Shown here piece after piece: positions 1 to 64,000 of a stretch of 64,000 bases of DNA. A model generated the notes under the pieces. The model had not been told where the DNA came from. It ran no database searches and saw nothing but the letters and a program-made list of their open reading frames with translations. How positions within the stretch are numbered: position 1 is the stretch's first letter; the number at the start of each line of letters is the position of its first letter. Both the position numbers and the translations under genes were made by a program. The DNA is taken from positions 434,001 through 498,000 of the forward strand of contig JAPDRO010000025.1 in assembly GCA_030247885.1 (NCBI GenBank). Direction: 5' to 3'. The DNA comes from Taxawa tesnikishii (nom. ined.) (Eukaryota > Ascomycota > Dothideomycetes > Dothideales).

Positions 1-2194
1 GGAAGCTTCAGCGCCAGCCACTTCTGTGTACGTTGCTTTTGCTGTAGATCTCGAGGAAATACAGAGGAACAATCCCAGAAGGACCTTTGAAGTCTGTTTT
101 GTGCATAGAGTAATCGATCTATATGTGCGCGCACAGGACAGCTAACGATTCACAGTCCGCCGCAACGTCCCAACTCAAGAACACGTAACGCCTGATACTC
201 CATTGCTTCGTCTCGAACGATCTACTAAGGCCAATAACGGTGAGTTCCTGATACCATCTCATGAGTCATGATCAGTGCCCTCGGACAACCTCATCCTGCT
301 ACGCATGGGGCGATGCGGACGGAATGCGAACATGTTGATGTTCACCTGTTCGCATACAGCGCGGAAGAGAAAGGTTCAGTCGGCACCGGCCTGCTCTAGG
401 TATTGCAGGGGCATTTTCTGCTTGAGAATCTTTGCCCGCACCGTTCCTTTCCGTGCAACCATTCCATGGTCATCAAATGGGTTGTAGTGTTCACAGCTTC
501 GAGCTCAGTTAACAGAGTTGATATGCTGTGAGGGCTTGGCGTTGGAGTTCTTCCCAATCACGAACTACAGGATTCACACATAAACGCCTGAACCAGCCCG
601 GAATCTTGTTGTCCTCGTTCGTTGTCGTGCTGTCCGATTCAGATGGCCTCGTAGCCCGTCAGAAATGCTCAAATCGAAAGGTCCCGCAAGGGCTGCATGT
701 GGTGTGACGGGGCCACGGCTCATGATGAGCGGAGGTGACAGAAACCGCTAAACTGAACCAATAAGATCCCAGGTCGCCGATTATGGCAGGCTCGGTGTTC
801 TGAAGTCAGTTCTGGCCACATTCGGCGCGGATGCCCACCTCCGAAAGGGTAAGCTTTGTGGCCCCTGACTTGTACGCCATTTCAAACCGCGGCAGTAGGC
901 AACCTTGCAGTATGGGAGACGGGTCCGAGAGCTAGATCAAGGACGCATACAGAGGCATGAGTAGCAGGAGGTTAACGTGTCTCTGCGACACAGAACGTAG
1001 ATCCCTTCAGGCAACCATCCGTGTATTGGAACTGATACGGGTATGTGTTGTTGTTGTGTGTGCGTGTGTACGTAGTCTATGGCTCAAGTCCAGTACGAGT
1101 ACGTGGTGGACGGCGAATCGAAACTTCTGGCCGGACAAGCGTTTTGTCCAATATTAGGGTCAAGTCTAAAGAGTTGCCTATCGCCCATGCCTCACCTCAC
1201 CGCATGGGTTTGCACACACAATCTCGATTGGCCCCGCAAGCGGGCACGGAGCCAGGGGAGCAGGCGAACCACCGACCACATACATCCTTAGCTCTCCTCG
1301 TGATTGAGGGATTGAAGGCAGGATGTTCGGCCTGCGTTACAGAACTCCGGCGGAGAAACTACCTCCTCCCTCGCTTACCAGTTACATGGTCCCAATGACA
1401 GCAGCAGGCTGCAGGCGAGTCATTCGGGACCCTCACGTTGCAGGTGTTCGTATCCAATCTTGCAAAGCAAACGATCGGCCTCGGCACGTTGTTGTAAGCT
1501 TAATCGAAATATGGAAAAGATGCGGCAGTGTGGGAGGAACACATTCCGGATCGTTTCTGAACTTTCTGCACGACATAGCGGGGAGAAGCGCGGGTCACCG
1601 TTTGGACCACACGGATAGAGCGTCTCGAGGCCGGTTCGCAGCAGTTCAGGGACACTTCTCGGACGAATGCCGGCAGCTAGCAGCTGGCGATCCCGCCGGA
1701 GTAGTGTCCGCTTCCGTATCAGAACCCGCTTCACGGTCAAGTTGTGGCCCAGCGACGGAGCATGACACCGGATGCCTGCTGTTCGTGAACCCCCTGCCTA
1801 CAACAACCCCAAAACATCGCCTATGCGGTTCGAATTCTGACCTTCGGCTCACGCATGGTTTGTTCCCTCTAGGAAAGCCAGGCAGACACCTGAACCTGGA
1901 GAACAGCAAGGCCGTTTATCAGAAGTGGCGGTGCAGGCAATGCGCTCAGCAACACGTACGCACACTCATCTGGTTACTGCAAAGCCCTTGATATCTCTGA
2001 TGTTCTCTCGACGTCCACAGCAGTTCGGTTTTGAACTCGAACTTGTAACACGACATCTGTTCTGTTTGCGGACTGTACTCTTGAAAGAGGTGTCGCCACG
2101 ACCTCCATCTAACTGACAGCCCAGAATACGCAAGAGTACCGTTCTGCTCCGTTCAGCAGTACGGACCAGGCCATATTGTCCACGAATCAACAGG
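1..2194. other. Gene-poor stretch, no supported gene
   Basis: I see no recognisable protein, RNA gene or transposon here. An ATG-started open frame of 222 codons lies at 1323-1991 (+). It overlaps open frames on the other strand, has no domain I recognise and has a composition rich in Arg, Ser and His, like translated non-coding DNA. GT-rich simple sequence lies near 1040-1075. Confidence 0.5.
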
Positions 2195-2884
2195 ATGGAA
2201 TCTCTCTACAGGATCCAGGAGCATCTTCCTACCACGGTTGCCGACCTTGTCACTCAGTATACCAAGACCACACCAGATGGCACGTATCCTGACAAGGACG
2301 AATTTGATCTCGCCGGGGCGTTTCGACCATCTCCTTCCTTCCTCCGTGTGTATCTATATGTTGGAGACACTAGCACGGCATTCTGGGCCCCTCCCAGTAA
2401 CTCGCAAGACCCACTCAACACCAACCTGATTCGCAATGTCGAGACGGCTCCCGGATTGGCGTTTATAGCAGAAGTGGAGAGGCGTTGCGGCTTGAAAGCA
2501 GGGAGGGACACAGATCGACTCAAGGGAAAAGTCGACCAGAGACTAGTCGCAGACTTCATCGACTCCCATCCATACTTCTCCAACGCATCATTTAAGCCCA
2601 GCGAGCGGGAAGTTTATCGCGAGAAGCTGGCCTTCTACTTCATCAAGAAAGCCGGGTACAAAGGACTGGTCGCTGCAGTCGATGTCGTCGCGAGTGCAAC
2701 ATGTCTGGTCGCTGAGTGCATTGTACGACGGTCGCCATGCCACACCATCTCGGTCATGAACAGCGCTGAGGTGTTCTTCTGCGTCTCCGAGGAGACCGAG
2801 ACTGCCATGGATATTCTGGATCACGTCCGACGTTCTTTAGCCAAGGCCTGCACTCATACAGTGGTCTCCTCTTCACAGCTCTGA
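2195..2884 (+). CDS. Uncharacterised protein, 229 residues
   Basis: This single-exon frame starts at ATG 2195 and ends with TGA at 2882-2884. I do not recognise the family. Codon use and amino-acid composition look coding: a mixed polar and hydrophobic sequence, no low-complexity bias and regular acidic/basic alternation. The middle has a basic helix-like stretch (about residues 108-155, with the motif DFIDSHPYF). After it comes an Ala/Val-rich segment (about 160-185, GLVAAVDVVASATCLVAEC) that is hydrophobic enough for a buried strand/helix pair but short for a reliable membrane span. There is no signal peptide. The gene is isolated, with no recognisable neighbour within 3 kb, so context gives no clue. 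It could be a lineage-specific protein or a chance long frame; length and composition favour a real gene. Confidence 0.5.
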   Translation: MESLYRIQEHLPTTVADLVTQYTKTTPDGTYPDKDEFDLAGAFRPSPSFLRVYLYVGDTSTAFWAPPSNSQDPLNTNLIRNVETAPGLAFIAEVERRCGLKAGRDTDRLKGKVDQRLVADFIDSHPYFSNASFKPSEREVYREKLAFYFIKKAGYKGLVAAVDVVASATCLVAECIVRRSPCHTISVMNSAEVFFCVSEETETAMDILDHVRRSLAKACTHTVVSSSQL

Positions 2885-3913
2885 ACTCCGCATCGAACGG
2901 CCAAATCAAGGAAATCCGGAAGCCATGCTCAAACACTGCCGTCGCCAACATTGGTCTTATTGGCCTTCGACGCTTCATTTCCATCACATGTTACAGACAG
3001 ACATTTACTCGACGGCAGGAGTTCCCAAGGCCGATAGCTTGTCTCCCAAAACGACCGAGTACCTTACTCCGACGAGAGTCGACAACTAATTTCGGACCAT
3101 GGCCCTGCCCGACGCAGCATGCACGGCGGGAAGTCCTCTCACCCGAGGCCAGAGTTCTCATACGAGATTGGCCCTGACTTACACAAAGCTCGTGTTACAC
3201 GGCGCAGGTGGTTCTTCATCTACGCGGCTTCAGGCACAAGTACAAGAAGCCCGATGGGAAACAGAGAGAAGTGTAGAAATATTGGGAAGATAACTCGGGC
3301 GGTTCGCCCTTTCAGAACCCGAGGAAGATGGCTGGGCATATAGAGAGATTAGAGAATAAGGATGTATACTACATTTCGCTCACGGCTATCATGTTGCGGC
3401 GTCTCCTCTGGTGGCCGCGAAAGTGGGCACACAGGCCTTCGCGCTCAGGACACTTCGAGACACTTGGACGAGAATCGTTTTTCATTCCATTCACATGCAA
3501 CACTACGTTTGCAAGCGCCAAGTACGACAGAGTGGATGAGGATTGTTCCGCCAACATGAAACTATGGGCTCGCCAAGGAGCCATGTCCGGGAATAACCGG
3601 CAACATAGCACCTTTGATATAGCTGAAAATCCCACCCCTTCGACATACGAGCATGAGCACCGCTACACGAAGTGGCAAATGCGTGATATGGGTGGAGCAA
3701 CGCAATCGCGCTAGAAGAGGACAAGGTTGGGTCTCTGCACCGAGAGGAACCTTGCCTCTTGCTGGAAGACGGGCAAGCTGTGCCGCTGGTTTGACGTCAA
3801 AGGATGAACTGGTCAGCCGACCAGGTACCACCGAGACTGTGGGCTCGGAACTCGTCCGATGCTCTCCACCATTTTCGAGTTCACCCGTTCCATGAGGATT
3901 TTCCTTTGGTGAG

Positions 3914-3942
3914 AGGATGGGATGGGACGGGATGGGATGGGA
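3914..3942. repeat. Short GATGG(G)-type tandem repeat
   Basis: Five near-identical copies of a 5-6 b unit (ggatg, with one copy changed to ggacg) lie head to tail. It is ordinary minisatellite-like sequence in non-coding DNA. Confidence 0.7.
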
Positions 3943-4756
3943 ATCTGAGAGGAACTGCATCGAGATGCACCCGGCGCGAGGCTCGGTCGAATGTAGGAAA
4001 AGGAAGGTGGTAGCGGTGTTCAGCCGCAGTGGCAGTTTCCCCAGACATCATCGTTAGCGGTGCCTCCCCACTTTTGGAAGACAGGCGGTCCGCTTGCTTG
4101 ACATGGAAGCACGAAGAGCGAGGATTGTAGTAGCGAGGGCAAGCAGACGTGGTTTTGCTGGACCAATCACTGGCGTTCGGAATGTCTTTCCGGGAAGTGA
4201 CTAGAACCTGTCGGTGGTGCGCCGCCGGCCCTAGGAAAAGATTCCGGGGAGTCGACTCCGGGCTATCGTAGTAGGCTGATTCGTTTTTGTGATGGGATTC
4301 GAGGATTCCGTGATTCAATCCAACTCTGCGAACAACGTGTCGCTAGCGAACTTCACTGCTTCTTACTCAGCAGCCTTGGAGCGTGAAACGAGGCGACTGG
4401 AGACGCTGGTGCGGCGTAGGAGCACGCCTCTACCAGTTCTTCAATTGTGGCATACATCAAGAAATCCCGATCGCGAGAGATGCCGTTCGAGAATCGAAGA
4501 ATTATAGGGAGCTAGTGGAAGAGAACTGGCGATCGATGCCCTGCCTAGGGATGCGCAACCCTTCTCTGTCCTAGCTGCAAATTGCGCCGATGCTCTGATT
4601 GGCTTCGTCGTCCCCGCACAGGACAAGCCACCTATCACGTGTATGTTGCAGGCCCGGAACCGGATCCGTTCGCATCGCCTGTTTGTTTGCTGGCACCACA
4701 TGGCATTCCACGCCTCTGTGTCGGAGGACAACAGCAGAGACGGGCGACGAGAGAGG

Positions 4757-4799
4757 AGAGACGGGAGACGGGAGACGGGAGACGGCAGATGGGAGACGG
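4757..4799. repeat. GGGAGAC tandem repeat
   Basis: About six copies of a 7-b unit (gggagac), the fourth imperfect (ggcagat). The unit makes G-runs at regular spacing on the + strand. It lies in non-coding DNA. Confidence 0.75.
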
Positions 4800-6014
4800 T
4801 GGGGTTTTGTGAACAGGAGGAAGGGCGAGCGAGTCGGTGGTTTTCAGCGACGACATCGGGCTCATGCGGGTAGTGGCTCAGTTAGCTAATGGTTGCGGTT
4901 GTCCCAGCTGAGCGCTATTTGCAACGCGCCGACCGAGGCGTTGCACTATCAGCAACTCAGCGAAAAGGACTGAGCGGGGCATGGCAGGGGTAAAAAGGAC
5001 AGAAGTGCAGGGTTTGGGGATCGAAATCACAGAATGCGATGCAGCACTTGGCACTAGCGGCTCACGTTTTTCGTGCCCCCAAATTCCAAACGGGCTCACA
5101 CCTTGTGGCTGACGTACGAGGAGTCTCCTCCGGGCCCCCTCGTCTTCCTCCCTTCGGCCTCAGGGTCGGACTGGCAGATAAGCCTCGTAGAAGACAGGCG
5201 CGAACCGGAGCAGGATCGAGCTCCGTTATGCACGATGCTGAATGCCGGTAGTGCAGGAAAACCCATGTTCCCTTCATGCGCAATGAGCACATATTAGCAT
5301 GGGCGTGCGAGAGCCCACTGCTGACCAGCTGTGTGAGGCTCTTGTGTTCGGGTGTCGCCCTAAACCTATTGGAGCGGCGCTCGCTACAAGCCTACCAAAC
5401 GATCGCTGATCCTCTCTGCGCAGTGCTCAAGCGTGGCCCGCCGCCGTGCGCTTGATGTCACTTCTGTTGGCCTGTCACCTTCCCACCGCAAAACTGCTTC
5501 TACGTGCCTTCGGGAAGAGAAGTTCGTTTTACCTATAACTAAACTATCCACCTACTCTGTCCTACAAAGCGCCTAACCGTCAAACAACAAATCGCCCGGT
5601 TCAGAACACCAGAGTGTTTGCAGCGGAAAAAGCAATACGCAGCTCACGCACCCCCACGCTAGCGGCTGGAACTCAAAATTTGGCCAGTCGTCCTTCTTTC
5701 ATCGCCACTTACCACCGACGGAGACCACTCCATCTTTCGCACCCACAAGTGAACCATTGCCTGTCTTCACACTCCAACCCTCACTCGTCCGGGCAAGAGC
5801 TCGAAGTTTGTTGCTCTCGACGTCAGCCTCGACGATCAGCTGCGCTGTTGTCCGCCCAGCGGATTTGCGGGGTTGCTCCATTCCGACAGTCAATTCCATC
5901 AGTCCCAAACTCAATCTTGGGTTTTCCATCGGCACGCCTTCAGCAAGGGTCTGCCTATAGCTCGTCTTATCAGAGACGAGCAGAGCCCGTGAGCGGTAAT
6001 CGCAGATTCGGTCA

Positions 6015-7127
6015 ATGGCTGCAGCTTTCGTCGACCGCCAACTCCAGAACAACAGCACCCTCTCGCAGCCTCTCTACGCTGATATGGCCTCCAACATCAA
6101 CACCTACACACCCTTTGGCCTCTCAAATACACAGGCACAATCGAACGACATGAGCTTCCCTGGCATGGAGAACGAATACGGACATGACTTCGGATTCGCA
6201 GGTTTGCTCTCTGATTCAGAGAACCTGTTCGCCAACAATGGTCAACCTACACACGTGAACCCAGCATCCATGTGGTCGTTTCCCCACAAACCAGGTCCAG
6301 CAGCTGATGCGTCAGCGAATACCCAAGTTCCTGGCTTGGACCAAGTCCTGGATAACAAGAGTGGGACTGTCAGCGAACAGTTTGGCCAGATAACACCACC
6401 TGATGAGCACGTATCCGATCAGTTCGCCAAACCACCCCGCAAGCGTTCCACCCTCGATTCCGGTTACGGTACGATGCTCGAAAGCGATATGACCATGTCG
6501 GGTATGGGAGACAGAAAACAGTCTTCCAGCGGGCCATCGAAAAGGGCTCGTAAGGATAGCAGGATTTCGCCAGTCGAGAGTGAAGATATGGGCTTTGAAG
6601 GAGACGACAGGAGAGAGAAATACCGTGAGAAGAACCGTGTGGCAGCGGCCAAGTGCCGGGCCAAGAAGAAGGAGCATGTCGATCTGTTGGAAGAGAACCA
6701 CCGGACGCAGAGTGTACTAAACGCTGCCCTGAAATCGACAGAGAAGGGCTTGCGTGACGAGCTGTCTTTCTGGCGTACCCAAGCTCTTCAGCATACCTTC
6801 TGCAATTGCCGTCCGATACAGGAATACAACTTGCGGAAAGCACAAAACCTGGCGGCGGAGGGTGGTTTCGGCAGCAACAGCTCCATCGGCGCTCACCGCC
6901 ATGAGCGTTCCCCAACCATGAGTTCGGTGGCGGCATCTCCAGTCCAAGGGACCAATAGTCAGCGTAGCTATCGTGCACAGTCAGCAGCCTCTCACCCGAG
7001 TACCTCACCTGCTGTCACCCAGGCTCATGCATCTGTGTCGACCACTGCTTCATCTGGTACCCGCCTACTATCAAACCAGGCAGAGCAGGAGTTGAAGGAT
7101 TTCTTCAACGACGATATGGATTCGTGA
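6015..7127 (+). CDS. bZIP transcription factor
   Basis: This is a 370-residue, intronless DNA-binding protein expected to act as a nuclear dimer. The basic region lies at about residues 196-222, starting DRREKYREKNRVAAAKCRAK. It contains the invariant NxxAAxxCR pattern of the Atf/CREB-type fungal bZIP group. A leucine-zipper-like helix follows to about residue 250 and ends in a small HTFCNC cysteine motif. The N-terminal half is acidic and Ser/Pro/Gly-rich (activation-domain-like). A basic cluster (PSKRARKDSR) just before the bZIP could be a nuclear signal. The C-terminus is Ser/Ala-rich and ends with a short acidic helix. The ATG at 6015 is chosen because the frame closes shortly upstream and the N-terminal sequence is low in ATG. 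The long leader upstream suggests translational control, but that is inference. Target genes cannot be read from sequence. Confidence 0.85.
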   Translation: MAAAFVDRQLQNNSTLSQPLYADMASNINTYTPFGLSNTQAQSNDMSFPGMENEYGHDFGFAGLLSDSENLFANNGQPTHVNPASMWSFPHKPGPAADASANTQVPGLDQVLDNKSGTVSEQFGQITPPDEHVSDQFAKPPRKRSTLDSGYGTMLESDMTMSGMGDRKQSSSGPSKRARKDSRISPVESEDMGFEGDDRREKYREKNRVAAAKCRAKKKEHVDLLEENHRTQSVLNAALKSTEKGLRDELSFWRTQALQHTFCNCRPIQEYNLRKAQNLAAEGGFGSNSSIGAHRHERSPTMSSVAASPVQGTNSQRSYRAQSAASHPSTSPAVTQAHASVSTTASSGTRLLSNQAEQELKDFFNDDMDS

Positions 7128-9274
7128 CCTGGCTCGAGTCTGCAAATGAAACAGGATCCGAAGGTGACGGCTTCGTTATTAATGAATGTTGTGATGAATG
7201 ATCAATCGTGGTTTGGAGGAATTAAGGATGGTCTCTTCCATTGCAGTAAGCCACGTAGGCCAGTCCGGGTGGCACCTCCAGTACACAGAGATGCTTGTTG
7301 TTTCCCTTTTGTTTCTATGATATCGCATGGGTTAGCGGGCTGGCTTGCTTGGAGTTTGAGGGCAACGATAGCTCAAACAGGCAGTTGTGTTGAACGACAG
7401 GCAACGAAATGGCAAAAGCGAATTAAACTCACCCTACATGTGCTCGTGATGTGCTGGCGATACTGCCTCAACGAAGAGGAGAGAGACCCGTGGATGGGCC
7501 CTGGGAGTGAACAGGGAAATGAGGCAGGACAGTTATCAGTTTAGAGAAAGGCGGCTGAGTGGTCGCCACGTCGATCAAACTGAAGAACGAAATAACAAAG
7601 GAGAATTAAACATACCTCAGCAACAAATCTACATATACCTATGTATTCAAGATGAGAAGGTCGACATGCTAACAAGACCTTCGCGAGCGCGGCTTTGCAA
7701 AGCGGGCGTCGAGAGGGTTGAAAAAGAATCTCAACCGTCGTCTAAGCGGTCGCATGCGTCAAGGATTTCGTCACCTCAAGCGCTTTACCGAGTGACGGAA
7801 CAATGACCCGGCTCCGGCAAGCTGCTTTGTCCCCGCTTTCGAATGCATTCTTGCAGCTTTTTGCTTCTTTTCGTTGCAGGCATCTTGCTGTTGGTTGGTA
7901 AATATAGTCGGTTATCTGCTGACACACCAACCATCAGCCAAACCATTCCGTCATTCTGAAAGACTTCTTACCGCATACCGTCTGGGCTTGTTTCTTTTCT
8001 TGACGCTTAAGCGGTTTTCAGTGCTGCCATGCTATCCTTACACGCGTGTTTGGGAGAGGAGAGGTCCTTGGTCAGGACGAGTGATTGGTCGGGCATTGCG
8101 CCGCATGTGGAATGCTTTTGCGGATGTCTTCAGGCCGGAAAACTCCATCCTGACTTCACAATAGCGCGTAATCGTCGATGTCCTCCTTTGCACCACCTTG
8201 ACTGTCGCAAATTCGCATCGCTTCTCCCAGGTTGTTTCGCGCTCCAGTATTCGGCCGTCGTGGTGATTAATCTTAGTCCGGTCGAACGTCCACGTACACA
8301 GGACCGTGCATGTTTGGGAGTCATTGAAAGCTGCCTGTCGGGTCCGTCGCGTGCGTAAAGAAGCGTGCCATGCCGTCTGTTGTCCGGCCGTATAGTTCTT
8401 CAACAGGCTCGTGCCGTGCAAACCGATCAGAAGCCCCCATAGGGAGTTCGGGATCAATTCTTCAAAGGATATTGCATTACGCATCAACACTGCATTCATC
8501 TTCAACGGTTCCCTGTCCGCGTGATATCGTGATTGTGGTGGCATCTGGAGCCATATGTGAAGAGCTGAGCTGTGTCGCATGCGATGGTCCATCCACCGCC
8601 GGACTGCCACACGTGCGCGCCATGGTCCAGATTCGACTTAACGGTATTTCCAAGTGCGAACGAGTCTAGCTGAGTAGCAAAGAGAACACAAGAGCGCAAG
8701 ATATGCAAAGACAGACAGTAGGAGTAGATTGTAGGAAAGGAGAAGAAGGAGAGGCTGCGAAAGGGGGCGTGATAATGCTGGCTGGTGGTTGCGGCTATCT
8801 GTAAGAGTGATGAATTCATGACCGATAAATAACGCAGCCAATGAAAACAAGAAACGAAGCCAAACCGGGGCGGATGAGGGCGGCCTCGCAGGCCGTCTCC
8901 GAGATGTTGGTATTTACAGCCACCTGTGCTATACCACAAGCTTTACCTTATCAGTCAAACATGAAAGTATCACTCAGTAACACAGGTATATGCAGAGAAC
9001 TGAGGTGTGTTCGTTTGTGTATATATAATTACAACCTCGACTGTGAGTTCGACCTATTGCTGGTGGTTTGCCTCGACGTTGTCAACAGTCTCGAATCGAG
9101 GGCGCCGTGTCAGTCTAAGGTGAACTAAGGTCGAGTTTGACTTGTTTGCTCGCATCTTCTTTCCGAACCGCCCGAGACTGCGCTATGGATATGTGCATGT
9201 AATTATTTGTCTAACCACCAGGTTGCTCTCATCTACGCATCATTGCACAGTAACTGCAGATACCGTCACCAAAC
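7128..9274. other. Intergenic region between bZIP and membrane-protein gene
   Basis: No supported gene. Open frames on both strands (for example the minus strand at 8038-8610) overlap each other, lack plausible starts or domains and are probably chance. The first few hundred bases are likely the 3' UTR of the bZIP gene. Confidence 0.5.
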
Positions 9275-9868
9275 ATGTCCCATCCACAACCGCCCACCCG
9301 GCAACCTACTGAAACGGAAACCAACCAGTACCGGAAGGTTGTACACAATGTTGCGATCGGGGTGGTCGTCACATGCCCAATACTCGCACTGCTACCACCC
9401 AGGAAGTTCGATACGTATACCATCGGCCTGCTAGGCTTGACCCTGTTCTCCGCAAACCACCTCTACCGAGAGCAATCGGGCAAGAGTATACTACAAACCA
9501 TCCGTCCTTCGAACCTGCTCAAGGCTTCTGCCGGCGCGGAGAATCTGCCAACAGAGCGCGCCCGCGAGTTCCAGCGACAACTGAAGGAGCAGCGCGAAGC
9601 TCAGCTGCGACAGGAAGGCAGGCCTGTACCACCACTTGCAGAGGAGAAACAAGGCGTCCTGGAGCAGGTTTGGATGGGAAAAGAGAAGGAAGGTTGGCAA
9701 GTCAAGCGGGAGAAGGAGGTCCAGGAAGCAATGGCGCAGGGCAAAGGCTACGGAGACATCATCATGGATCAGATATGGGAGGTCTGGAATTGGGGCAAGA
9801 AGTCTGATGAGCCTGAGCCTGCCAGCACTCTTCCAAGAGGCGATTCGGGTGCGAGTAAGACAAAGTAG
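9275..9868 (+). CDS. Small membrane protein, rhomboid-annotated fungal family
   Basis: A 197-residue single-exon protein from ATG 9275. Two closely spaced hydrophobic segments lie near the N-terminus, at about residues 25-42 (NVAIGVVVTCPILALLPP) and 48-65 (YTIGLLGLTLFSANHLYR). A long charged, helix-prone tail rich in Glu, Gln, Arg and Lys follows. Fungal proteins of this shape are commonly labelled 'rhomboid family membrane protein'. I see neither the GxSG serine nor the catalytic histidine of rhomboid proteases, so the label should not be read as protease activity. The topology suggests a hairpin in a membrane with the tail facing one side. The compartment is unknown. The neighbours are a bZIP gene and the permease relic, which give no functional hint. 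Confidence 0.65.
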   Translation: MSHPQPPTRQPTETETNQYRKVVHNVAIGVVVTCPILALLPPRKFDTYTIGLLGLTLFSANHLYREQSGKSILQTIRPSNLLKASAGAENLPTERAREFQRQLKEQREAQLRQEGRPVPPLAEEKQGVLEQVWMGKEKEGWQVKREKEVQEAMAQGKGYGDIIMDQIWEVWNWGKKSDEPEPASTLPRGDSGASKTK

Positions 9869-10249
9869 TAGCGTAAGCTACTGCTCGGAAACTGTAGGAT
9901 AAGAGGGTGTGGCGCATGGTTCGTCCATACCATCGCTGGGAAGCGCTGCTTACATGATTGCCGGACATGGACGGCAAACCTTGGGTTTCTGGACTTCGCG
10001 ACGACTCCTCGGATACGGCTTTTTGTACAATAATTGAGTCCTTTCACCAACAGCACTCAAAGAACTATTGAGCGCCGGCTGTTCGAAAGATCTGTTCTCG
10101 AATGCATACGTCGCCAACATCTCATGGAAACAAGTCGTTTGGCTGCTTTGGAGAGATGCCTGACCGCAAGTCATCAACCGATCCTTCCTTCGACTTGTGC
10201 ATTGCACAACTCCTCCTCTGCGATAGTCTTCTGTGGTCTCTTGTGCCAG

Positions 10250-11420
10250 TATTCTTGCCCCAAATCCGAAGGGCATGAGCCAGCCTACGACCGAGATCAG
10301 CGTAATGGCGGCGATCATGACCGGTGCATAGTTCAAGGTTTTCAATAAGGCGTTCCCTAAAATCATCTATGACAGTGTACTGTTTGCCATCTTACCCCGT
10401 GAGTGGATAAACTTGCGGAAGGAGCACAACGATGCACCTATTGTGCGGAGCGTCAGATTCGTTACCGGAATAACCAATTGAATCACGCTTACAGGAAGCT
10501 GATGTGGACACTGGAGACGGCCTCAACCACGATGCTCCAATGTCCCAGATTCCACTTGGCTGGTTCGGAATGTTTCTTGCCGACGAGTCTCCCACGCGAT
10601 GATAGGGAACAGATAGCTGAAGTTCGTCGCAATTGTACCCGTGGCCGTTATCGCTAAGAAGGCCACCGTATTACCGATGACCGCCGTGGTCACAGCCACG
10701 GAGATTCCACATGCTAGTATTACCGCATTGACGGGCATCTTCCGTAGTTTTGATAGGCGACGAAAACATCGGGATCCAGGAAGCACATAATCCCTCGCAA
10801 TGGCATACGTGGCCCTCTGTGCAGACATGAAGCAAGAAGCCGTGGCGCAGGTGCTATCGATTGAGAGCACGCATAGTACGGCGATAATTCTTGAAGGACC
10901 GATTACTTGCACGATATATTCGGCTCAGTTGTTGCTCTATACGGCTCTAGTGATCCCATCAAAATCCTGCGTGCAGAACATGACGATTTTGAGGATGGGC
11001 ACAGACAAGATTTCGGACAATTAACCTCCGCAGGGAACCATGTCCAATGGAGCGTGAAGAGGACAAAAAGATGGTCATGACAAAACGAAAGTACCATTGT
11101 CTGGGCGAAGTCAGCGCTTCAAGGATCTGTCATATCGTCCAGAATCACCACCAGTGGCAAACATGCGCGACGTCTGCTCCCGCTAGCAACTAAAGAGACT
11201 CACAAGATTCGTTGATTGCGCACATTCGGCAGTGCAGCAAAGATCATTCCCATACTCGTGAGCAGCCATGAGAGTCAACCCTGACTCAATATGGAAGCAT
11301 CGGGGTATTGGATCTCGAGCGCAGACAGAAGGAAGTTTGTGGAACCTTGTTGGACACCTGGTGCTACAGCAACCCAGCCCGCCCAGTTCCACCACTGCGA
11401 AAGTCACTTTCGGACGGTTT
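10250..11420 (-). pseudogene. Amino-acid permease relic (APC family)
   Basis: Minus-strand pieces in different frames resemble the C-terminal half of a fungal GABA/amino-acid permease. The piece at 10523-10912 contains SAQRATYAIARD, GSRCFRRLS, KMPVNAVILACGISVAVTT and ITATGTIATNFSYLFPI. Next comes VVLLPQVYPLTG near 10395-10435 in another frame. LNYAPVMIAAITLISVVGWL lies near 10290-10345 in a third. The order is that of an intact transporter, but the frames change between pieces without clean splice sites and stop codons interrupt. The 5' half (about 10.9-11.7 kb) is too decayed for me to assign. I see no ORF long enough for function, so this is called a pseudogene. It lies head-to-tail with the polyketide-synthase relic, so the two may be remains of one lost metabolite locus (inference). 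Confidence 0.75.
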
Positions 11421-11976
11421 TACTGTTGTACCCGAAGGAGCGCTAGTAGCGATACTACAGTCTTGGTGCTCACTCATGGAGATTCCATGGACTCCATGGA
11501 ACGGAATACACCCCTCGTTCCATTCCATCCATCGACAACCCTGTGGCCTGGAGCCAGTGGTGCGTCTGTAGTGCTCTACTGCTGGAAGTGGGCCGTATCC
11601 ATCCACCCGTCGTCGGCGCTGAGGTACTCCGGCTTTCCAACATCAGGACAACGAGTCAAGTTGCTGGCTGCTCGAGCATCAGAGCCCGAGATAAACCAAT
11701 GCCGAGCGTTATGTTGGATTCTTCGCCAGTCATACTCGACGCTTCCTTGAGCCAAGTGTTATGGGTGGCGGCGTTAATTATGTTTCGCAACAAGTCCGTC
11801 TCCTGCTGCGCCATGTTGCTAGAAGTGAGTGCCCAAGTGCCAGAAGAAATACAAAGGTGGCGTTATCGAATGCTTTTTGGTGCCCTAGCTCCTGTAGGGG
11901 AACGGATACCACGGACGCAAAGCCCAGTGTGTCAGACGCTCGGCTTACAAATGTTTGCTCAACATCAGAACAACGA

Positions 11977-13990
11977 TCACTGCCTGAAGGCCGGGCGACG
12001 ACCAGCGTATTGTGAATGTGGAAGACAATAACACAGCACATCGATTAACGTCTGCCCAGCGTGTGTTGTCAAGTTCGTGTTGACAACCGTGGAAGTGGAT
12101 ACCGTCGTCCTAGAGCGAGAACGGATATACACGTTCCTCCTTGATTGTGCCTCGTTGGGGAAAATCACTGTCACTTGATCGAGGAATACAGGAAGCTGAG
12201 CCTTGAGGGAGTTCAGTCTGTCAGCGGTTCCGCCGGAAATTGCCGCCTGTACGCAAGCATCTGTCACAACCAGATGGATTGCATAGAACGCACTCGAGCA
12301 ATCGGATCTTGACTTGGCGATACTGTGTATCAGGGCAGCGACAGATACGGCTCTATGTAGCGTACGGTGGGTGTCCATCCGCATAAACGTTACTGTCTGG
12401 AATGCTGGGCCGGATTCGAGACCCTTGTTTCCGCGTTTCTCGTACCAAGCCTGCATAGTCCATTGTTCGGATCCCGCGTCGTTGGCAGTAACACTAGGCA
12501 TGACTTTCTGAGATGCGGCATCGAGGTGGACGGAGCCTTTGCAGTGCGTTGTGGGGACCTGACCATTGACGGATGAGATAGTGAAGTCGAAAAATTCTTT
12601 CGATGTCAAGACTTTCGAAATCTTCCCCGAAGTCACTTTCGTGAAGGGCTCCGTATTCGAAACCCTCGGGTCTGTCACAAGCGCTGTTGCAATGCTCACC
12701 TCGCGGAATGTAGATACGGCCCGCGCACCCCGAAGGAGGCGCAAGTCTTTGACCTGCAACAGCGCTTCCATGGTCATGGCAATACATCCGACCGCGGGGA
12801 ACGATCTGACTCTCCAGACTGTGGTCGCCCATCCGCGGAACCTCATCGAGCTTGAGGCTGTTTCTCCAGCGGAAGTTCAGGCCGTTCGAGGCAATAGTCC
12901 GGACGCCAAGAAGCTCGTGCCGCACACGTTCACGCTTACGCATTTCGATGCTTGAACGATTTGCCCCAGAGCAAGTTTTCGTAAGTCCAGTAGTAGGAGG
13001 CAAGATCATGCAGGACCGAAAACTTAGCATGAGCGGGAACAGCATTGACGGCCATGAAGTCCATCGGCTGACCGCAAAGAAGAGATTATCTGCGAGAGCT
13101 TTCGTGTAACCATCAACGTTCTTGCCGCGGGAAAGTGTGCTGCTATATACAAATGACGGTTTGGTGGCGTTGAGAGATGCGTAGATCGCCATTGTTGGAT
13201 ATGGCAGTACGTGGTGTGGACCGATCTCAATCAGATAGTGGTTTCCGGGCCGCATCAATTCGAAAACAGCGTGGCTAAACTGCACCGGACTCACAAGATT
13301 TGGACGCCAACGAGCTGGTTCAAGGTAGCCATCTCTCGCGGTCAAACCGGGCCAGAGATTCACCGCGCTCACCGATGCCCGAGAAGAAATGAACCGCTGG
13401 CTCGTCAGCCTGTAGGGGTTTCGGTTGTTACAGCTCTGCTAAAACATTGGTCATCAGCGTCCCATATCTTCCAGCAAGCATAGCACCATGTTTTTCCATA
13501 TGGCGAACTGGACAGTTCCAATAGTATGCAACGGCAATTGCTTGTGCTTCGTTCAGCAGACCTACAGCAAAGGTCGCGGCGATCTCTCCGCAGGAGTGAC
13601 CTACAACAGCGCTTGGTGAGACGCCCCACGCTTGAAGCGTCTTGACTAGCCTAATCCGGACTGCTGTGCAAAGAGGCTGAGAATAGCTCGCGTCAGGCAC
13701 TGAGCTTTGCGCAGCTGGTTTCAAGAGTGCTTCTCGAATGTCCCGAAACGGCGGATGCTCGAGGCCTACCAAGAAGGCATCGGGGCCGTCAATGGTATCG
13801 GAAAACATGGTGTGTCATTCCAGTGTCAAAGGCAAGGACGCACTCTGTGATGGCAGAGATACCGCTTGTGCCTTCTGAGTGTCTGACATTGGGCTTGTTC
13901 ATACCCAGAAGTAAGGGTGATCGGTTGTCCTTTGTGAACACTCGGCTGGGAGCTCCGACTTCCCAGGCCCAGATCTGGTCTAGTGGCCGT
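11977..13990 (-). pseudogene. Reducing polyketide synthase relic (KS-AT-DH pieces)
   Basis: Minus-strand fragments follow the order of a fungal type I reducing PKS. The end of a ketosynthase lies at about 13830-13990: DNRSPLLLG, then KPNVRHSEGTSG, where Arg replaces the Gly before the catalytic-site His. The acyltransferase start is at 13428-13808, with SQPLC and the nucleophile motif GHSCGE. Its end is at about 13150-13372: YLEPARWRPNLVSPV and YLIEIGPHHVL. The dehydratase N-half is at about 12800-12960, with HELLGVR and DHSLES carrying the catalytic His. Its C-half is at about 12150-12850, including TDACVQAAISG with the conserved Asp. About 300 residues between KS and AT, and about 100 in mid-AT, are missing, and at least two frameshifts follow. 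No MT, ER, KR or ACP is visible. This is a decayed, internally deleted gene, not a working synthase. Confidence 0.85.
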
Positions 13991-15413
13991 GGAACCTTGC
14001 TCCCCCGTTAAGCTGCTTGTTTTGACTTCAACTGTTGGTGAGCGACTTCGGCGCCGCGTTGGTTTTTACAACCTTAACCTCCCCGGCGGAAAACACGGAC
14101 AAGCAAAGACCTGCCGTTTTCTCTAGTCTTTCGAATCACAGAAACGGCTGGCAGTCTATGTCTTGGGTGCTCTGCTTGACTAAGAGTCAATAACATGAAC
14201 ACAACCCTTCAACTGCTGTCACAATTGAAGGCAGGAGACAACCCGTATGTGCGTGAACGATCAGGAGGGCAAAGGTCTTCTTAACCTCTGGAGCGGCTAT
14301 TTGACAAGATCTGTCATCACGGCAATACCACGCGAAGAGACGGTCTAGATGACGCCAGATGGCCCGTCCGTTGCGGGTAGATCTTCCACCACCTTCCCCG
14401 GCAAATCCTCCTCGTATAGCGTACTCCATCTTCAAATACCACGGACCAGAATAAGAACAGGTTTGCCAGGTAACGTATGCTAGTGGGATACGAGCCGTTC
14501 GCGGATTCGAGCCACGCCGAACTCTGGGTAGCAACTAACTAGCTTTGAGAGGTATCTTGTAGGCGAAAACTTATATCGACAGAGCTGGAATGGCGGATAA
14601 TCAAGGCAAATTTCCCAGCAATAGGGCGGCCATATCCCGGAACGGCTCGAATGATCCTGGTCGACGTTATGCACGTGCTTCGTTACCGGAGTAAGTTATG
14701 ATCATGAGGCGTTAACGACTATATCGGTTTCTATTTAGAAAAGCTCGCACGCCGCGACCGTTTGGCAACGCTACTGCATCCGGAAGTAACTTCTGAAACA
14801 GCCGCAGAAAACCAACAGCGTCTCGACTACTGGCCAAGAAACCAAGTCCGTCCGGCACTGCGACTGCTGTTCAACGGCCTGTTATCGCGACTGCTTAACC
14901 ACAAATCCCAACAAAAGCCGTGGCCTAGCCTACCCTCCCATGCAGCGAACTGCTTGATTAGGGTACGACTATTCCAAGGTTCAATCCAGCAACGTCTTGA
15001 ATTCGCCGTGGCTATTCAAACTCTATAGCCATGGTTCAGAACGACCGGACAATTCTTTGCAACCCACAAGACCCTCAAGACTCTTGCTCGTGCACTTTCT
15101 GAAATAGATTTCCTGAACCAACAACCTCTTGTATAATTCTTCAGCGCGCGTCTCCTACGTTCCATCCAGTTAATATTGTATTAAAAAACCCTTGATTGTG
15201 ATTCCACTCGTTTCACTGTCAACCACGAACTCTCATACCTCTTTACTTGAATTGTTTGCGTTTCCTTCATGAGATGAACGATCATACGACATCATCTTAA
15301 TCTATTCAGAAACAGCTCAACTCACTCTCTTCATTCGTTCAAACCAACCTCGCACGTTCGAAAAGCCACCGGAAATCTGCGAGCACAGCTACCTGCTATC
15401 AACGCACCGCACA
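13991..15413. other. Intergenic, no gene seen
   Basis: No coding sequence that I can support. The upstream part of the PKS gene (KS N-terminus) is not recognisable here. A tRNA-like B box near 14485-14530 was checked and rejected. The A/T-rich end (15.1-15.4 kb) is probably the promoter and leader of the rhodopsin-domain gene. Confidence 0.5.
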
Positions 15414-16807
15414 ATGAGCGATTTTGCACACACACCAGCGAGAGCACCTCCGCCGGGGCTCACAAGCAATCTGATCGACCCCGCATCAACCGCTTCAAAA
15501 CTTACAGCAGCCAATGTGGTTGCGGCAATATTCGTCTTCGGCGTCGTCATCATACGCTTGTACACCAGGGCTTTCATTGTACGATCTATTGGAGTAGATG
15601 ACTGTAAGCGGGTTCCTAGCTCTTATAGACAGCATATTCTCTAACGATCGCTCAGACATTTGCATCCTTGCCTTGCTCGGATGGATCGCCGTACTGGTAT
15701 GTTTCGTCTTCATGGTGAGATATGGTCTGGGCAAGCATCTGTTAGTAACATACCATTAAACGATGATGCCATGTTCAATTTTGTTGACACCCTTTGCAGG
15801 TGGGACGTGAGTGTAGCTGACTTGTCTCCACATTTCTTACTCTCGTGGAACATTGGCGCTGTCTGCTACAGCACGACAATCCTCCTCATCAAATTGTCTA
15901 TCCTTGCGCTTTACCGCCGTCTTTTCCCTATCAACAACTTCGCCTGGCGGTGGTGGCTTGTCACGCTCTTTACCATCGGATACTCCATCGGTGGCATCTG
16001 TTCTTCCATCTTTGCCTGCGATCCGATCCGTTCTTCATGGGATATTACAATCCCTCAGAAGCATTGCGTCAATACTGCAGCATTTTACATCGCCAACGGA
16101 TCTCTCAACAGTCTCAGTAAGTTCACCACATTCTTGTAGAAGTGAAGATCTCAAACTAACGTCAAAGCAGGTGACTTACTTATCCTAGCGCTGCCAATCC
16201 CAATCGTCTGGTCTTTGGCAATGAGCCGCCGGAAGAAGATTACCCTGAGCATCGTTTTCGCTTTCGGTAGCCTCTCCTGCATCATTAGCATCATTCGTCT
16301 CCAGAGTATCATCGTGTACTTGAAAGCCGGAAGCGCCGATCTCACGAATGATCTCATGAACATCGTCATCTGGTCGTACGTATATAGTCTGCTCTACTGG
16401 CAACCTTCGAAACTGACAGTGCATGTAGGCAAGTCGAGATCAGCGTGGGCATGGTATGTGCATGCGTGCCAACTCTGAAGCCGTTCTTCGACCGATACAT
16501 CGGTTCCGGACCCTTCACTACCCATCCCGGCTCTTCCAGGACCGCATCCAGAGGAAATCGTATCGGATCTTCCAACCTTGCCAGCGCTCTTCACCTATCC
16601 CACCAGAGTCACCGCGACAACGATACCAACGTCGAACTCGGTAATACTAAGAAGAGCCGGGCGCTGGTCAGCGTCGACAGAGCGGATTCGGACACCGAGA
16701 GTACGGACCAGATCATCAAGGCTGATTCTGGGGGCGTTGGAGCGTCGGATATCATGGTGCACACTGCGTACCACGTGGATTGGACGAGGAGGTCGAGTTC
16801 GGCTTGA
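15414..16807 (+). CDS. Rhodopsin-domain seven-helix membrane protein
   Basis: Five exons (15414-15603, 15656-15740, 15800-16116, 16171-16375, 16429-16807) join in frame to 391 residues. It belongs to the large fungal family of 'rhodopsin domain-containing' integral membrane proteins (SAT4/PTH11-neighbour type). These have seven predicted helices and usually no known ligand. Visible hydrophobic helices include AANVVAAIFVFGVVIIR, ILALLGWIAVLVCFVFMV, AVCYSTTILLIKLSILALY, WLVTLFTIGYSIGGICSSIF, LLILALPIPIVW and IVFAFGSLSCIISII. Family hallmarks present are the short RLYTR loop, LALYRRLFP after helix 4 and VGMVCACVPTLKPF at the last helix. The cytosolic tail of about 110 residues is Ser/Asp-rich. 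Intron 2 uses the donor GTTAGT, which is needed to keep WDVSVADL in frame. It is not a retinal pump: I see no Schiff-base lysine motif. The function is unknown. Confidence 0.88.
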
Positions 16808-17600
16808 TAATCATCTTTTGACGGAATGGGTTTACAGTACCATTACACCACCTCTAAGGATAATACCTTGCCCAATCCGTTCGCATCCTTTGGAGGGCAG
16901 CTGGGTCCGGCATTCCTGACAATATCGCAAGCGACTATCTGTCTACTGCTGCATTCCGCTGAGGCAATCTAAACCACCGTACTGTCGCCTACCTTGCGGG
17001 AAGTTATCTGTCAGAGGATGGAGCTGCAGCTGCCAAAACGCTATTAGGTGGTATAGACGTCTCCGACGCGACGGTGTGGCCTCACGGCTACAAGAGTACG
17101 CCGGAGGGGCGACACATAAATTCATCGCATTCTATTGATGCAAGAGACAACCCACCTTTAGAGCGTAGTGTGCATCTGGAGTAGGATTGACCATCGCAGC
17201 AGTACATTCTCTCTATACTCGCGAACGTGGTACGTGGTACGCCCTCTAAGTCCGGGAGCAATCTCTCCGCTTGAAACGAGCTGAAAGTAGGGTGTCGTGA
17301 GGAGGACTACGTGTTCTGGGATATGAAACAAAGCAGAGCTTACCGCCTGATCCTGCATCCACATCTGTAATCCCTCCCGCCGAAAGCCTTGACACCGCAC
17401 TCAAATTCCGCCATCACCCGTCATTAGTATCACCCATAGCCCCATCCAACCTTCCCATCCACTGCAACGGATCTAAGGGCGCGGTGCGATAGCTAGCGCC
17501 TCACGCAGTGCCAGCAACCATAGATCTATGTTCTCCCTTGTCCAAGCACTTTCCATCTTGCGTTTATCCATTTGCGTGCAGTTCCAACCATCTGTTCCCT
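16808..17600. other. Intergenic, no gene seen
   Basis: About 0.8 kb between the rhodopsin-domain gene and the decayed gene on the other strand. Only short frames without domains are present. Confidence 0.5.
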
Positions 17601-18241
17601 TCATCCCCGGACGCCGTAGCAGAGACAACAGCCGACCATGAGAGAACCGAGCCGTCTTCGGGAAGCTGTAGCAGTCGATGGCGAAGAAAGAGCTGACAGT
17701 TCGCTTCTCTCACTGTCGTCAGCACCCGTTGCAGGAGGAGCCTGCGGGATCGCTTGGCATTCCTCATCACCCTCGCCCATATCTTCGATTATCTCTTGCT
17801 TGGTGGTCTGAGAGGGTGCTTCGCGGTCATTGACACGGAGCTTGTTGAGCTGTTCTCAAAATTCATCAAGCTCGACTCCTTTCTCCTCCGCCCGAGATTC
17901 GATGGCCTCTTCGACATTTTTCATGACAGCATCTGCCACGCACTTCATGTGTTGTCAAAAAGCTGTAGACCGTGCAGACTGGAGTTTTACCAAGCTGGCC
18001 AGGTTGCCCATGGTGGTGCCAAGCTCAAGACCTTGGTTTGGATCAGAAAGGGTTGTTTTGAATTCCTGTGTCATCACTCGGTAATGGAGCTTAAAGAACA
18101 CTTTCGTAACGACTTCAATGTTGACAGCAGTCACGAAATCATCGCTCTGTTGAAACACGGTCAGATTTTGGGAGTACGCAAGCGTAAACGGACAGTGTTT
18201 ACCTGGATCTGCTTGGCAGAGTGTTCCAAGGTCGTTACTTG
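17601..18241 (-). pseudogene. Decayed gene of unknown function with two in-frame TGA codons
   Basis: One minus-strand frame stays protein-like from about 18158 down to 17601 but is broken by TGA at 17955-17957 and at 17856-17858. The segments between the stops look coding. The first reads SDDFVTAVNIEVV and later FKTTLSDPNQGLELGTTMG. The middle reads MKCVADAVMKNVEEAIESRA. The last reads QLNKLRVNDREAPSQTTKQE and ends Ser/Ala-rich. Both stops would be Arg codons (CGA) before one C-to-T change each. A plausible intron lies just upstream (donor gtaaac, branch ctgac, acceptor caacag, about 18140-18200), preceded by LEHSAKQIQ. I do not recognise the family. It could also be a gene whose real introns remove the stops, but no good donor/acceptor pair flanks them. 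Confidence 0.5.
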
Positions 18242-18684
18242 CTAGACAAGTCGAGACAAAAGAGACGGGTAGCTGCTATTCTCCATGATGGGCGTTCGGA
18301 ATCCAGAGGTCGTGACGCAAGAAAAGGGCAACGCCCCGGGCAATCAGTCGTAAAGACTCCGAGATCCTCGATGCCGCGGTGGGGGTTGCAATGCAAGAAA
18401 CAACAGGCGAGCCCAGTGGTGCGAGAGGGAGGCTCTTTGTTGGATCGTGTTGATGTTGATGACTGTGGAAGAAAAGATTTCCTGTTGAAGTCCACAGAAG
18501 TGTTTGGACTCTGATGACGATCCTGTAGTGGACAACGAACTGAGACGTGGAGCTTACTGCCTGGCCGCTTCCATGTGAACCTGCAATTTCCTAATACCAA
18601 CGCCTCACACGCCTTGACACCACGCTCCAACCCCACCGAAACCGTCGTTCCTTAAAAGTACACGCATCCTCTCCATCCCAGCTT

Positions 18685-20038
18685 TCACGCATTCACCATC
18701 GCTAGCCCGCCAACACCAGTAGTGATTTTCTCGACCGAGCTGTCCCTGCTCATCTCCTTGGCCATGCCCTTGGCCATCTCGGTAGTCGTCTGTCCCTTTG
18801 TCTCCGCAAACTTGGAGGAGCGTTTGAACGATGGACTGGGGTTGTAGAACTCGTCGACGATAGGATGGATCAGTACGGTCTGGTTGTGGATCGTCAGGGT
18901 GCTGTTCGTGGGGACTGTGACCCAATTGTCTGTGTAAGATGTGGGTTAGTGTATCCCGCGCATAAGTCCAGTGCTGCCAACTCTCATACTACTAGCGAAA
19001 CATGCAATTTGCACGTGTGCTTAGTAGGCAGTTGTCGCTTGTATCTCCAATCTGACACGCTTTGCGCTGGGGGTTCTAAATGAAAAATCGACTCACCTCT
19101 TTCAAAAGTCAACGGCTCACTAGCCACGAGCACAATGTCCGCTCCCCTGTCCCTCCTCTCCATCCTATAATCCGCCTTCCCGTCGACCTCACTGCCCTCC
19201 TGCTTCATCCAGTTCGTGCCACTCGAGAAGAACAGACTGGCAGCCTCATCCGTCTTACTGCTCACATATCGCGTGCAGACGACACTCTTGCCATCCGCGA
19301 TAGCAAAATTCAGCAAGCTCCTTGCGTCTCCCGAGTTCCTCTCGCTCGCGCCTTGACTCTTCTGCACATCCTTGATGAACCCGTTAATCCTCTCAATCGT
19401 CTTCAGCATAGCCTTCCTGAGCACCGTGTGTCCGAATCCCTTATCCTGGTACTCAACGCCATCAGGATCGTAGCCCATGCGTTCCAGACTATCGAGGAAG
19501 AGTGCAAATGCCCACTCCGAGTCGGTAGAACCGCCCACGTGCCCGAACCAGCGGTCGCCAACATCAGACACTAACCTCCTCTTCACGCCCTCATTCCAGA
19601 GTCCGATGCCTCCGTTGTGCATCCACAGTAAGCACCCTCTGCTGAACGGATGGCAATTACTCTCCGCCAGCGCGCCCTCCGTGCTCGCCCTCACATGGGC
19701 GAACACCAGCGGCGAGACCGTCTTCGAGGCCAAGCGGGAGAGGTTGACGCAGTTCCAGGCAGGGACCGTGGAGGTGAAGATGCATGGGGTGGGACCGAGC
19801 AAGGGCAGAAGGGAGGCGGGAGTGTAGTAGCCGACACCGAAGCCGTCGCCGTTGTGTGGGCGGCGCGTGTCGAGGCGCAGGCGGGAGTCGTAGGATTGGG
19901 TTAGGATACTGTGGGTGGGCGAGAGGATCAGGTGGGAGAGGAGGATGGGGTCTTTGCCTTTGTAGACCTGCGCATGCGTGTAAGTGGGTCTAGACCGATG
20001 GGTGAATACGAGGAGATAGGTACCAGGAAGCGGCACAT
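18685..20038 (-). CDS. DUG3: Class II glutamine amidotransferase, DUG3-like
   Basis: Three exons (20038-20024, 19967-19097, 18929-18685) join to 376 residues. The first exon encodes only MCRFL, so removal of the initiator Met exposes Cys2, the N-terminal nucleophile of this Ntn-hydrolase fold. Motifs of the family are clear: VYKGKDPILLSHLIL, RRPHNGDGFGVGYYT, CIFTSTVPAWNC, FAHVRASTEG, NCHPF, MHNGGI and TDSEWAFALFLD. In yeast Dug3 works with Dug2 as the cytosolic glutamine-amidotransferase-like half of the gamma-glutamyltransferase-independent glutathione-degrading complex. The same job is inferred here. Starting at the in-frame Met or Leu codons of exon 2 would lose the nucleophile, which is why the 15-b first exon is preferred. 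The C-terminal exon (DNWVTVPTNSTLTI onwards) is typical. The gene shares its 5' region with Mgm1, with a foldback repeat inserted between them. Confidence 0.92.
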
Positions 20039-20423
20039 GTTGTCTAGTCAGGGACGATTAGATGGTCAGGTACCGACGAGGAGTGAGGTATAGACGGAAA
20101 AGAAGGCGTTTTGTGGCAGTAGGAGGCAGGAGAGATGAATGGCCGTCCGTTTGTCTGGTCAGGTATTTATATGACGCTATGCTAAGGTTGAAGTTCGTAT
20201 ACTGCTATAGAACGTCAAGCTGATGGCCTGAATCATGTCTGATGGAAAGACGCATGCTGCACGCTGCAGGTACGAGAGAGACAGGCATATGTGCGTCTTG
20301 TAACACCACGCGTTTATCCAGGAGTAAGACGTGCTTTGCGTTCCTTACGCGCAACTCGGATATGTTGTACGCAGCACGAGGGCAGTGCAGCCAATCAGGC
20401 GCCAGACTGGCCGCGTGTTCTAA

Positions 20424-20891
20424 TTTGCGAAAGTCCCCGGTCTAGCTTGCCGGCTTCTTTTCATTAGAATGGCGTCGCAAATGAACATATTTTTCGACAA
20501 TTGCGCAACATACTATTGTTCTTATACCTTATAAATGCTATTATAAGCTTCGTATTATTTAAAGCTACTATTTAGTATATATATCCTATATTTATAAAAG
20601 ATATATAAGACGTAAATACTGAAAACTTGAAAGCTAGTAAGCTAGACTAAGGACTTTTGCAATCCGGAATAGTAAATTTACAAAAATGTATAAATGCGCA
20701 ATAATATAGCGTACTTAAGATCCTCTTTGTATACTAGATTAAGCGGCTTAGTTAAGCGCATCTTTTAATACTTATAAAGAATCTATTACTAGTATTGTTG
20801 TTGCGCAATCATCGAAAAACATCCATATATGCGACGCCATTTTGATAAAAAGAAGCCCGCGCCCAGACCGGGGACTTTTGCAATCCGGAAT
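20424..20891. mobile_element. AT-rich foldback (MITE-like) repeat with RIP-type changes
   Basis: The two ends are imperfect inverted repeats of about 85-90 b. The left arm (20424-20509) carries aagtccccggtct, ggcttctttt and aatggcgtcgca. The right arm (20800-20891) carries the same blocks on the opposite strand. The interior is strongly A/T-rich and encodes nothing. A 20-b end sequence (ggacttttgcaatccggaat) occurs exactly at 20872-20891 and again inside at 20651-20670. The bases before the inner copy match the left arm except for C-to-T / G-to-A changes, as repeat-induced point mutation would leave. No transposase is present, so this is a non-autonomous element or a decayed remnant. I cannot see a clear target-site duplication. 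It sits between the divergent DUG3-like and Mgm1 genes. Confidence 0.7.
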
Positions 20892-21044
20892 GTCTTCTGC
20901 CGCGGTCTGATTGACGTATCACAAACATCACGCCTTTCAGCAGAACCCGCCTAATCGTGACAATCACTACTGCATAGCTTACCACGTACCTACCTCTGCT
21001 TGGAACTCACACACGCAGCTTCATGGTCTGATAGTCACAGCAAC

Positions 21045-24000
21045 ATGAGTGGGAGGCTGCTCGCCTCAAGGCTATCTCCTTCTTACGACCCGCCGTCACC
21101 GCACCCGCCCGGACCACAGCATCAGCATCAGCATCAGCATCAGCGTCCAGCGCCGGCTCGCTGCACACGCTCCACCGTTCAGGTGGCCTTCTACCCTTAA
21201 GGCCATGGCCCACCCGTAATGCGACTCGCGCCCTGCACAATCTTCCGGCTGTCCGCCATGCCTCGTTCGCACGCCTGTTGCCTAGGCTGGCGCTCAAGCT
21301 TGCCCGCATTCCAGCTATGTTCGGGGCTGCGATGATAGGCGGATTAGCTTATTTGCAGTACCAGGCGACGCAAGCGGGAAACTATGCGCTGGACGTGCTC
21401 GGGAGGGTGAAGGATTCGGTGACGGGCGGCGCGACGGCATTGTTTGAGGGGGCGGGGGACATTTTCGATCAGACGAGGGTGGGATGGGAGAGGACGACTA
21501 AAGACATCGACTTGACGTGGTGGCAGCAGTTGTTCCAGAGAGGGCAGAGCGAAGGTGGTGGTGAAGGCGGGGATGGTGGAGAGGGGAACGGCGGACCGGC
21601 AGGGCCGCAGAAGAACGAGTCGAACGTCGGTGCTGCGGGAGCTGGTGCTGCGACTGCGGCTGCGTTTGCGCTGGACAAGGATGGTGAGGAAGACACGAGG
21701 ACCGAGGATGATGCCGCCAGGGATGATCAGATGATGCTGTTGACCAAAAAGATGATTGAGATCAGGAGTTTGCTGCAGACGGTTGGCCAGTCAGAGACGC
21801 TGACCTTGCCTTCAATCGTCGTTGTCGGCTCGCAGTCTTCGGGCAAGAGTTCTGTTCTGGAAGCCATTGTCGGGCATGAGTTCCTACCCAAGGGATCAAA
21901 CATGGTCACCCGTCGACCCATTGAGCTCACCTTGGTCAATACGCCCGGCGCGCATGCCGAGTATGGAGAATTCCCTGCTCTGGGTTTGGGCAGGATCACA
22001 GACTTCACACAGATCCAGAAGACACTCACAGACCTCAACCTTGCTGTTCCGGAGATCGACTGCGTTTCTGACGAGCCCATCCAACTCCGGATCTACTCCC
22101 CTAACGTTCCGGATCTCTCGTTGATCGACTTGCCAGGCTACATCCAGGTATCTGGTTATGACCAACCTACAGAGCTCAAGGAGCGCATCAACGCACTCTG
22201 CGAGAAGTACATCCAAGCCCCGAACGTGATCCTAGCCATCTCTGCCGCAGACGTAGACCTGGCTAACTCCACAGCACTGCGCGCAAGCCGCCGCGTAGAT
22301 CCCCGAGGCGAACGCACAATCGGCGTCATCACCAAGATGGACCTCGTCGATCCAGTGCGTGGCGCCGCCATGCTATCCGACCGCAACTACCCTCTCCGCC
22401 TCGGATATGTGGGCGTGGTATGCCGGGTGCCTCAACAATCGCACGCGCTTTTCTCGCGCGGATCCGCTAACATAACATCCCTGATCACGCGCAACGAAAC
22501 CGCATACTTTAGCTCTCACCCGGAGTACTTCGGCCCTGACAACACCAGCAACCGCGACGGGTCTGTCGTAGTTGGCACGCCCAACTTACGCAAGAAGCTG
22601 ATGCACGTCCTCGAGGCCACGATGTCGGCCTCGCTGGCCTCTACCAGCGAAGCCATCGCGCACGAGCTGGCCGAGGCAAGCTACGAGTTCAAAGTCCAGT
22701 ACAACGAGCGCCCGCTTTCCGCGGAGAGTTATCTGGCCGAGAGTCTGGATGCGTTCAAACACGACTTCAAATCCTTTGCCGATGCATTCGGACGTCCTCA
22801 GGTCCGCCAGATCCTCAAGCACGAACTGGATCAGCAGGTTCTCAACCTGCTTGCACAGCGTTACTGGAATAGACCCGTCGAGGATCTGAGTCCAGTCGAA
22901 GGGCAGGGGATTGTCGACTCCTTGGCCGAACTGTCCAAGGCGAATCCCGAGGATGCCCAACTGTGGGAACTGAAGTTAGATGCCAGTACGGCCAGTCTAA
23001 CGAAACTGGGTATTGGGAGATTGGCGACGACCGTGGTGGCGGAGAATGTGGCCGCGCACGTCGATCGTCTAGTCGCCGGATCCAGGTTCTCGGCACACCC
23101 GTTCGCGAAGACGATTATCCACCAAGCCGTCTCCGGTATCCTTAACGACCTCTCATACGACACTTCCGATGAGTTGGAGATTTGCGTCAAGCCGTACAAG
23201 TACAGGATCGATCTGGAGGATATTGAGTGGGCGAGGGGAAGGGACAATATTGCAAAGGTGCTAAGGGAAGAACTGGGGGACTGTGAGAATGCGATTAAGA
23301 CGGTGGAGTTGGAGATGGGTGGGAAAAAGAAGCTGAAGGATGTCATGAGCTTCATCGACCGCGTCAAGAAGGGCGAGGTCATTCTGGAGGGGAACGCAGG
23401 TGGTGGTGCGGGCGGGTTCAGTGCTGCGTTGTTGCAGAGAGGTATGTTGCCCCTTTGACATCTACAATATTGCAATCCCGCCCCTATGTTCACTTCTCAG
23501 CGCTAGTTGCGTTCTCGCACGCTAGCCGCTCATACCCCCATTACCATGACATGAGTACAACTCTGTCAACCGTCCGACTAACAAGGAAACAGGCCTCAGC
23601 GCGCTCTTCCTCCGCGACCGCGCCGACATCCTGAAAATGAGGTTGATGGCCGTCAACAGCAAACAATGCAAGCGCAAAGAAAACAAATACCTCTGCCCCG
23701 AAGTCTTCCTCGACGCCGTAGCCGACAAGCTCACCACTACCGCCGACCTCTTCCTCGATGCCGAGATGCTGGGCAAATTCTACTACCAGTTCCCCGCACC
23801 CTGGATAGCAAATTCAGGTCACTGACGCCGCAGCAGCTGGACCAGTTTGCGAGGGAGGATCCGAAGATCAGGCGCCATTTGGATGTGGTGAGGAGGAAGG
23901 AGTTGCTGGAGCATGTTATGAAGAAGTTGGAGGACTTGAGGGCGCTGGAGGCGAGGGAGAAGAGGGGGATTGAGAGAAGGGTTCGCCGGGAGGAGGTCAA

Positions 24001-24067
24001 GGAGAGGGGAAGAGGAGCTGGGGGTTGTTTTGATACAACCGCAAAGCTCTGCGTAGAGCAGAGTTAG
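21045..24067 (+). CDS. MGM1: Mitochondrial dynamin-like GTPase Mgm1/OPA1
   Basis: This inner-membrane GTPase drives mitochondrial inner-membrane fusion and cristae shape. Two exons (21045-23441 and 23593-24067) hold a presequence and then a hydrophobic anchor (IPAMFGAAMIGGLAYLQYQA). A Gly/Glu-rich linker follows, where processing gives long and short forms in the family. The GTPase domain has G1 GSQSSGKSS (about 21827), G3 DLPG and G4 TKMD. The stalk and C-terminal effector region come last. Two frame breaks need one restored base each. One lies between ATG 21045 (MSGRLLASRL) and the frame carrying the rest of the presequence. The other is at the C-run 23792-23795 (FYYQFP to RTLDSKF). With both restored the coding length is a multiple of three (957 residues), usual for the family. 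The start is the least certain part, because no in-frame ATG precedes the anchor. Confidence 0.9.
21118..21144. repeat. CAGCAT hexanucleotide run inside the Mgm1 presequence
   Basis: More than four copies of cagcat lie in the region encoding the mitochondrial presequence. In the frame that leads into the rest of Mgm1 they give an Ala-Ser repeat. In the frame of ATG 21045 they give His-Gln. The run lies close to the frame break of this gene. Confidence 0.7.
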
Positions 24068-24389
24068 AAGGCAATGACAACTCGCGCAGGTCGATGTATT
24101 TCGTATGGCGAGCGATTGAGCACGATACCAATCATTGAGCGGCGTGGTTTGGAAAACGGTTCGTTGGCTCTCCTCTCGGTTCTTCGAGCAACGGTATATT
24201 GGTTTTTCTGCAGTTTCCTCTGAGAGAACTTTTCACTTTCCAGCAGACATGTTTCGACTCCCCTGAATAGTCTTCGGCAAATCCCATAGATGTTAGCAAA
24301 TCTCGGCACGTTTTGATCTCATCCATCTCCAGCAGATCCTAGCCAATCCCACGCTCCGGCGTTCGGAAGAGCGTTCGGAAACACGACTC

Positions 24390-26277
24390 TCAGATCTTCG
24401 CCCAGTCAATCTCCTCGCCCAAGATTTCCCACCCAAGCAGCGTCCACAATTCTTCCCGAAACCAGTCATTCACCGATCTCTCCTCCGCCTTCTTCCCCTT
24501 GCCCTTGGTCTTCTTCCCTGTGCAGGTTGCATCTCCAAGTCTTGCGCGGAGTTCGACGTTGCAGAACCCGGGAAAGCAATATCAACACTTGGCAGAACGG
24601 GGAAGCGCAGACAATTCTTGCGATGGGGAGACGAAGGATCGGGGCCGAAGACATCGCGCACGAGAGTGCGTTGCAGGCGGGTGAGGGCAGCGTGGGACAG
24701 GAGCGCCTTGTCAGCCGTGACGGGAGGTTGGCCTGTCTTTTGTTTCGAAGATGTGTTGGTGGCCGTGCTCAGGTGGGAGGATGCGGCTGGCAGACACCGA
24801 CGCAACAGCGCGATGAGGTAGGGTGCTAGGAACTTTGCCGTCACGACCGAGACTTCTGCCTCGTGGGAGCCAGATTCAGCTTTTGGAAGCGGTGCGGAAT
24901 CCGTTCCCAACGTGGTGTTGCGGATCTCAGCCTCCAGGTCATCACCCCGCGTGTTGCCGAAAGTAAAGAGGTACAGGTTCTGGCCGAGCTTCTGCATCAA
25001 GAGGTAGAGATAACCTTCGAAGACGTGGTTGTGCGCAGAAACGACGGGGTCGAGCGATTCAACGATAGTAGAGAGCAAACGGGTCAAGAGTGCAAGGGTG
25101 GGATGGGATGGTGCGATGCTAACAGTGTCCTTTGAAAGACCAGTAGCGAACGGAGTGTTTGATCTGGCTGCAGATGACTTGGTTTTCTTCGGAAACCTCG
25201 TTGACTTCGTAGGGCTCGGTGTAGTATTCTGTCCCGAGAGGTCGTTGGATATGAGAAGGGACTTGGCGTCGGCTTTCGCTATCTCTGCCATTGTGGTGAC
25301 GACAGATTGTAGAAAGGAGGCGTAATGGTACACAACAGCTCCTTGATAGGTCTTTTCGCCGATACTAACGCCACTGAAGATTGTGCCAGCAGTGGTGGCA
25401 GTCTCGCGGCGAGCGACCACTTTTAGGCCATGAAGTAAGGACATGAAGGCACGTGTGATGGCCGTGACAACCGCTTCCTCTTTCTGAGTAACTGCATGCT
25501 TCAGATAAGCACTGGAGCTGCTGGCCCGGTGCTCGTTGATGGCAGGGTTAGCACACGGTTCCGGCGAAGCATCTTGGGGATGAAACGTTTCTTGCAGGAC
25601 CTTCGCCAACGCGGTGACTGTGTGAATGAGGTGGTATGCCACGGCATTGGGCTCAGGCCGGAAGGCTTTGTAGTAAAAGTTATGCAGCTGGTAGAGGCTA
25701 CGCATTGCTTGCAGGCCTGCGCCTTGTTTCAGTGGCCTTTCAGAGTATAGTTGCTTGCGTCGAAGTCGTACCTGATCGATTACCACCAAGCGCCTCAGAG
25801 TCTTGAGCCAGGCTGTTCGCAACCTCTTGTGCAGTAGGGTTAGCGGGGACGGCGATCTTCGCCTTCTTTTGCACGCTCTTGTCTAGCTCCGTGGCAGGCT
25901 TCTTCCGCTTCCTCGACCTCTCAGGCGTCACCGCCACAGCATTCTGGGCAGCCTTCAGCTGAGCGCGCAGAGCATCGTTCTCCTGCTTGAGTTCAAAGGC
26001 TTCGTTCTGTTGCTGCACAAGTACCTCACTGACTCGACCAAACTCAGAGCGCCAGAAGGCGGAGCGGTCCAGGTGGCGATGGCGAGAGCTCAGTGCGTCC
26101 TGTCTTCGGCCTTTCGCAATGTGTAGGCGGAGGTGCTGGATGTAATCTGTGGCGATGTCAGCGATACATGGCCGTAATGATGTGTGCAAATAGTGTGCCT
26201 TCAATTGACAGTTCAGGTGGTTTTGAGCGGACAATGGACAAAGCTAGAGCGATCTGTGGTTGAGTTGGGAGACACAT
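24390..26277 (-). CDS. Uncharacterised protein with coiled-coil N-terminal part
   Basis: I do not recognise this family, but it looks like a real gene of about 600 residues. The 5' exon ends at 25772. A 55-b intron (gtacga...gcgcag, 25717-25771) leads to the next exon starting at 25716 in matching phase. The N-terminal part has a helical segment (LVQQQNEAFELKQENDALRAQ cut short here) and a Lys/Arg-rich nuclear-signal-like stretch (RSRKRKKPATELDKSVQKKA). The long C-terminal part is helix-rich (MRSLYQLHNFYYKAF, ASFLQSVVTTMAEIAKAD). One base is probably missing at 24567-24572 (CCCGGG). With it restored the frame continues to a sensible end (NDWFREELWTLLGWEILGEE) and TGA at 24390. Without it the protein ends in an Arg-rich tail at 24470. 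The start is unresolved: ATG 26277 opens a short coding-like frame (MCLPTQPQIALAL) that needs an unassigned intron. Confidence 0.6.
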
Positions 26278-26371
26278 GATTGCTGATCTTGAGGAATTCG
26301 CTGTCAGAAGCGATAGAAAGAAGACAAACAGCTGCTGCGGCGAACAGGGACTACAATGGCAGTGAGGGCCA

Positions 26372-26402
26372 AGAAGAGAAGAGAAGAAAAGAGAAGAGAA
26401 GA
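26372..26402. repeat. GAAGA/AGAGAA purine repeat
   Basis: An imperfect purine-only run of agaagag-type units in the gap between the unknown gene and the mL38 gene. It is simple sequence in non-coding DNA. Confidence 0.6.
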
Positions 26403-26640
26403 ATAATGATACGCCTTTGTACTCGAAGGCGGAATTGCAAACCTTGTCTTACGTACGAGGAAAGCGCGGATGAACGCCCCTTCGCTCCGTCCTGGATAAA
26501 TCAGCGCTCCAAGCACTTCATTAGCGGATAAAACAACATAACTCGGAAGTCCTGATATAAAGTCGTGCAGAGGAATTAGACAGCTGGTATACAAGAATCG
26601 GATATAGTACATCTTCCAGCATACATACGTCCACCTACTC

Positions 26641-27999
26641 CTACCTGTACCTCTCACCAGGCAACTTCTTGTACGGCAGAGGCTCAATCTTCTTCCTCTT
26701 GAATTCAACATCATGACCCGGAACACCAGCCCTCTGCATGACACCCGCGGTGCCTTCATCGTGCTGACTCCTGAATAAGTTAACGCCGACAGGCTTCAGG
26801 GCATGACGGTCGACAAAGCTGCGCAGGATAAAGCCATGGCGCTGCGCCCTCTGCTTCAGGTCCGCCACGTTGATCTCCTGGCCGTCCTTCTGCTCCATGA
26901 CAAAGACTGACATGCGGTTGTAGGGTGCGCCCTTCTGCCCGTAAGCAGGCAGCCAGGGCAGCACGACCTGGGAATCGGCCGAGAGCAGGTGCAAAGGCAC
27001 GCTGGTCACGGTGGGCGAGACCTTGATATTGCAAGCAAGGAAGTGGCATCTGTAATCGAATCCGTCCTTCTCGACATTGGGGACATCAGGGTTGACCACC
27101 GCGACCGTGATGAGCCGCTCGCCCTTGTCGTAGACCTGAACGTCTAGACGAGCGGGGATCTCACTCACGCGCGAGTCGACGAAATCGCCTGGCTGAACGG
27201 CGCGTTTCCCGAAGGCAAGGTCCACGTTTACGACGGGGTCCAGAGATGGGAGCACGTCAGGGATCACGTTCATCTGAGTGACACGCTGGAGCAGGAGTTT
27301 GCGCTTGTACTGGCGCCATTGCTTGTCCGCCAGATACCGATAGATGGGCTTGTTCATGTCGCCTGCAAGTTATAGTTAGCCACAAGCGTTCCCTATCCCA
27401 TCCAGCTCCTCTTCTACTGGCCGCCAAATTCCGTGTACAGCATGGAATCGTCCAGTTGTAGTGCCGATTGACGCACCTTTGCCATCTTCAAACTTCTTCT
27501 TCACAACGGGATCGTTGATGTCCGCATAAATCTTGAGTTCCTCTAGATGCCGGCTCATGCTCGCAATCCTTTGACCTTTCTGCCATTCGCCCTGCGGCGC
27601 CACCTCCTGCACCTTCAACCTCTCCAATCTTGCCCGTTGCTGTTCGATTGCCTTGATCTTCTCTTCCCGATCCACCGCTAGCACTTTCCTGGCTTCCTGG
27701 AAACATTGGTAAGGCAACTGCTCGAAGGGGATGTTGGACGTCGACCGTAGTGCTGCGCGCCGTCTGCGAGACCCGACAGGAGTGACATGTTGCGTCCTGG
27801 TAAGTTTGCGCTCGAGTTTGGGCGTGTAGGCGAGGTTAGGATCGAGATAAGGGCTGGATGAAGTAGAGGTCTGTTGCTGTTCGACGGCCTCGTGCGGTGT
27901 CGGTGTCGAGGAGAAGGCGCGGACGGATGTGCTGTTGACCTGGCGTGTACATTGCGCATACCGCAGCAACGGCTTGGCACCTTGCTTAGTGCTCGCCAT
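26641..27999 (-). CDS. MRPL35: Mitochondrial large-subunit ribosomal protein mL38 (MRPL35)
   Basis: Two exons (27999-27477 and 27362-26641) give 414 residues. The start MASTKQGAKPLLRYAQ begins a basic, Ser/Thr-rich mitochondrial presequence. A charged linker helix follows (FEDGKGDMNKPIYRYL across the splice). The C-terminal half is a phosphatidylethanolamine-binding-like fold (DPVVNVDLAFG, VAVVNPDVPNVEKDGF, LPWLPAYGQKGAPYNRMSVF). This is the architecture of yeast MRPL35 (mL38 in the common nomenclature), a structural protein of the mitochondrial 54S subunit. The PEBP-like part is not expected to bind lipid. An upstream in-frame leader could extend the frame to 28101, but those codons are not Met-initiated in a good context and the presequence fits at 27999. 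The gene is transcribed away from uL4m, 223 b apart. Confidence 0.88.
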
Positions 28000-28222
28000 G
28001 CTTGCTAAAGACAAGAAAGATAGATGGAGATGGCAGCCGGGAAAAGCGTTCGTAGAGAGTCTGGATGTACGAGTATCTGGGAACATTTCGGATGAGAGCA
28101 CGGTGAACCAAACAGGCCAAAAGCGCAGCTTTGCAACTTTCGGCGAAGCAAGTTCACCTCCGCTTGAGCACCCATACTAATTCCACCGCAACCCTATCTG
28201 AACGATATTCTGGACGGTACAC
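28000..28222. promoter_or_regulatory. Shared divergent promoter of two mitoribosomal genes
   Basis: Only 223 b separate the start codons of mL38 (minus) and uL4m (plus). Any promoter for either gene must lie here or inside the neighbour. I see no motif I can name with confidence. Confidence 0.6.
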
Positions 28223-29244
28223 ATGGCTTCCAAGCGAGTGTGCGGCCCCGTCCGGGTATTCATCAATGGAACTGTCAACAGAAGCACCATCATACACGTA
28301 CGAGTGTCTCTTCATCTCCCATTCTTACCCTAGCTAATTCGCAACAGCAACATCAACCCTCCCTTACCCGCTCTCTGGCCACCGATTCCCTTCTCCCAAC
28401 CGACACAGCCGCACAATCCTACTCCGATGCCCATTTGAGCTCCACCGCAACCCAACCCATCCTGAACGACACCTTCGCACGTCCGCCTCCACCAGCGCCA
28501 GCACCAGCATCTCAGACACCCTTCCAGACGGCCGGGAACCCGTTCTTGACAAGAGCCACCTGCACACTGCACTCCTTCCCATCTCTAGAGCCCACCGGTA
28601 TTGTGTCGTACCCTGACTCGCACCTGCTGCTCCCCTTGCGACGCGACATCCTGCACCGGGCCGTCGTCTTCGAAGGCGACGCTACACGCCAGGGCACCGC
28701 ATCGACAAAATGGCGCGACGACGTGCACGGATCAGGGCGGAAGATCCGCCCTCAAAAAGGCACAGGATCCGCACGTCTGGGTGACAAGAAGAGTCCGATG
28801 TTGAAGGGAGGCGGTGTTGCGTTCGGACCCAAACCCAGAGACTTCAGCACAGGGCTGCCGAAGAAGATGTATGATTTGGCGTGGCGCACCGCTCTTTCGT
28901 ACCGGTACAGGCGGGGGCAATTAGTTGTGGTTGATGGAGAGGCGGAGGTCGAGGAGATGGTGAGGGGACCCGGGGCTGCGAGGTGGGTGAGGGAGATGCT
29001 GGGGTGGCATGGGTGGGGGAAGGCGGGAGGGAGGAGTTTGTTCGTTACGTTAGGGAGGAGGGAAAGGTTGTTTGAGGCGTTGGACAAAGAAGGAATGGGA
29101 AAGGAGGCTAGAGCGATCACTGTTGAGGACGTGGATGTGAAGGACTTGCTCGAAACAGGAAGAGTTGTTGTGGAGAAGGAGGCCTTGGATCTGCTGTTTA
29201 GGGATCATGTAAGTGACTTGAGGACGAACGTTAAGGCGGTATAA
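28223..29244 (+). CDS. YML6: Mitochondrial large-subunit ribosomal protein uL4m
   Basis: Exons 28223-28297 and 28348-29244 join in phase 0 to 323 residues. The N-terminus (MASKRVCGPVRVFINGTVNR) followed after the 50-b intron by SLTRSLATDSLL is a typical mitochondrial presequence. The core carries the uL4 signature: HRAVVFEGDATRQGTASTK, the conserved loop region GSGRKIRPQKGTGSARLGDK and GGGVAFGPKPRDFSTGLPKK. Bacterial L4 helps line the exit tunnel, and the mitochondrial protein is expected to do the same in the 54S subunit. The C-terminal part (RSLFVTLGRRERLFEALDKE) matches the usual length of fungal uL4m. The first exon is short, so gene callers may miss it and start inside exon 2. Confidence 0.88.
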
Positions 29245-31481
29245 GGATTCTGGATAGGCTGTAGGGATTGTAAAAATAATTGTACAGGTACTTGCAGCAT
29301 CGGAAAAGGATTGAGAGAAGTTCTCATGGATTTACTCAAGATTACCGACCAGGCTATAGTGCGAGTCAATACGGGCACCAGGTCGATAGCACGGGGTCCA
29401 AATATCTGATGCTTGGCTTACAACACCTTCACCGTCTGTTGTTTTTCACACGCTTCGTCATCAACCAAGCATCAACTCGCACTCCTTGACCATCGATTGT
29501 TTTGCTGTATCCGTGCCAATCTCCTTTTGAAGACCATCTATGAACTATGGAGCCGATGCATGCAATGGGGCACCGCATCGCATTTGTGTGTGCGTGTATG
29601 TGTCATGCATATACTCTGAGCATACTAGGCTAGTAAGAGCGGTAAGGTGGCATGATCAAACGTGCTTCATGTGAAGCTCGAGTGTTTACAAGGCCGCCCA
29701 TCCGCCACTTGCGGCTGAACAGAACAACCTTCAACTGGCGAATTAAAGTAGGCAGTTTGAGAGCTGGCGAAGACTTACCGAGTGAGGTCATACAGACACC
29801 CGAGTTTCGGTCGTTGCATGGTGCAAGGATGCAGTGCAGAAGGGAAACTATCTTCTTCTGAGGGTTGCAACCGAGGTTCGGCGGTTGAAACTTCTGGAGT
29901 GGTGTCCTCAATACGATGGTAAAAAGAGACGTTAACAGGGTATGAAGAGACTACATGCCTACAGTATGAGCAGCAAGGGATATGGACGGAAGAAGACGCT
30001 GGTCCTTCAGCCACTCCGGAGATGGTAGAGGTTGAGTAACGACGTGCTGACGCTACTGTCCTGCATGCTTGCCATAGCCGGCGCTGTACGTTTCGCCATG
30101 AGGCCATTGCACAGTATAACGTTCAGCAGATAATGAAGCAGGGTGCCGTCCCTCTGGCTGCCCGGACACAGAAGGGGTCAACGATTGCATCCGACAAATG
30201 CGGATGCAATGCTGGCTTAGTGAATGGGAGGCAATGTATTGAAGGTGTCACCGACTGTGATTCGAGAACTCTCGACACAGCATCGTGTAATTTGCAGGAC
30301 CTGCTAATAGAGACTGAATTTGATTAGTGACTCAGGGTGAAAGGAGAAGACACGAGACAAGAGAAGAGAGCGCAATGCCAGCCCAAAGTGAAGGCTGTGG
30401 CCGCCGGGCAACAGCAAGGCGTAGCGAACTGCCGATCCCACGGTGATGTGTGCGTCCATTAAGCTACTACCGATTGGGGATATCGAGCCACGTCCAGACG
30501 TTCACAGGAGTCTTGAACTAGTCGCTTCTGGTATGTACGTTGTGTATTGGGGGCAGGGGAAGAAGATGATAGCATGCCCGGTATGTTGTGCTTCAGGAGC
30601 ATCGTCGTATTCACGTCCGAACCACGGCATAGTCAGTCCCTAGTATATACTTGTACTAGGGGTTGTTTCCCAAGCGAGACCCTGAAAATGGACTCCTCGG
30701 ATGGAGGTTTATGAGATGGAATAAACGGTTCAGTCGCAAAGACTCATCGCTTCAAGGATCTGTGCTCATGAGTTCCGGATGTAGCCTCTTCTGATGTCTA
30801 GATGTTGCAAGAAGATTAGATGGCGGACACGCCCACTCGACGACGAGAGGCACGTACCGTCTCGCGAGTGCCCAAAGAGCTTCCAGATGGCCACGGTGCA
30901 GCTCAGAGTGATGGCGATGAACAAGACATAGATTCCCCACATTGTCCGTCTGGTGGTTGGAAAGGCTGGTTGGGTGAGGGTCAGGTCCTAGCGTGGGGGT
31001 TGGAAGAAACGGTCTGGATGCTGGTAAGCGGATGGTCTCCGGCGTTGACAAGGCTTGGGCTAGAGTCAGCAACAGAGAGATGAAGAGGAGGGGTGTTGTC
31101 CTGGATGATGTGGAGCAGCCAAAGGAGCTCTCAGGGTTGCCGTCGTGGTTGTATGTGCGGTCACAATTCCGGGCTCTGCCGCTGTTCTCCCCGCATGTTT
31201 CCCCGATGGGCGATGGCCGTTCGCATGTGCCAAACATCGGCTCCGACCCCGCTGCAAACACCCCGCAATGCCCCTCGTGCTCGGACGAAGGAACCGTATG
31301 TTGCATGATGGGACAAGATCCAGATGCCGCCGCTCAAGCGTGTGTTGTGCGTTGTGCGTTGTGCGTTGTGTGTATATATATCTATGCCATTGCCGTCTAG
31401 CCCTGGCGCTCCCTCCACGACCGGACCTCGTCCTTGTACCCTACCCCTACCCACTGTAACTGTATCCCCGCACCCGCAAAC
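29245..31481. other. Intergenic region between uL4m and dihydroxyacetone kinase
   Basis: About 2.2 kb without a confident gene. Weak candidates are an ATG-started 110-codon minus-strand frame at 29775-30107 and a possible two-exon minus-strand micro-protein with one hydrophobic helix (30942 to 30766). Neither has a recognisable domain. A perfect 10-b inverted repeat lies at 30184-30210. GTGT-type simple sequence lies at 31335-31375. Confidence 0.5.
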
Positions 31482-33454
31482 ATGTCAGGTAAACACTTCT
31501 CCGAGCACTCAAGCTTGCCGCATCGCGCTCACTCCGCTCAGCCAAGCACTTCATCAACGATCCCACCCACCTCGTCCTTTCCGCCCTCAAGTCCATAACC
31601 CTGACTAACCCTTCCTGCGCCCTCGATGCCGAGAACAAGATCGTCTACCGCCGACCAGGCGGCTCTCCACAGGTCTCCATCATCTCTGGTGGAGGCAGCG
31701 GACACGAACCCTCTTTTGCCGCTTTCGTGGGCCAGGGACTGCTCTCTGGCGCTGTCGCAGGAACCATCTTTGCGTCGCCGTCCGCAGAGCAGATCAGGAG
31801 ATGCATCCTCAAGAGAGTGGAAGCCGAGAAGGGCGTGCTGGTCATCGTGATGAACTACACCGGCGACGTTCTCAACTTCGGTATGGCGGTTGAGAAGGCA
31901 AAGGCGAGTGGGTTGGATGTGGAAATGGTGGTTGTGGGGGACGATGCTGGCGTTGGAAGGGCAAAAGGTGGAAAGGTGGGTAGGCGAGGTATTGCGGGCA
32001 CCGTGCTGGTACAGAAGATTGCTGGTGCGCTTGCTGCGACAGGGTAAGACTCTCGGTTTTAGTCTGCGAACGGTTCGCACTGACACGGACGCAGGGCTTC
32101 TCTTAAGGATGTCCACAAAATCGCGCAGCTCACGGCGGACAACACTGTCTCCATCGGATCGTCTCTCTCCCATGTCCACGTTCCAGGCAGGAGCACTGCC
32201 GAGGATGGTGACGCTGAGCTGAAAGCGGACGAGGTTGAGATTGGAATGGGTGCGTTATACCTGTCACGCAGCGCGTGTCCCGACTGACGGCCCGCTAGGT
32301 ATTCACAACGAACCCGGCTCCGAACGGACGACTTCCGATCTACCAGGAACCGTCAAGACCATGCTCAAGTACATGCTAGATCCCTCAGACAAGGACCGCG
32401 CGTTCCTCTCAGTCAGTAAATCCGACGAGACCGTACTGCTCGTGAACAACCTCGGCGGCGTCAGCGTGCTCGAGATGGGCGGCATCACCACCGAAGTGCT
32501 GTCGCAGCTCGAAAGCGACTACGGCATCCAGCCCGTCAGGGTGCTTAGCGGAACGTACATGACAAGTTTGAACGGCCTCGGCTTTAGCATCTCTCTCCTC
32601 AAGACCGCAGATACGGGCGTGGGCAAGAGCATGCTGGAGCTGCTTGACGCGCCGGCGGAAGCGACTGGCTGGTCGGCGGCTGTGAGCACAAAGACCTGGC
32701 AGGAGCGGTCCAGCGCTGAGCTGCAGAGGAGTGAGACGAGTGCCGGTGATGCCAAACCTAGTAATCTGACTAGTAAGCATATCCACACTATCCGATACCA
32801 AACAATTCATCAACTTACAATCTCACAGTGGACCCCTCCTTCGCCTCTTCCGCTCTCATGACCGCCCTCGACCGCCTCGTAGCCGCTGAGCCTCAAGTGA
32901 CAAACTACGACACCATCGTCGGCGATGGCGACTGCGGCATCGGTCTCAAGCGAGGCGCCGAGGCCATCCTCTCGCTCCTCTCCTCTGCCACTCCCTCCTC
33001 GGACGCAGCGACCTTCCTCGACTCCATCATCTCCGTCGTCGAAACCTCCATGGACGGCACCAGCGGCGCCCTGTACGCCATCTACCTGAACGCACTAGCC
33101 ACGGGTCTGCGCTCTCAGTCGGCCGGCTCGAGAGAACCCGTGACGCCTAAGATCTGGGCCCAGGCAGCGCAGGATGCGATGGCGAGCATGGCGAAGTACA
33201 CGCCTGCAAAGCCGGGCGATCGTACGTTGGTTGATGCGCTAGCGCCGTTTGTGGAAGAGTTGAGCAAGAGTGGTGACGTGCAGGCCGCGGCTAAGGCGGC
33301 GGATGAAGGTGCGAAGAAGACGAAGGGGATGAAGGCGAGTTTGGGTAGGACAGTGTATGTGGGTGGTGAAGGGTGGGAAAATGTGCCTGATCCTGGCGCG
33401 CATGGGTTGGCGGAGTTTTTGGTCGGGTTGGCGGAGGGTGTTAAGGGGTCGTGA
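31482..33454 (+). CDS. DAK1: Dihydroxyacetone kinase
   Basis: Five exons (31482-31488, 31542-32043, 32095-32249, 32299-32772, 32829-33454) give 587 residues, the usual size for the single-chain ATP-dependent enzyme. It phosphorylates dihydroxyacetone to its phosphate in the cytosol, linking glycerol catabolism and methylglyoxal/DHA detoxification to glycolysis. The N-terminal DhaK domain has GGGSGHEPSFAAFVG, MNYTGDVLNFGMA and SSLSHVHVPGR, where the second-domain His is expected to bind the substrate carbonyl. The C-terminal DhaL domain binds ATP through DTIVGDGDCGIGLKRG and DGTSGALYAIYLNA. The linker near the last intron joins them (NLTMDPSF). The first exon has just seven coding bases (ATG TCA G), so the start is easily mis-annotated. 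No frame break. Confidence 0.95.
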
Positions 33455-34342
33455 ACCGGAACATTTGGGTAGTAGGGAGGAGTATAGATGGGGGATGATG
33501 AACCTAGGCGATAGTAGTTACTTGTTCAGTACCCGCACCTTATATACCTTGTTGTGGTCTCTACGCGGAGCTTCCTTTCCTGTCGATAAGATCCAGTCAC
33601 GCTACCCTCACCACTCTCGTTAGCATAACCTGTTGGAATATAAATACAACCTGCTCGATCACGTCTTACTGTACCTCCCTTAACGACAGAGTGTTGCCCG
33701 ACATCGAGCCGGAACCATATTTCTGAGACCCTGGTCCCATTCTTATGGTCCCATTGTACGCATCAGCCTTGTGGCTGGCCCCCAAAGGGGCGAACTTGGA
33801 TGTGGCGTGTCGGTCGTGAATGTGGTTTTGCCAGGCATCCAAAACGCTGTTTTGAACCGTAGGTGACCGTCGAAAGTAGATATAGCGCATGGCATCCGTT
33901 AGTCAGTGAACGGTCGCAGCTCGTCGTCATCGGCGCACCTTTGCGCTTCTCCCGATCTTCGGCGCGTCTCACGACTAAGAAAACATGAACTGCTCGACAA
34001 GGAAACGGTCATGGACGACTGACTGAGAACGGGAAGGGGATGCATGAGTATGGGAGTTTTGTGAGAATTTTCTTGGAATATGAAATTTCCTTTTGCGTGC
34101 GTTCTTTCGCATCACCGGTAGCTGTGCGCTTCCAATGGTTACGTTGGTCGTAATAAGTTTGCCTTTGGCCTGACCTCCCCAAACGCCAGTTTCCCATGCT
34201 CGACCGTTGCTGGATTGGTACGGCGCCTGTTATTCATCGAAAGTTCGCTCGTGGGCCCCCTCCTCGGCGTCCTTGTCCGTCGCGCTTCGCAGCTCATCTC
34301 CTCACTCTGAGTCCATCGTCATGATCCCGACCAAGCTCCCGC
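33455..34342. other. Convergent 3' region, no gene seen
   Basis: Lies between the 3' ends of the dihydroxyacetone-kinase gene and the Sm D2 gene. It probably contains the two 3' UTRs. Short frames only. Confidence 0.5.
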
Positions 34343-34830
34343 TCAACTCAACAGAACCAGGATGACCGAGTCACCGCGCAAAAACATCTTGCTCACGAAG
34401 CGATCCTTGTTGACAGGCCTGCTCTTCTTTCCCTGCGCATTTCTCGGTGTTTCCGTCCACATCTCCTTGACGTTCTCTAGCACCATGTTGCAGTGTCGGT
34501 CAAATGCCTTGACGCGTGCCAGGAGCTTGCGGTTGTTGCGGCAGGAGATCAAGACCTGAGTGTGCGAGCGCACGGCGGTTTGCAGGATGGAGAGAGGACC
34601 GGATGTAAATTCATGGGTTTCGAGAAGGGAGACTTCGTATTCGCTATAGTAGAGACGTGAGCAAAGGCACAACTTGCATCATGTTGGATGAGTCGCGACA
34701 GAATTTGGACGTACGTGAGCTCGCTGCGCGGCTTGTTCAGGAGCTCTCTGTAGGGTCGTGTTAGCGTCCTAGCTCGGTGTCTTCGGAGATTGCGCGCATG
34801 TGCTTACTGGATCTTTGCGGTCTCGGCCAT
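34343..34830 (-). CDS. SMD2: Small nuclear ribonucleoprotein Sm D2
   Basis: Three exons (34830-34808, 34747-34715, 34643-34343) join to 118 residues, the family length. It is part of the seven-member Sm ring that wraps the U-rich site of spliceosomal snRNAs. The N-terminal helix reads [19 protein letters not shown]. The Sm1 motif spans [10 protein letters not shown] and [20 protein letters not shown]. The Sm2 motif is [15 protein letters not shown]. Between them lies the basic D2-type loop ([13 protein letters not shown]). Exons 1 and 2 are tiny (23 and 33 b), and both introns have good GTAAGC/GTACGT donors. The gene is divergent to the GATA-factor gene. Confidence 0.95.
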
Positions 34831-35407
34831 GGTTGCGGCTGTATTGTTGAGTGTACAGTGTAATGCGTAGAGCGGTATGGAGGCCGGTGGTAGTCGCTAA
34901 TATGGCGCAGTACAGACTTGTGCAAGTCGCATGCAATGGAACCTTGCGAACTACTTGGACGTGATGTTGGAATTTGCCGTTTCTGGGGAAGAGCGCCCAG
35001 CGGCATTCCGTTAAGCCACGCTTGCGAAAGGCTGCCGGACGCCGCGGTAATTCCGCAAGCGAGAGTCGCGATCGCGGCTCTAACACGAAAGTGCGTCACG
35101 CTTCAACGCGTTCTTAGCAACGAAGCGCGCATCGAACGCAACGCAACGCAACGCAACGACCATGCCAGCCAGCCCAACTTCTCTTAGACAGACGACACGA
35201 CGCCTTCGACAACTCAGGACAAGGACTCTTTTGGATGTTTCCTTCAACGACCACCACCACTACCACCACCACCAACCTCTGAAACTAACACGTCTCGCTT
35301 GCACGACCATGCTGTGACACCTCGATCAACAGGGCATGACACTTGATATTCGCTCATACACACTTTCTCCGGCCTCGACACCGCTTCGGAACAACTGAGA
35401 GGCTATC
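34831..35407. promoter_or_regulatory. Divergent promoter region, Sm D2 / GATA factor
   Basis: The 577 b between two start codons must hold both promoters. It contains a CAACG pentanucleotide run (about 35135-35160) and a CCACCA run (about 35250-35275). I cannot assign specific factor sites. Confidence 0.45.
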
Positions 35408-38400
35408 ATGTCCTCTCCAGCTCCCTTCATGTCCGACGTGGACGTCTCACAGTCGGCTTCCAATCCATTTGTGGACATTCCGGCGCGTCCCATGCGAGGT
35501 ACGGCTTGTTGTATACTACGTCTAACCCGCCACACATCGAGGCTCACACACGTGCACAACAACAGTCAAGGTCCTCTACACGTTCGACAACGAAAACAAG
35601 ACCAATTGCCTCGCTCGCTTCCCAGAAGTTCTCTCTATACCTACCGTTCCAATAGACGACAACACGCAGATTGGAGTGATTGAACTTCGCCAATGTATAC
35701 GCGCCGTTGTTGCTGCAAGCCCGGAACTGGTTGCCAGGCTAAGCCAGGGGACTTTACTATCTACGCGTACGACTACTCCGAATACGAGGCCCCTCTTGTC
35801 GGTCAAGGCATGCTTTCCAGTATCCTTGCTGCTGCTTCTCCAACCCCGTCGGCACCCGCCCACCAGTCCAAGACAATGATCACTGGGCGCGTCTGCAAGA
35901 ACATACTGGGCCTGTTCTCCAATGGTGTGAGCGAGACTTTGGAAGTAAAGCTACGACTGGTACCGGTACCCAAGCCGGTACAAAATGATTATCTTAAGAG
36001 CATGGAAATGTATAGAAATCTTAGCCCTGCAATGTCTGCTGGTTTCGATCCCAACGCTTGGTCTGCTTCGATCCAGTCGACTCAGCTTTTCGGACTTGGG
36101 GCGCCGTTCGAGCATGCAACTTCACCCCCACAACGATGAGCATGATGGACTATGATCCCCAACAACTCCAACGGCAGATGTCGGTTTCGAGCCACCAGGA
36201 CCAAGGATCGTTTTCCATGCCAGGTCAAGGGCCCAATGCTCCAATCAGTCGTGTCGCAAGCCCAGCACAAAACGGAACCCCGCATTACTCGCGCCCCTCA
36301 TCCAGGGCTTCTGTCAGGAGCAACCACTCCCGCGCCCGGCAGGATTCTTACAGCACTGCAGCCATGAATGAGTCATTCCAGGAGGATGGTCCCGCCAGAA
36401 AGCGTGCAAAGATAACCCAGAGCGAATGGCGCGGCAAATCTTCGTTTGGCACCAACTCAGCCGATCTTCGGGTGACGGCTAGCACTGCTGCCTCGATACG
36501 TATCCACAAGCCTGTTGCCACTAGACCAGGCATAGCGAGCAGCTCATTGGAGCCCCCTCCGCGGGTGCCTACTCCTGTCCCTCAGAAGACCGGCCAGGCA
36601 ATGGGCAGATCGAGATCGCAAGCAGGCAACTTCCTTCGTCGTGAATCATCCCTAGCCAACGTTCAGTCTTACTCTTCACGATACGAGCCAGGTCAGCACA
36701 CGAACAACAACCCGGAAGTTGTCATGAGTTCTCCGGAAGAAGATCAGATGGACGAAACAACGCCTCCAGAGCTCCCCTCTTCCCCGCCTGCAATGCCGGC
36801 AACCTCTAGTCCAGGTCTGCCAACAATCAACAGCCATATGGATTCCGGTTACATGAGCGGATCACTTCTGGAGTGTCAGAATGACGATGAAGACAGGTCG
36901 CCAGACGCTGAGGACCTGGAGCTCATGGTTCAATACAGTGCAAGGTCACAAGTGCTACACCCAGATATTTCCTTCAACACCATAAACAACATCCATGCCG
37001 ATAAGACAATGAAGCACCGCACGCCCGGCCCACCGGAGAACTTGCCGACCAGGATGGACATGGCCGGAGCCCACAAGGACAAAAATGGTTCCAATCAAGC
37101 TGAGTTATCTAGACAAAAAGCGACGTCTGCCGTCACCAGACGCGGCTCTCTTGCCTTGCCGCAAAAGCCATCCGTAAGTCAGACAACAGCACAGAGTCAG
37201 TCAACATCGCAGGACCAGCAGACGTCCGGCAGCTTCCACAAGCCGACTCTGAACAAATCTTCTTCTACTGCCACGGCCAGGTCCGAAGCTGCTTCCCCGG
37301 CACCCAGTGAGGGGCCGGAAGCAGGTACGCAACGTAGTGGTTCTGGTGCAAAGAGGAGGAAGTACGTCGAGAGTCAGCTCAAGCAGGCCATCGAGTCGGG
37401 AGAGATGCCTACATACTGTGCGCACTGCGGCGCCATCGAGACACCTACTTGGCGAAACATCTTTGTCAAGACCATGGAGGGTAACCCACAGGATCATGTC
37501 ATCCGTGAAGTCGAGGGAATCACGCTCGCTGTTGAGTACATTGACACCGACCCAGAGACCAACATGGTCACGAAATTCCGGATCATCAAATCTAGTAAAA
37601 AGGCGAGGAACCTTGTCGAAACCGAGGGCTTCGATATGCTGTTTGTTTGCAATCCCTGCGGATTATGGTTCAACAAATACAAGACTATGCGTCCGCCGGA
37701 GAAGTGGAACAAGCAGTCGAAGCCTAGAAAGTGGAAGAGAAACAACACAGGTACGGGTCTTTCGGAACCCCAATCAGACATCTACACCGACCAGCCCGAT
37801 CACCTTGACCAGCCGTCGCTCGATACCGATAGTGCACAAGCTCAGGATTGCAACGGGGGTCACAACAAGACGCCGATGAGCACACTGAGGCAGCACCGGC
37901 TCGCACCGACCGCCCACGAGCGACTAGCATGCAGCCTGAGAAGCGGCCGACTGACACGCAGAACCGGTGGACCGGAGCCGATCTCGATGCTGCCCTGCAT
38001 CGGGCAATTCAGTCCAGCCCAGCTCGGTTCCTGGGGACGCAGGAGAGCCCGATTGAGCTCGACACCGATCTCACGCCTAGACCAACTCGTCGCATACTCT
38101 TCCCCTCACCACGCAAAGAAGGCGAGGTCAGGACCCTTGATGACTCCGCTTTGCCAACCTTGAAAGAAGCACTAAACAAAGGGAACGCCGGTGCAGTGCA
38201 CTGCACCTCCACCTTCAACGACGAGGACAATCTTGACAAGGAGAATCTCCCTCCACCAGTCGACGCCGATGACGATCTCGCCCACCTCTTCGAAGGGTCG
38301 CCTAACGGCCTCCTCTTCAAAACCCCTGCTAAAGTCACGCCGACAAAACGCACGCCCCGCTCGCAGCAGAACCAATTCGACGACCTTCTCAAAACCCCCA

Positions 38401-38783
38401 CGCCCTCACACACCCGTGCGTCGCTCCTCTGCAGTCCCAATGCCAACGCTTTCCTGCCTACCTTCTCGCCTGCAGAGACCAGGAACCTCCCCATGACGCC
38501 CTCGCGTAACACAGTAGGGAGCAGCCCGAGGGGCCAGATGACGCCGTTCACACGCCACCTGACGCAGCTGCTCAGTGATACGAACGAGAACGCCTTGCTT
38601 AGTAGTCCTGGTCGGCCGTTCGACTTTAGCGATTTACCGACGTTTTTGACGCCCGGAAGAACGCTGGATTTTGACTTTGGCGACGCGGAGGCAATGGGCA
38701 TCTTTAGTGATGTGGTCGAGGGTGTCAAGGAGGACGAGAAGGTGGTGGGAGAAGGGGGTGGGGTTGAGGGTGAGAGGGTGTAA
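35408..38783 (+). CDS. GATA-type zinc-finger factor with an extended finger loop (Ams2-like)
   Basis: The N-terminal exon (35408-35498) joins exon 35566-38783. The N-terminal 170 residues form a conserved-looking domain (VKVLYTFDNENKTNCLARFP, GRVCKNILGLFSNGVSETLE). A long Ser/Pro/Gln-rich middle follows, then a GATA-like finger: CAHC (37417-37428) and CNPCGLWFNKYKTMRPPEKW (from 37648). The knuckles are 73 residues apart instead of the usual 17-18. The C-terminus is disordered with a conserved-looking LDFDFGDAEAMG end. Three breaks need one restored base each, at G4 35747-35750, C5 36125-36129 and G5 37855-37859. Restoring them gives exactly 1,103 codons before the stop. The layout recalls fission-yeast Ams2, a cell-cycle GATA factor for histone genes and centromere function; that link is tentative. 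Nuclear localisation is expected. Confidence 0.82.
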
Positions 38784-39778
38784 GCTGTTGAGCAAAGCAG
38801 TGGTTGATCGGGAAAGAGATGGTTGATGATGAACGATGACTGGTCTGGCTCCATATACGTTCTTTCGCCTTGCTCTGGTCGGTGCTGTTGCTTGGTGTGC
38901 ATGGTGCTGTTGCTGCTTTAGCTGTTGGAGGATTTTGGATTTGTAGGATACCCAGTATGATCGAGTAACCAGACTCGACTGAGTTTATCGCGGTTACCAA
39001 AATTCCATCCCTTTCCAGTGCGCTTGCGCTGTCGCCATTACGACACATAAACAGTGCCCATCTCGCTAACTACCTCACCGCTCCTGCTAGCGCGGTTCAT
39101 CGTATGTATCTGCGGTTCCCTTGTCTTTCCCGCTCTGCTTCTGAACGCAAACCTTGACCACATCACGGAAACGATGAATGGGGAATCCCTTCGGTGGTCA
39201 GCGGTGAGCTAACAGCAGTCAATCGGGGACAGCATGCTTGCTGATGTGTAGGCAAGGGAAAACTGACGACAGTCGCCAACTTCGCGCCGTTGAGGCCATC
39301 TTCTTCGGGTGAGATACTCATGCTCGCAGCGCTACGCTAACGGAGGCGGTGAGATTAGTGTGCTGCAAGTTCACTGTCGGTGTACAGCCTGGAACGGAAG
39401 CGAAGCAATGCTATCGAGAAGCCTCTAGCTCGATAGTTGTTTACCAGTTGGATAGCCTGCTTGGGGCGGTATGGCAGACTTCTGGCACCCAACTATATCG
39501 ACCGCCCTTTTAGCTGGACGTTCTATCTGTCGTCCGGCGAACCCTACCCTCGCGGTGACTAACGTTTCAGTCCAGATAAGAGTACATCCTTGGCCACCTA
39601 GATATGGAAGGCCCTGTCACGTTCGCAAGAAGATAGAGAGGCACGAATCTCAGACTTCCCTATCCTACAACAAAAGCCCCAACTTCCATCTCCCTTCCCT
39701 CCCCAAGTCCTCGAATGACTTCTAGTATTACAAGCGAAAACGTCACCTCCTCTCCTCTCACTCATGACACTCCTCAAA
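38784..39778. other. Convergent 3' region, no gene seen
   Basis: About 1 kb between the 3' ends of the GATA-factor and glutamyl-tRNA synthetase genes. Only short frames without domains; presumed 3' UTRs and spacer. Confidence 0.5.
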
Positions 39779-41952
39779 TCACGCCTCTAATCTCCTCAAA
39801 GCCTCTTTCCGTCCCAGTACCGCCAACGTAACCCCGGAACTCGGGCCCGGCATCCCAAACGCCAATTTCTCACGCATGTACGCATGGATCGCGCTATGCC
39901 AAGCCTTCTCCCACCCCTCGCGCTGCTTCTGGGGATCATCATCAACCCGCCAGCTTGGCTCAGGTGACGCCAAAGCAGCCTTTGTGGCCATACTCATCGT
40001 GTGACCTTTGAATTGGTCGGCGATGGAGGCCAGAAGTGCGAGTGAGACTTTGTTGGCGTCCTCGAGGGTTTGGGTGTTAGGACTGGAAGGTGACTTCAGG
40101 ACCTGATTCTTCCCGGGCTCGTTCCAAAACTTCATTTCGTCCCGGATCGCAGGAAGCATAATCTCGGACATCCGTTGCACTAGAGTTGCCCGGGGGATGG
40201 GATAGGTCGAGGTGCCGAAAGTCTCGCGAGGCGTGATAGGAGAAGACGGAGTGGTGGAGAAGAAATAGCTGTTGCGCTTGATGTATGAGAGAGGGTTTTC
40301 GTAGTTGGACGGGTCGGCGGACAGGATGGCCGTGACATGGGTTTCGAGACTGCGGTTGCCGAGGACGGTATTCCTGCTCGTGGTTAACATGGGGCATGAG
40401 CTGATTGTCGATGAGTACTCACAATTGGTTGAGATCACAGGTCTTCCTCGCTGTATCGGATATCAGACAGACCAGTTCCGACACATCAGCCGGCAGCGAA
40501 TCTAGCTTGTCAATGTGGTCGTCTTTACCGATTTTGGCAATTCTCTTGGCGGCGTGGTTTCTCTGTAGAAACCAGAGCTTGTCCAGCGTAACCATCGTGT
40601 TTCCTTTCGTAAACTTCAAATCGAACTAGATTGCATTAGCAGCGACCGGCTGACGGGTAAGAACGACACTCACCGCATTGACTAGTTGTTCAAGTGACAT
40701 AACATCATCCCTGCCGGGATTTCGCCAGCCAAGCAAGGCCAGAAAATTCGTTAATGCTTCCGGGAGAATGCCATGCTTCTCCCGCAGGGCCCTGACGTCC
40801 GTATCGAAGTTCCGCTTGGAGAGTTTGTTTTGCTCCTCGTCGGTGAGCAGCCCTACATGGGCAAATTGGGGAGGAGTCCATTTGAAGGCGTCGTATAATG
40901 CTACGTGAAGAGGAGTTGATGACATCCACTCAGTGCCACGGACAACGTGTGTGATCTTCATGTAGTGGTCATCAACCACGTTCGCTAGGTGGTAAGTTGG
41001 GGTACCATCACCCTTTAACAATATGGCACCATCGATGGAGGCGAGCTGTGGAAGTTTCCTCTTGACGCTCTTGTCTCCCAGTGATATCTTTCCGTAAACG
41101 AGATCGGTCCATTTGGGCGCAAACGCGGGTTTGAGGAAGCGAACGGCGAACCGGCCGCCCCGTGTGCACGCTCATCGGACTGCTCCTTGGGAATACTGGC
41201 GCAATCCTGTTGGCACCCTCCTACATTGACCGCTATCTGCGAGGGATCAACCTCGACAGCGGTGGGCGGTTTTGTCGTGCAGAAGCAACGGTAGGCCGTT
41301 CCACTCTCGAGAAGTTTCTGTGCGTGTTCCTGGTATAGCGGCGTTCGCTCGGACTGTAGAACATCAGGGATGATTGTGGTCTATCGAGATAGAGTGCCAT
41401 ACCTGCTTGTACGGTGAGTAAGGGCCGCCAACTTCAGGGCCTGGAACACAGTTAGAACCTAAAGTCCAGTTGGGTGAACTCTACAAACCTTCATCCCACT
41501 GGATACCGGCCCATCTGAGGTCATCGCAGAGTCGCTCTTCGGCATCAGGTACCAACCTTTTCTTCGTACGTTAGCACCACCCTGTCCTCAAATCTTTGGA
41601 GACTCACCTGATCGGTATCCTCAATCCGCAGAAGGAACCGACCACCCGTCTTCCTGGCAAGGAGATAGTTGAACAAAGCAGTACGCAAAGACCCTAAATG
41701 AAGATATCCGGTAGGTGACGGGGCAAACCTCGTACGTGCTGGCTCAGATGGTACGAGTTGGCGAGCAACATTATCCTTTGCACACCTCGCTCGCGTGTTG
41801 CAGATGCCTCGCGAAGACTGCCATGATATGCGTCTATAATGGGAGACGGCGAAGGTTTGTAGACTTAATGGTGACTTGGGTGTAGACGGCGTCGCCGGCT
41901 GGACTGCGCATCGTCGGAGTACGCCTGATCCAAACGGCGTCCCTCTCGGCAT
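39779..41952 (-). CDS. MSE1: Mitochondrial glutamyl-tRNA synthetase
   Basis: Six exons (41952-41608, 41561-41489, 41440-41403, 41353-40674, 40625-40423, 40373-39779) join to 644 residues. The enzyme charges mitochondrial tRNA(Glu), and in many systems also tRNA(Gln). The Met at 41952 starts a basic presequence of about 65 residues. The class I signature follows: [20 protein letters not shown] (the HIGH-type motif is HLGS). Then come [28 protein letters not shown] and the KMSKS-type motif KLSKRN. The C-terminal helical anticodon-binding part is present ([20 protein letters not shown]). One base is missing at the C-run 41158-41161 ([12 protein letters not shown] needs it). Restoring it makes all six exons add to a multiple of three. 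The open frame continues upstream of 41952 but has no other ATG. Confidence 0.93.
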
Positions 41953-42278
41953 TGATTGTTTTGGTCGCTTGACTGCTATGCCTTTCTCATTGCTGATATC
42001 CTCAATGCACTCCCGATGGACCTTCCAATGAATTTGACTCCTGGAAGAGAGGACTGGCGCAGCCAATCGGACTTTCCTCGGCCTCCGTCCTCTTCATGTG
42101 AAGAAGATGAAGTTCGTCACTGGAAAGTCTGCAGTGACAGTGCCAGGCGAACATTCAGTCCATATATCCTCTACAGCTGTTTTTCTTGCAGACTCCATCT
42201 TTGTTTCGTACTTGTAGTCTGGGCTCCTTCTTCACTGGGCATCACTCTTGGGTCCCGTTTTTGCAGAACATAGCAATC
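41953..42278. promoter_or_regulatory. Divergent promoter region, GluRS / J-protein
   Basis: The 326 b between the two start codons should contain both promoters. Nothing specific is recognisable. Confidence 0.45.
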
Positions 42279-43791
42279 AGTAAGTCACCACATGTTAGAG
42301 ATACTTTCTCACCTGCTAATCAACACATAGTGAGCGCAGAAGAATTAGATCTCTACGGTAGGCCTCCTTCCCGACCTATTAACAACATATCAGCTAAGAC
42401 TTGTAGAGGTCCTGGGCATCTCGCGCTCCGCTACCAAAGTCGAGATCAAAAAGGCATATCACAAAGTCCGTCCGCCCGTTCCTTCCGCACACGTCTATAA
42501 CCCGCTGACGTTGGGGAACAACAGGCCGCACTCTCCTCTCACCCCGACAAAGTCGCACCCGAAGAACGCGAAGAAGCCGAAGTCCGATTCAAATCCGTCT
42601 CCCAGGCCTACGAAATCCTTTCCGATGACCAGAACCGCGCGCTTTATGACGAGCATGGCATGGCGGCCTTCGAGAAGGGTGGTATGGGTGGTGGCGCCGG
42701 ACCCGACCTCGACGACATACTAGCGCAGATGTTCGGCGGCATGGGTGGCATGGGCGGGATGGGCGGAATGGGTGGGGGCTTTGAAGGCATGGGTGGGTTT
42801 GGCGGAGCTGGCGGGCCGAGGAAGGGAAGGCCTGAGGTGCAGGAGTATGAGGTCACTCTGGAAGAGCTGTACAAGGGCAAGACGACACGATTCGCGAGCA
42901 CCAAGAACGTGATCTGCTCTGTGTGTAATGGGAGCGGAGGGAAGGAGAAAGCGAAGGCGAGGAAGTGCGGGACCTGCGACGGAAAAGGTATGCTGTTCTT
43001 CGTATCATTACAGGAGATCAACAACACGAATACTAATGGCGCTGTCAGGCACCAAAGTTGCTCTGAGACCCATAGGTCCAGGCCTCGTCACGCAGGAACG
43101 TGTGCCCTGCTCAACTTGCAACGGCCGCGGCTCCTTCTTCGCCGACAAGGACAAGTGCAAGAAATGCAAAGGCGCGCGCACCGTCTCGCAAAAGAAGATT
43201 CTCGAACTCTACATCCCGCGCGGGTCGCGCGAAGGCGAGAAGATCGTGCTCGCAGGCGAAGCCGACCAAGTCCCCGACCAGGAACCCGGTGACATCGTCT
43301 TCGAGCTCGTCGAAACCGAGCACCCCGTCTTCCACCGCGCGGGCGCGGACCTGCGGGCGGATCTGCACATCACGCTGGCGGAGGCGCTGACAGGTTTCAA
43401 TCGGGTCGTGCTCACGCATTTGGATGGAAGGGGTATCTCCTTAAACGTCACGCAGCCCAAGGGACGCATTCTGAAGCCGGACCAGATCCTCAAGGTTCCG
43501 GGTGAGGGCATGCCACATAAGAAGTCTGATGCGAAAGGCGACCTGTACTTGGTCGTCAAGATCGACTTCCCAGAGGACGGATGGTTGACGGACGAAGCGA
43601 CGGCGCAGAAGATTCGCGATGTGCTGCCGAAACCAAAGCCGGAGATCAAGACCGAGACGATGGATGAGGTGGAGTGGGATGTTGTGCCCACTATGGACGA
43701 GTTCGGCGCCGGGTCGGGTGATCCGAGGGGTGGTGCCGAATGGGAGGATGATGAGGAAGAGGGTGAAACGGCGCAGTGTGCGCAGCAGTAG
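42279..43791 (+). CDS. Type I (class A) Hsp40 co-chaperone, Xdj1-like
   Basis: Five exons (42279, 42331-42357, 42407-42465, 42525-42987, 43049-43791) give 430 residues. It stimulates Hsp70 ATPase and delivers clients. The J domain (MSAEELDLYEVLGISRSATK cut here) holds HPD in ALSSHPDKVAPE. A Gly/Met-rich G/F-type segment follows with four GGM-like units. The zinc-binding domain has CSVCNGSG, CGTCDGKG, CSTCNGRG and the imperfect CKKCKGAR. The substrate-binding domains run to a highly acidic tail. The C-terminal four residues CAQQ form a CaaX box, so farnesylation and membrane association are expected. The start codon is split by an intron: the A is the last base of the first exon (42279), the TG are the first bases of the next (42331-42332). 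The J domain resembles Xdj1 more than Ydj1, a tentative distinction. Confidence 0.9.
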
Positions 43792-44591
43792 TGCACCTAC
43801 TGTTGGATGTAGACTGCTGGCTGTTGACTGGCATCCTCCGCGCTGGCGCTTGCGCTGCTGTACTCTTGGACGTATGCGATGATGCTGCATGGCTCGGCGT
43901 TGGGAGGCTGGTCTTGATCTGGAGGCTGCCGGACGATTGAACGTAAGGGCTCCCGACTCAGTTTTGATACATAATATTACGAGACAGGTCCGTGTATTGC
44001 TTTCACATGTGTTCTGAAAATTTGTAGTGGACAGAACGTGAAGGGCCCGCTACCACTCCGGTCCGTTGGTATGGTTCGACCTGCAAGAGTTGTTCCAATG
44101 CGACCGTTCTACCAATCAAACGCTCGTCTTGCCATGCACATTTCTCTCTGTTGCCTGGTATCTCAATTTCTTCATAGACAACAGAACTTCGAGGGCCGTC
44201 TTGTATTCCGGGCCCGTCACTGCGACCTCGGTTTCTAGAACTACGTGGCTCAGCCGATGGTGTATTGTTGCAAGGCAAGGATGCTATTAGAACACCTTCG
44301 GGCGTGTCCTGGGCTTGGCGTTGAGCCATAGTCTGTTGTCCCCTACGTTATAGGGGCCTCGGCTACTAAACGATTGCTTGACAATGAAGCAAGCTAGACA
44401 CTGCGATGAGAGGGTGCTGATTTGCAGTAGTGGATTGTGGTCATCATAGCTAATGGTTGAAAACGAAGTTGTCAACAACAGTCTAATGCGCCCGTTCTGG
44501 TGCCTCCCATTGGTCGTCCTCGCCACGTACGCACAACCCACAGTCCGCGCAAAACCCGCCGCAGTAAACGCCTCGGAAAGGCAGTCATCTC
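43792..44591. other. Convergent 3' region, no gene seen
   Basis: Spacer between the J-protein and the coiled-coil gene, which face each other. Only short frames. Confidence 0.5.
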
Positions 44592-45281
44592 CTAGTCAGA
44601 TGACGCCTGGGAGCCGTAAACATGGGCATACTCCCAGGCGTCATCCGACTCACACCCATTGCCCCACTCATCTATCACAACCTCGTCGTCCTGATCCCCT
44701 GAAACCATCGACTGCAGCTTCAAGCAGAGCTCCGTTGTCTCGCGCGCAAACGCGTCGCGCTCCGCGGTCATGGACGCCAACACCTTCTCCAACTTCTCTT
44801 TCTCCGCAAGCAGCTTAGCCTGCTGGGCCCTGCTTGCGGTCAGCTCCTTGGCCAGGCTCTCACTCTTGCCGAGCCACTCGTGACGCTGGGATCGGAGCTC
44901 GTCACACTCCGTGGCAGCATGATTGAACGCGTCTTTGAAGGCGTTGCGGGCAGCGCGGAGCCAGTACTTCTCCCCTTGGGAGATGCTGGCCTCGCTGTGC
45001 AGCAAGGCTTTCTCGTGGCGCAGCCTAGCGTTCTCGCACAAGAGGTGGTTGATGGAGGGGCTGTTGGAGGTAGGGCCCGCAGGCGTGGGTGAGAGCTTGT
45101 GCACCACGGCGGCGGTGGTTCTGGTGCAGGATCTACCTGCATTGCCATAGTTGCTTTTGCATGCCTCGTAGGTGTTGTTGGAGACGTCGAGGCGGGAGAC
45201 GATTGAAGGGCCGGAAGCGGAGGCCGGGAAGGCACCGGGCATGGTCAGGCCAGCGAGGAGATCGATGTTGCTGGTTGCCAT
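44592..45281 (-). CDS. Coiled-coil protein of unknown function, 229 residues
   Basis: A single-exon frame from ATG 45281 to TAG 44592. I do not recognise the family. Residues 1-75 are Ser/Thr/Pro-rich and probably disordered (GPSIVSRLDVSNNTYEACK). Residues 78-195 form a long helix with heptad-like Leu/Ala spacing: NHLLCENARLRHEKALLHSE, later KELTASRAQQAKLLAEKEKL. A dimeric or trimeric coiled coil is likely. The tail is acidic (DQDDEVVIDEWGNGCESDD). There is no membrane segment and no signal peptide. The last 50 b of the coding region contain a perfect 15-b inverted repeat (44599-44613 and 44631-44645). The gene is divergent from CYP55 with more than 1 kb between them. It may be lineage-specific. 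Confidence 0.7.
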   Translation of the reverse strand: MATSNIDLLAGLTMPGAFPASASGPSIVSRLDVSNNTYEACKSNYGNAGRSCTRTTAAVVHKLSPTPAGPTSNSPSINHLLCENARLRHEKALLHSEASISQGEKYWLRAARNAFKDAFNHAATECDELRSQRHEWLGKSESLAKELTASRAQQAKLLAEKEKLEKVLASMTAERDAFARETTELCLKLQSMVSGDQDDEVVIDEWGNGCESDDAWEYAHVYGSQASSD

Positions 45282-46456
45282 TGTGTCGTTGATGGGTTGA
45301 GTGGTACTGTTAAGCGAAGGCGAAATGTGAAATGGGTTGAGAATAGTAGTTTGTATGGAGAGTTGATATTTTGCTGTTGTATGGTAAAGAGATGGAAGAG
45401 GACAAGAGACGACAGACGCGCTGTTTTATAAAAGTGATGCACAACTAACTTTTTCCCTTACCTTGGGACTTCTGGCAGATTTTTCTCCTCTGGAGCTGCG
45501 CCTCTGAGGTCTCCACGGTTCCTGGTATAGATGTGCGGTAAGCTTTCGGGGGCAACCAGATTTTGAACCAGGCAGCACTCTCCACATGCGATACAGCTGC
45601 TCGATGGGTCCACTATCACGATCAAGCAGCATTTCCATACAAATGTTAGGGGACCAACGTGCTGACCCGTTCATGCTGTGGTGCTTGTCCCTGGCTGCTG
45701 AGGGCAAGCATCGCAGACCGCGCATCTGGACACGGTCCACACATACAGATGGGGCTAGCTTGTTGCTGCCTTGCAATAGCAGTTGGTGTGGCAATCGAAC
45801 TGCTTGTCGGGAGCAGTGAAGCTGTCGTCGTCCATGGTCCGCCATGGTTATGTCCAATCGTCGCTTCTAGCTTTCCTGTTTCCGGTGCTTGGCGGAGTAT
45901 GATATATTCGGTGTAGTTCTTGAAGAAGGGTTTGCATACCGATTCGGTATAGCTTCGGCTATTTGTGACGTACCCGGCTCTACTTTACCGTCACCCACAA
46001 GCACGTCGCCCATGAGCACTCAAGCCTCATGTCCATACCTGTTCGAGTCAGATGTGCTCTGCTTGCAAAACCCTTGTCTCTTTTGACCGCACAAGTCAGG
46101 CTACGCGAACTACCGACACCTGGAAACACCAGACGTCCCGAAATCGCCGCGGGTCTTCTTCCGAACTCTCCGTGCCATGTGTAGTAATGACCTCAGCGTA
46201 CCCTGTCTCCATGTGTATATTAGGTTTGCACGCGCAGCTTGAGCATGAAATCCCCGCGACTGGACGGCTATACCGGCGCTGAGGCGTAGGTCACTCCCTG
46301 CAGCTTGACATAATGCTACCTCCTCTTGCTGTCTGGAGAGGTTTCAGGTAATATTATGTTCCAGTTCTTCCACGCGTCTCTTGATCTTTTCCTTTGCTAA
46401 ACTCTCTACCCATCCCCTCTTCCCTATTACTTACACATATACCTGTGAGAAACGAC
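45282..46456. other. Intergenic region upstream of CYP55
   Basis: About 1.2 kb between divergent genes. A minus-strand frame at 45426-45857 is open and Cys-containing, but its ATG region reads differently in each frame and I could not make a consistent gene. Promoters for both flanking genes are expected here. Confidence 0.45.
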
Positions 46457-48155
46457 ATGTCGAGCAACGCTGGTATGTGGCTGGCCCCTGTAAAGATGTT
46501 GCCGTAGCTCACTGCTCTGAAGACCTCCCACACTTTCCTTTCGCTCGGGAGAATGGTTATGAGCCTTCACCGGTGAACGCGCGGCTGCGCCATGACGCTC
46601 CTATTTCCAAGACCAAGCTCTTCGATGGAAGCGAAGCCTGGATGGTTATGAGGCACAAAGATATATGCACCGCCTTGGACAGCGACAAGCTCTCAGCAGT
46701 ACGTTGTCGCCGCCGCTCAACTGACCCGGGCTTGCTGACACATGTCAGGACCGTCGGGTCGATGGTTACCCGGAAATCCATCCTGGTGGAAGTAAAGCAA
46801 AGGAGTCGAATCCAACATTTGTCAACCTCGACGATCCGGAACATGCTAAGCAAAGGTGACTAGGCACCTGCGGCTGTGTCTCTATCATGCTAATACAGTA
46901 CCCTGCTCTACAGGGCGATGCTGCAATCCAGGTTTGATCCGGAAGCAGTGGAGAAGATGCGTCCCATGATGCAGGAAACGACCAACGAGATCCTCGACGA
47001 ACTTGTAAAGAAGGGAGGCAAGGACAAGCCGGTAGACTTGATAGAGGAGTTTGCCACGCCATTGCCGACTCAGGTAGGCACCGTGTCCGGATGTACGCCG
47101 TGTTTCAAGCAAAACTGACCCGAACCAAGATAATATACAAGATGCTCGGAGTACCCGAAAAGGATGTCGGAGAGCTATCGACAGATAGTGACGTCCGCAC
47201 CGGCACCAGTCGTGATGCTGCCGAATCAGCCAACAAGTGAGCAGATGTTTCGATGCTTCTCCCAAGCAAGTCTGATGTACTGTTAGGCATCTGCAGGAAT
47301 ACATGAGCAAGCTTGTAGACCAAAGAATAGAGAAGCCAGAAGACGATCTCATCAGCAAACTCGTCGTCGAGCAAGTGAGTTGATCGTTCATTCTACCACG
47401 GCTACTTCTGACATCCGCATGTAGTACAAACCTGGCAATCTCAAAAGGACGATATCACTACCCTCGCGTTCTTGGTGCTGACGGCTGGTAATGCCGCCCT
47501 AATCAACTCGATCGGTCTGGTACGTACTGCCCGCTATGTTCTCCTTTACGCTAGCCAACAGGAATTTCCCCTAGGGCGTGCTTACTCTCCTGCAACATCC
47601 CGATCAGCTCGAGGAGCTCAAGAGAGACCCCAATCTCGCACCGGCTGTGGTCAACGAAGTTTTGCGATTCCACACTGCGTCCGCGCTGAACAGCCGGCGT
47701 GTCGCAAAGGAAGACATGACCATCGGGGGACAGGTAAGAAGAATTGTCCCGCGCTTATGGAGAGTCGGGTCGTGCTGACCTGTCTTTGCAGCACATCAAA
47801 AAGCACGAAGGAGTCATCTGCTCGGTGCAATCAGGCGACAGGGACGAGGAGAAGGCGCCAAATCCAGACGAGTTCGACATTCACCGCAAGGTTCCATACG
47901 AAGACATCCTCGGCTTCGGTCACGGCCCGCATCGCTGTCAGGGTGAGCATCTCTCGCGTGCGGAGCTCGAGATCGCTTTCGGTAAGTCGAACGAATCATG
48001 TCTCCCTGATAATTAGCACAAGCTGATCTTCCATCTCTGCAGGCACGTTGTTTCAGCGGGTGCCAAACCTGAAGCTCGCCGTCAAAGAGTCGGAGCTGGA
48101 GTGGACGCCGGCTACTCAGAATGTTGGTGTGAAGGAGCTTCCGGTTTACTTCTGA
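46457..48155 (+). CDS. Cytochrome P450 of the CYP55 (P450nor) family
   Basis: Ten exons join to exactly 403 residues, the length of Fusarium P450nor, so that numbering applies directly. CYP55 enzymes are soluble P450s that take electrons straight from NAD(P)H and reduce NO to N2O in fungal denitrification. Family features are FPFARENGYEP at the start, TFVNLDDPEHAKQR, HTASAL with Ser286, and the heme loop FGHGPHRCQGEHLSRAELE with Cys352. The I-helix reads AGNAAL, so residue 243 is Ala where P450nor has Thr. Residue 393 is Asn (QNVGV) where P450nor has Asp. The B' loop (YPEIHPGGSK) also differs from the nucleotide-binding loop of P450nor. One A is missing from the run 47443-47446. With it restored, all exon phases agree. 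Whether it still reduces NO is open. There is no membrane anchor or signal. Confidence 0.9.
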
Positions 48156-48262
48156 GTGGTGAAATTTTCCTAGACGAAGCAATGTCTATTCATTAGCCGC
48201 TATCGATAAATGGCATGGCTGGCTCCAATTCCAACTTGCTTCGTTCTTGTCGTGCGGAACAC

Positions 48263-48345
48263 GAACAAGGACGTGAACCGAACTGAACCGAATTGAACCG
48301 AGCTAAACCTAGCTGAACCGAACCGAACCGAACTGGACCGAACTC
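48263..48345. repeat. Imperfect (CTGAACCGAA)-type repeat
   Basis: Eight or so variants of a 5-10 b unit related to gaaccgaact follow each other just downstream of the CYP55 stop codon. The degenerate copies suggest an old minisatellite. Confidence 0.7.
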
Positions 48346-48598
48346 CGCTTCGGCTCCGGACCTGCCCATGAGGATGATAGATCGCTAGCGGCTTAGCATT
48401 ATTCGCTTAACCGATAAGATAACATTGATCAATGCATCGCCGAGTCCACTTCGTCGTGAGTAGAAGAGCGGCGCCTCCACATCTACTGCAGTCATATGAG
48501 ACGACGAATGGCTTATACGCCAACTGCTTATATGCTGCAGACCGCCTCTGCTAGACACGTGTCAGACAAGCACAAGGCATCCCAATGCATGTCACACA

Positions 48599-48644
48599 TC
48601 TCTCTCCCTCTCTCCCTCTCTCTCTCTCTCTCGCGCGCGCGCAG
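48599..48644. repeat. TC microsatellite running into CG repeat
   Basis: A pyrimidine run of tc and tccc units passes directly into an alternating cg stretch of about ten bases. Alternating purine-pyrimidine next to polypyrimidine is prone to slippage. Confidence 0.8.
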
Positions 48645-48941
48645 TTTGCTCCGAAGCCGGCGGTCGTCAGCCCTACCGGGAAGCCGACATGATGTACAAG
48701 TATCGTGTATGTAGGTTCCAGCTCCCATTCTGCATCCACGATAATTCCTCACCCTCACCCTCACCCTCACAGTCGGACTCTCTTACCGACACCGTCGCAC
48801 CCTCTCACTGAAATCCCCTCGTTAGACCTGTCCTTCTCCTTGTGATATCATACTGTGCTTCTACCTGTGCGCGTCGCGAACCACCTCCGCGCCTGCTGTC
48901 CTCGGCCTATCCTGTACTCGACCACAGCTCCTTGACAAGCC

Positions 48942-50064
48942 ATGTCTACCACTATTGGGTACGGCCACAAGCCCGTCTCCTACTCTCCCAGCGCCTGATT
49001 GCCATTGCAGCTCGTTCATTGCTGGCGGCATAGCCGCATGCGGCGCCGTCACCGTCACCCATAGCTTCGAAACCATCAAGATTCGGTACGGCGCATCGTC
49101 AAGACTCGACATTATGATCCCTCTAAACCCACCGGCAGACTACAGTTACAGGGAGAGCTCCAATCCGCCAAAGATGCGCCGCGCTTGTACAAGGGCGTGC
49201 TGCACGGCATGTCCGTCGTATACAAGAACGAAGGCATGAAGGGTCTCCTGCGCGGATTGAACTGTGCCTACATCTACCAGATGACCCTCAACGGCTGCCG
49301 CCTCGGTTTCTACGAACCCATCCGCACCCACCTCAACTCCGCCCTCCTCACGCGTTCCCTCTCGCACGCCGACGATCCCGCCTCGAAATCACTCCAGAAC
49401 CTGCCCATAAACATCTTCGCCGGCGCCACCTCCGGAATCATGGGCGCGGCGGCCGGATCTCCCTTCTTCCTCATCAAGACTCGCCTGCAGTCCTACTCCC
49501 CTTCCTGCCCGTCGGCACGCAGCACCACTACCGCAACGCCTGGGACGGCATGTCGCAAATCTACCGCAACGAGGGCATAAAGGGACTATACCGCGGCGTG
49601 CTGCCCGCCATGGTGCGCACCGGCTTCGGCTCGAGCGTGCAACTCCCCACCTATTTCTTCGCAAAGAGGAGGTTGGTGCGGCATTTCGACATGAGCGAGG
49701 GGCCCGCGCTGCACCTGCTCAGCTCGACGGCCAGCGGTTTCGTGGTGTGCTGTGTCATGCACCCGCCCGATACGGTCATGAGCCGCATGTACAACCAGAC
49801 GGGGAACTTGTACAACGGCGCGTTCGATTGCTTGTTCAGGACGATCAAGACGGAGGGTGTTTTGGCCGTGTACAAGGGCTTCTTCGCGCATTTGGCGAGG
49901 ATATTGCCGCATACGGTGTGTTTTGTCGGATGTGTCGAGGACTGGGCTTGGAAGCTGACGATGGAATGCAGATCTTGACGCTGTCGCTTGCTGAGCAGAC
50001 CAACAAACTGATGCGGAAGTTCGAGGACAGACTCCTGTCCAGAGAACTCAAGGAGAAGATCTGA
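48942..50064 (+). CDS. OAC1: Mitochondrial carrier, oxaloacetate transporter type (Oac1-like)
   Basis: Four exons (48942-48958, 49011-49085, 49139-49915, 49972-50064) give 320 residues. It is a six-helix inner-membrane carrier with three repeats. Their signatures are HSFETIKIRLQLQGE, SPFFLIKTRLQSYS and HPPDTVMSRMYNQTG. The second and third closely follow the Oac1 pattern, and Oac1 exchanges oxaloacetate, sulfate and related dicarboxylates. Each half-repeat also has its helix-2 motif (LYKGVLHGMSVVYKNEGMKG cut here, IYRNEGIKGLYRGVLPAM, LFRTIKTEGVLAVYKGFFAH). A single C is missing at the run 49498-49501, between LQSYSP and the frame reading NAWDGMSQIYRNEG. With it restored the coding length is a multiple of three. 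Substrate assignment is by motif only. The SLC25A34/35 group is the nearest alternative. Confidence 0.88.
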
Positions 50065-50537
50065 GCGCAGAGGTCGGGCAACGACCAACAACAACCCAGT
50101 ACTGTACCGCGACTCCTTGCTAAACTGTGTCCGGAGCCGAGCGTGAGCCCCCTGTTCCACATATATGGGACTTTCTACAGACCAAACTTGCGTGTTGAGG
50201 CGTATCGAGTCTGGCTTGTGGCGCGCTGGAAGCGTACTGTGCGGAATGCTAGAGAAGCAGAGAGGGATGTCCAACGTGGGGAGAGGGGCCACTCTTTGAC
50301 TAGGACGTGGAGCGAAAGTGTCACTGACACCCTTTGCAAGGCTGCGGGATCGTGCGGCGCGAGAACGAGCACTCGCACGAGCGGATTTGGACTTGGATTT
50401 ACATATACAAGAAATCTGAACCCGATCTTTGTTTACGCTGAGCATTGTCCTTTTTCCATACAAGGAGCCGAAAAGAGAAGAAGGGTGTGGGTATCATCAA
50501 TGGCAGGGGGGGCAATAACGAAAGAGCAGCGCAGGGT
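50065..50537. other. Convergent 3' region, no gene seen
   Basis: 474 b between the stop codons of the carrier gene and the ADF-H protein gene, which face each other. Presumed 3' UTRs. Confidence 0.5.
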
Positions 50538-53500
50538 TTATGTGCCAGGGGTAGTCGTTGTGACGGCCGACCAGGCTTGTTGATAGGTGCGAAGCGCTGT
50601 GGGCGCGTTTAGCAATCTTGCGCTTTGTGGTCAAAGGGGAGGAAAGGATGCAACAGGGACACAAACAACAGGAAACTCACTTTTTAAGAGATGCGTCTGC
50701 ATGGCACCATCTTCACAGGCGCACTGCAGCGACGAGCCGTCCGGCAGATCGAGCACAACACCTGTGTTTATCCCGTCAGCACGCCGCCTCCCTCTTTCCT
50801 CCTTTTTTCTTCCTCCAATCGGAACTCACTATTGGGCAACTCCTGCCTCTCAATCTCCGGCACATAAACCTCTTTGAACTCCCTCAAGCTGAACCTCTGC
50901 ACAACACTCTTCTTGTAGTCGTTCCCTTTGGCAGGTGAGAAGACCAGATGTCCGTCTGCGTCAATGTCGAGGCAGCGTCGTCGCCAAAGCTGCCATGTTG
51001 TCAGTACGCGCGCGTCCCGCAGTCGAGTTCCGCCGTAGCTGTCCACCAGCGTCTGACGCACCAGGTTGTCGGGAAATTGAACGTTGAGGTCGCCGATGTG
51101 GACCGCTGGCAACGTTATTGATGTAGAGGCGTTGGGAGGTTGTGTTTGCGATGTCACGCTGCTGATCGAGGGCATGTACGCAGCTGCGTTGGGTGGCATC
51201 ACTGAGCGTGGAGAGTGCGGAGGGGAGGGGTCCCTTTTCTTAGGGCTGGCGATGGCGCTGATCCGCCGGAGGAAGCGGCTTGTACGGCTGCTTGTGCTTT
51301 CGTCGGAGAGGATGGAGGAGGGCGAGAGGGCGCGCGAGGCTGATGCGGGGTTCTTGTTCTCTTTGTTGCGTCCGAACGACTTGCGCCAGCTGGTGCGGTG
51401 GCTGTCCATAGAGGCCCGGCTTTGGGTGGGCGACATGGCATCAGACACAGGCGAAAGCACGTCGTCTGTGAGGGTAGACCCAGCATTGGACTTTGTTCGC
51501 AGCGCGGCTGAGTCTGTGATCAGAGGGGCAAGTGGCTGGATGTTAGATTGCGACGCTGCTCCCCGTTTGTGGTTGATAATCAAGGGTGATTGTTGTAACT
51601 CTAATGGCGCCGCTTCGCCAGTAGAAGGATGTCCAGTTTGAGTGGAAGGGCGTCTGACGATTCGTGCCGTGACTGACACTGAATCACGTTTGCTGGTCGG
51701 ATCTTGTTGGACCGTGTATACTGTTTGGTTCTCGGACGGCGCCGGGGTAGGTCGCGTCGCTTGAACCGGCCACGGCGCAACTTTGGTAAAGCTGGCCATA
51801 GGCCTGCCGGTTTTCGGCGCCGACGGCTGGGGTTGCAAATCAGACGTGTCCCGAACAGAGGCCTTGCGCATGGCAAAGATGCCTGAGGGGATTGATTCCG
51901 TGGTAGCAACAGGAGGAGGACTGGTTTCCCTGACCGATTTTTCCGCGAGCGCTCGTATCCGGTCCGAGATCTTGGAAGAGACCTGTCCTTTGCGTGCAAT
52001 AGCCATTGGATCCGCCTTCTCCGAGGCTGGCGTCCGGCCTGATGAACTTGACCGGGATCTGCTCTGCGATGAAAGAGCACCAGGTGACAAACGATCAGTC
52101 GCCGCTGCGAGCTTTTCCATCAGCGTCAATGGACTCGAGTTCGTCCTTGGGATCATGGGGTCGACAGAGGCTCCAGACTTGGCCGACTTGATGGAATAGA
52201 CAGAGTTGGAGCTGGGCCTTCTCGGGAAGAAAGGAGTTGCGGGCGATTTCGACACAGATATGAATTTCGCCTCCTGTACGGTTGCACTCTGCAGCTCTTC
52301 CATGAGCTCATCGTCCGAGGAGAAGATGTCATCCGCATCGGTGCGCTCAGTGTTAATAGATAATGGCTCTATAAATCCGCGGCGCTTCTTTCGAAGGTCT
52401 GCGCTTTTCTGTGACTGGCGAATGGTCATCCCTGGGAATGTTTCTGATTCCTGGAGATCTGGAGGGAGTGCTTGGGGTTCCGTGGCAGTTACGGGTGGCT
52501 GCTGGTCAACCGCGCGGTCCTGGCTGGAGCACCTCGGCCGCGAACCGTCACCCATGACGATCGTAGGCAAAGGAGACATAGGCATGTTCGCTTGCTCCGG
52601 GATTGTAGGCTCGACTAATTTGCCCAGAGTTGGACTGTCAACGAATGCCAGGTCCCCAGGCTTTGAGAACTCGTTCCCGGATGTGCCCGTCACTATACTT
52701 AGCCTTGCATCCTCAATCTGGTCATGCGCGCTGTCGTTCATGACGTCCTCCGTCTCTCTGGTCTCTTTGTGAGCGGCAAGTTGCATTAGGGGAACTGCCG
52801 GCTCTTCAGGTTCATCTAGTTTGGCAGGAAGATCTGGCGAAGCGTGAGCCGATTTCGGTGATTGATGGTCTGATATCTGAATCCCTGAGTCCACTTTGTT
52901 CGGCAATGCGTTGGACTCCGGAACGTTTGGCAATGTGTCGGGTTCCCATTGTTCTTGATTCTGCAGATTTGTCTTAGCACCCGATCGCGGAAGTTTAGGC
53001 GATCCCAAGACCTCCTGAGACGGTGATGGAGTCGGATGCTGCTCAGTTGCTTGTGCCCGTTTCAGGTGCCTCCTGCGCATTTCCGCGGCTTTCATCAGTC
53101 GGAGCTTCTCAGGGGTCATTGCCGATTTCGATGTCACGTTTGATCCGCTCGTCTTTGCACTCCGCATAGAACGTGAACTACCTCTAGAGCTGGGACGTGC
53201 TGCTTCGAGATCCACAGCAACAGGTATGGGCGGTGGTGGAGGAAGTGGCGAAAATTCAAACAAACTCGGACTGGCGGCTGGGGCAGGTTCCTCTGTGTTA
53301 ATTGGGGTTGCATCAGCCTGTTTGGGCTTTATGTGCACTCCGGCAGGCAGGGCTGAGGTGGGCCTTCCGAATGATCCTGCACTTGACAGCGCTGGACGTT
53401 CAGATACGGCAATTGGACGAGGGCCGTGCTTGATCTTGGGCTTGAGTAGGTATTTCTCGAAATCGTAATAATCCGGAAGTTCCCCCTGCTTGGCCGGGTA

Positions 53501-54422
53501 GTATCTATGGGTTTTACTGCGGCCTCGTCACCGCATGGACCGCTTGCAGCGCTCGGACCGCTCTTGATAGACTCCGTATCTGGCGCGGAAGCCTCCGACG
53601 GCGCATACTCGGTGACAGAAGGAGGACTCAAACTGGTAATCGATTGCTGTCCGTGTTCTTCTCGTACCAAGAACTGCGACAGTGATGACTTCTGAGGCGA
53701 CGTGGAAAGCTTTTCGCTCGCTTCAAGAAGAGATGGAGCGGCATTCGCAAGTGCGACCAGCCGCTTGGAGCGCGAGGCAGGAATTCGTCGACCGGAAAGA
53801 GAGGAAACAGACGATGCCTCCCGCATCAGCGGTGGCGGTGCCCCTCCCTCTTCGGCATCCTCACTGATCTCGTTCAGCCTGGTGGTTGACACTGAAGGGA
53901 AGCTGTCGCGGTATGCAGAGGAAACGATGCGGCCAAGGATGTATCGCTCAGATTCTCCGCGGATGTGATCTCTAGCAGCATCTCATATGGCGTAAGCTTC
54001 TCGAGTACATCCTGAAAGTGTACGGATGTGCGGGCTGTGTGAGCTGTCAGAACAACGCCAATACAACCAAGAATCCTGACATGCCTTGCAACAGTCGAGA
54101 AGTTCCCTCGGGTATGTATTTTATGAGCACCTTCCTCCTTCTATACATCATCATTCCGTATACGGGAGAGAGCTCATCGTATTGCAGCATAGACGCTCTC
54201 GCTTCCGTAACCCCCGCCTTGCCTTGAGCCAGCACCTCGACAGTATCTCGCGACACATATTTGAGAAGGAACCTGCGCCAAAAGTCTCAGCTCCGCACGC
54301 ACTCTCCCAAGCAGGGCAGAGCTCGCCTGCCGTGTTCCAACGACCTACCATCCTCCTGCTTCAGCGAAAGCGGTGTTGTACGCTTCCTGAACTTCTGGAG
54401 CATCCAAGCCGTTCAGCGACAT
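50538..54422 (-). CDS. Large ADF-H and PH-like domain protein (fungal actin-linked family)
   Basis: Five exons (54422-54349, 54272-54085, 54034-50830, 50761-50681, 50616-50538) give 1,209 residues. The N-terminus is an actin-depolymerising-factor homology domain (EAGGW then FLLKYVSRDTVEVLAQGKAG, YDELSPVYGMMMYRRRKVLI, LLQARTSVHFQDVLEKLTPY). About 850 residues of Ser/Pro-rich disordered sequence follow, with a Lys/Arg helix (SAMTPEKLRLMKAAEMRRRH). At the end is a PH-like domain (TWQLWRRRCLDIDADGHLVF, LREFKEVYVPEIERQELPNS, VVLDLPDGSSLQCACEDGAM). This domain order is known from uncharacterised fungal proteins, and a role in actin organisation is inferred. Three missing bases (G-run 53897-53899, T-run 53512-53515, T-run 50681-50685) break the frame. 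With them the exons fit exactly. Intron 2 has a GC donor. Start Met 54422 gives MSLNGLDAPEVQEAYNTAFA. Confidence 0.82.
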
Positions 54423-55452
54423 TGTTTTGCGCGCCGCGCCTTATCGCGTCGCGACAATGGTGGTCTCGGGTGTTTGAAGGGAAGGCCTGTCTCCCGTTTG
54501 CGAAATCAGGGGCCGTTACACGGCGGGGTATCCAAGATTACAGATACAGGTAGATAGGTGTGGTTGCGCGCTGCCGTCGGGTGTTAGGGTCGCGACTCGT
54601 CTCGTCATAGTTTCATGATTGCTCTCGGGCTGCTTGGATCAAGATGTAGGAAGGGCGATGAAGCGCATGTTTAGCAGACAAAAAGGAGTGTTTTGATCTC
54701 TAGCTGCAGGGCGCAGGCCAGCAAGGAGCAGGAAGCGGGCCTAATGCAACAAAGCCCTCGGAAGCCCGTTCACGGCGGAGAAGCCGATAGAGTTGTGGCC
54801 AATGGGGAAGCCCATCACCGGTCTACTCCCGGCAGAAACAAAACCTAATCTACGATGACAATGTGGCCTGCTCTTTCGGTATACGCACGGCTCCTCCTCC
54901 TCTTCTTCTTGCGCAACTGTTGGCGCCACCCCTCCAGAGGCATCTTTGCCGTCGCAGTCACCGCTTCCCACTGTCTGCGGCAGCTCCTGTTAGTGATCCT
55001 GTTCGCTAGACATGTACACATTGTTCGCAGGCAAACCCCCGAACAAACCGCGGCCCCGTCGGAGTTCAAATAAGATATTGAACTGTCGTGCTCCCACGTG
55101 ATACAGGACCACTGGACCGAGGTGGTCCACAGCGAGTCCAATCAGCGGTCAAGCACCTCTACACGAGACCCATCGATGACTCGACCATCTTCGCAACTAG
55201 GCATCTCTCCATCAGCATCGCGTCGGAGATTTTGGTGTCCTGCGCAAGCCAGCCGAACCCCTGGTGGTTGTTGACGAGGGTTTGCTCGGCCCGCGCTGCG
55301 AACTGCTTGTGCGTATGCGTATGCGAACTGAGTCAGGGCAACTCTAAGCGCGTCGGAGCAGCCCACCTGAAGTGGGATGCCTCGAACGATGAACGCAAAC
55401 ACATTAACATCCAAAACAGTTGCCTGTATCATCGGTCAAACTGCTAGAGAGC
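54423..55452. other. Divergent intergenic region, no gene seen
   Basis: About 1 kb between the ADF-H gene and the OHCU decarboxylase gene. Open frames on the plus strand here read across non-coding DNA and have no domains. Both promoters are expected in this stretch. Confidence 0.5.
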
Positions 55453-56037
55453 ATGTCTGCCACTACCCTTCCCCCAATCTCTGATCTCCCTACCCTCTCT
55501 ACCACAGAGCGAGCACACGTCCTCGACCTTTTATTCGAACCCAGTACTTCCCTGCACACGCTCTCCGTGTCGCTGCTGCACGACCAAACATTCGCATCAT
55601 ACGATGATCTGATCGCAGCCATCGGTATCCAACTGACGGATCTTGCCGAGTCCAGTTCAACCAGTGACACCGAATGGCTACTTAGTATCTTGACGGCGCA
55701 CCCAAGGCTCGGTGCAAAAAGGTCGAAAGTGCACAGAGCCAGGCGGAGCAGGCCCAGTTGAACACGGGAGGTGCTGAGGAGGCGCAGGAGTTGCAAAGAT
55801 TGAACGACGAGTACGAAAAGAAGCATGGGCTGATATATGTTGTGTTTGTCGATGGGAGGAGCAGACCGGTGATCATGGAGGACATGAAGAAGAGGATTGC
55901 CCAAGGCACTGTCGAGGGGAGAGGAAGGCTGCTATCAAGGTCAGTCGGTCACAAAGGTGAAGCATTGGCGGTGGCTCACACCACAACAGGCAATGTGCGA
56001 GATAGCTGCCGATCGTGCGCGGAAGCTGCAGCAGTAG
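55453..56037 (+). CDS. OHCU decarboxylase (urate catabolism)
   Basis: Two exons (55453-55939, 55990-56037) encode 178 residues. The enzyme decarboxylates 2-oxo-4-hydroxy-4-carboxy-5-ureidoimidazoline to S-allantoin, the last step of uricase-dependent urate breakdown. Family features are a mostly helical fold and the active-site motif HPRLG (in LLSILTAHPRLGAKKVE), followed by SQAEQAQLN. The substrate-pocket segment is LNDEYEKKHGLIYVVFVDGR, and the C-terminal helix ERKAAIKAMCEIAADRARKL. Two single bases are missing, at the A-run 55716-55720 and the G-run 55916-55919. Restoring both gives a family-length protein with correct intron phase. Location is probably peroxisomal or cytosolic. The last residues (KLQQ) are not a PTS1 signal. 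No other purine gene is nearby. Confidence 0.88.
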
Positions 56038-57679
56038 TCCCTCACCGCGAACCTCATCATGCATCCACAACAGAATCTCAGCGCTTTGTTTCAACATGTC
56101 GCTTATATCACATGACAATGCACGAACTGTGCTATCTGGCTGGTAAGAGCGTATTTGACAAGTCAACAAACACCTAGCAGAGGGTCGGAAAGTGTAAGGG
56201 TCGGGAATTCCCCTGTTTGAACTTGACCTGCTCTACGTGCACTACCAAAGCGACCCCGTTGCTCTGAGCCTTGCAAGAATCCCAAGCGATTGAGTTGACT
56301 GAGGGCTGAAGCATGGTAGCTGCTGCAAAGACGGCCGCCCGGATCGTCACCCTTTGCTTCCCTCCGAAGACTAACTCTTAGCCAATCTGTTGGTGGGACC
56401 CCGTGTGATGACATCGTCGTCCAAGTGGGTTGATCCAGCTGTATCACCTGCGGTCTTGTCGCTCAGGATGCAAGGCGGACGTTGTCATACACATACTCTA
56501 TGGAACCAAGCTGGCGAGGGCGGCGAAGTTAGCGTGACTCCTTATTCGCACTGTGGCCACAGGTAATCAGTCTGTCTGTAGACCGAGCAAGAAGACGGGT
56601 TAGCTAGCCTGCATATACCCTCTCGCGTACGGATCAGCACAGTGGTAATCTGCTTGCACACTGTCTTCATCGCATATCCTAGTGCGGCGTGGTTACCTCG
56701 TTTTTATCTGATTTGTATGGGCTCCGGCTTGTACATGGCTGGCTGACGAACGTTGTTGCGAACGGCCAGGGGCAAGCCTGGACAGTGAAACAGTCCTAAG
56801 GCTTGTTGCCTTTGCTTCTCTATGAAACCGCATCATTGATGAGATATCAACGGTGCGTCAAAAGGGATGACTTGCGCGGCCTTCTCAGCGGCGCCTCGAC
56901 AAGTAGCCACTATATTTGGAACCGCCTATTAGCTAGCTGAGAAGTCTCCACAGTGACAAGGCCTTTTGCGACGTCAAACTCTGCCGCAAACGTAACTGTT
57001 CTTGCATGGGATGGGTTGATAGATAATCAAAAGGTGGAGAAATTGGCATACGGGCTCGCGTCTTCCCCACAGAAACGAGAGCACGGAACCCTGCTGAGCA
57101 CCATTCGGTGTAACAGACGCAAAACCAGAACCTTATTTGCCATTCTCTAGCTGTATCTTGTCTGTTGTGCGAAGCCAAAAACGATCGTCTAACGAAGTAT
57201 GCGTTCCAGCTGCGGTTCTCGCCCTGCTGCCGTTACGGGTCTCTGTCAGCAGCAGCTGCACCAAGCTCGCCACCTCATACCACAGGGCCCTGATGTTGGG
57301 TATATTGCTCGAAACGGTACATGTAAACGGCTGCGTGCGTGGTCCAGCTGGTCGAGATCTCGTGTTATCGAAATGTGACTTGCATTCTTCGCCGTCTCCG
57401 TTGCGTTTTGTCGCTTCCACCTCAACGGTACTTGTTGCACGTAGCGATGGCTAGTTAAGACGAGGCAGACACACAGCTGTCGGGCATGCAGATTGTCTCT
57501 TCTCCTTCCCCCACTGTGTTCCTTGTACACTGTTTCCCTGATTCCTTCTGTTTCTGCATATGCTGCCTTTGTCCTCGGTCTGTCCCTTCCTTCCTTTCGA
57601 GATACCCACCTGAAAGCTATTTGTTTATGTTTTTCCGTTTCTCTTAAGAATTCCGGTTGGGCAGCTGAGGGACACCGCC
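56038..57679. other. Long intergenic region upstream of the GT90 gene
   Basis: About 1.6 kb with no supported gene or repeat. The last 200 b or so (C/T-rich, 57.5-57.68 kb) look like promoter and leader of the GT90 gene. Confidence 0.5.
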
Positions 57680-60265
57680 ATGGCGCTCACTTGTCACAGG
57701 CCTGTTTTGGCTCTTGCTGGAGCGATTACGGCAGAAGCTCTCCTGTACAATCGACGCAACTCGGAGGACTCTGAGACCTGGACGGAATTGCTGGCCTTTG
57801 CCTTTCTTCTATCCGGACTGGTGATATCTGACGGCTACCGGATGCGGACATTAGGTAGCGTGTTGCACGTCAAGTCTGCAGGTATTGCACCCACGGTAAT
57901 TGCTGGCGCAATCGTAGTGGGAGCAATATGCAGGTCATCTGCCAATGTCCTGTGGGTATCTGTGAGTAGATTCCTCCATCAACATTCTCCAACGACTACT
58001 GACTGATCTGCGTAGCCATTGCTCACTCCATGCCTGCTGTTCATGCGCCCTGCCATGACCCACACTACACTCTCGGAGAAGATCACGGAGAATGCGACAA
58101 CTCGGCCATCCATATGGATTGAGGCTCTGGTAGCCTTCGCTTCAGCAGTCGCTCTGATCAGCCAGACGAACTCCTACACAATTGCCCTGGCTGTCTTCTT
58201 CCTCGGTAGTCAAGTCACGCTATATACCATGCTTGCACGTGTTGTGGAAAAAGAGACCAGCATTGCCAAGACGAATGCCTACCACAGACTGCTGTCGAAT
58301 ACGGTTTTGCAGACGGTATTGTTCTTGCTCGGTACCGGCGCTGCGGATATGTATGTTCGGAACAATGTCCCAACATTGAGATTGATCGCAGTTCCGGCAA
58401 TACTGAAGGCCATCCGTTGGTCCCTCCTCTTCTATGTCGTAAGTCTACACAGTTGCATCGGCTCGATTGTGGCTAAACCTCTCCAGACCGAGAAAGCACC
58501 CTGGGATATTGCAGCGACGGTGACGACTTTCGGTGTTGCATCCACCTCCGTGTCTGCTTTGTCGGTGTCGGCTATGCGCGCTTCCTCTCGGGCAGCAGCA
58601 GCGATCACAGCGCAAGCGCAGACTATCTTCTTCCTTCCTAATGGCCTAAAAGGACGGTTTTGGCTCTTCATCTTCATGGTATACCCGCTGGTGCTCCTTC
58701 TGCAGACGAATGTCACGGTACATGGCTTCCTGGAAGGCTTCTCTGGGAGTACTCTTGAGAGACATTACTCTCGTTCTCAGCATCCGATAGACCTGCTCAT
58801 CCAGAAGTCATCGGCTGAATTCTCTGAAATGCTTTCCGGGCAATCCAAGACTCTTGATGAGGCCATTGGAGAATACCAGAAGCGATATCATCGTACGCCG
58901 CCCAAAGGATTCGATAAATGGTTCAAATACGCCAAGGCCAATCACGCTCAGATCATCGACGAGTACGACATGATAAACGAAGCCCTGGCCCCATTCTGGA
59001 AGGTGAAGCCGTCCACTATTCGTAGATACATTGATGAAGTCGCCGATTCCGAGGACGACTCTCTCTGGAAATTTCGGATCGTCAATGACAGCTTTGACAT
59101 GGCCAAGGATGACTACATGAGCAACCAACTAAAGGCTATGCTTCACGAAGTCATCCATGATCTTCCTGAGATAAGCATAATTGTAAATTCTCTTGACGAG
59201 CCCAGAGTCATCCTCCCCAGTTGGGCAGCAGAGCAGGACGACCGGCAGGTCGAGTTCCACGACCTTGGTCGCACAGCTACATGGGAAGCAATCACTGGAA
59301 ATTGTACTCCACATTCCCGCTGGTCTTCTTTGGCACGCTCCGTGAGGCATCAAAAAGTCGACACTTACGGACTCTCGTTCATAAAGGATATCAGAGAGTC
59401 CAAAGATGTGTGCAGACATCCAGAATACGAAAACATGCACGGTCTCTTCATAGCACCGGATACTTTCAAATATACCACCCAACTGGTCCCAATGCTGTCA
59501 CAGTCTGCACCGTCGACCTTTGGCGACATACTCTATCCCAGCCCATACTACTTGGACATGTATGATGACGGGGTATACCAGGACGACAATGACCCAAGCT
59601 GGGAGCAGAAGAAAAGCACATTGTACTGGGCAGGATCTACCACCGGAAGTCATGGTTCGAATGCGTCCACCTGGCAGCACAACCACCGTCAACGATTTGT
59701 CACTTTAGCAAACGGTCTGCTCAACAACACGTCCACTTTCTTGACCGAGACTAAGCCAGGCGTATGGAAGACATTCAAATCTCGTGAGATCTTCCGCGAA
59801 CTCTACGACGCCAAGTTCACCAACATCGTCCAATGTGAGGAGGAAGAATGTGCAACGCAGGACTCCTTCTTCCACGTCGGCGAACACGAAGACGCCAGCA
59901 CAGCCTACAGGTCTCGCTTCATCTTCGACCTTGACGGCAATTCATTCAGCGGCCGTTTCTACAATTTGCTCGGTTCGAGAAGTGTGGTGCTGAAGCAAAC
60001 CGTCCTCCGCGAGTGGCACGATGAGCGCCTTTTCCCGTGGGTACACTATGTGCCCGTCAGCTTACAGATGGATGAATTGCCAGAAATCATGAGGTATCTT
60101 GCCCTGACCGAGCAAGGAAGCAAAAGGGCAAGGGAGATAGCGGATGTGGGTCGGGAGTGGAAAGAGAAGGCGCTGAGGAAGCAGGATGCTAGTGTGTTCC
60201 TCTACAGGTTGATACTGGAGTACGCAAGGGTGTTGGACGACGAACGGGACGAGACCAGGCTTTGA
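57680..60265 (+). CDS. Membrane glycosyltransferase family 90 (CAP10/Cap64-type)
   Basis: Exons 57680-57961 and 58016-60265 give 843 residues. The N-terminal 250-odd residues hold several predicted membrane helices (TELLAFAFLLSGLVISDGY, IAPTVIAGAIVVGAIC, IEALVAFASAVALISQ, YTIALAVFFLGSQVTLYTML, FWLFIFMVYPLVLLLQ). The C-terminal catalytic region of about 500 residues follows. Motifs typical of fungal GT90/DUF821 proteins are LYWAGSTTGSH, FSGRFYNLLGSRSVVLKQTV and the WVHYVPVSLQMDEL segment. Known relatives transfer xylose or related sugars to capsule or cell-wall glycans in the Golgi. The donor and acceptor here cannot be told from sequence. No frame break. The membrane-bound N-terminus distinguishes it from the smaller secreted-type GT90 proteins. 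Confidence 0.87.
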
Positions 60266-60657
60266 TGCTTGAATCGAGATGGATGGATTTTTGGTGCTTT
60301 GATTCTTTGGGTTCGAGCAAGGCTTGTGGGCGTTAAGAGCGGAATTCTACGCAGATATTGGCGTCTCTTTCTTTTGTCAGCCCAGTTGATCTTATCGCGA
60401 CTGTGTTTTGTTTGGTTCAACGACCGAAGTCATATCTTTCGCCGGTACAATGTGTTTCTCACTCAGGCGCCCATCATGAGCTTCGATCTTCAATGATTAT
60501 CAATCAAGCATGGCTGCCTGCTCCGAGCGTCGACAACGAGGGGTACATGTACGCCAAGGATGACATAATCAGAACCATATGATACATATATTCCACCTCT
60601 CATGTTCTGCTCCCCATGTCAGTCTCTGTCCCGCCCAACAGGTTCGAAATCGAAACC
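60266..60657. other. Intergenic, no gene seen
   Basis: About 0.4 kb between the GT90 and epoxide hydrolase genes. An upstream in-frame ATG at 60616 could add 14 residues to the hydrolase, but the family N-terminus fits ATG 60658. Confidence 0.5.
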
Positions 60658-62265
60658 ATGGCAGACTACGGCAAGGTGCCCTCCAACGCTCAGATCCAGC
60701 CTACACCTTTCAAGTCTGCGATTCCGGAAGAGAAGTTGGCCGAGTTCAAGCAACTCATCAAACTGTCTCCGATCGGACCAGCTACGTACGAAAATCAACA
60801 GGCTGACCGAAGATGGGGCATGAACCGACAGTGGCTGGTAGATGCAAAGAAGTACTGGGAAAGTGAATATGATTGGTAGGGACCTTTTATATGGTCATCT
60901 TCTCCTGTGGTGTTCTTCGTTGTTTTCGCGGCTCACCCCTGCCCATACTTGGTGTATATTCCGACCAATCTGGCGAAGCAACCGCTGACGTCTCCCGAAC
61001 AGGAGACGTTGCGAAAAGCACATCAACTCATTTCCCAACTTCACGATACCTATCAAAGATGACGACGGCGAAGAGTTCAACGTCCACTTCATCGCGCTCT
61101 TCTCCGAGAAGCGAGACGCCGTTCCGTTAGCTCTGTTCCACGGTTGGCCAGGTATGTCCATCTGTCTGTCCTTCGAACCAGTGACGACACGCTCATACGC
61201 GAAAAGGCAGTATTATCGAGTTCCTCGGCGTACTCGGTTTGCTCAAGGACAAGTATTCGCCCGCAGAATTGCCATACCATGTTATCGTGCCGTCTCTTCC
61301 CGGCTATGCCTTCTCTTCCGGACCTCCGCTTTCACGAGACTTCACCGCGTCTGACCTCCCACGTATCATGAACAAGCTCTTGGTCGCGTTGGGCTTCGGC
61401 AGCGGCTATGTTGCCCAAGGAGGTGATATTGGAAGCTTTATCGCCCGGCAGTTGGGTGTGGATTATGAGGAATGCAAAGGTAAGCCTTCCAGCCGACATT
61501 GACTTGCGGACACACAACGCTGACATTGCCGTAGCCGTGCACCGTAAGTGTGCTCGTGACTGAGTGCTCGAAAGTTGATGAACTAACAATGTCTCCAGAG
61601 AACATGGCCATAATTAGCCAACCAGAGAACGTGGAGAAGCTGCATCAAGAGGAGATTGAGCAGAAGGCCATGCTGCGGCTCAAAGCCTTCAGAGATACCG
61701 GATCGGCCTACATGCAGGAGCACGCCACCCGTACTGCGACCATCGGCCTGGCACTTTCAGCCAGTCCCATCGCCTTGCTTTCCTGGTAAGCTGTCTCACT
61801 TCCCCGTTCGGAACTGTCTGCTGAAACCGCTCAGGATTGGTGAGAAGTTCCTCGAATGGACCGACGAGGATCCGTCGCTCGACACCATCCTTGACGACGT
61901 ATCGCTCTACTGGCTCACAGAGACGTACGCGCGCTGCATCTACCCATACCGCGGCGTAAGTCCAGGCTCTCCTTCCCTTCAAACCAAACATTCTTCACCG
62001 GGGCCGCTAGTCACACATTGCTGATGCTTCACCAAAGCTCGTAGGCCGCAACCGCAGCGACAATTCTTATATCAAGAAACCGTTCGGCTTTTCCTGGTTC
62101 CCCAAGGAGATTACACCCATTCCAAAATCGTGGATTGAGTTGACTGGAGACTTGGTTTACTTCAAGAGACACGAGGCCGGTGGGCACTTCGCGGCTCTGG
62201 AGAAGCCGAAGGAGCTGCTGGAGGATGTGGAAGAGTTCGTCAAGCAGGTCTGGAAGAAAGAGTGA
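60658..62265 (+). CDS. Epoxide hydrolase (alpha/beta-hydrolase fold)
   Basis: Seven exons (60658-60875, 61003-61151, 61207-61479, 61535-61543, 61599-61785, 61835-61955, 62038-62265) join to 394 residues, usual for microsomal-type fungal enzymes. The N-terminal EHN domain starts MADYGKVPSNAQIQPTPFKS and includes YDWRRCEKHINSFPNF. The oxyanion-hole motif is HGWPGS. The nucleophilic Asp lies in AQGGDIGSFIA. The cap-domain tyrosine region is LYWLTETYARCIYPY. The catalytic His is in HEAGGHFAALEKP. It opens epoxides to vicinal diols through an ester intermediate; the substrate is unknown. The fourth exon is only nine bases (ccgtgcacc). It is supported by GT/AG sites on both sides and keeps phase (KAVHQNM). 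No membrane anchor is obvious. Confidence 0.9.
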
Positions 62266-62599
62266 GTGGACCACGTTGGCTTTGGGGGTTGTATGCTGAG
62301 AGCGAAGTGTCTAGTGCGAATGCGAAGCTGTAGTGACGATGGTATTTCATCTATCGGACGGTAGAGGATAGCCGTCTCAGTTGTCCACGATCGATGAATC
62401 ATGACAAAATCCTCTAAAGATCAGTGTTGGACCAACGACACGTAATGGGAGCTGTTCTCGATGGCCAATTTGTTGGAGTCCTCCTTTGCTGTATCACGTT
62501 CTAGTTCTTGTTGTCCTTCACCTCTCTGCAAAGCTTTTGTATATCCTGACAGACGTCTCTACGTGGCGTAACATGGGGTGCACTTGCAGCTCGTGATCT
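62266..62599. other. Convergent 3' region, no gene seen
   Basis: 334 b between the stop codons of the hydrolase and the desaturase. Presumed 3' UTRs. Confidence 0.5.
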
Positions 62600-64000
62600 C
62601 TACTCCTCCTTCACCCTCGCCCGCAGCACCCAAACCGGAAGCAAACCCGCTGCATCTTGCATCAATCTGCCAACCAGTCCAGACGTGGGCTTAGCAACAC
62701 TCATCCTGCCCGCCTTCGTGTCCGGAAACTTTAGCCGGATGTCCTCCTCAGTGAAGCGCTTCGTTTTGGTGCGGAGCATATCGGCAATCTCTTGCTGAGT
62801 CATGGCGATCTGATCACCAACGGGCACCAGGCAGTTGGCAAGGTACACGTAGTCTTTTTGCAGCAGCTTGACCGTCATCATGAGATAGTCGATGTTGTGG
62901 AAAACAAGAGCACGTCCACCGATGTAAGCATCTTTGGCCTGGAGGAAGTGGACTGGCTGATCACGCCAGTGACGACGCGGGTTCAGATGATGAGCGGTAT
63001 GGTATCCGTCATTGAAACAGAATCGATTGCTCTGCAACGGAAGTTGTTAGCCAAGTGGAACGGACGCGTTTCAAAATATCTCTACCGGATTAAGAGAGAA
63101 TAAGAAAAACAACGAGTAACAAAAAAGAAAAAAAGGAAGAGAGTGGTGGATGAATGGTCCAGGGAGCACTTACGGGTACATCAATGAGCGTGATGCTGGA
63201 CCGGAAATCCGAATCAGGCTCGGTCTCATCGACGAGCGCATGTTGACCCCAATTCCCAATCATGAGCCCGAGCCTGAGCTGGCAGAAGGGAATGAGCAGC
63301 ACAAAAAGCGTCGCGTGGAAATTGTACTGAGCCATTGCGTAGAAGAAGGCGTAGTTCAGAAGCTCCGAAATCATGGCCTTCAGGGCAAGGCCTTTCTTTC
63401 CCTTGCGTAAGAAATAGAGAGGTAGCTCGAGCCATACGAAGAAGAGAAATCTTCCCACATAGCATGAGAAATCGAACAGATCGTCCCGCTGATAGCGTAC
63501 TGTCGATGAGAGATCATCCGGCCCGTTCCCTTCCACGTGGTGATGCTTGACGTGATGGTAGTAGTACGAGTCCCATGTGTGGCCCATGAGAGGCTCGAGC
63601 AGGTATGGGAACGTGCGATCGAACCAGGCGTATGGCTTTCCCAACACACCGTTGTTATGAATATGGTTGTGCATCATCAACGTAAAGGCTCCTGCACACC
63701 AGAGCGTGTAGAGTGCATGCAACACGCCGTGTATCCATGTGAAGTGGTAGTACAGGTAGATGGCGCTGGGGAGGTTGGTTGTAAAGTAGAGCAGGATATG
63801 GGTCAAGAAGACTACATCGGTAGGGTGGCGCACAATCTTTTGAGCTAGCCGAGAATAAGGCTTGACCAGGTATTCATTGATGGCCGGGTGTATGTCTTTT
63901 TCATCCCAGGTTGTGAAGACGGTGGGTTGGAAATGCGGGCTTTTGTGGTCGTTGGCAGCGAGCAAGTGCCCAATGTCCTGCTCATCCTTGGTCTTCCCTG
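62600..64000 (-). CDS. Fatty-acid desaturase family membrane protein (partial, 5' end outside window)
   Basis: The 3' exons are 64000-63174 (open at the window edge) and 63031-62600, giving about 420 visible residues. The intron between them is long for this window (142 b). The three His clusters of membrane desaturases and hydroxylases, which bind the di-iron centre, are present: HNHIHNN, YHHVKHHHVEGN and GYHTAHHLNP. Hydrophobic helices lie around them (THILLYFTTNLPSAIYLYY, FFVWLELPLYFL, ATLFVLLIPFCQLRLGLMIG). The reading frame starts before the window (GKTKDEQDIGHLLAAND at the edge), so at least the first residues are missing here. Regiochemistry and lipid substrate are not readable. The C-terminal tail is basic. 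The protein probably sits in the endoplasmic reticulum. Confidence 0.85.

Follow-up and report, generated by a model that had tools for sequence, protein, structure and literature searches.

Frame breaks biased towards missing bases point to a genome-wide consensus error in a fungal assembly

The window, by which we mean the whole stretch of DNA analysed here (64,000 nucleotides), covers positions 434001-498000 of contig C18 (526,701 bp) in the assembly of Taxawa tesnikishii, which comprises 29.37 Mb in 34 contigs. The end of this contig (L014, C18:518001-526701) terminates in (TTAGGG)n telomere repeats preceded by an AT-rich stretch, which puts the window at a distance of about 29 kb from the end of a chromosome. 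Among the terminal (TTAGGG)n units one is a base too short. Introns in the window are short and of the GT-AG type, with a CTRAC-like branch point, which, taken with the genes present, would fit a filamentous ascomycete. An intact multi-intron gene at 15414-16807 encodes a predicted multi-span membrane protein, which by eye we take to resemble the fungal rhodopsin-like integral membrane proteins. A class-II glutamine amidotransferase gene (PF13230) follows at 18984-20057, with a possible break at 19988 at some settings of the gene model described below.

Between about 21 and 56 kb the initial annotation had listed 14 losses of a single base, distributed over eight conserved genes, and had attributed them to assembly error. 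We translated all three frames at every one of these sites and inspected them. The sites, with the evidence found for each break, are:

21045..21198, plus strand: Mgm1 gene, break near the start; coding model, missing-base event at 21052
23792..23798, plus strand: Mgm1 (mitochondrial dynamin-like GTPase), C-terminal break; homology to 6ql4 and coding model
24567..24572, minus strand: break in the gene at 24.4 kb; coding model, missing-base event at 24572
35741..35750, plus strand: 'GATA factor' gene, break in the Ams2/SPT21 N-terminal domain; PF25823
36125..36129, plus strand: 'GATA factor' gene, second break; coding model at loose settings (36117)
37855..37859, plus strand: 'GATA factor' gene, third break; coding model, missing-base event at 37874 at 9/9 settings
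41158..41272, minus strand: glutamyl-tRNA synthetase (GluRS) gene; PF00749 in frames off by one
47425..47446, plus strand: CYP55 (P450nor)-like gene; weak P450nor match and model event at 47430 at the loosest penalty
49498..49501, plus strand: mitochondrial carrier gene; PF00153 (Mito_carr) in both frames
50681..50685, minus strand: gene called ADF-H in the initial annotation, claimed break near the 3' end; no independent evidence
53503..53515, minus strand: 'ADF-H' gene, break; coding model, missing-base event at 53503 at some settings, no Pfam match
53897..53944, minus strand: 'ADF-H' gene, break; coding model at the loosest penalty only (53944)
55710..55737, plus strand: OHCU decarboxylase, first break; PF09349
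55916..55919, plus strand: OHCU decarboxylase, second break; coding model event at 55918 at some settings

For three of the 14 sites tight homology, leaving no room for an intron, confirms both the break and its direction. At the C-terminus of Mgm1 the chain 6ql4 is matched over residues 787-855 in the upstream frame and over residues 854-908 in the downstream frame, the DNA being contiguous, and the coding model places an event at 23822 at most settings. An extra-base call of the model at 24009 is likely false, since the frame continues to a stop codon about where Mgm1 should end. The 'GATA factor' gene is predicted from its profile match to carry an Ams2/SPT21 N-terminal domain (PF25823, Ams2-SPT21_N), which is split between two frames, with positions 4-68 before the break (E 1.3e-25) and positions 67-136 after it (E 3.4e-27). 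In the OHCU decarboxylase gene positions 2-73 of PF09349 lie in one frame (E 6.8e-11) and positions 68-133 in the next (E 5.7e-19), again on contiguous DNA. The residues past the second break of this gene presumably fit the OHCU decarboxylase family as well.

The homology is looser for another three sites. In the GluRS gene, by eye of the mitochondrial type, the PF00749 profile (tRNA-synt_1c) is matched over positions 74-101 (E 8e-5, below the cut-off) and then over positions 140-298 (E 2.4e-36); about 110 bp of DNA stand against 38 profile positions in the gap, and the frame offset is in the missing-base direction, whereas in the event that the coding model places at 41160 the shift goes the other way. 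The PF00153 matches of the carrier gene do not place the break, and the model has an event at 49497 at every setting for which events were listed. The downstream frame of the CYP55-like gene gives a weak match (E 0.26) to residues 223-249 of P450nor, and a PDB search with the short exon preceding the break returned no match; in the upstream frame there is, by eye, what we take to be a KPGN-like motif.

The remaining eight sites rest on the coding signal or on inspection by eye. The main 807-aa frame of Mgm1 matches 6ql4 from query residue 65 onward and the likely start codon sits, by eye, in a frame other than the main frame, while no homology spans the break at 21045..21198. No Pfam match was found on either side of the break in the gene at 24.4 kb, nor did the pieces of the 'ADF-H' gene that were searched give an ADF-H or any other Pfam match. 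The break claimed at 50681-50685 found support neither from Pfam nor from the coding model at any setting. The runs of identical bases had been given correctly for the 13 exact sites except 24567-24572, which consists of two runs of three. Among the genes that had been called clean, the frame of the GT90 glycosyltransferase is indeed open over 749 aa and the DAK kinase and the epoxide-hydrolase-like gene are uninterrupted; at loose settings the model flags positions 28358, 31008 and 31508 in a zone that had been called clean.

The gene model is of the hidden Markov type; it allows for exons, for introns composed of donor, branch point and acceptor, and for one-base shifts, which cost the same in both directions. 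It was trained on the window together with 20 control stretches (198.7 kb; contigs C1, C7, C18, C23, C29 and C30), so that the calls were made on sequence that had also served for training. It replaced a first model with introns lacking a branch point, which had reported only two breaks in the window, the others being hidden in apparent introns. In a simulation with 250 deletions and 250 insertions placed at random in clean exons, the model detected 206 of the former and 192 of the latter, so that detection is nearly symmetric. At the working setting the model made 46 missing-base calls against 7 extra-base calls (p 4e-8; 6 and 1 in the window, 40 and 6 in the controls), and missing bases outnumbered extra bases at every setting tried. 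Five of the 14 sites were recovered as missing-base events at the working setting and 12 at the loosest, the latter also adding 13 further calls in the window (7 missing, 6 extra).

Missing-base calls were made in 18 of the 20 control stretches, and calls of any kind in 19. Relative to the coding DNA there were 6 missing-base calls in 30.5 kb in the window and 40 in 102.6 kb in the controls (2.0 and 3.9 per 10 kb; p 0.16). Pfam was searched with 27 control pieces, picked non-randomly by length and interest; of the 46 control calls, 13 missing-base and 1 extra-base call have such a piece on either side. Two of these breaks are tight and leave no room for an intron: the N-terminal domain of DNA ligase IV (L015, C18) is matched over positions 52-128 and then 129-174 across the break, and that of a GH92 glycosidase (L020, C7) over positions 11-139 and then 132-236. 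DNA ligase IV shows a second break between positions 1-52 and 52-128, the first half reaching only E 0.0073. Looser cases are a dynamin-like gene (L026, C29; positions 1-89, then 89-167, with 44 bp in between) and CorA (L024, C29; 3-179, then 189-284). At the other control breaks searched either no domain was common to both sides or an intron would fit; the latter also holds for the DNA polymerase A pieces in L009, which were not counted. Whole-genome searches with MFS (9 of 454 candidates scored) and protein-kinase profiles (128 of 189) gave too few adjacent matches within the same gene to estimate a rate. Of the kinase-domain pairs, which were judged by hand, two resemble missing-base breaks and most others leave space for an intron.

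These controls bear on whether the fault is local, a block of low coverage or bad polishing restricted to the interval from about 21 to 56 kb and bordered by clean DNA. Such a block would agree with the initial annotation, which listed no break beyond this interval, with the open frames of some genes, and with the few model calls downstream of the window on the same contig (one missing in L014, one extra in L012, none in L013). The six contigs of the controls, however, show the same or a higher break rate, including the part of C18 upstream of the window, where the model calls breaks in L009-L011 and L015-L017. The bad interval with clean neighbours implied earlier is not needed, and we regard a purely local fault as very improbable.

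The breaks are linked to homopolymer runs. A run of at least 4 lies within 20 bp of 27 of the 46 missing-base calls, where about 11 are expected; among coding positions in general the share is 23.7%. Within this distance the longest run has length 4 in 20 cases (9.1 expected) and length 5 in 7 cases (1.8 expected), while 19 of the 46 calls have no run of at least 4 within 20 bp.

We also analysed the run-length spectrum, of which the link between breaks and runs is independent. Over 262.7 kb the number of runs in coding DNA falls from length 5 to length 6 from 62 to 1 for A/T and from 75 to 0 for G/C, against a ratio of 0.17-0.21 per step from length 2 to 5; extrapolation from the shorter coding runs would give about 16 (A/T) and 17 (G/C) runs of at least 6. 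As comparator served 100 kb of E. coli K-12 in two stretches, a bacterium that was used for the shape of the run spectrum only. It has 237 A/T runs of length 5 and 76 longer ones, and 35 G/C runs of length 5 and 6 longer ones, which are small counts. The coding spectrum differs from that of E. coli (p 4e-6 for A/T, 0.0015 for G/C), whereas for intergenic runs of 6 and more no difference from E. coli was seen (p 0.31 for A/T, 0.35 for G/C). Within the same genome intergenic and coding runs of 6 and more do differ (p 1e-4 and 0.012). Much of the cliff may therefore be due to long runs being naturally avoided in genes. For defined flanks the whole genome contains 14604, 3577 and 289 instances of C-A(n)-C with n = 4, 5 and 6 (ratios 0.245 and 0.081) and 12324, 1694 and 111 instances of A-G(n)-A (ratios 0.137 and 0.066). 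With identical flanks the 100 kb of E. coli give 71, 25 and 2 for A and 30, 4 and 0 for G, small counts that are also steeper from 5 to 6. The run spectrum is thus compatible with a homopolymer error but is no proof of it. A strict cap at five bases as the full cause was rejected, because it would place most breaks at printed runs of 5, whereas more are found at printed runs of 4 (see above), and because 747 exact 6-base G/C runs persist genome-wide. A fair reading is that the loss rate climbs with run length and has no absolute cap.

The 5S rRNA genes look intact: among those scored (best 47 of 1720 candidates) 44 have a length of 120 bp and one of 119, where by our own estimate 2-3 losses are expected. 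These 47 places are scattered across many contigs and their scores vary, so that the genes are probably not fully homogenised. A duplicated segment of at least 4.7 kb on C2 (L031/L033 and L032/L034; ~88-93 kb and 540-545 kb) has 1 mismatch and no indels over 4.76 kb. It could be either a recent duplication or assembly redundancy, and does not discriminate as a test of the error reading. Several protein-kinase matches on C2 come in pairs as well. The 5S lengths, the run-free calls, the C2 duplication and the weak intergenic deficit are points against the error reading; none of them favours a particular biological cause.

The attribution to assembly error holds, with missing bases far exceeding extra bases, breaks clustering at homopolymers and a frequency in the controls at least as high as that in the window. 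The bias towards losses, this clustering and the spread over the genome together argue for a systematic sequencing error and not for decay or programmed frameshifting of eight genes. Very probably, in our judgement, the sequence is the consensus of a long-read (nanopore-type) assembly without adequate polishing by accurate reads, which loses single bases in short homopolymer runs. Such losses would break the frames; the platform is what we infer from the kind of error, and the organism's own genes are probably intact. As a very rough estimate of our own, such a loss would break the frame once in every 2-2.5 kb of coding DNA throughout the genome.

Two biological explanations have to be weighed against this consensus error. 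In the sequence as printed the reading frames really are broken, as they would be in pseudogenes that have decayed in the organism. Several of the affected genes are, however, of housekeeping type (GluRS, Mgm1, DNA ligase IV, the carrier), the domain matches carry on across the break wherever both sides were matched, and the breaks are nearly always the loss of one base, where decay is expected to give mixed insertions and deletions and a relaxed coding signal; real decay is exceedingly unlikely. Programmed -1 frameshifting or insertion editing of RNA throughout the genome would account for the fact that nearly all breaks need one and the same shift, often at short runs, which are places where slippage of the ribosome or the polymerase can occur. 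The shortage of long runs in intergenic DNA is not strong enough to rule this explanation out by itself. It would, however, be required in a large share of the genes, given that 18 of the 20 control stretches are affected, and has in our view next to no probability. We put the chance equally low that a few of the breaks, such as some of the run-free calls, are genuine features of the DNA that programmed frameshifting overcomes.

Breaks of the same direction and with the same link to runs are spread over six contigs. As the same breaks occur in other parts of the genome, they are almost certainly a sequencing artefact of a known kind and not biology, and one that is genome-wide and extends beyond the eight genes. 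Whoever uses this assembly for gene models, claims of gene loss or comparisons of proteins will meet falsely truncated genes in large number, also far beyond the interval reported initially. The direction of frame breaks, when checked against simulated breaks, can reveal such errors without reads.

Similar errors are known from nanopore sequencing. According to PMC5889714, early base-callers other than Scrappie limited homopolymers to 5 bp. The present assembly resembles their output in that coding runs longer than 5 are nearly absent and the losses cluster at runs, but differs in that many losses are found at printed runs of 4 and longer intergenic runs survive. The account of the nanopore-only assembly of Drechmeria coniospora (PMC7500977) describes errors mostly in homopolymers, fewer than one-sixth of 305 conserved genes being initially predicted at full length, and polishing in which additions of bases were more frequent than removals. 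Both cases are fungal long-read assemblies in which frame breaks at homopolymers run through many conserved genes (for our assembly the platform being that proposed above). In D. coniospora the polished sequence is described as having more runs that were too long than runs that were too short, whereas in the assembly studied here losses dominate.
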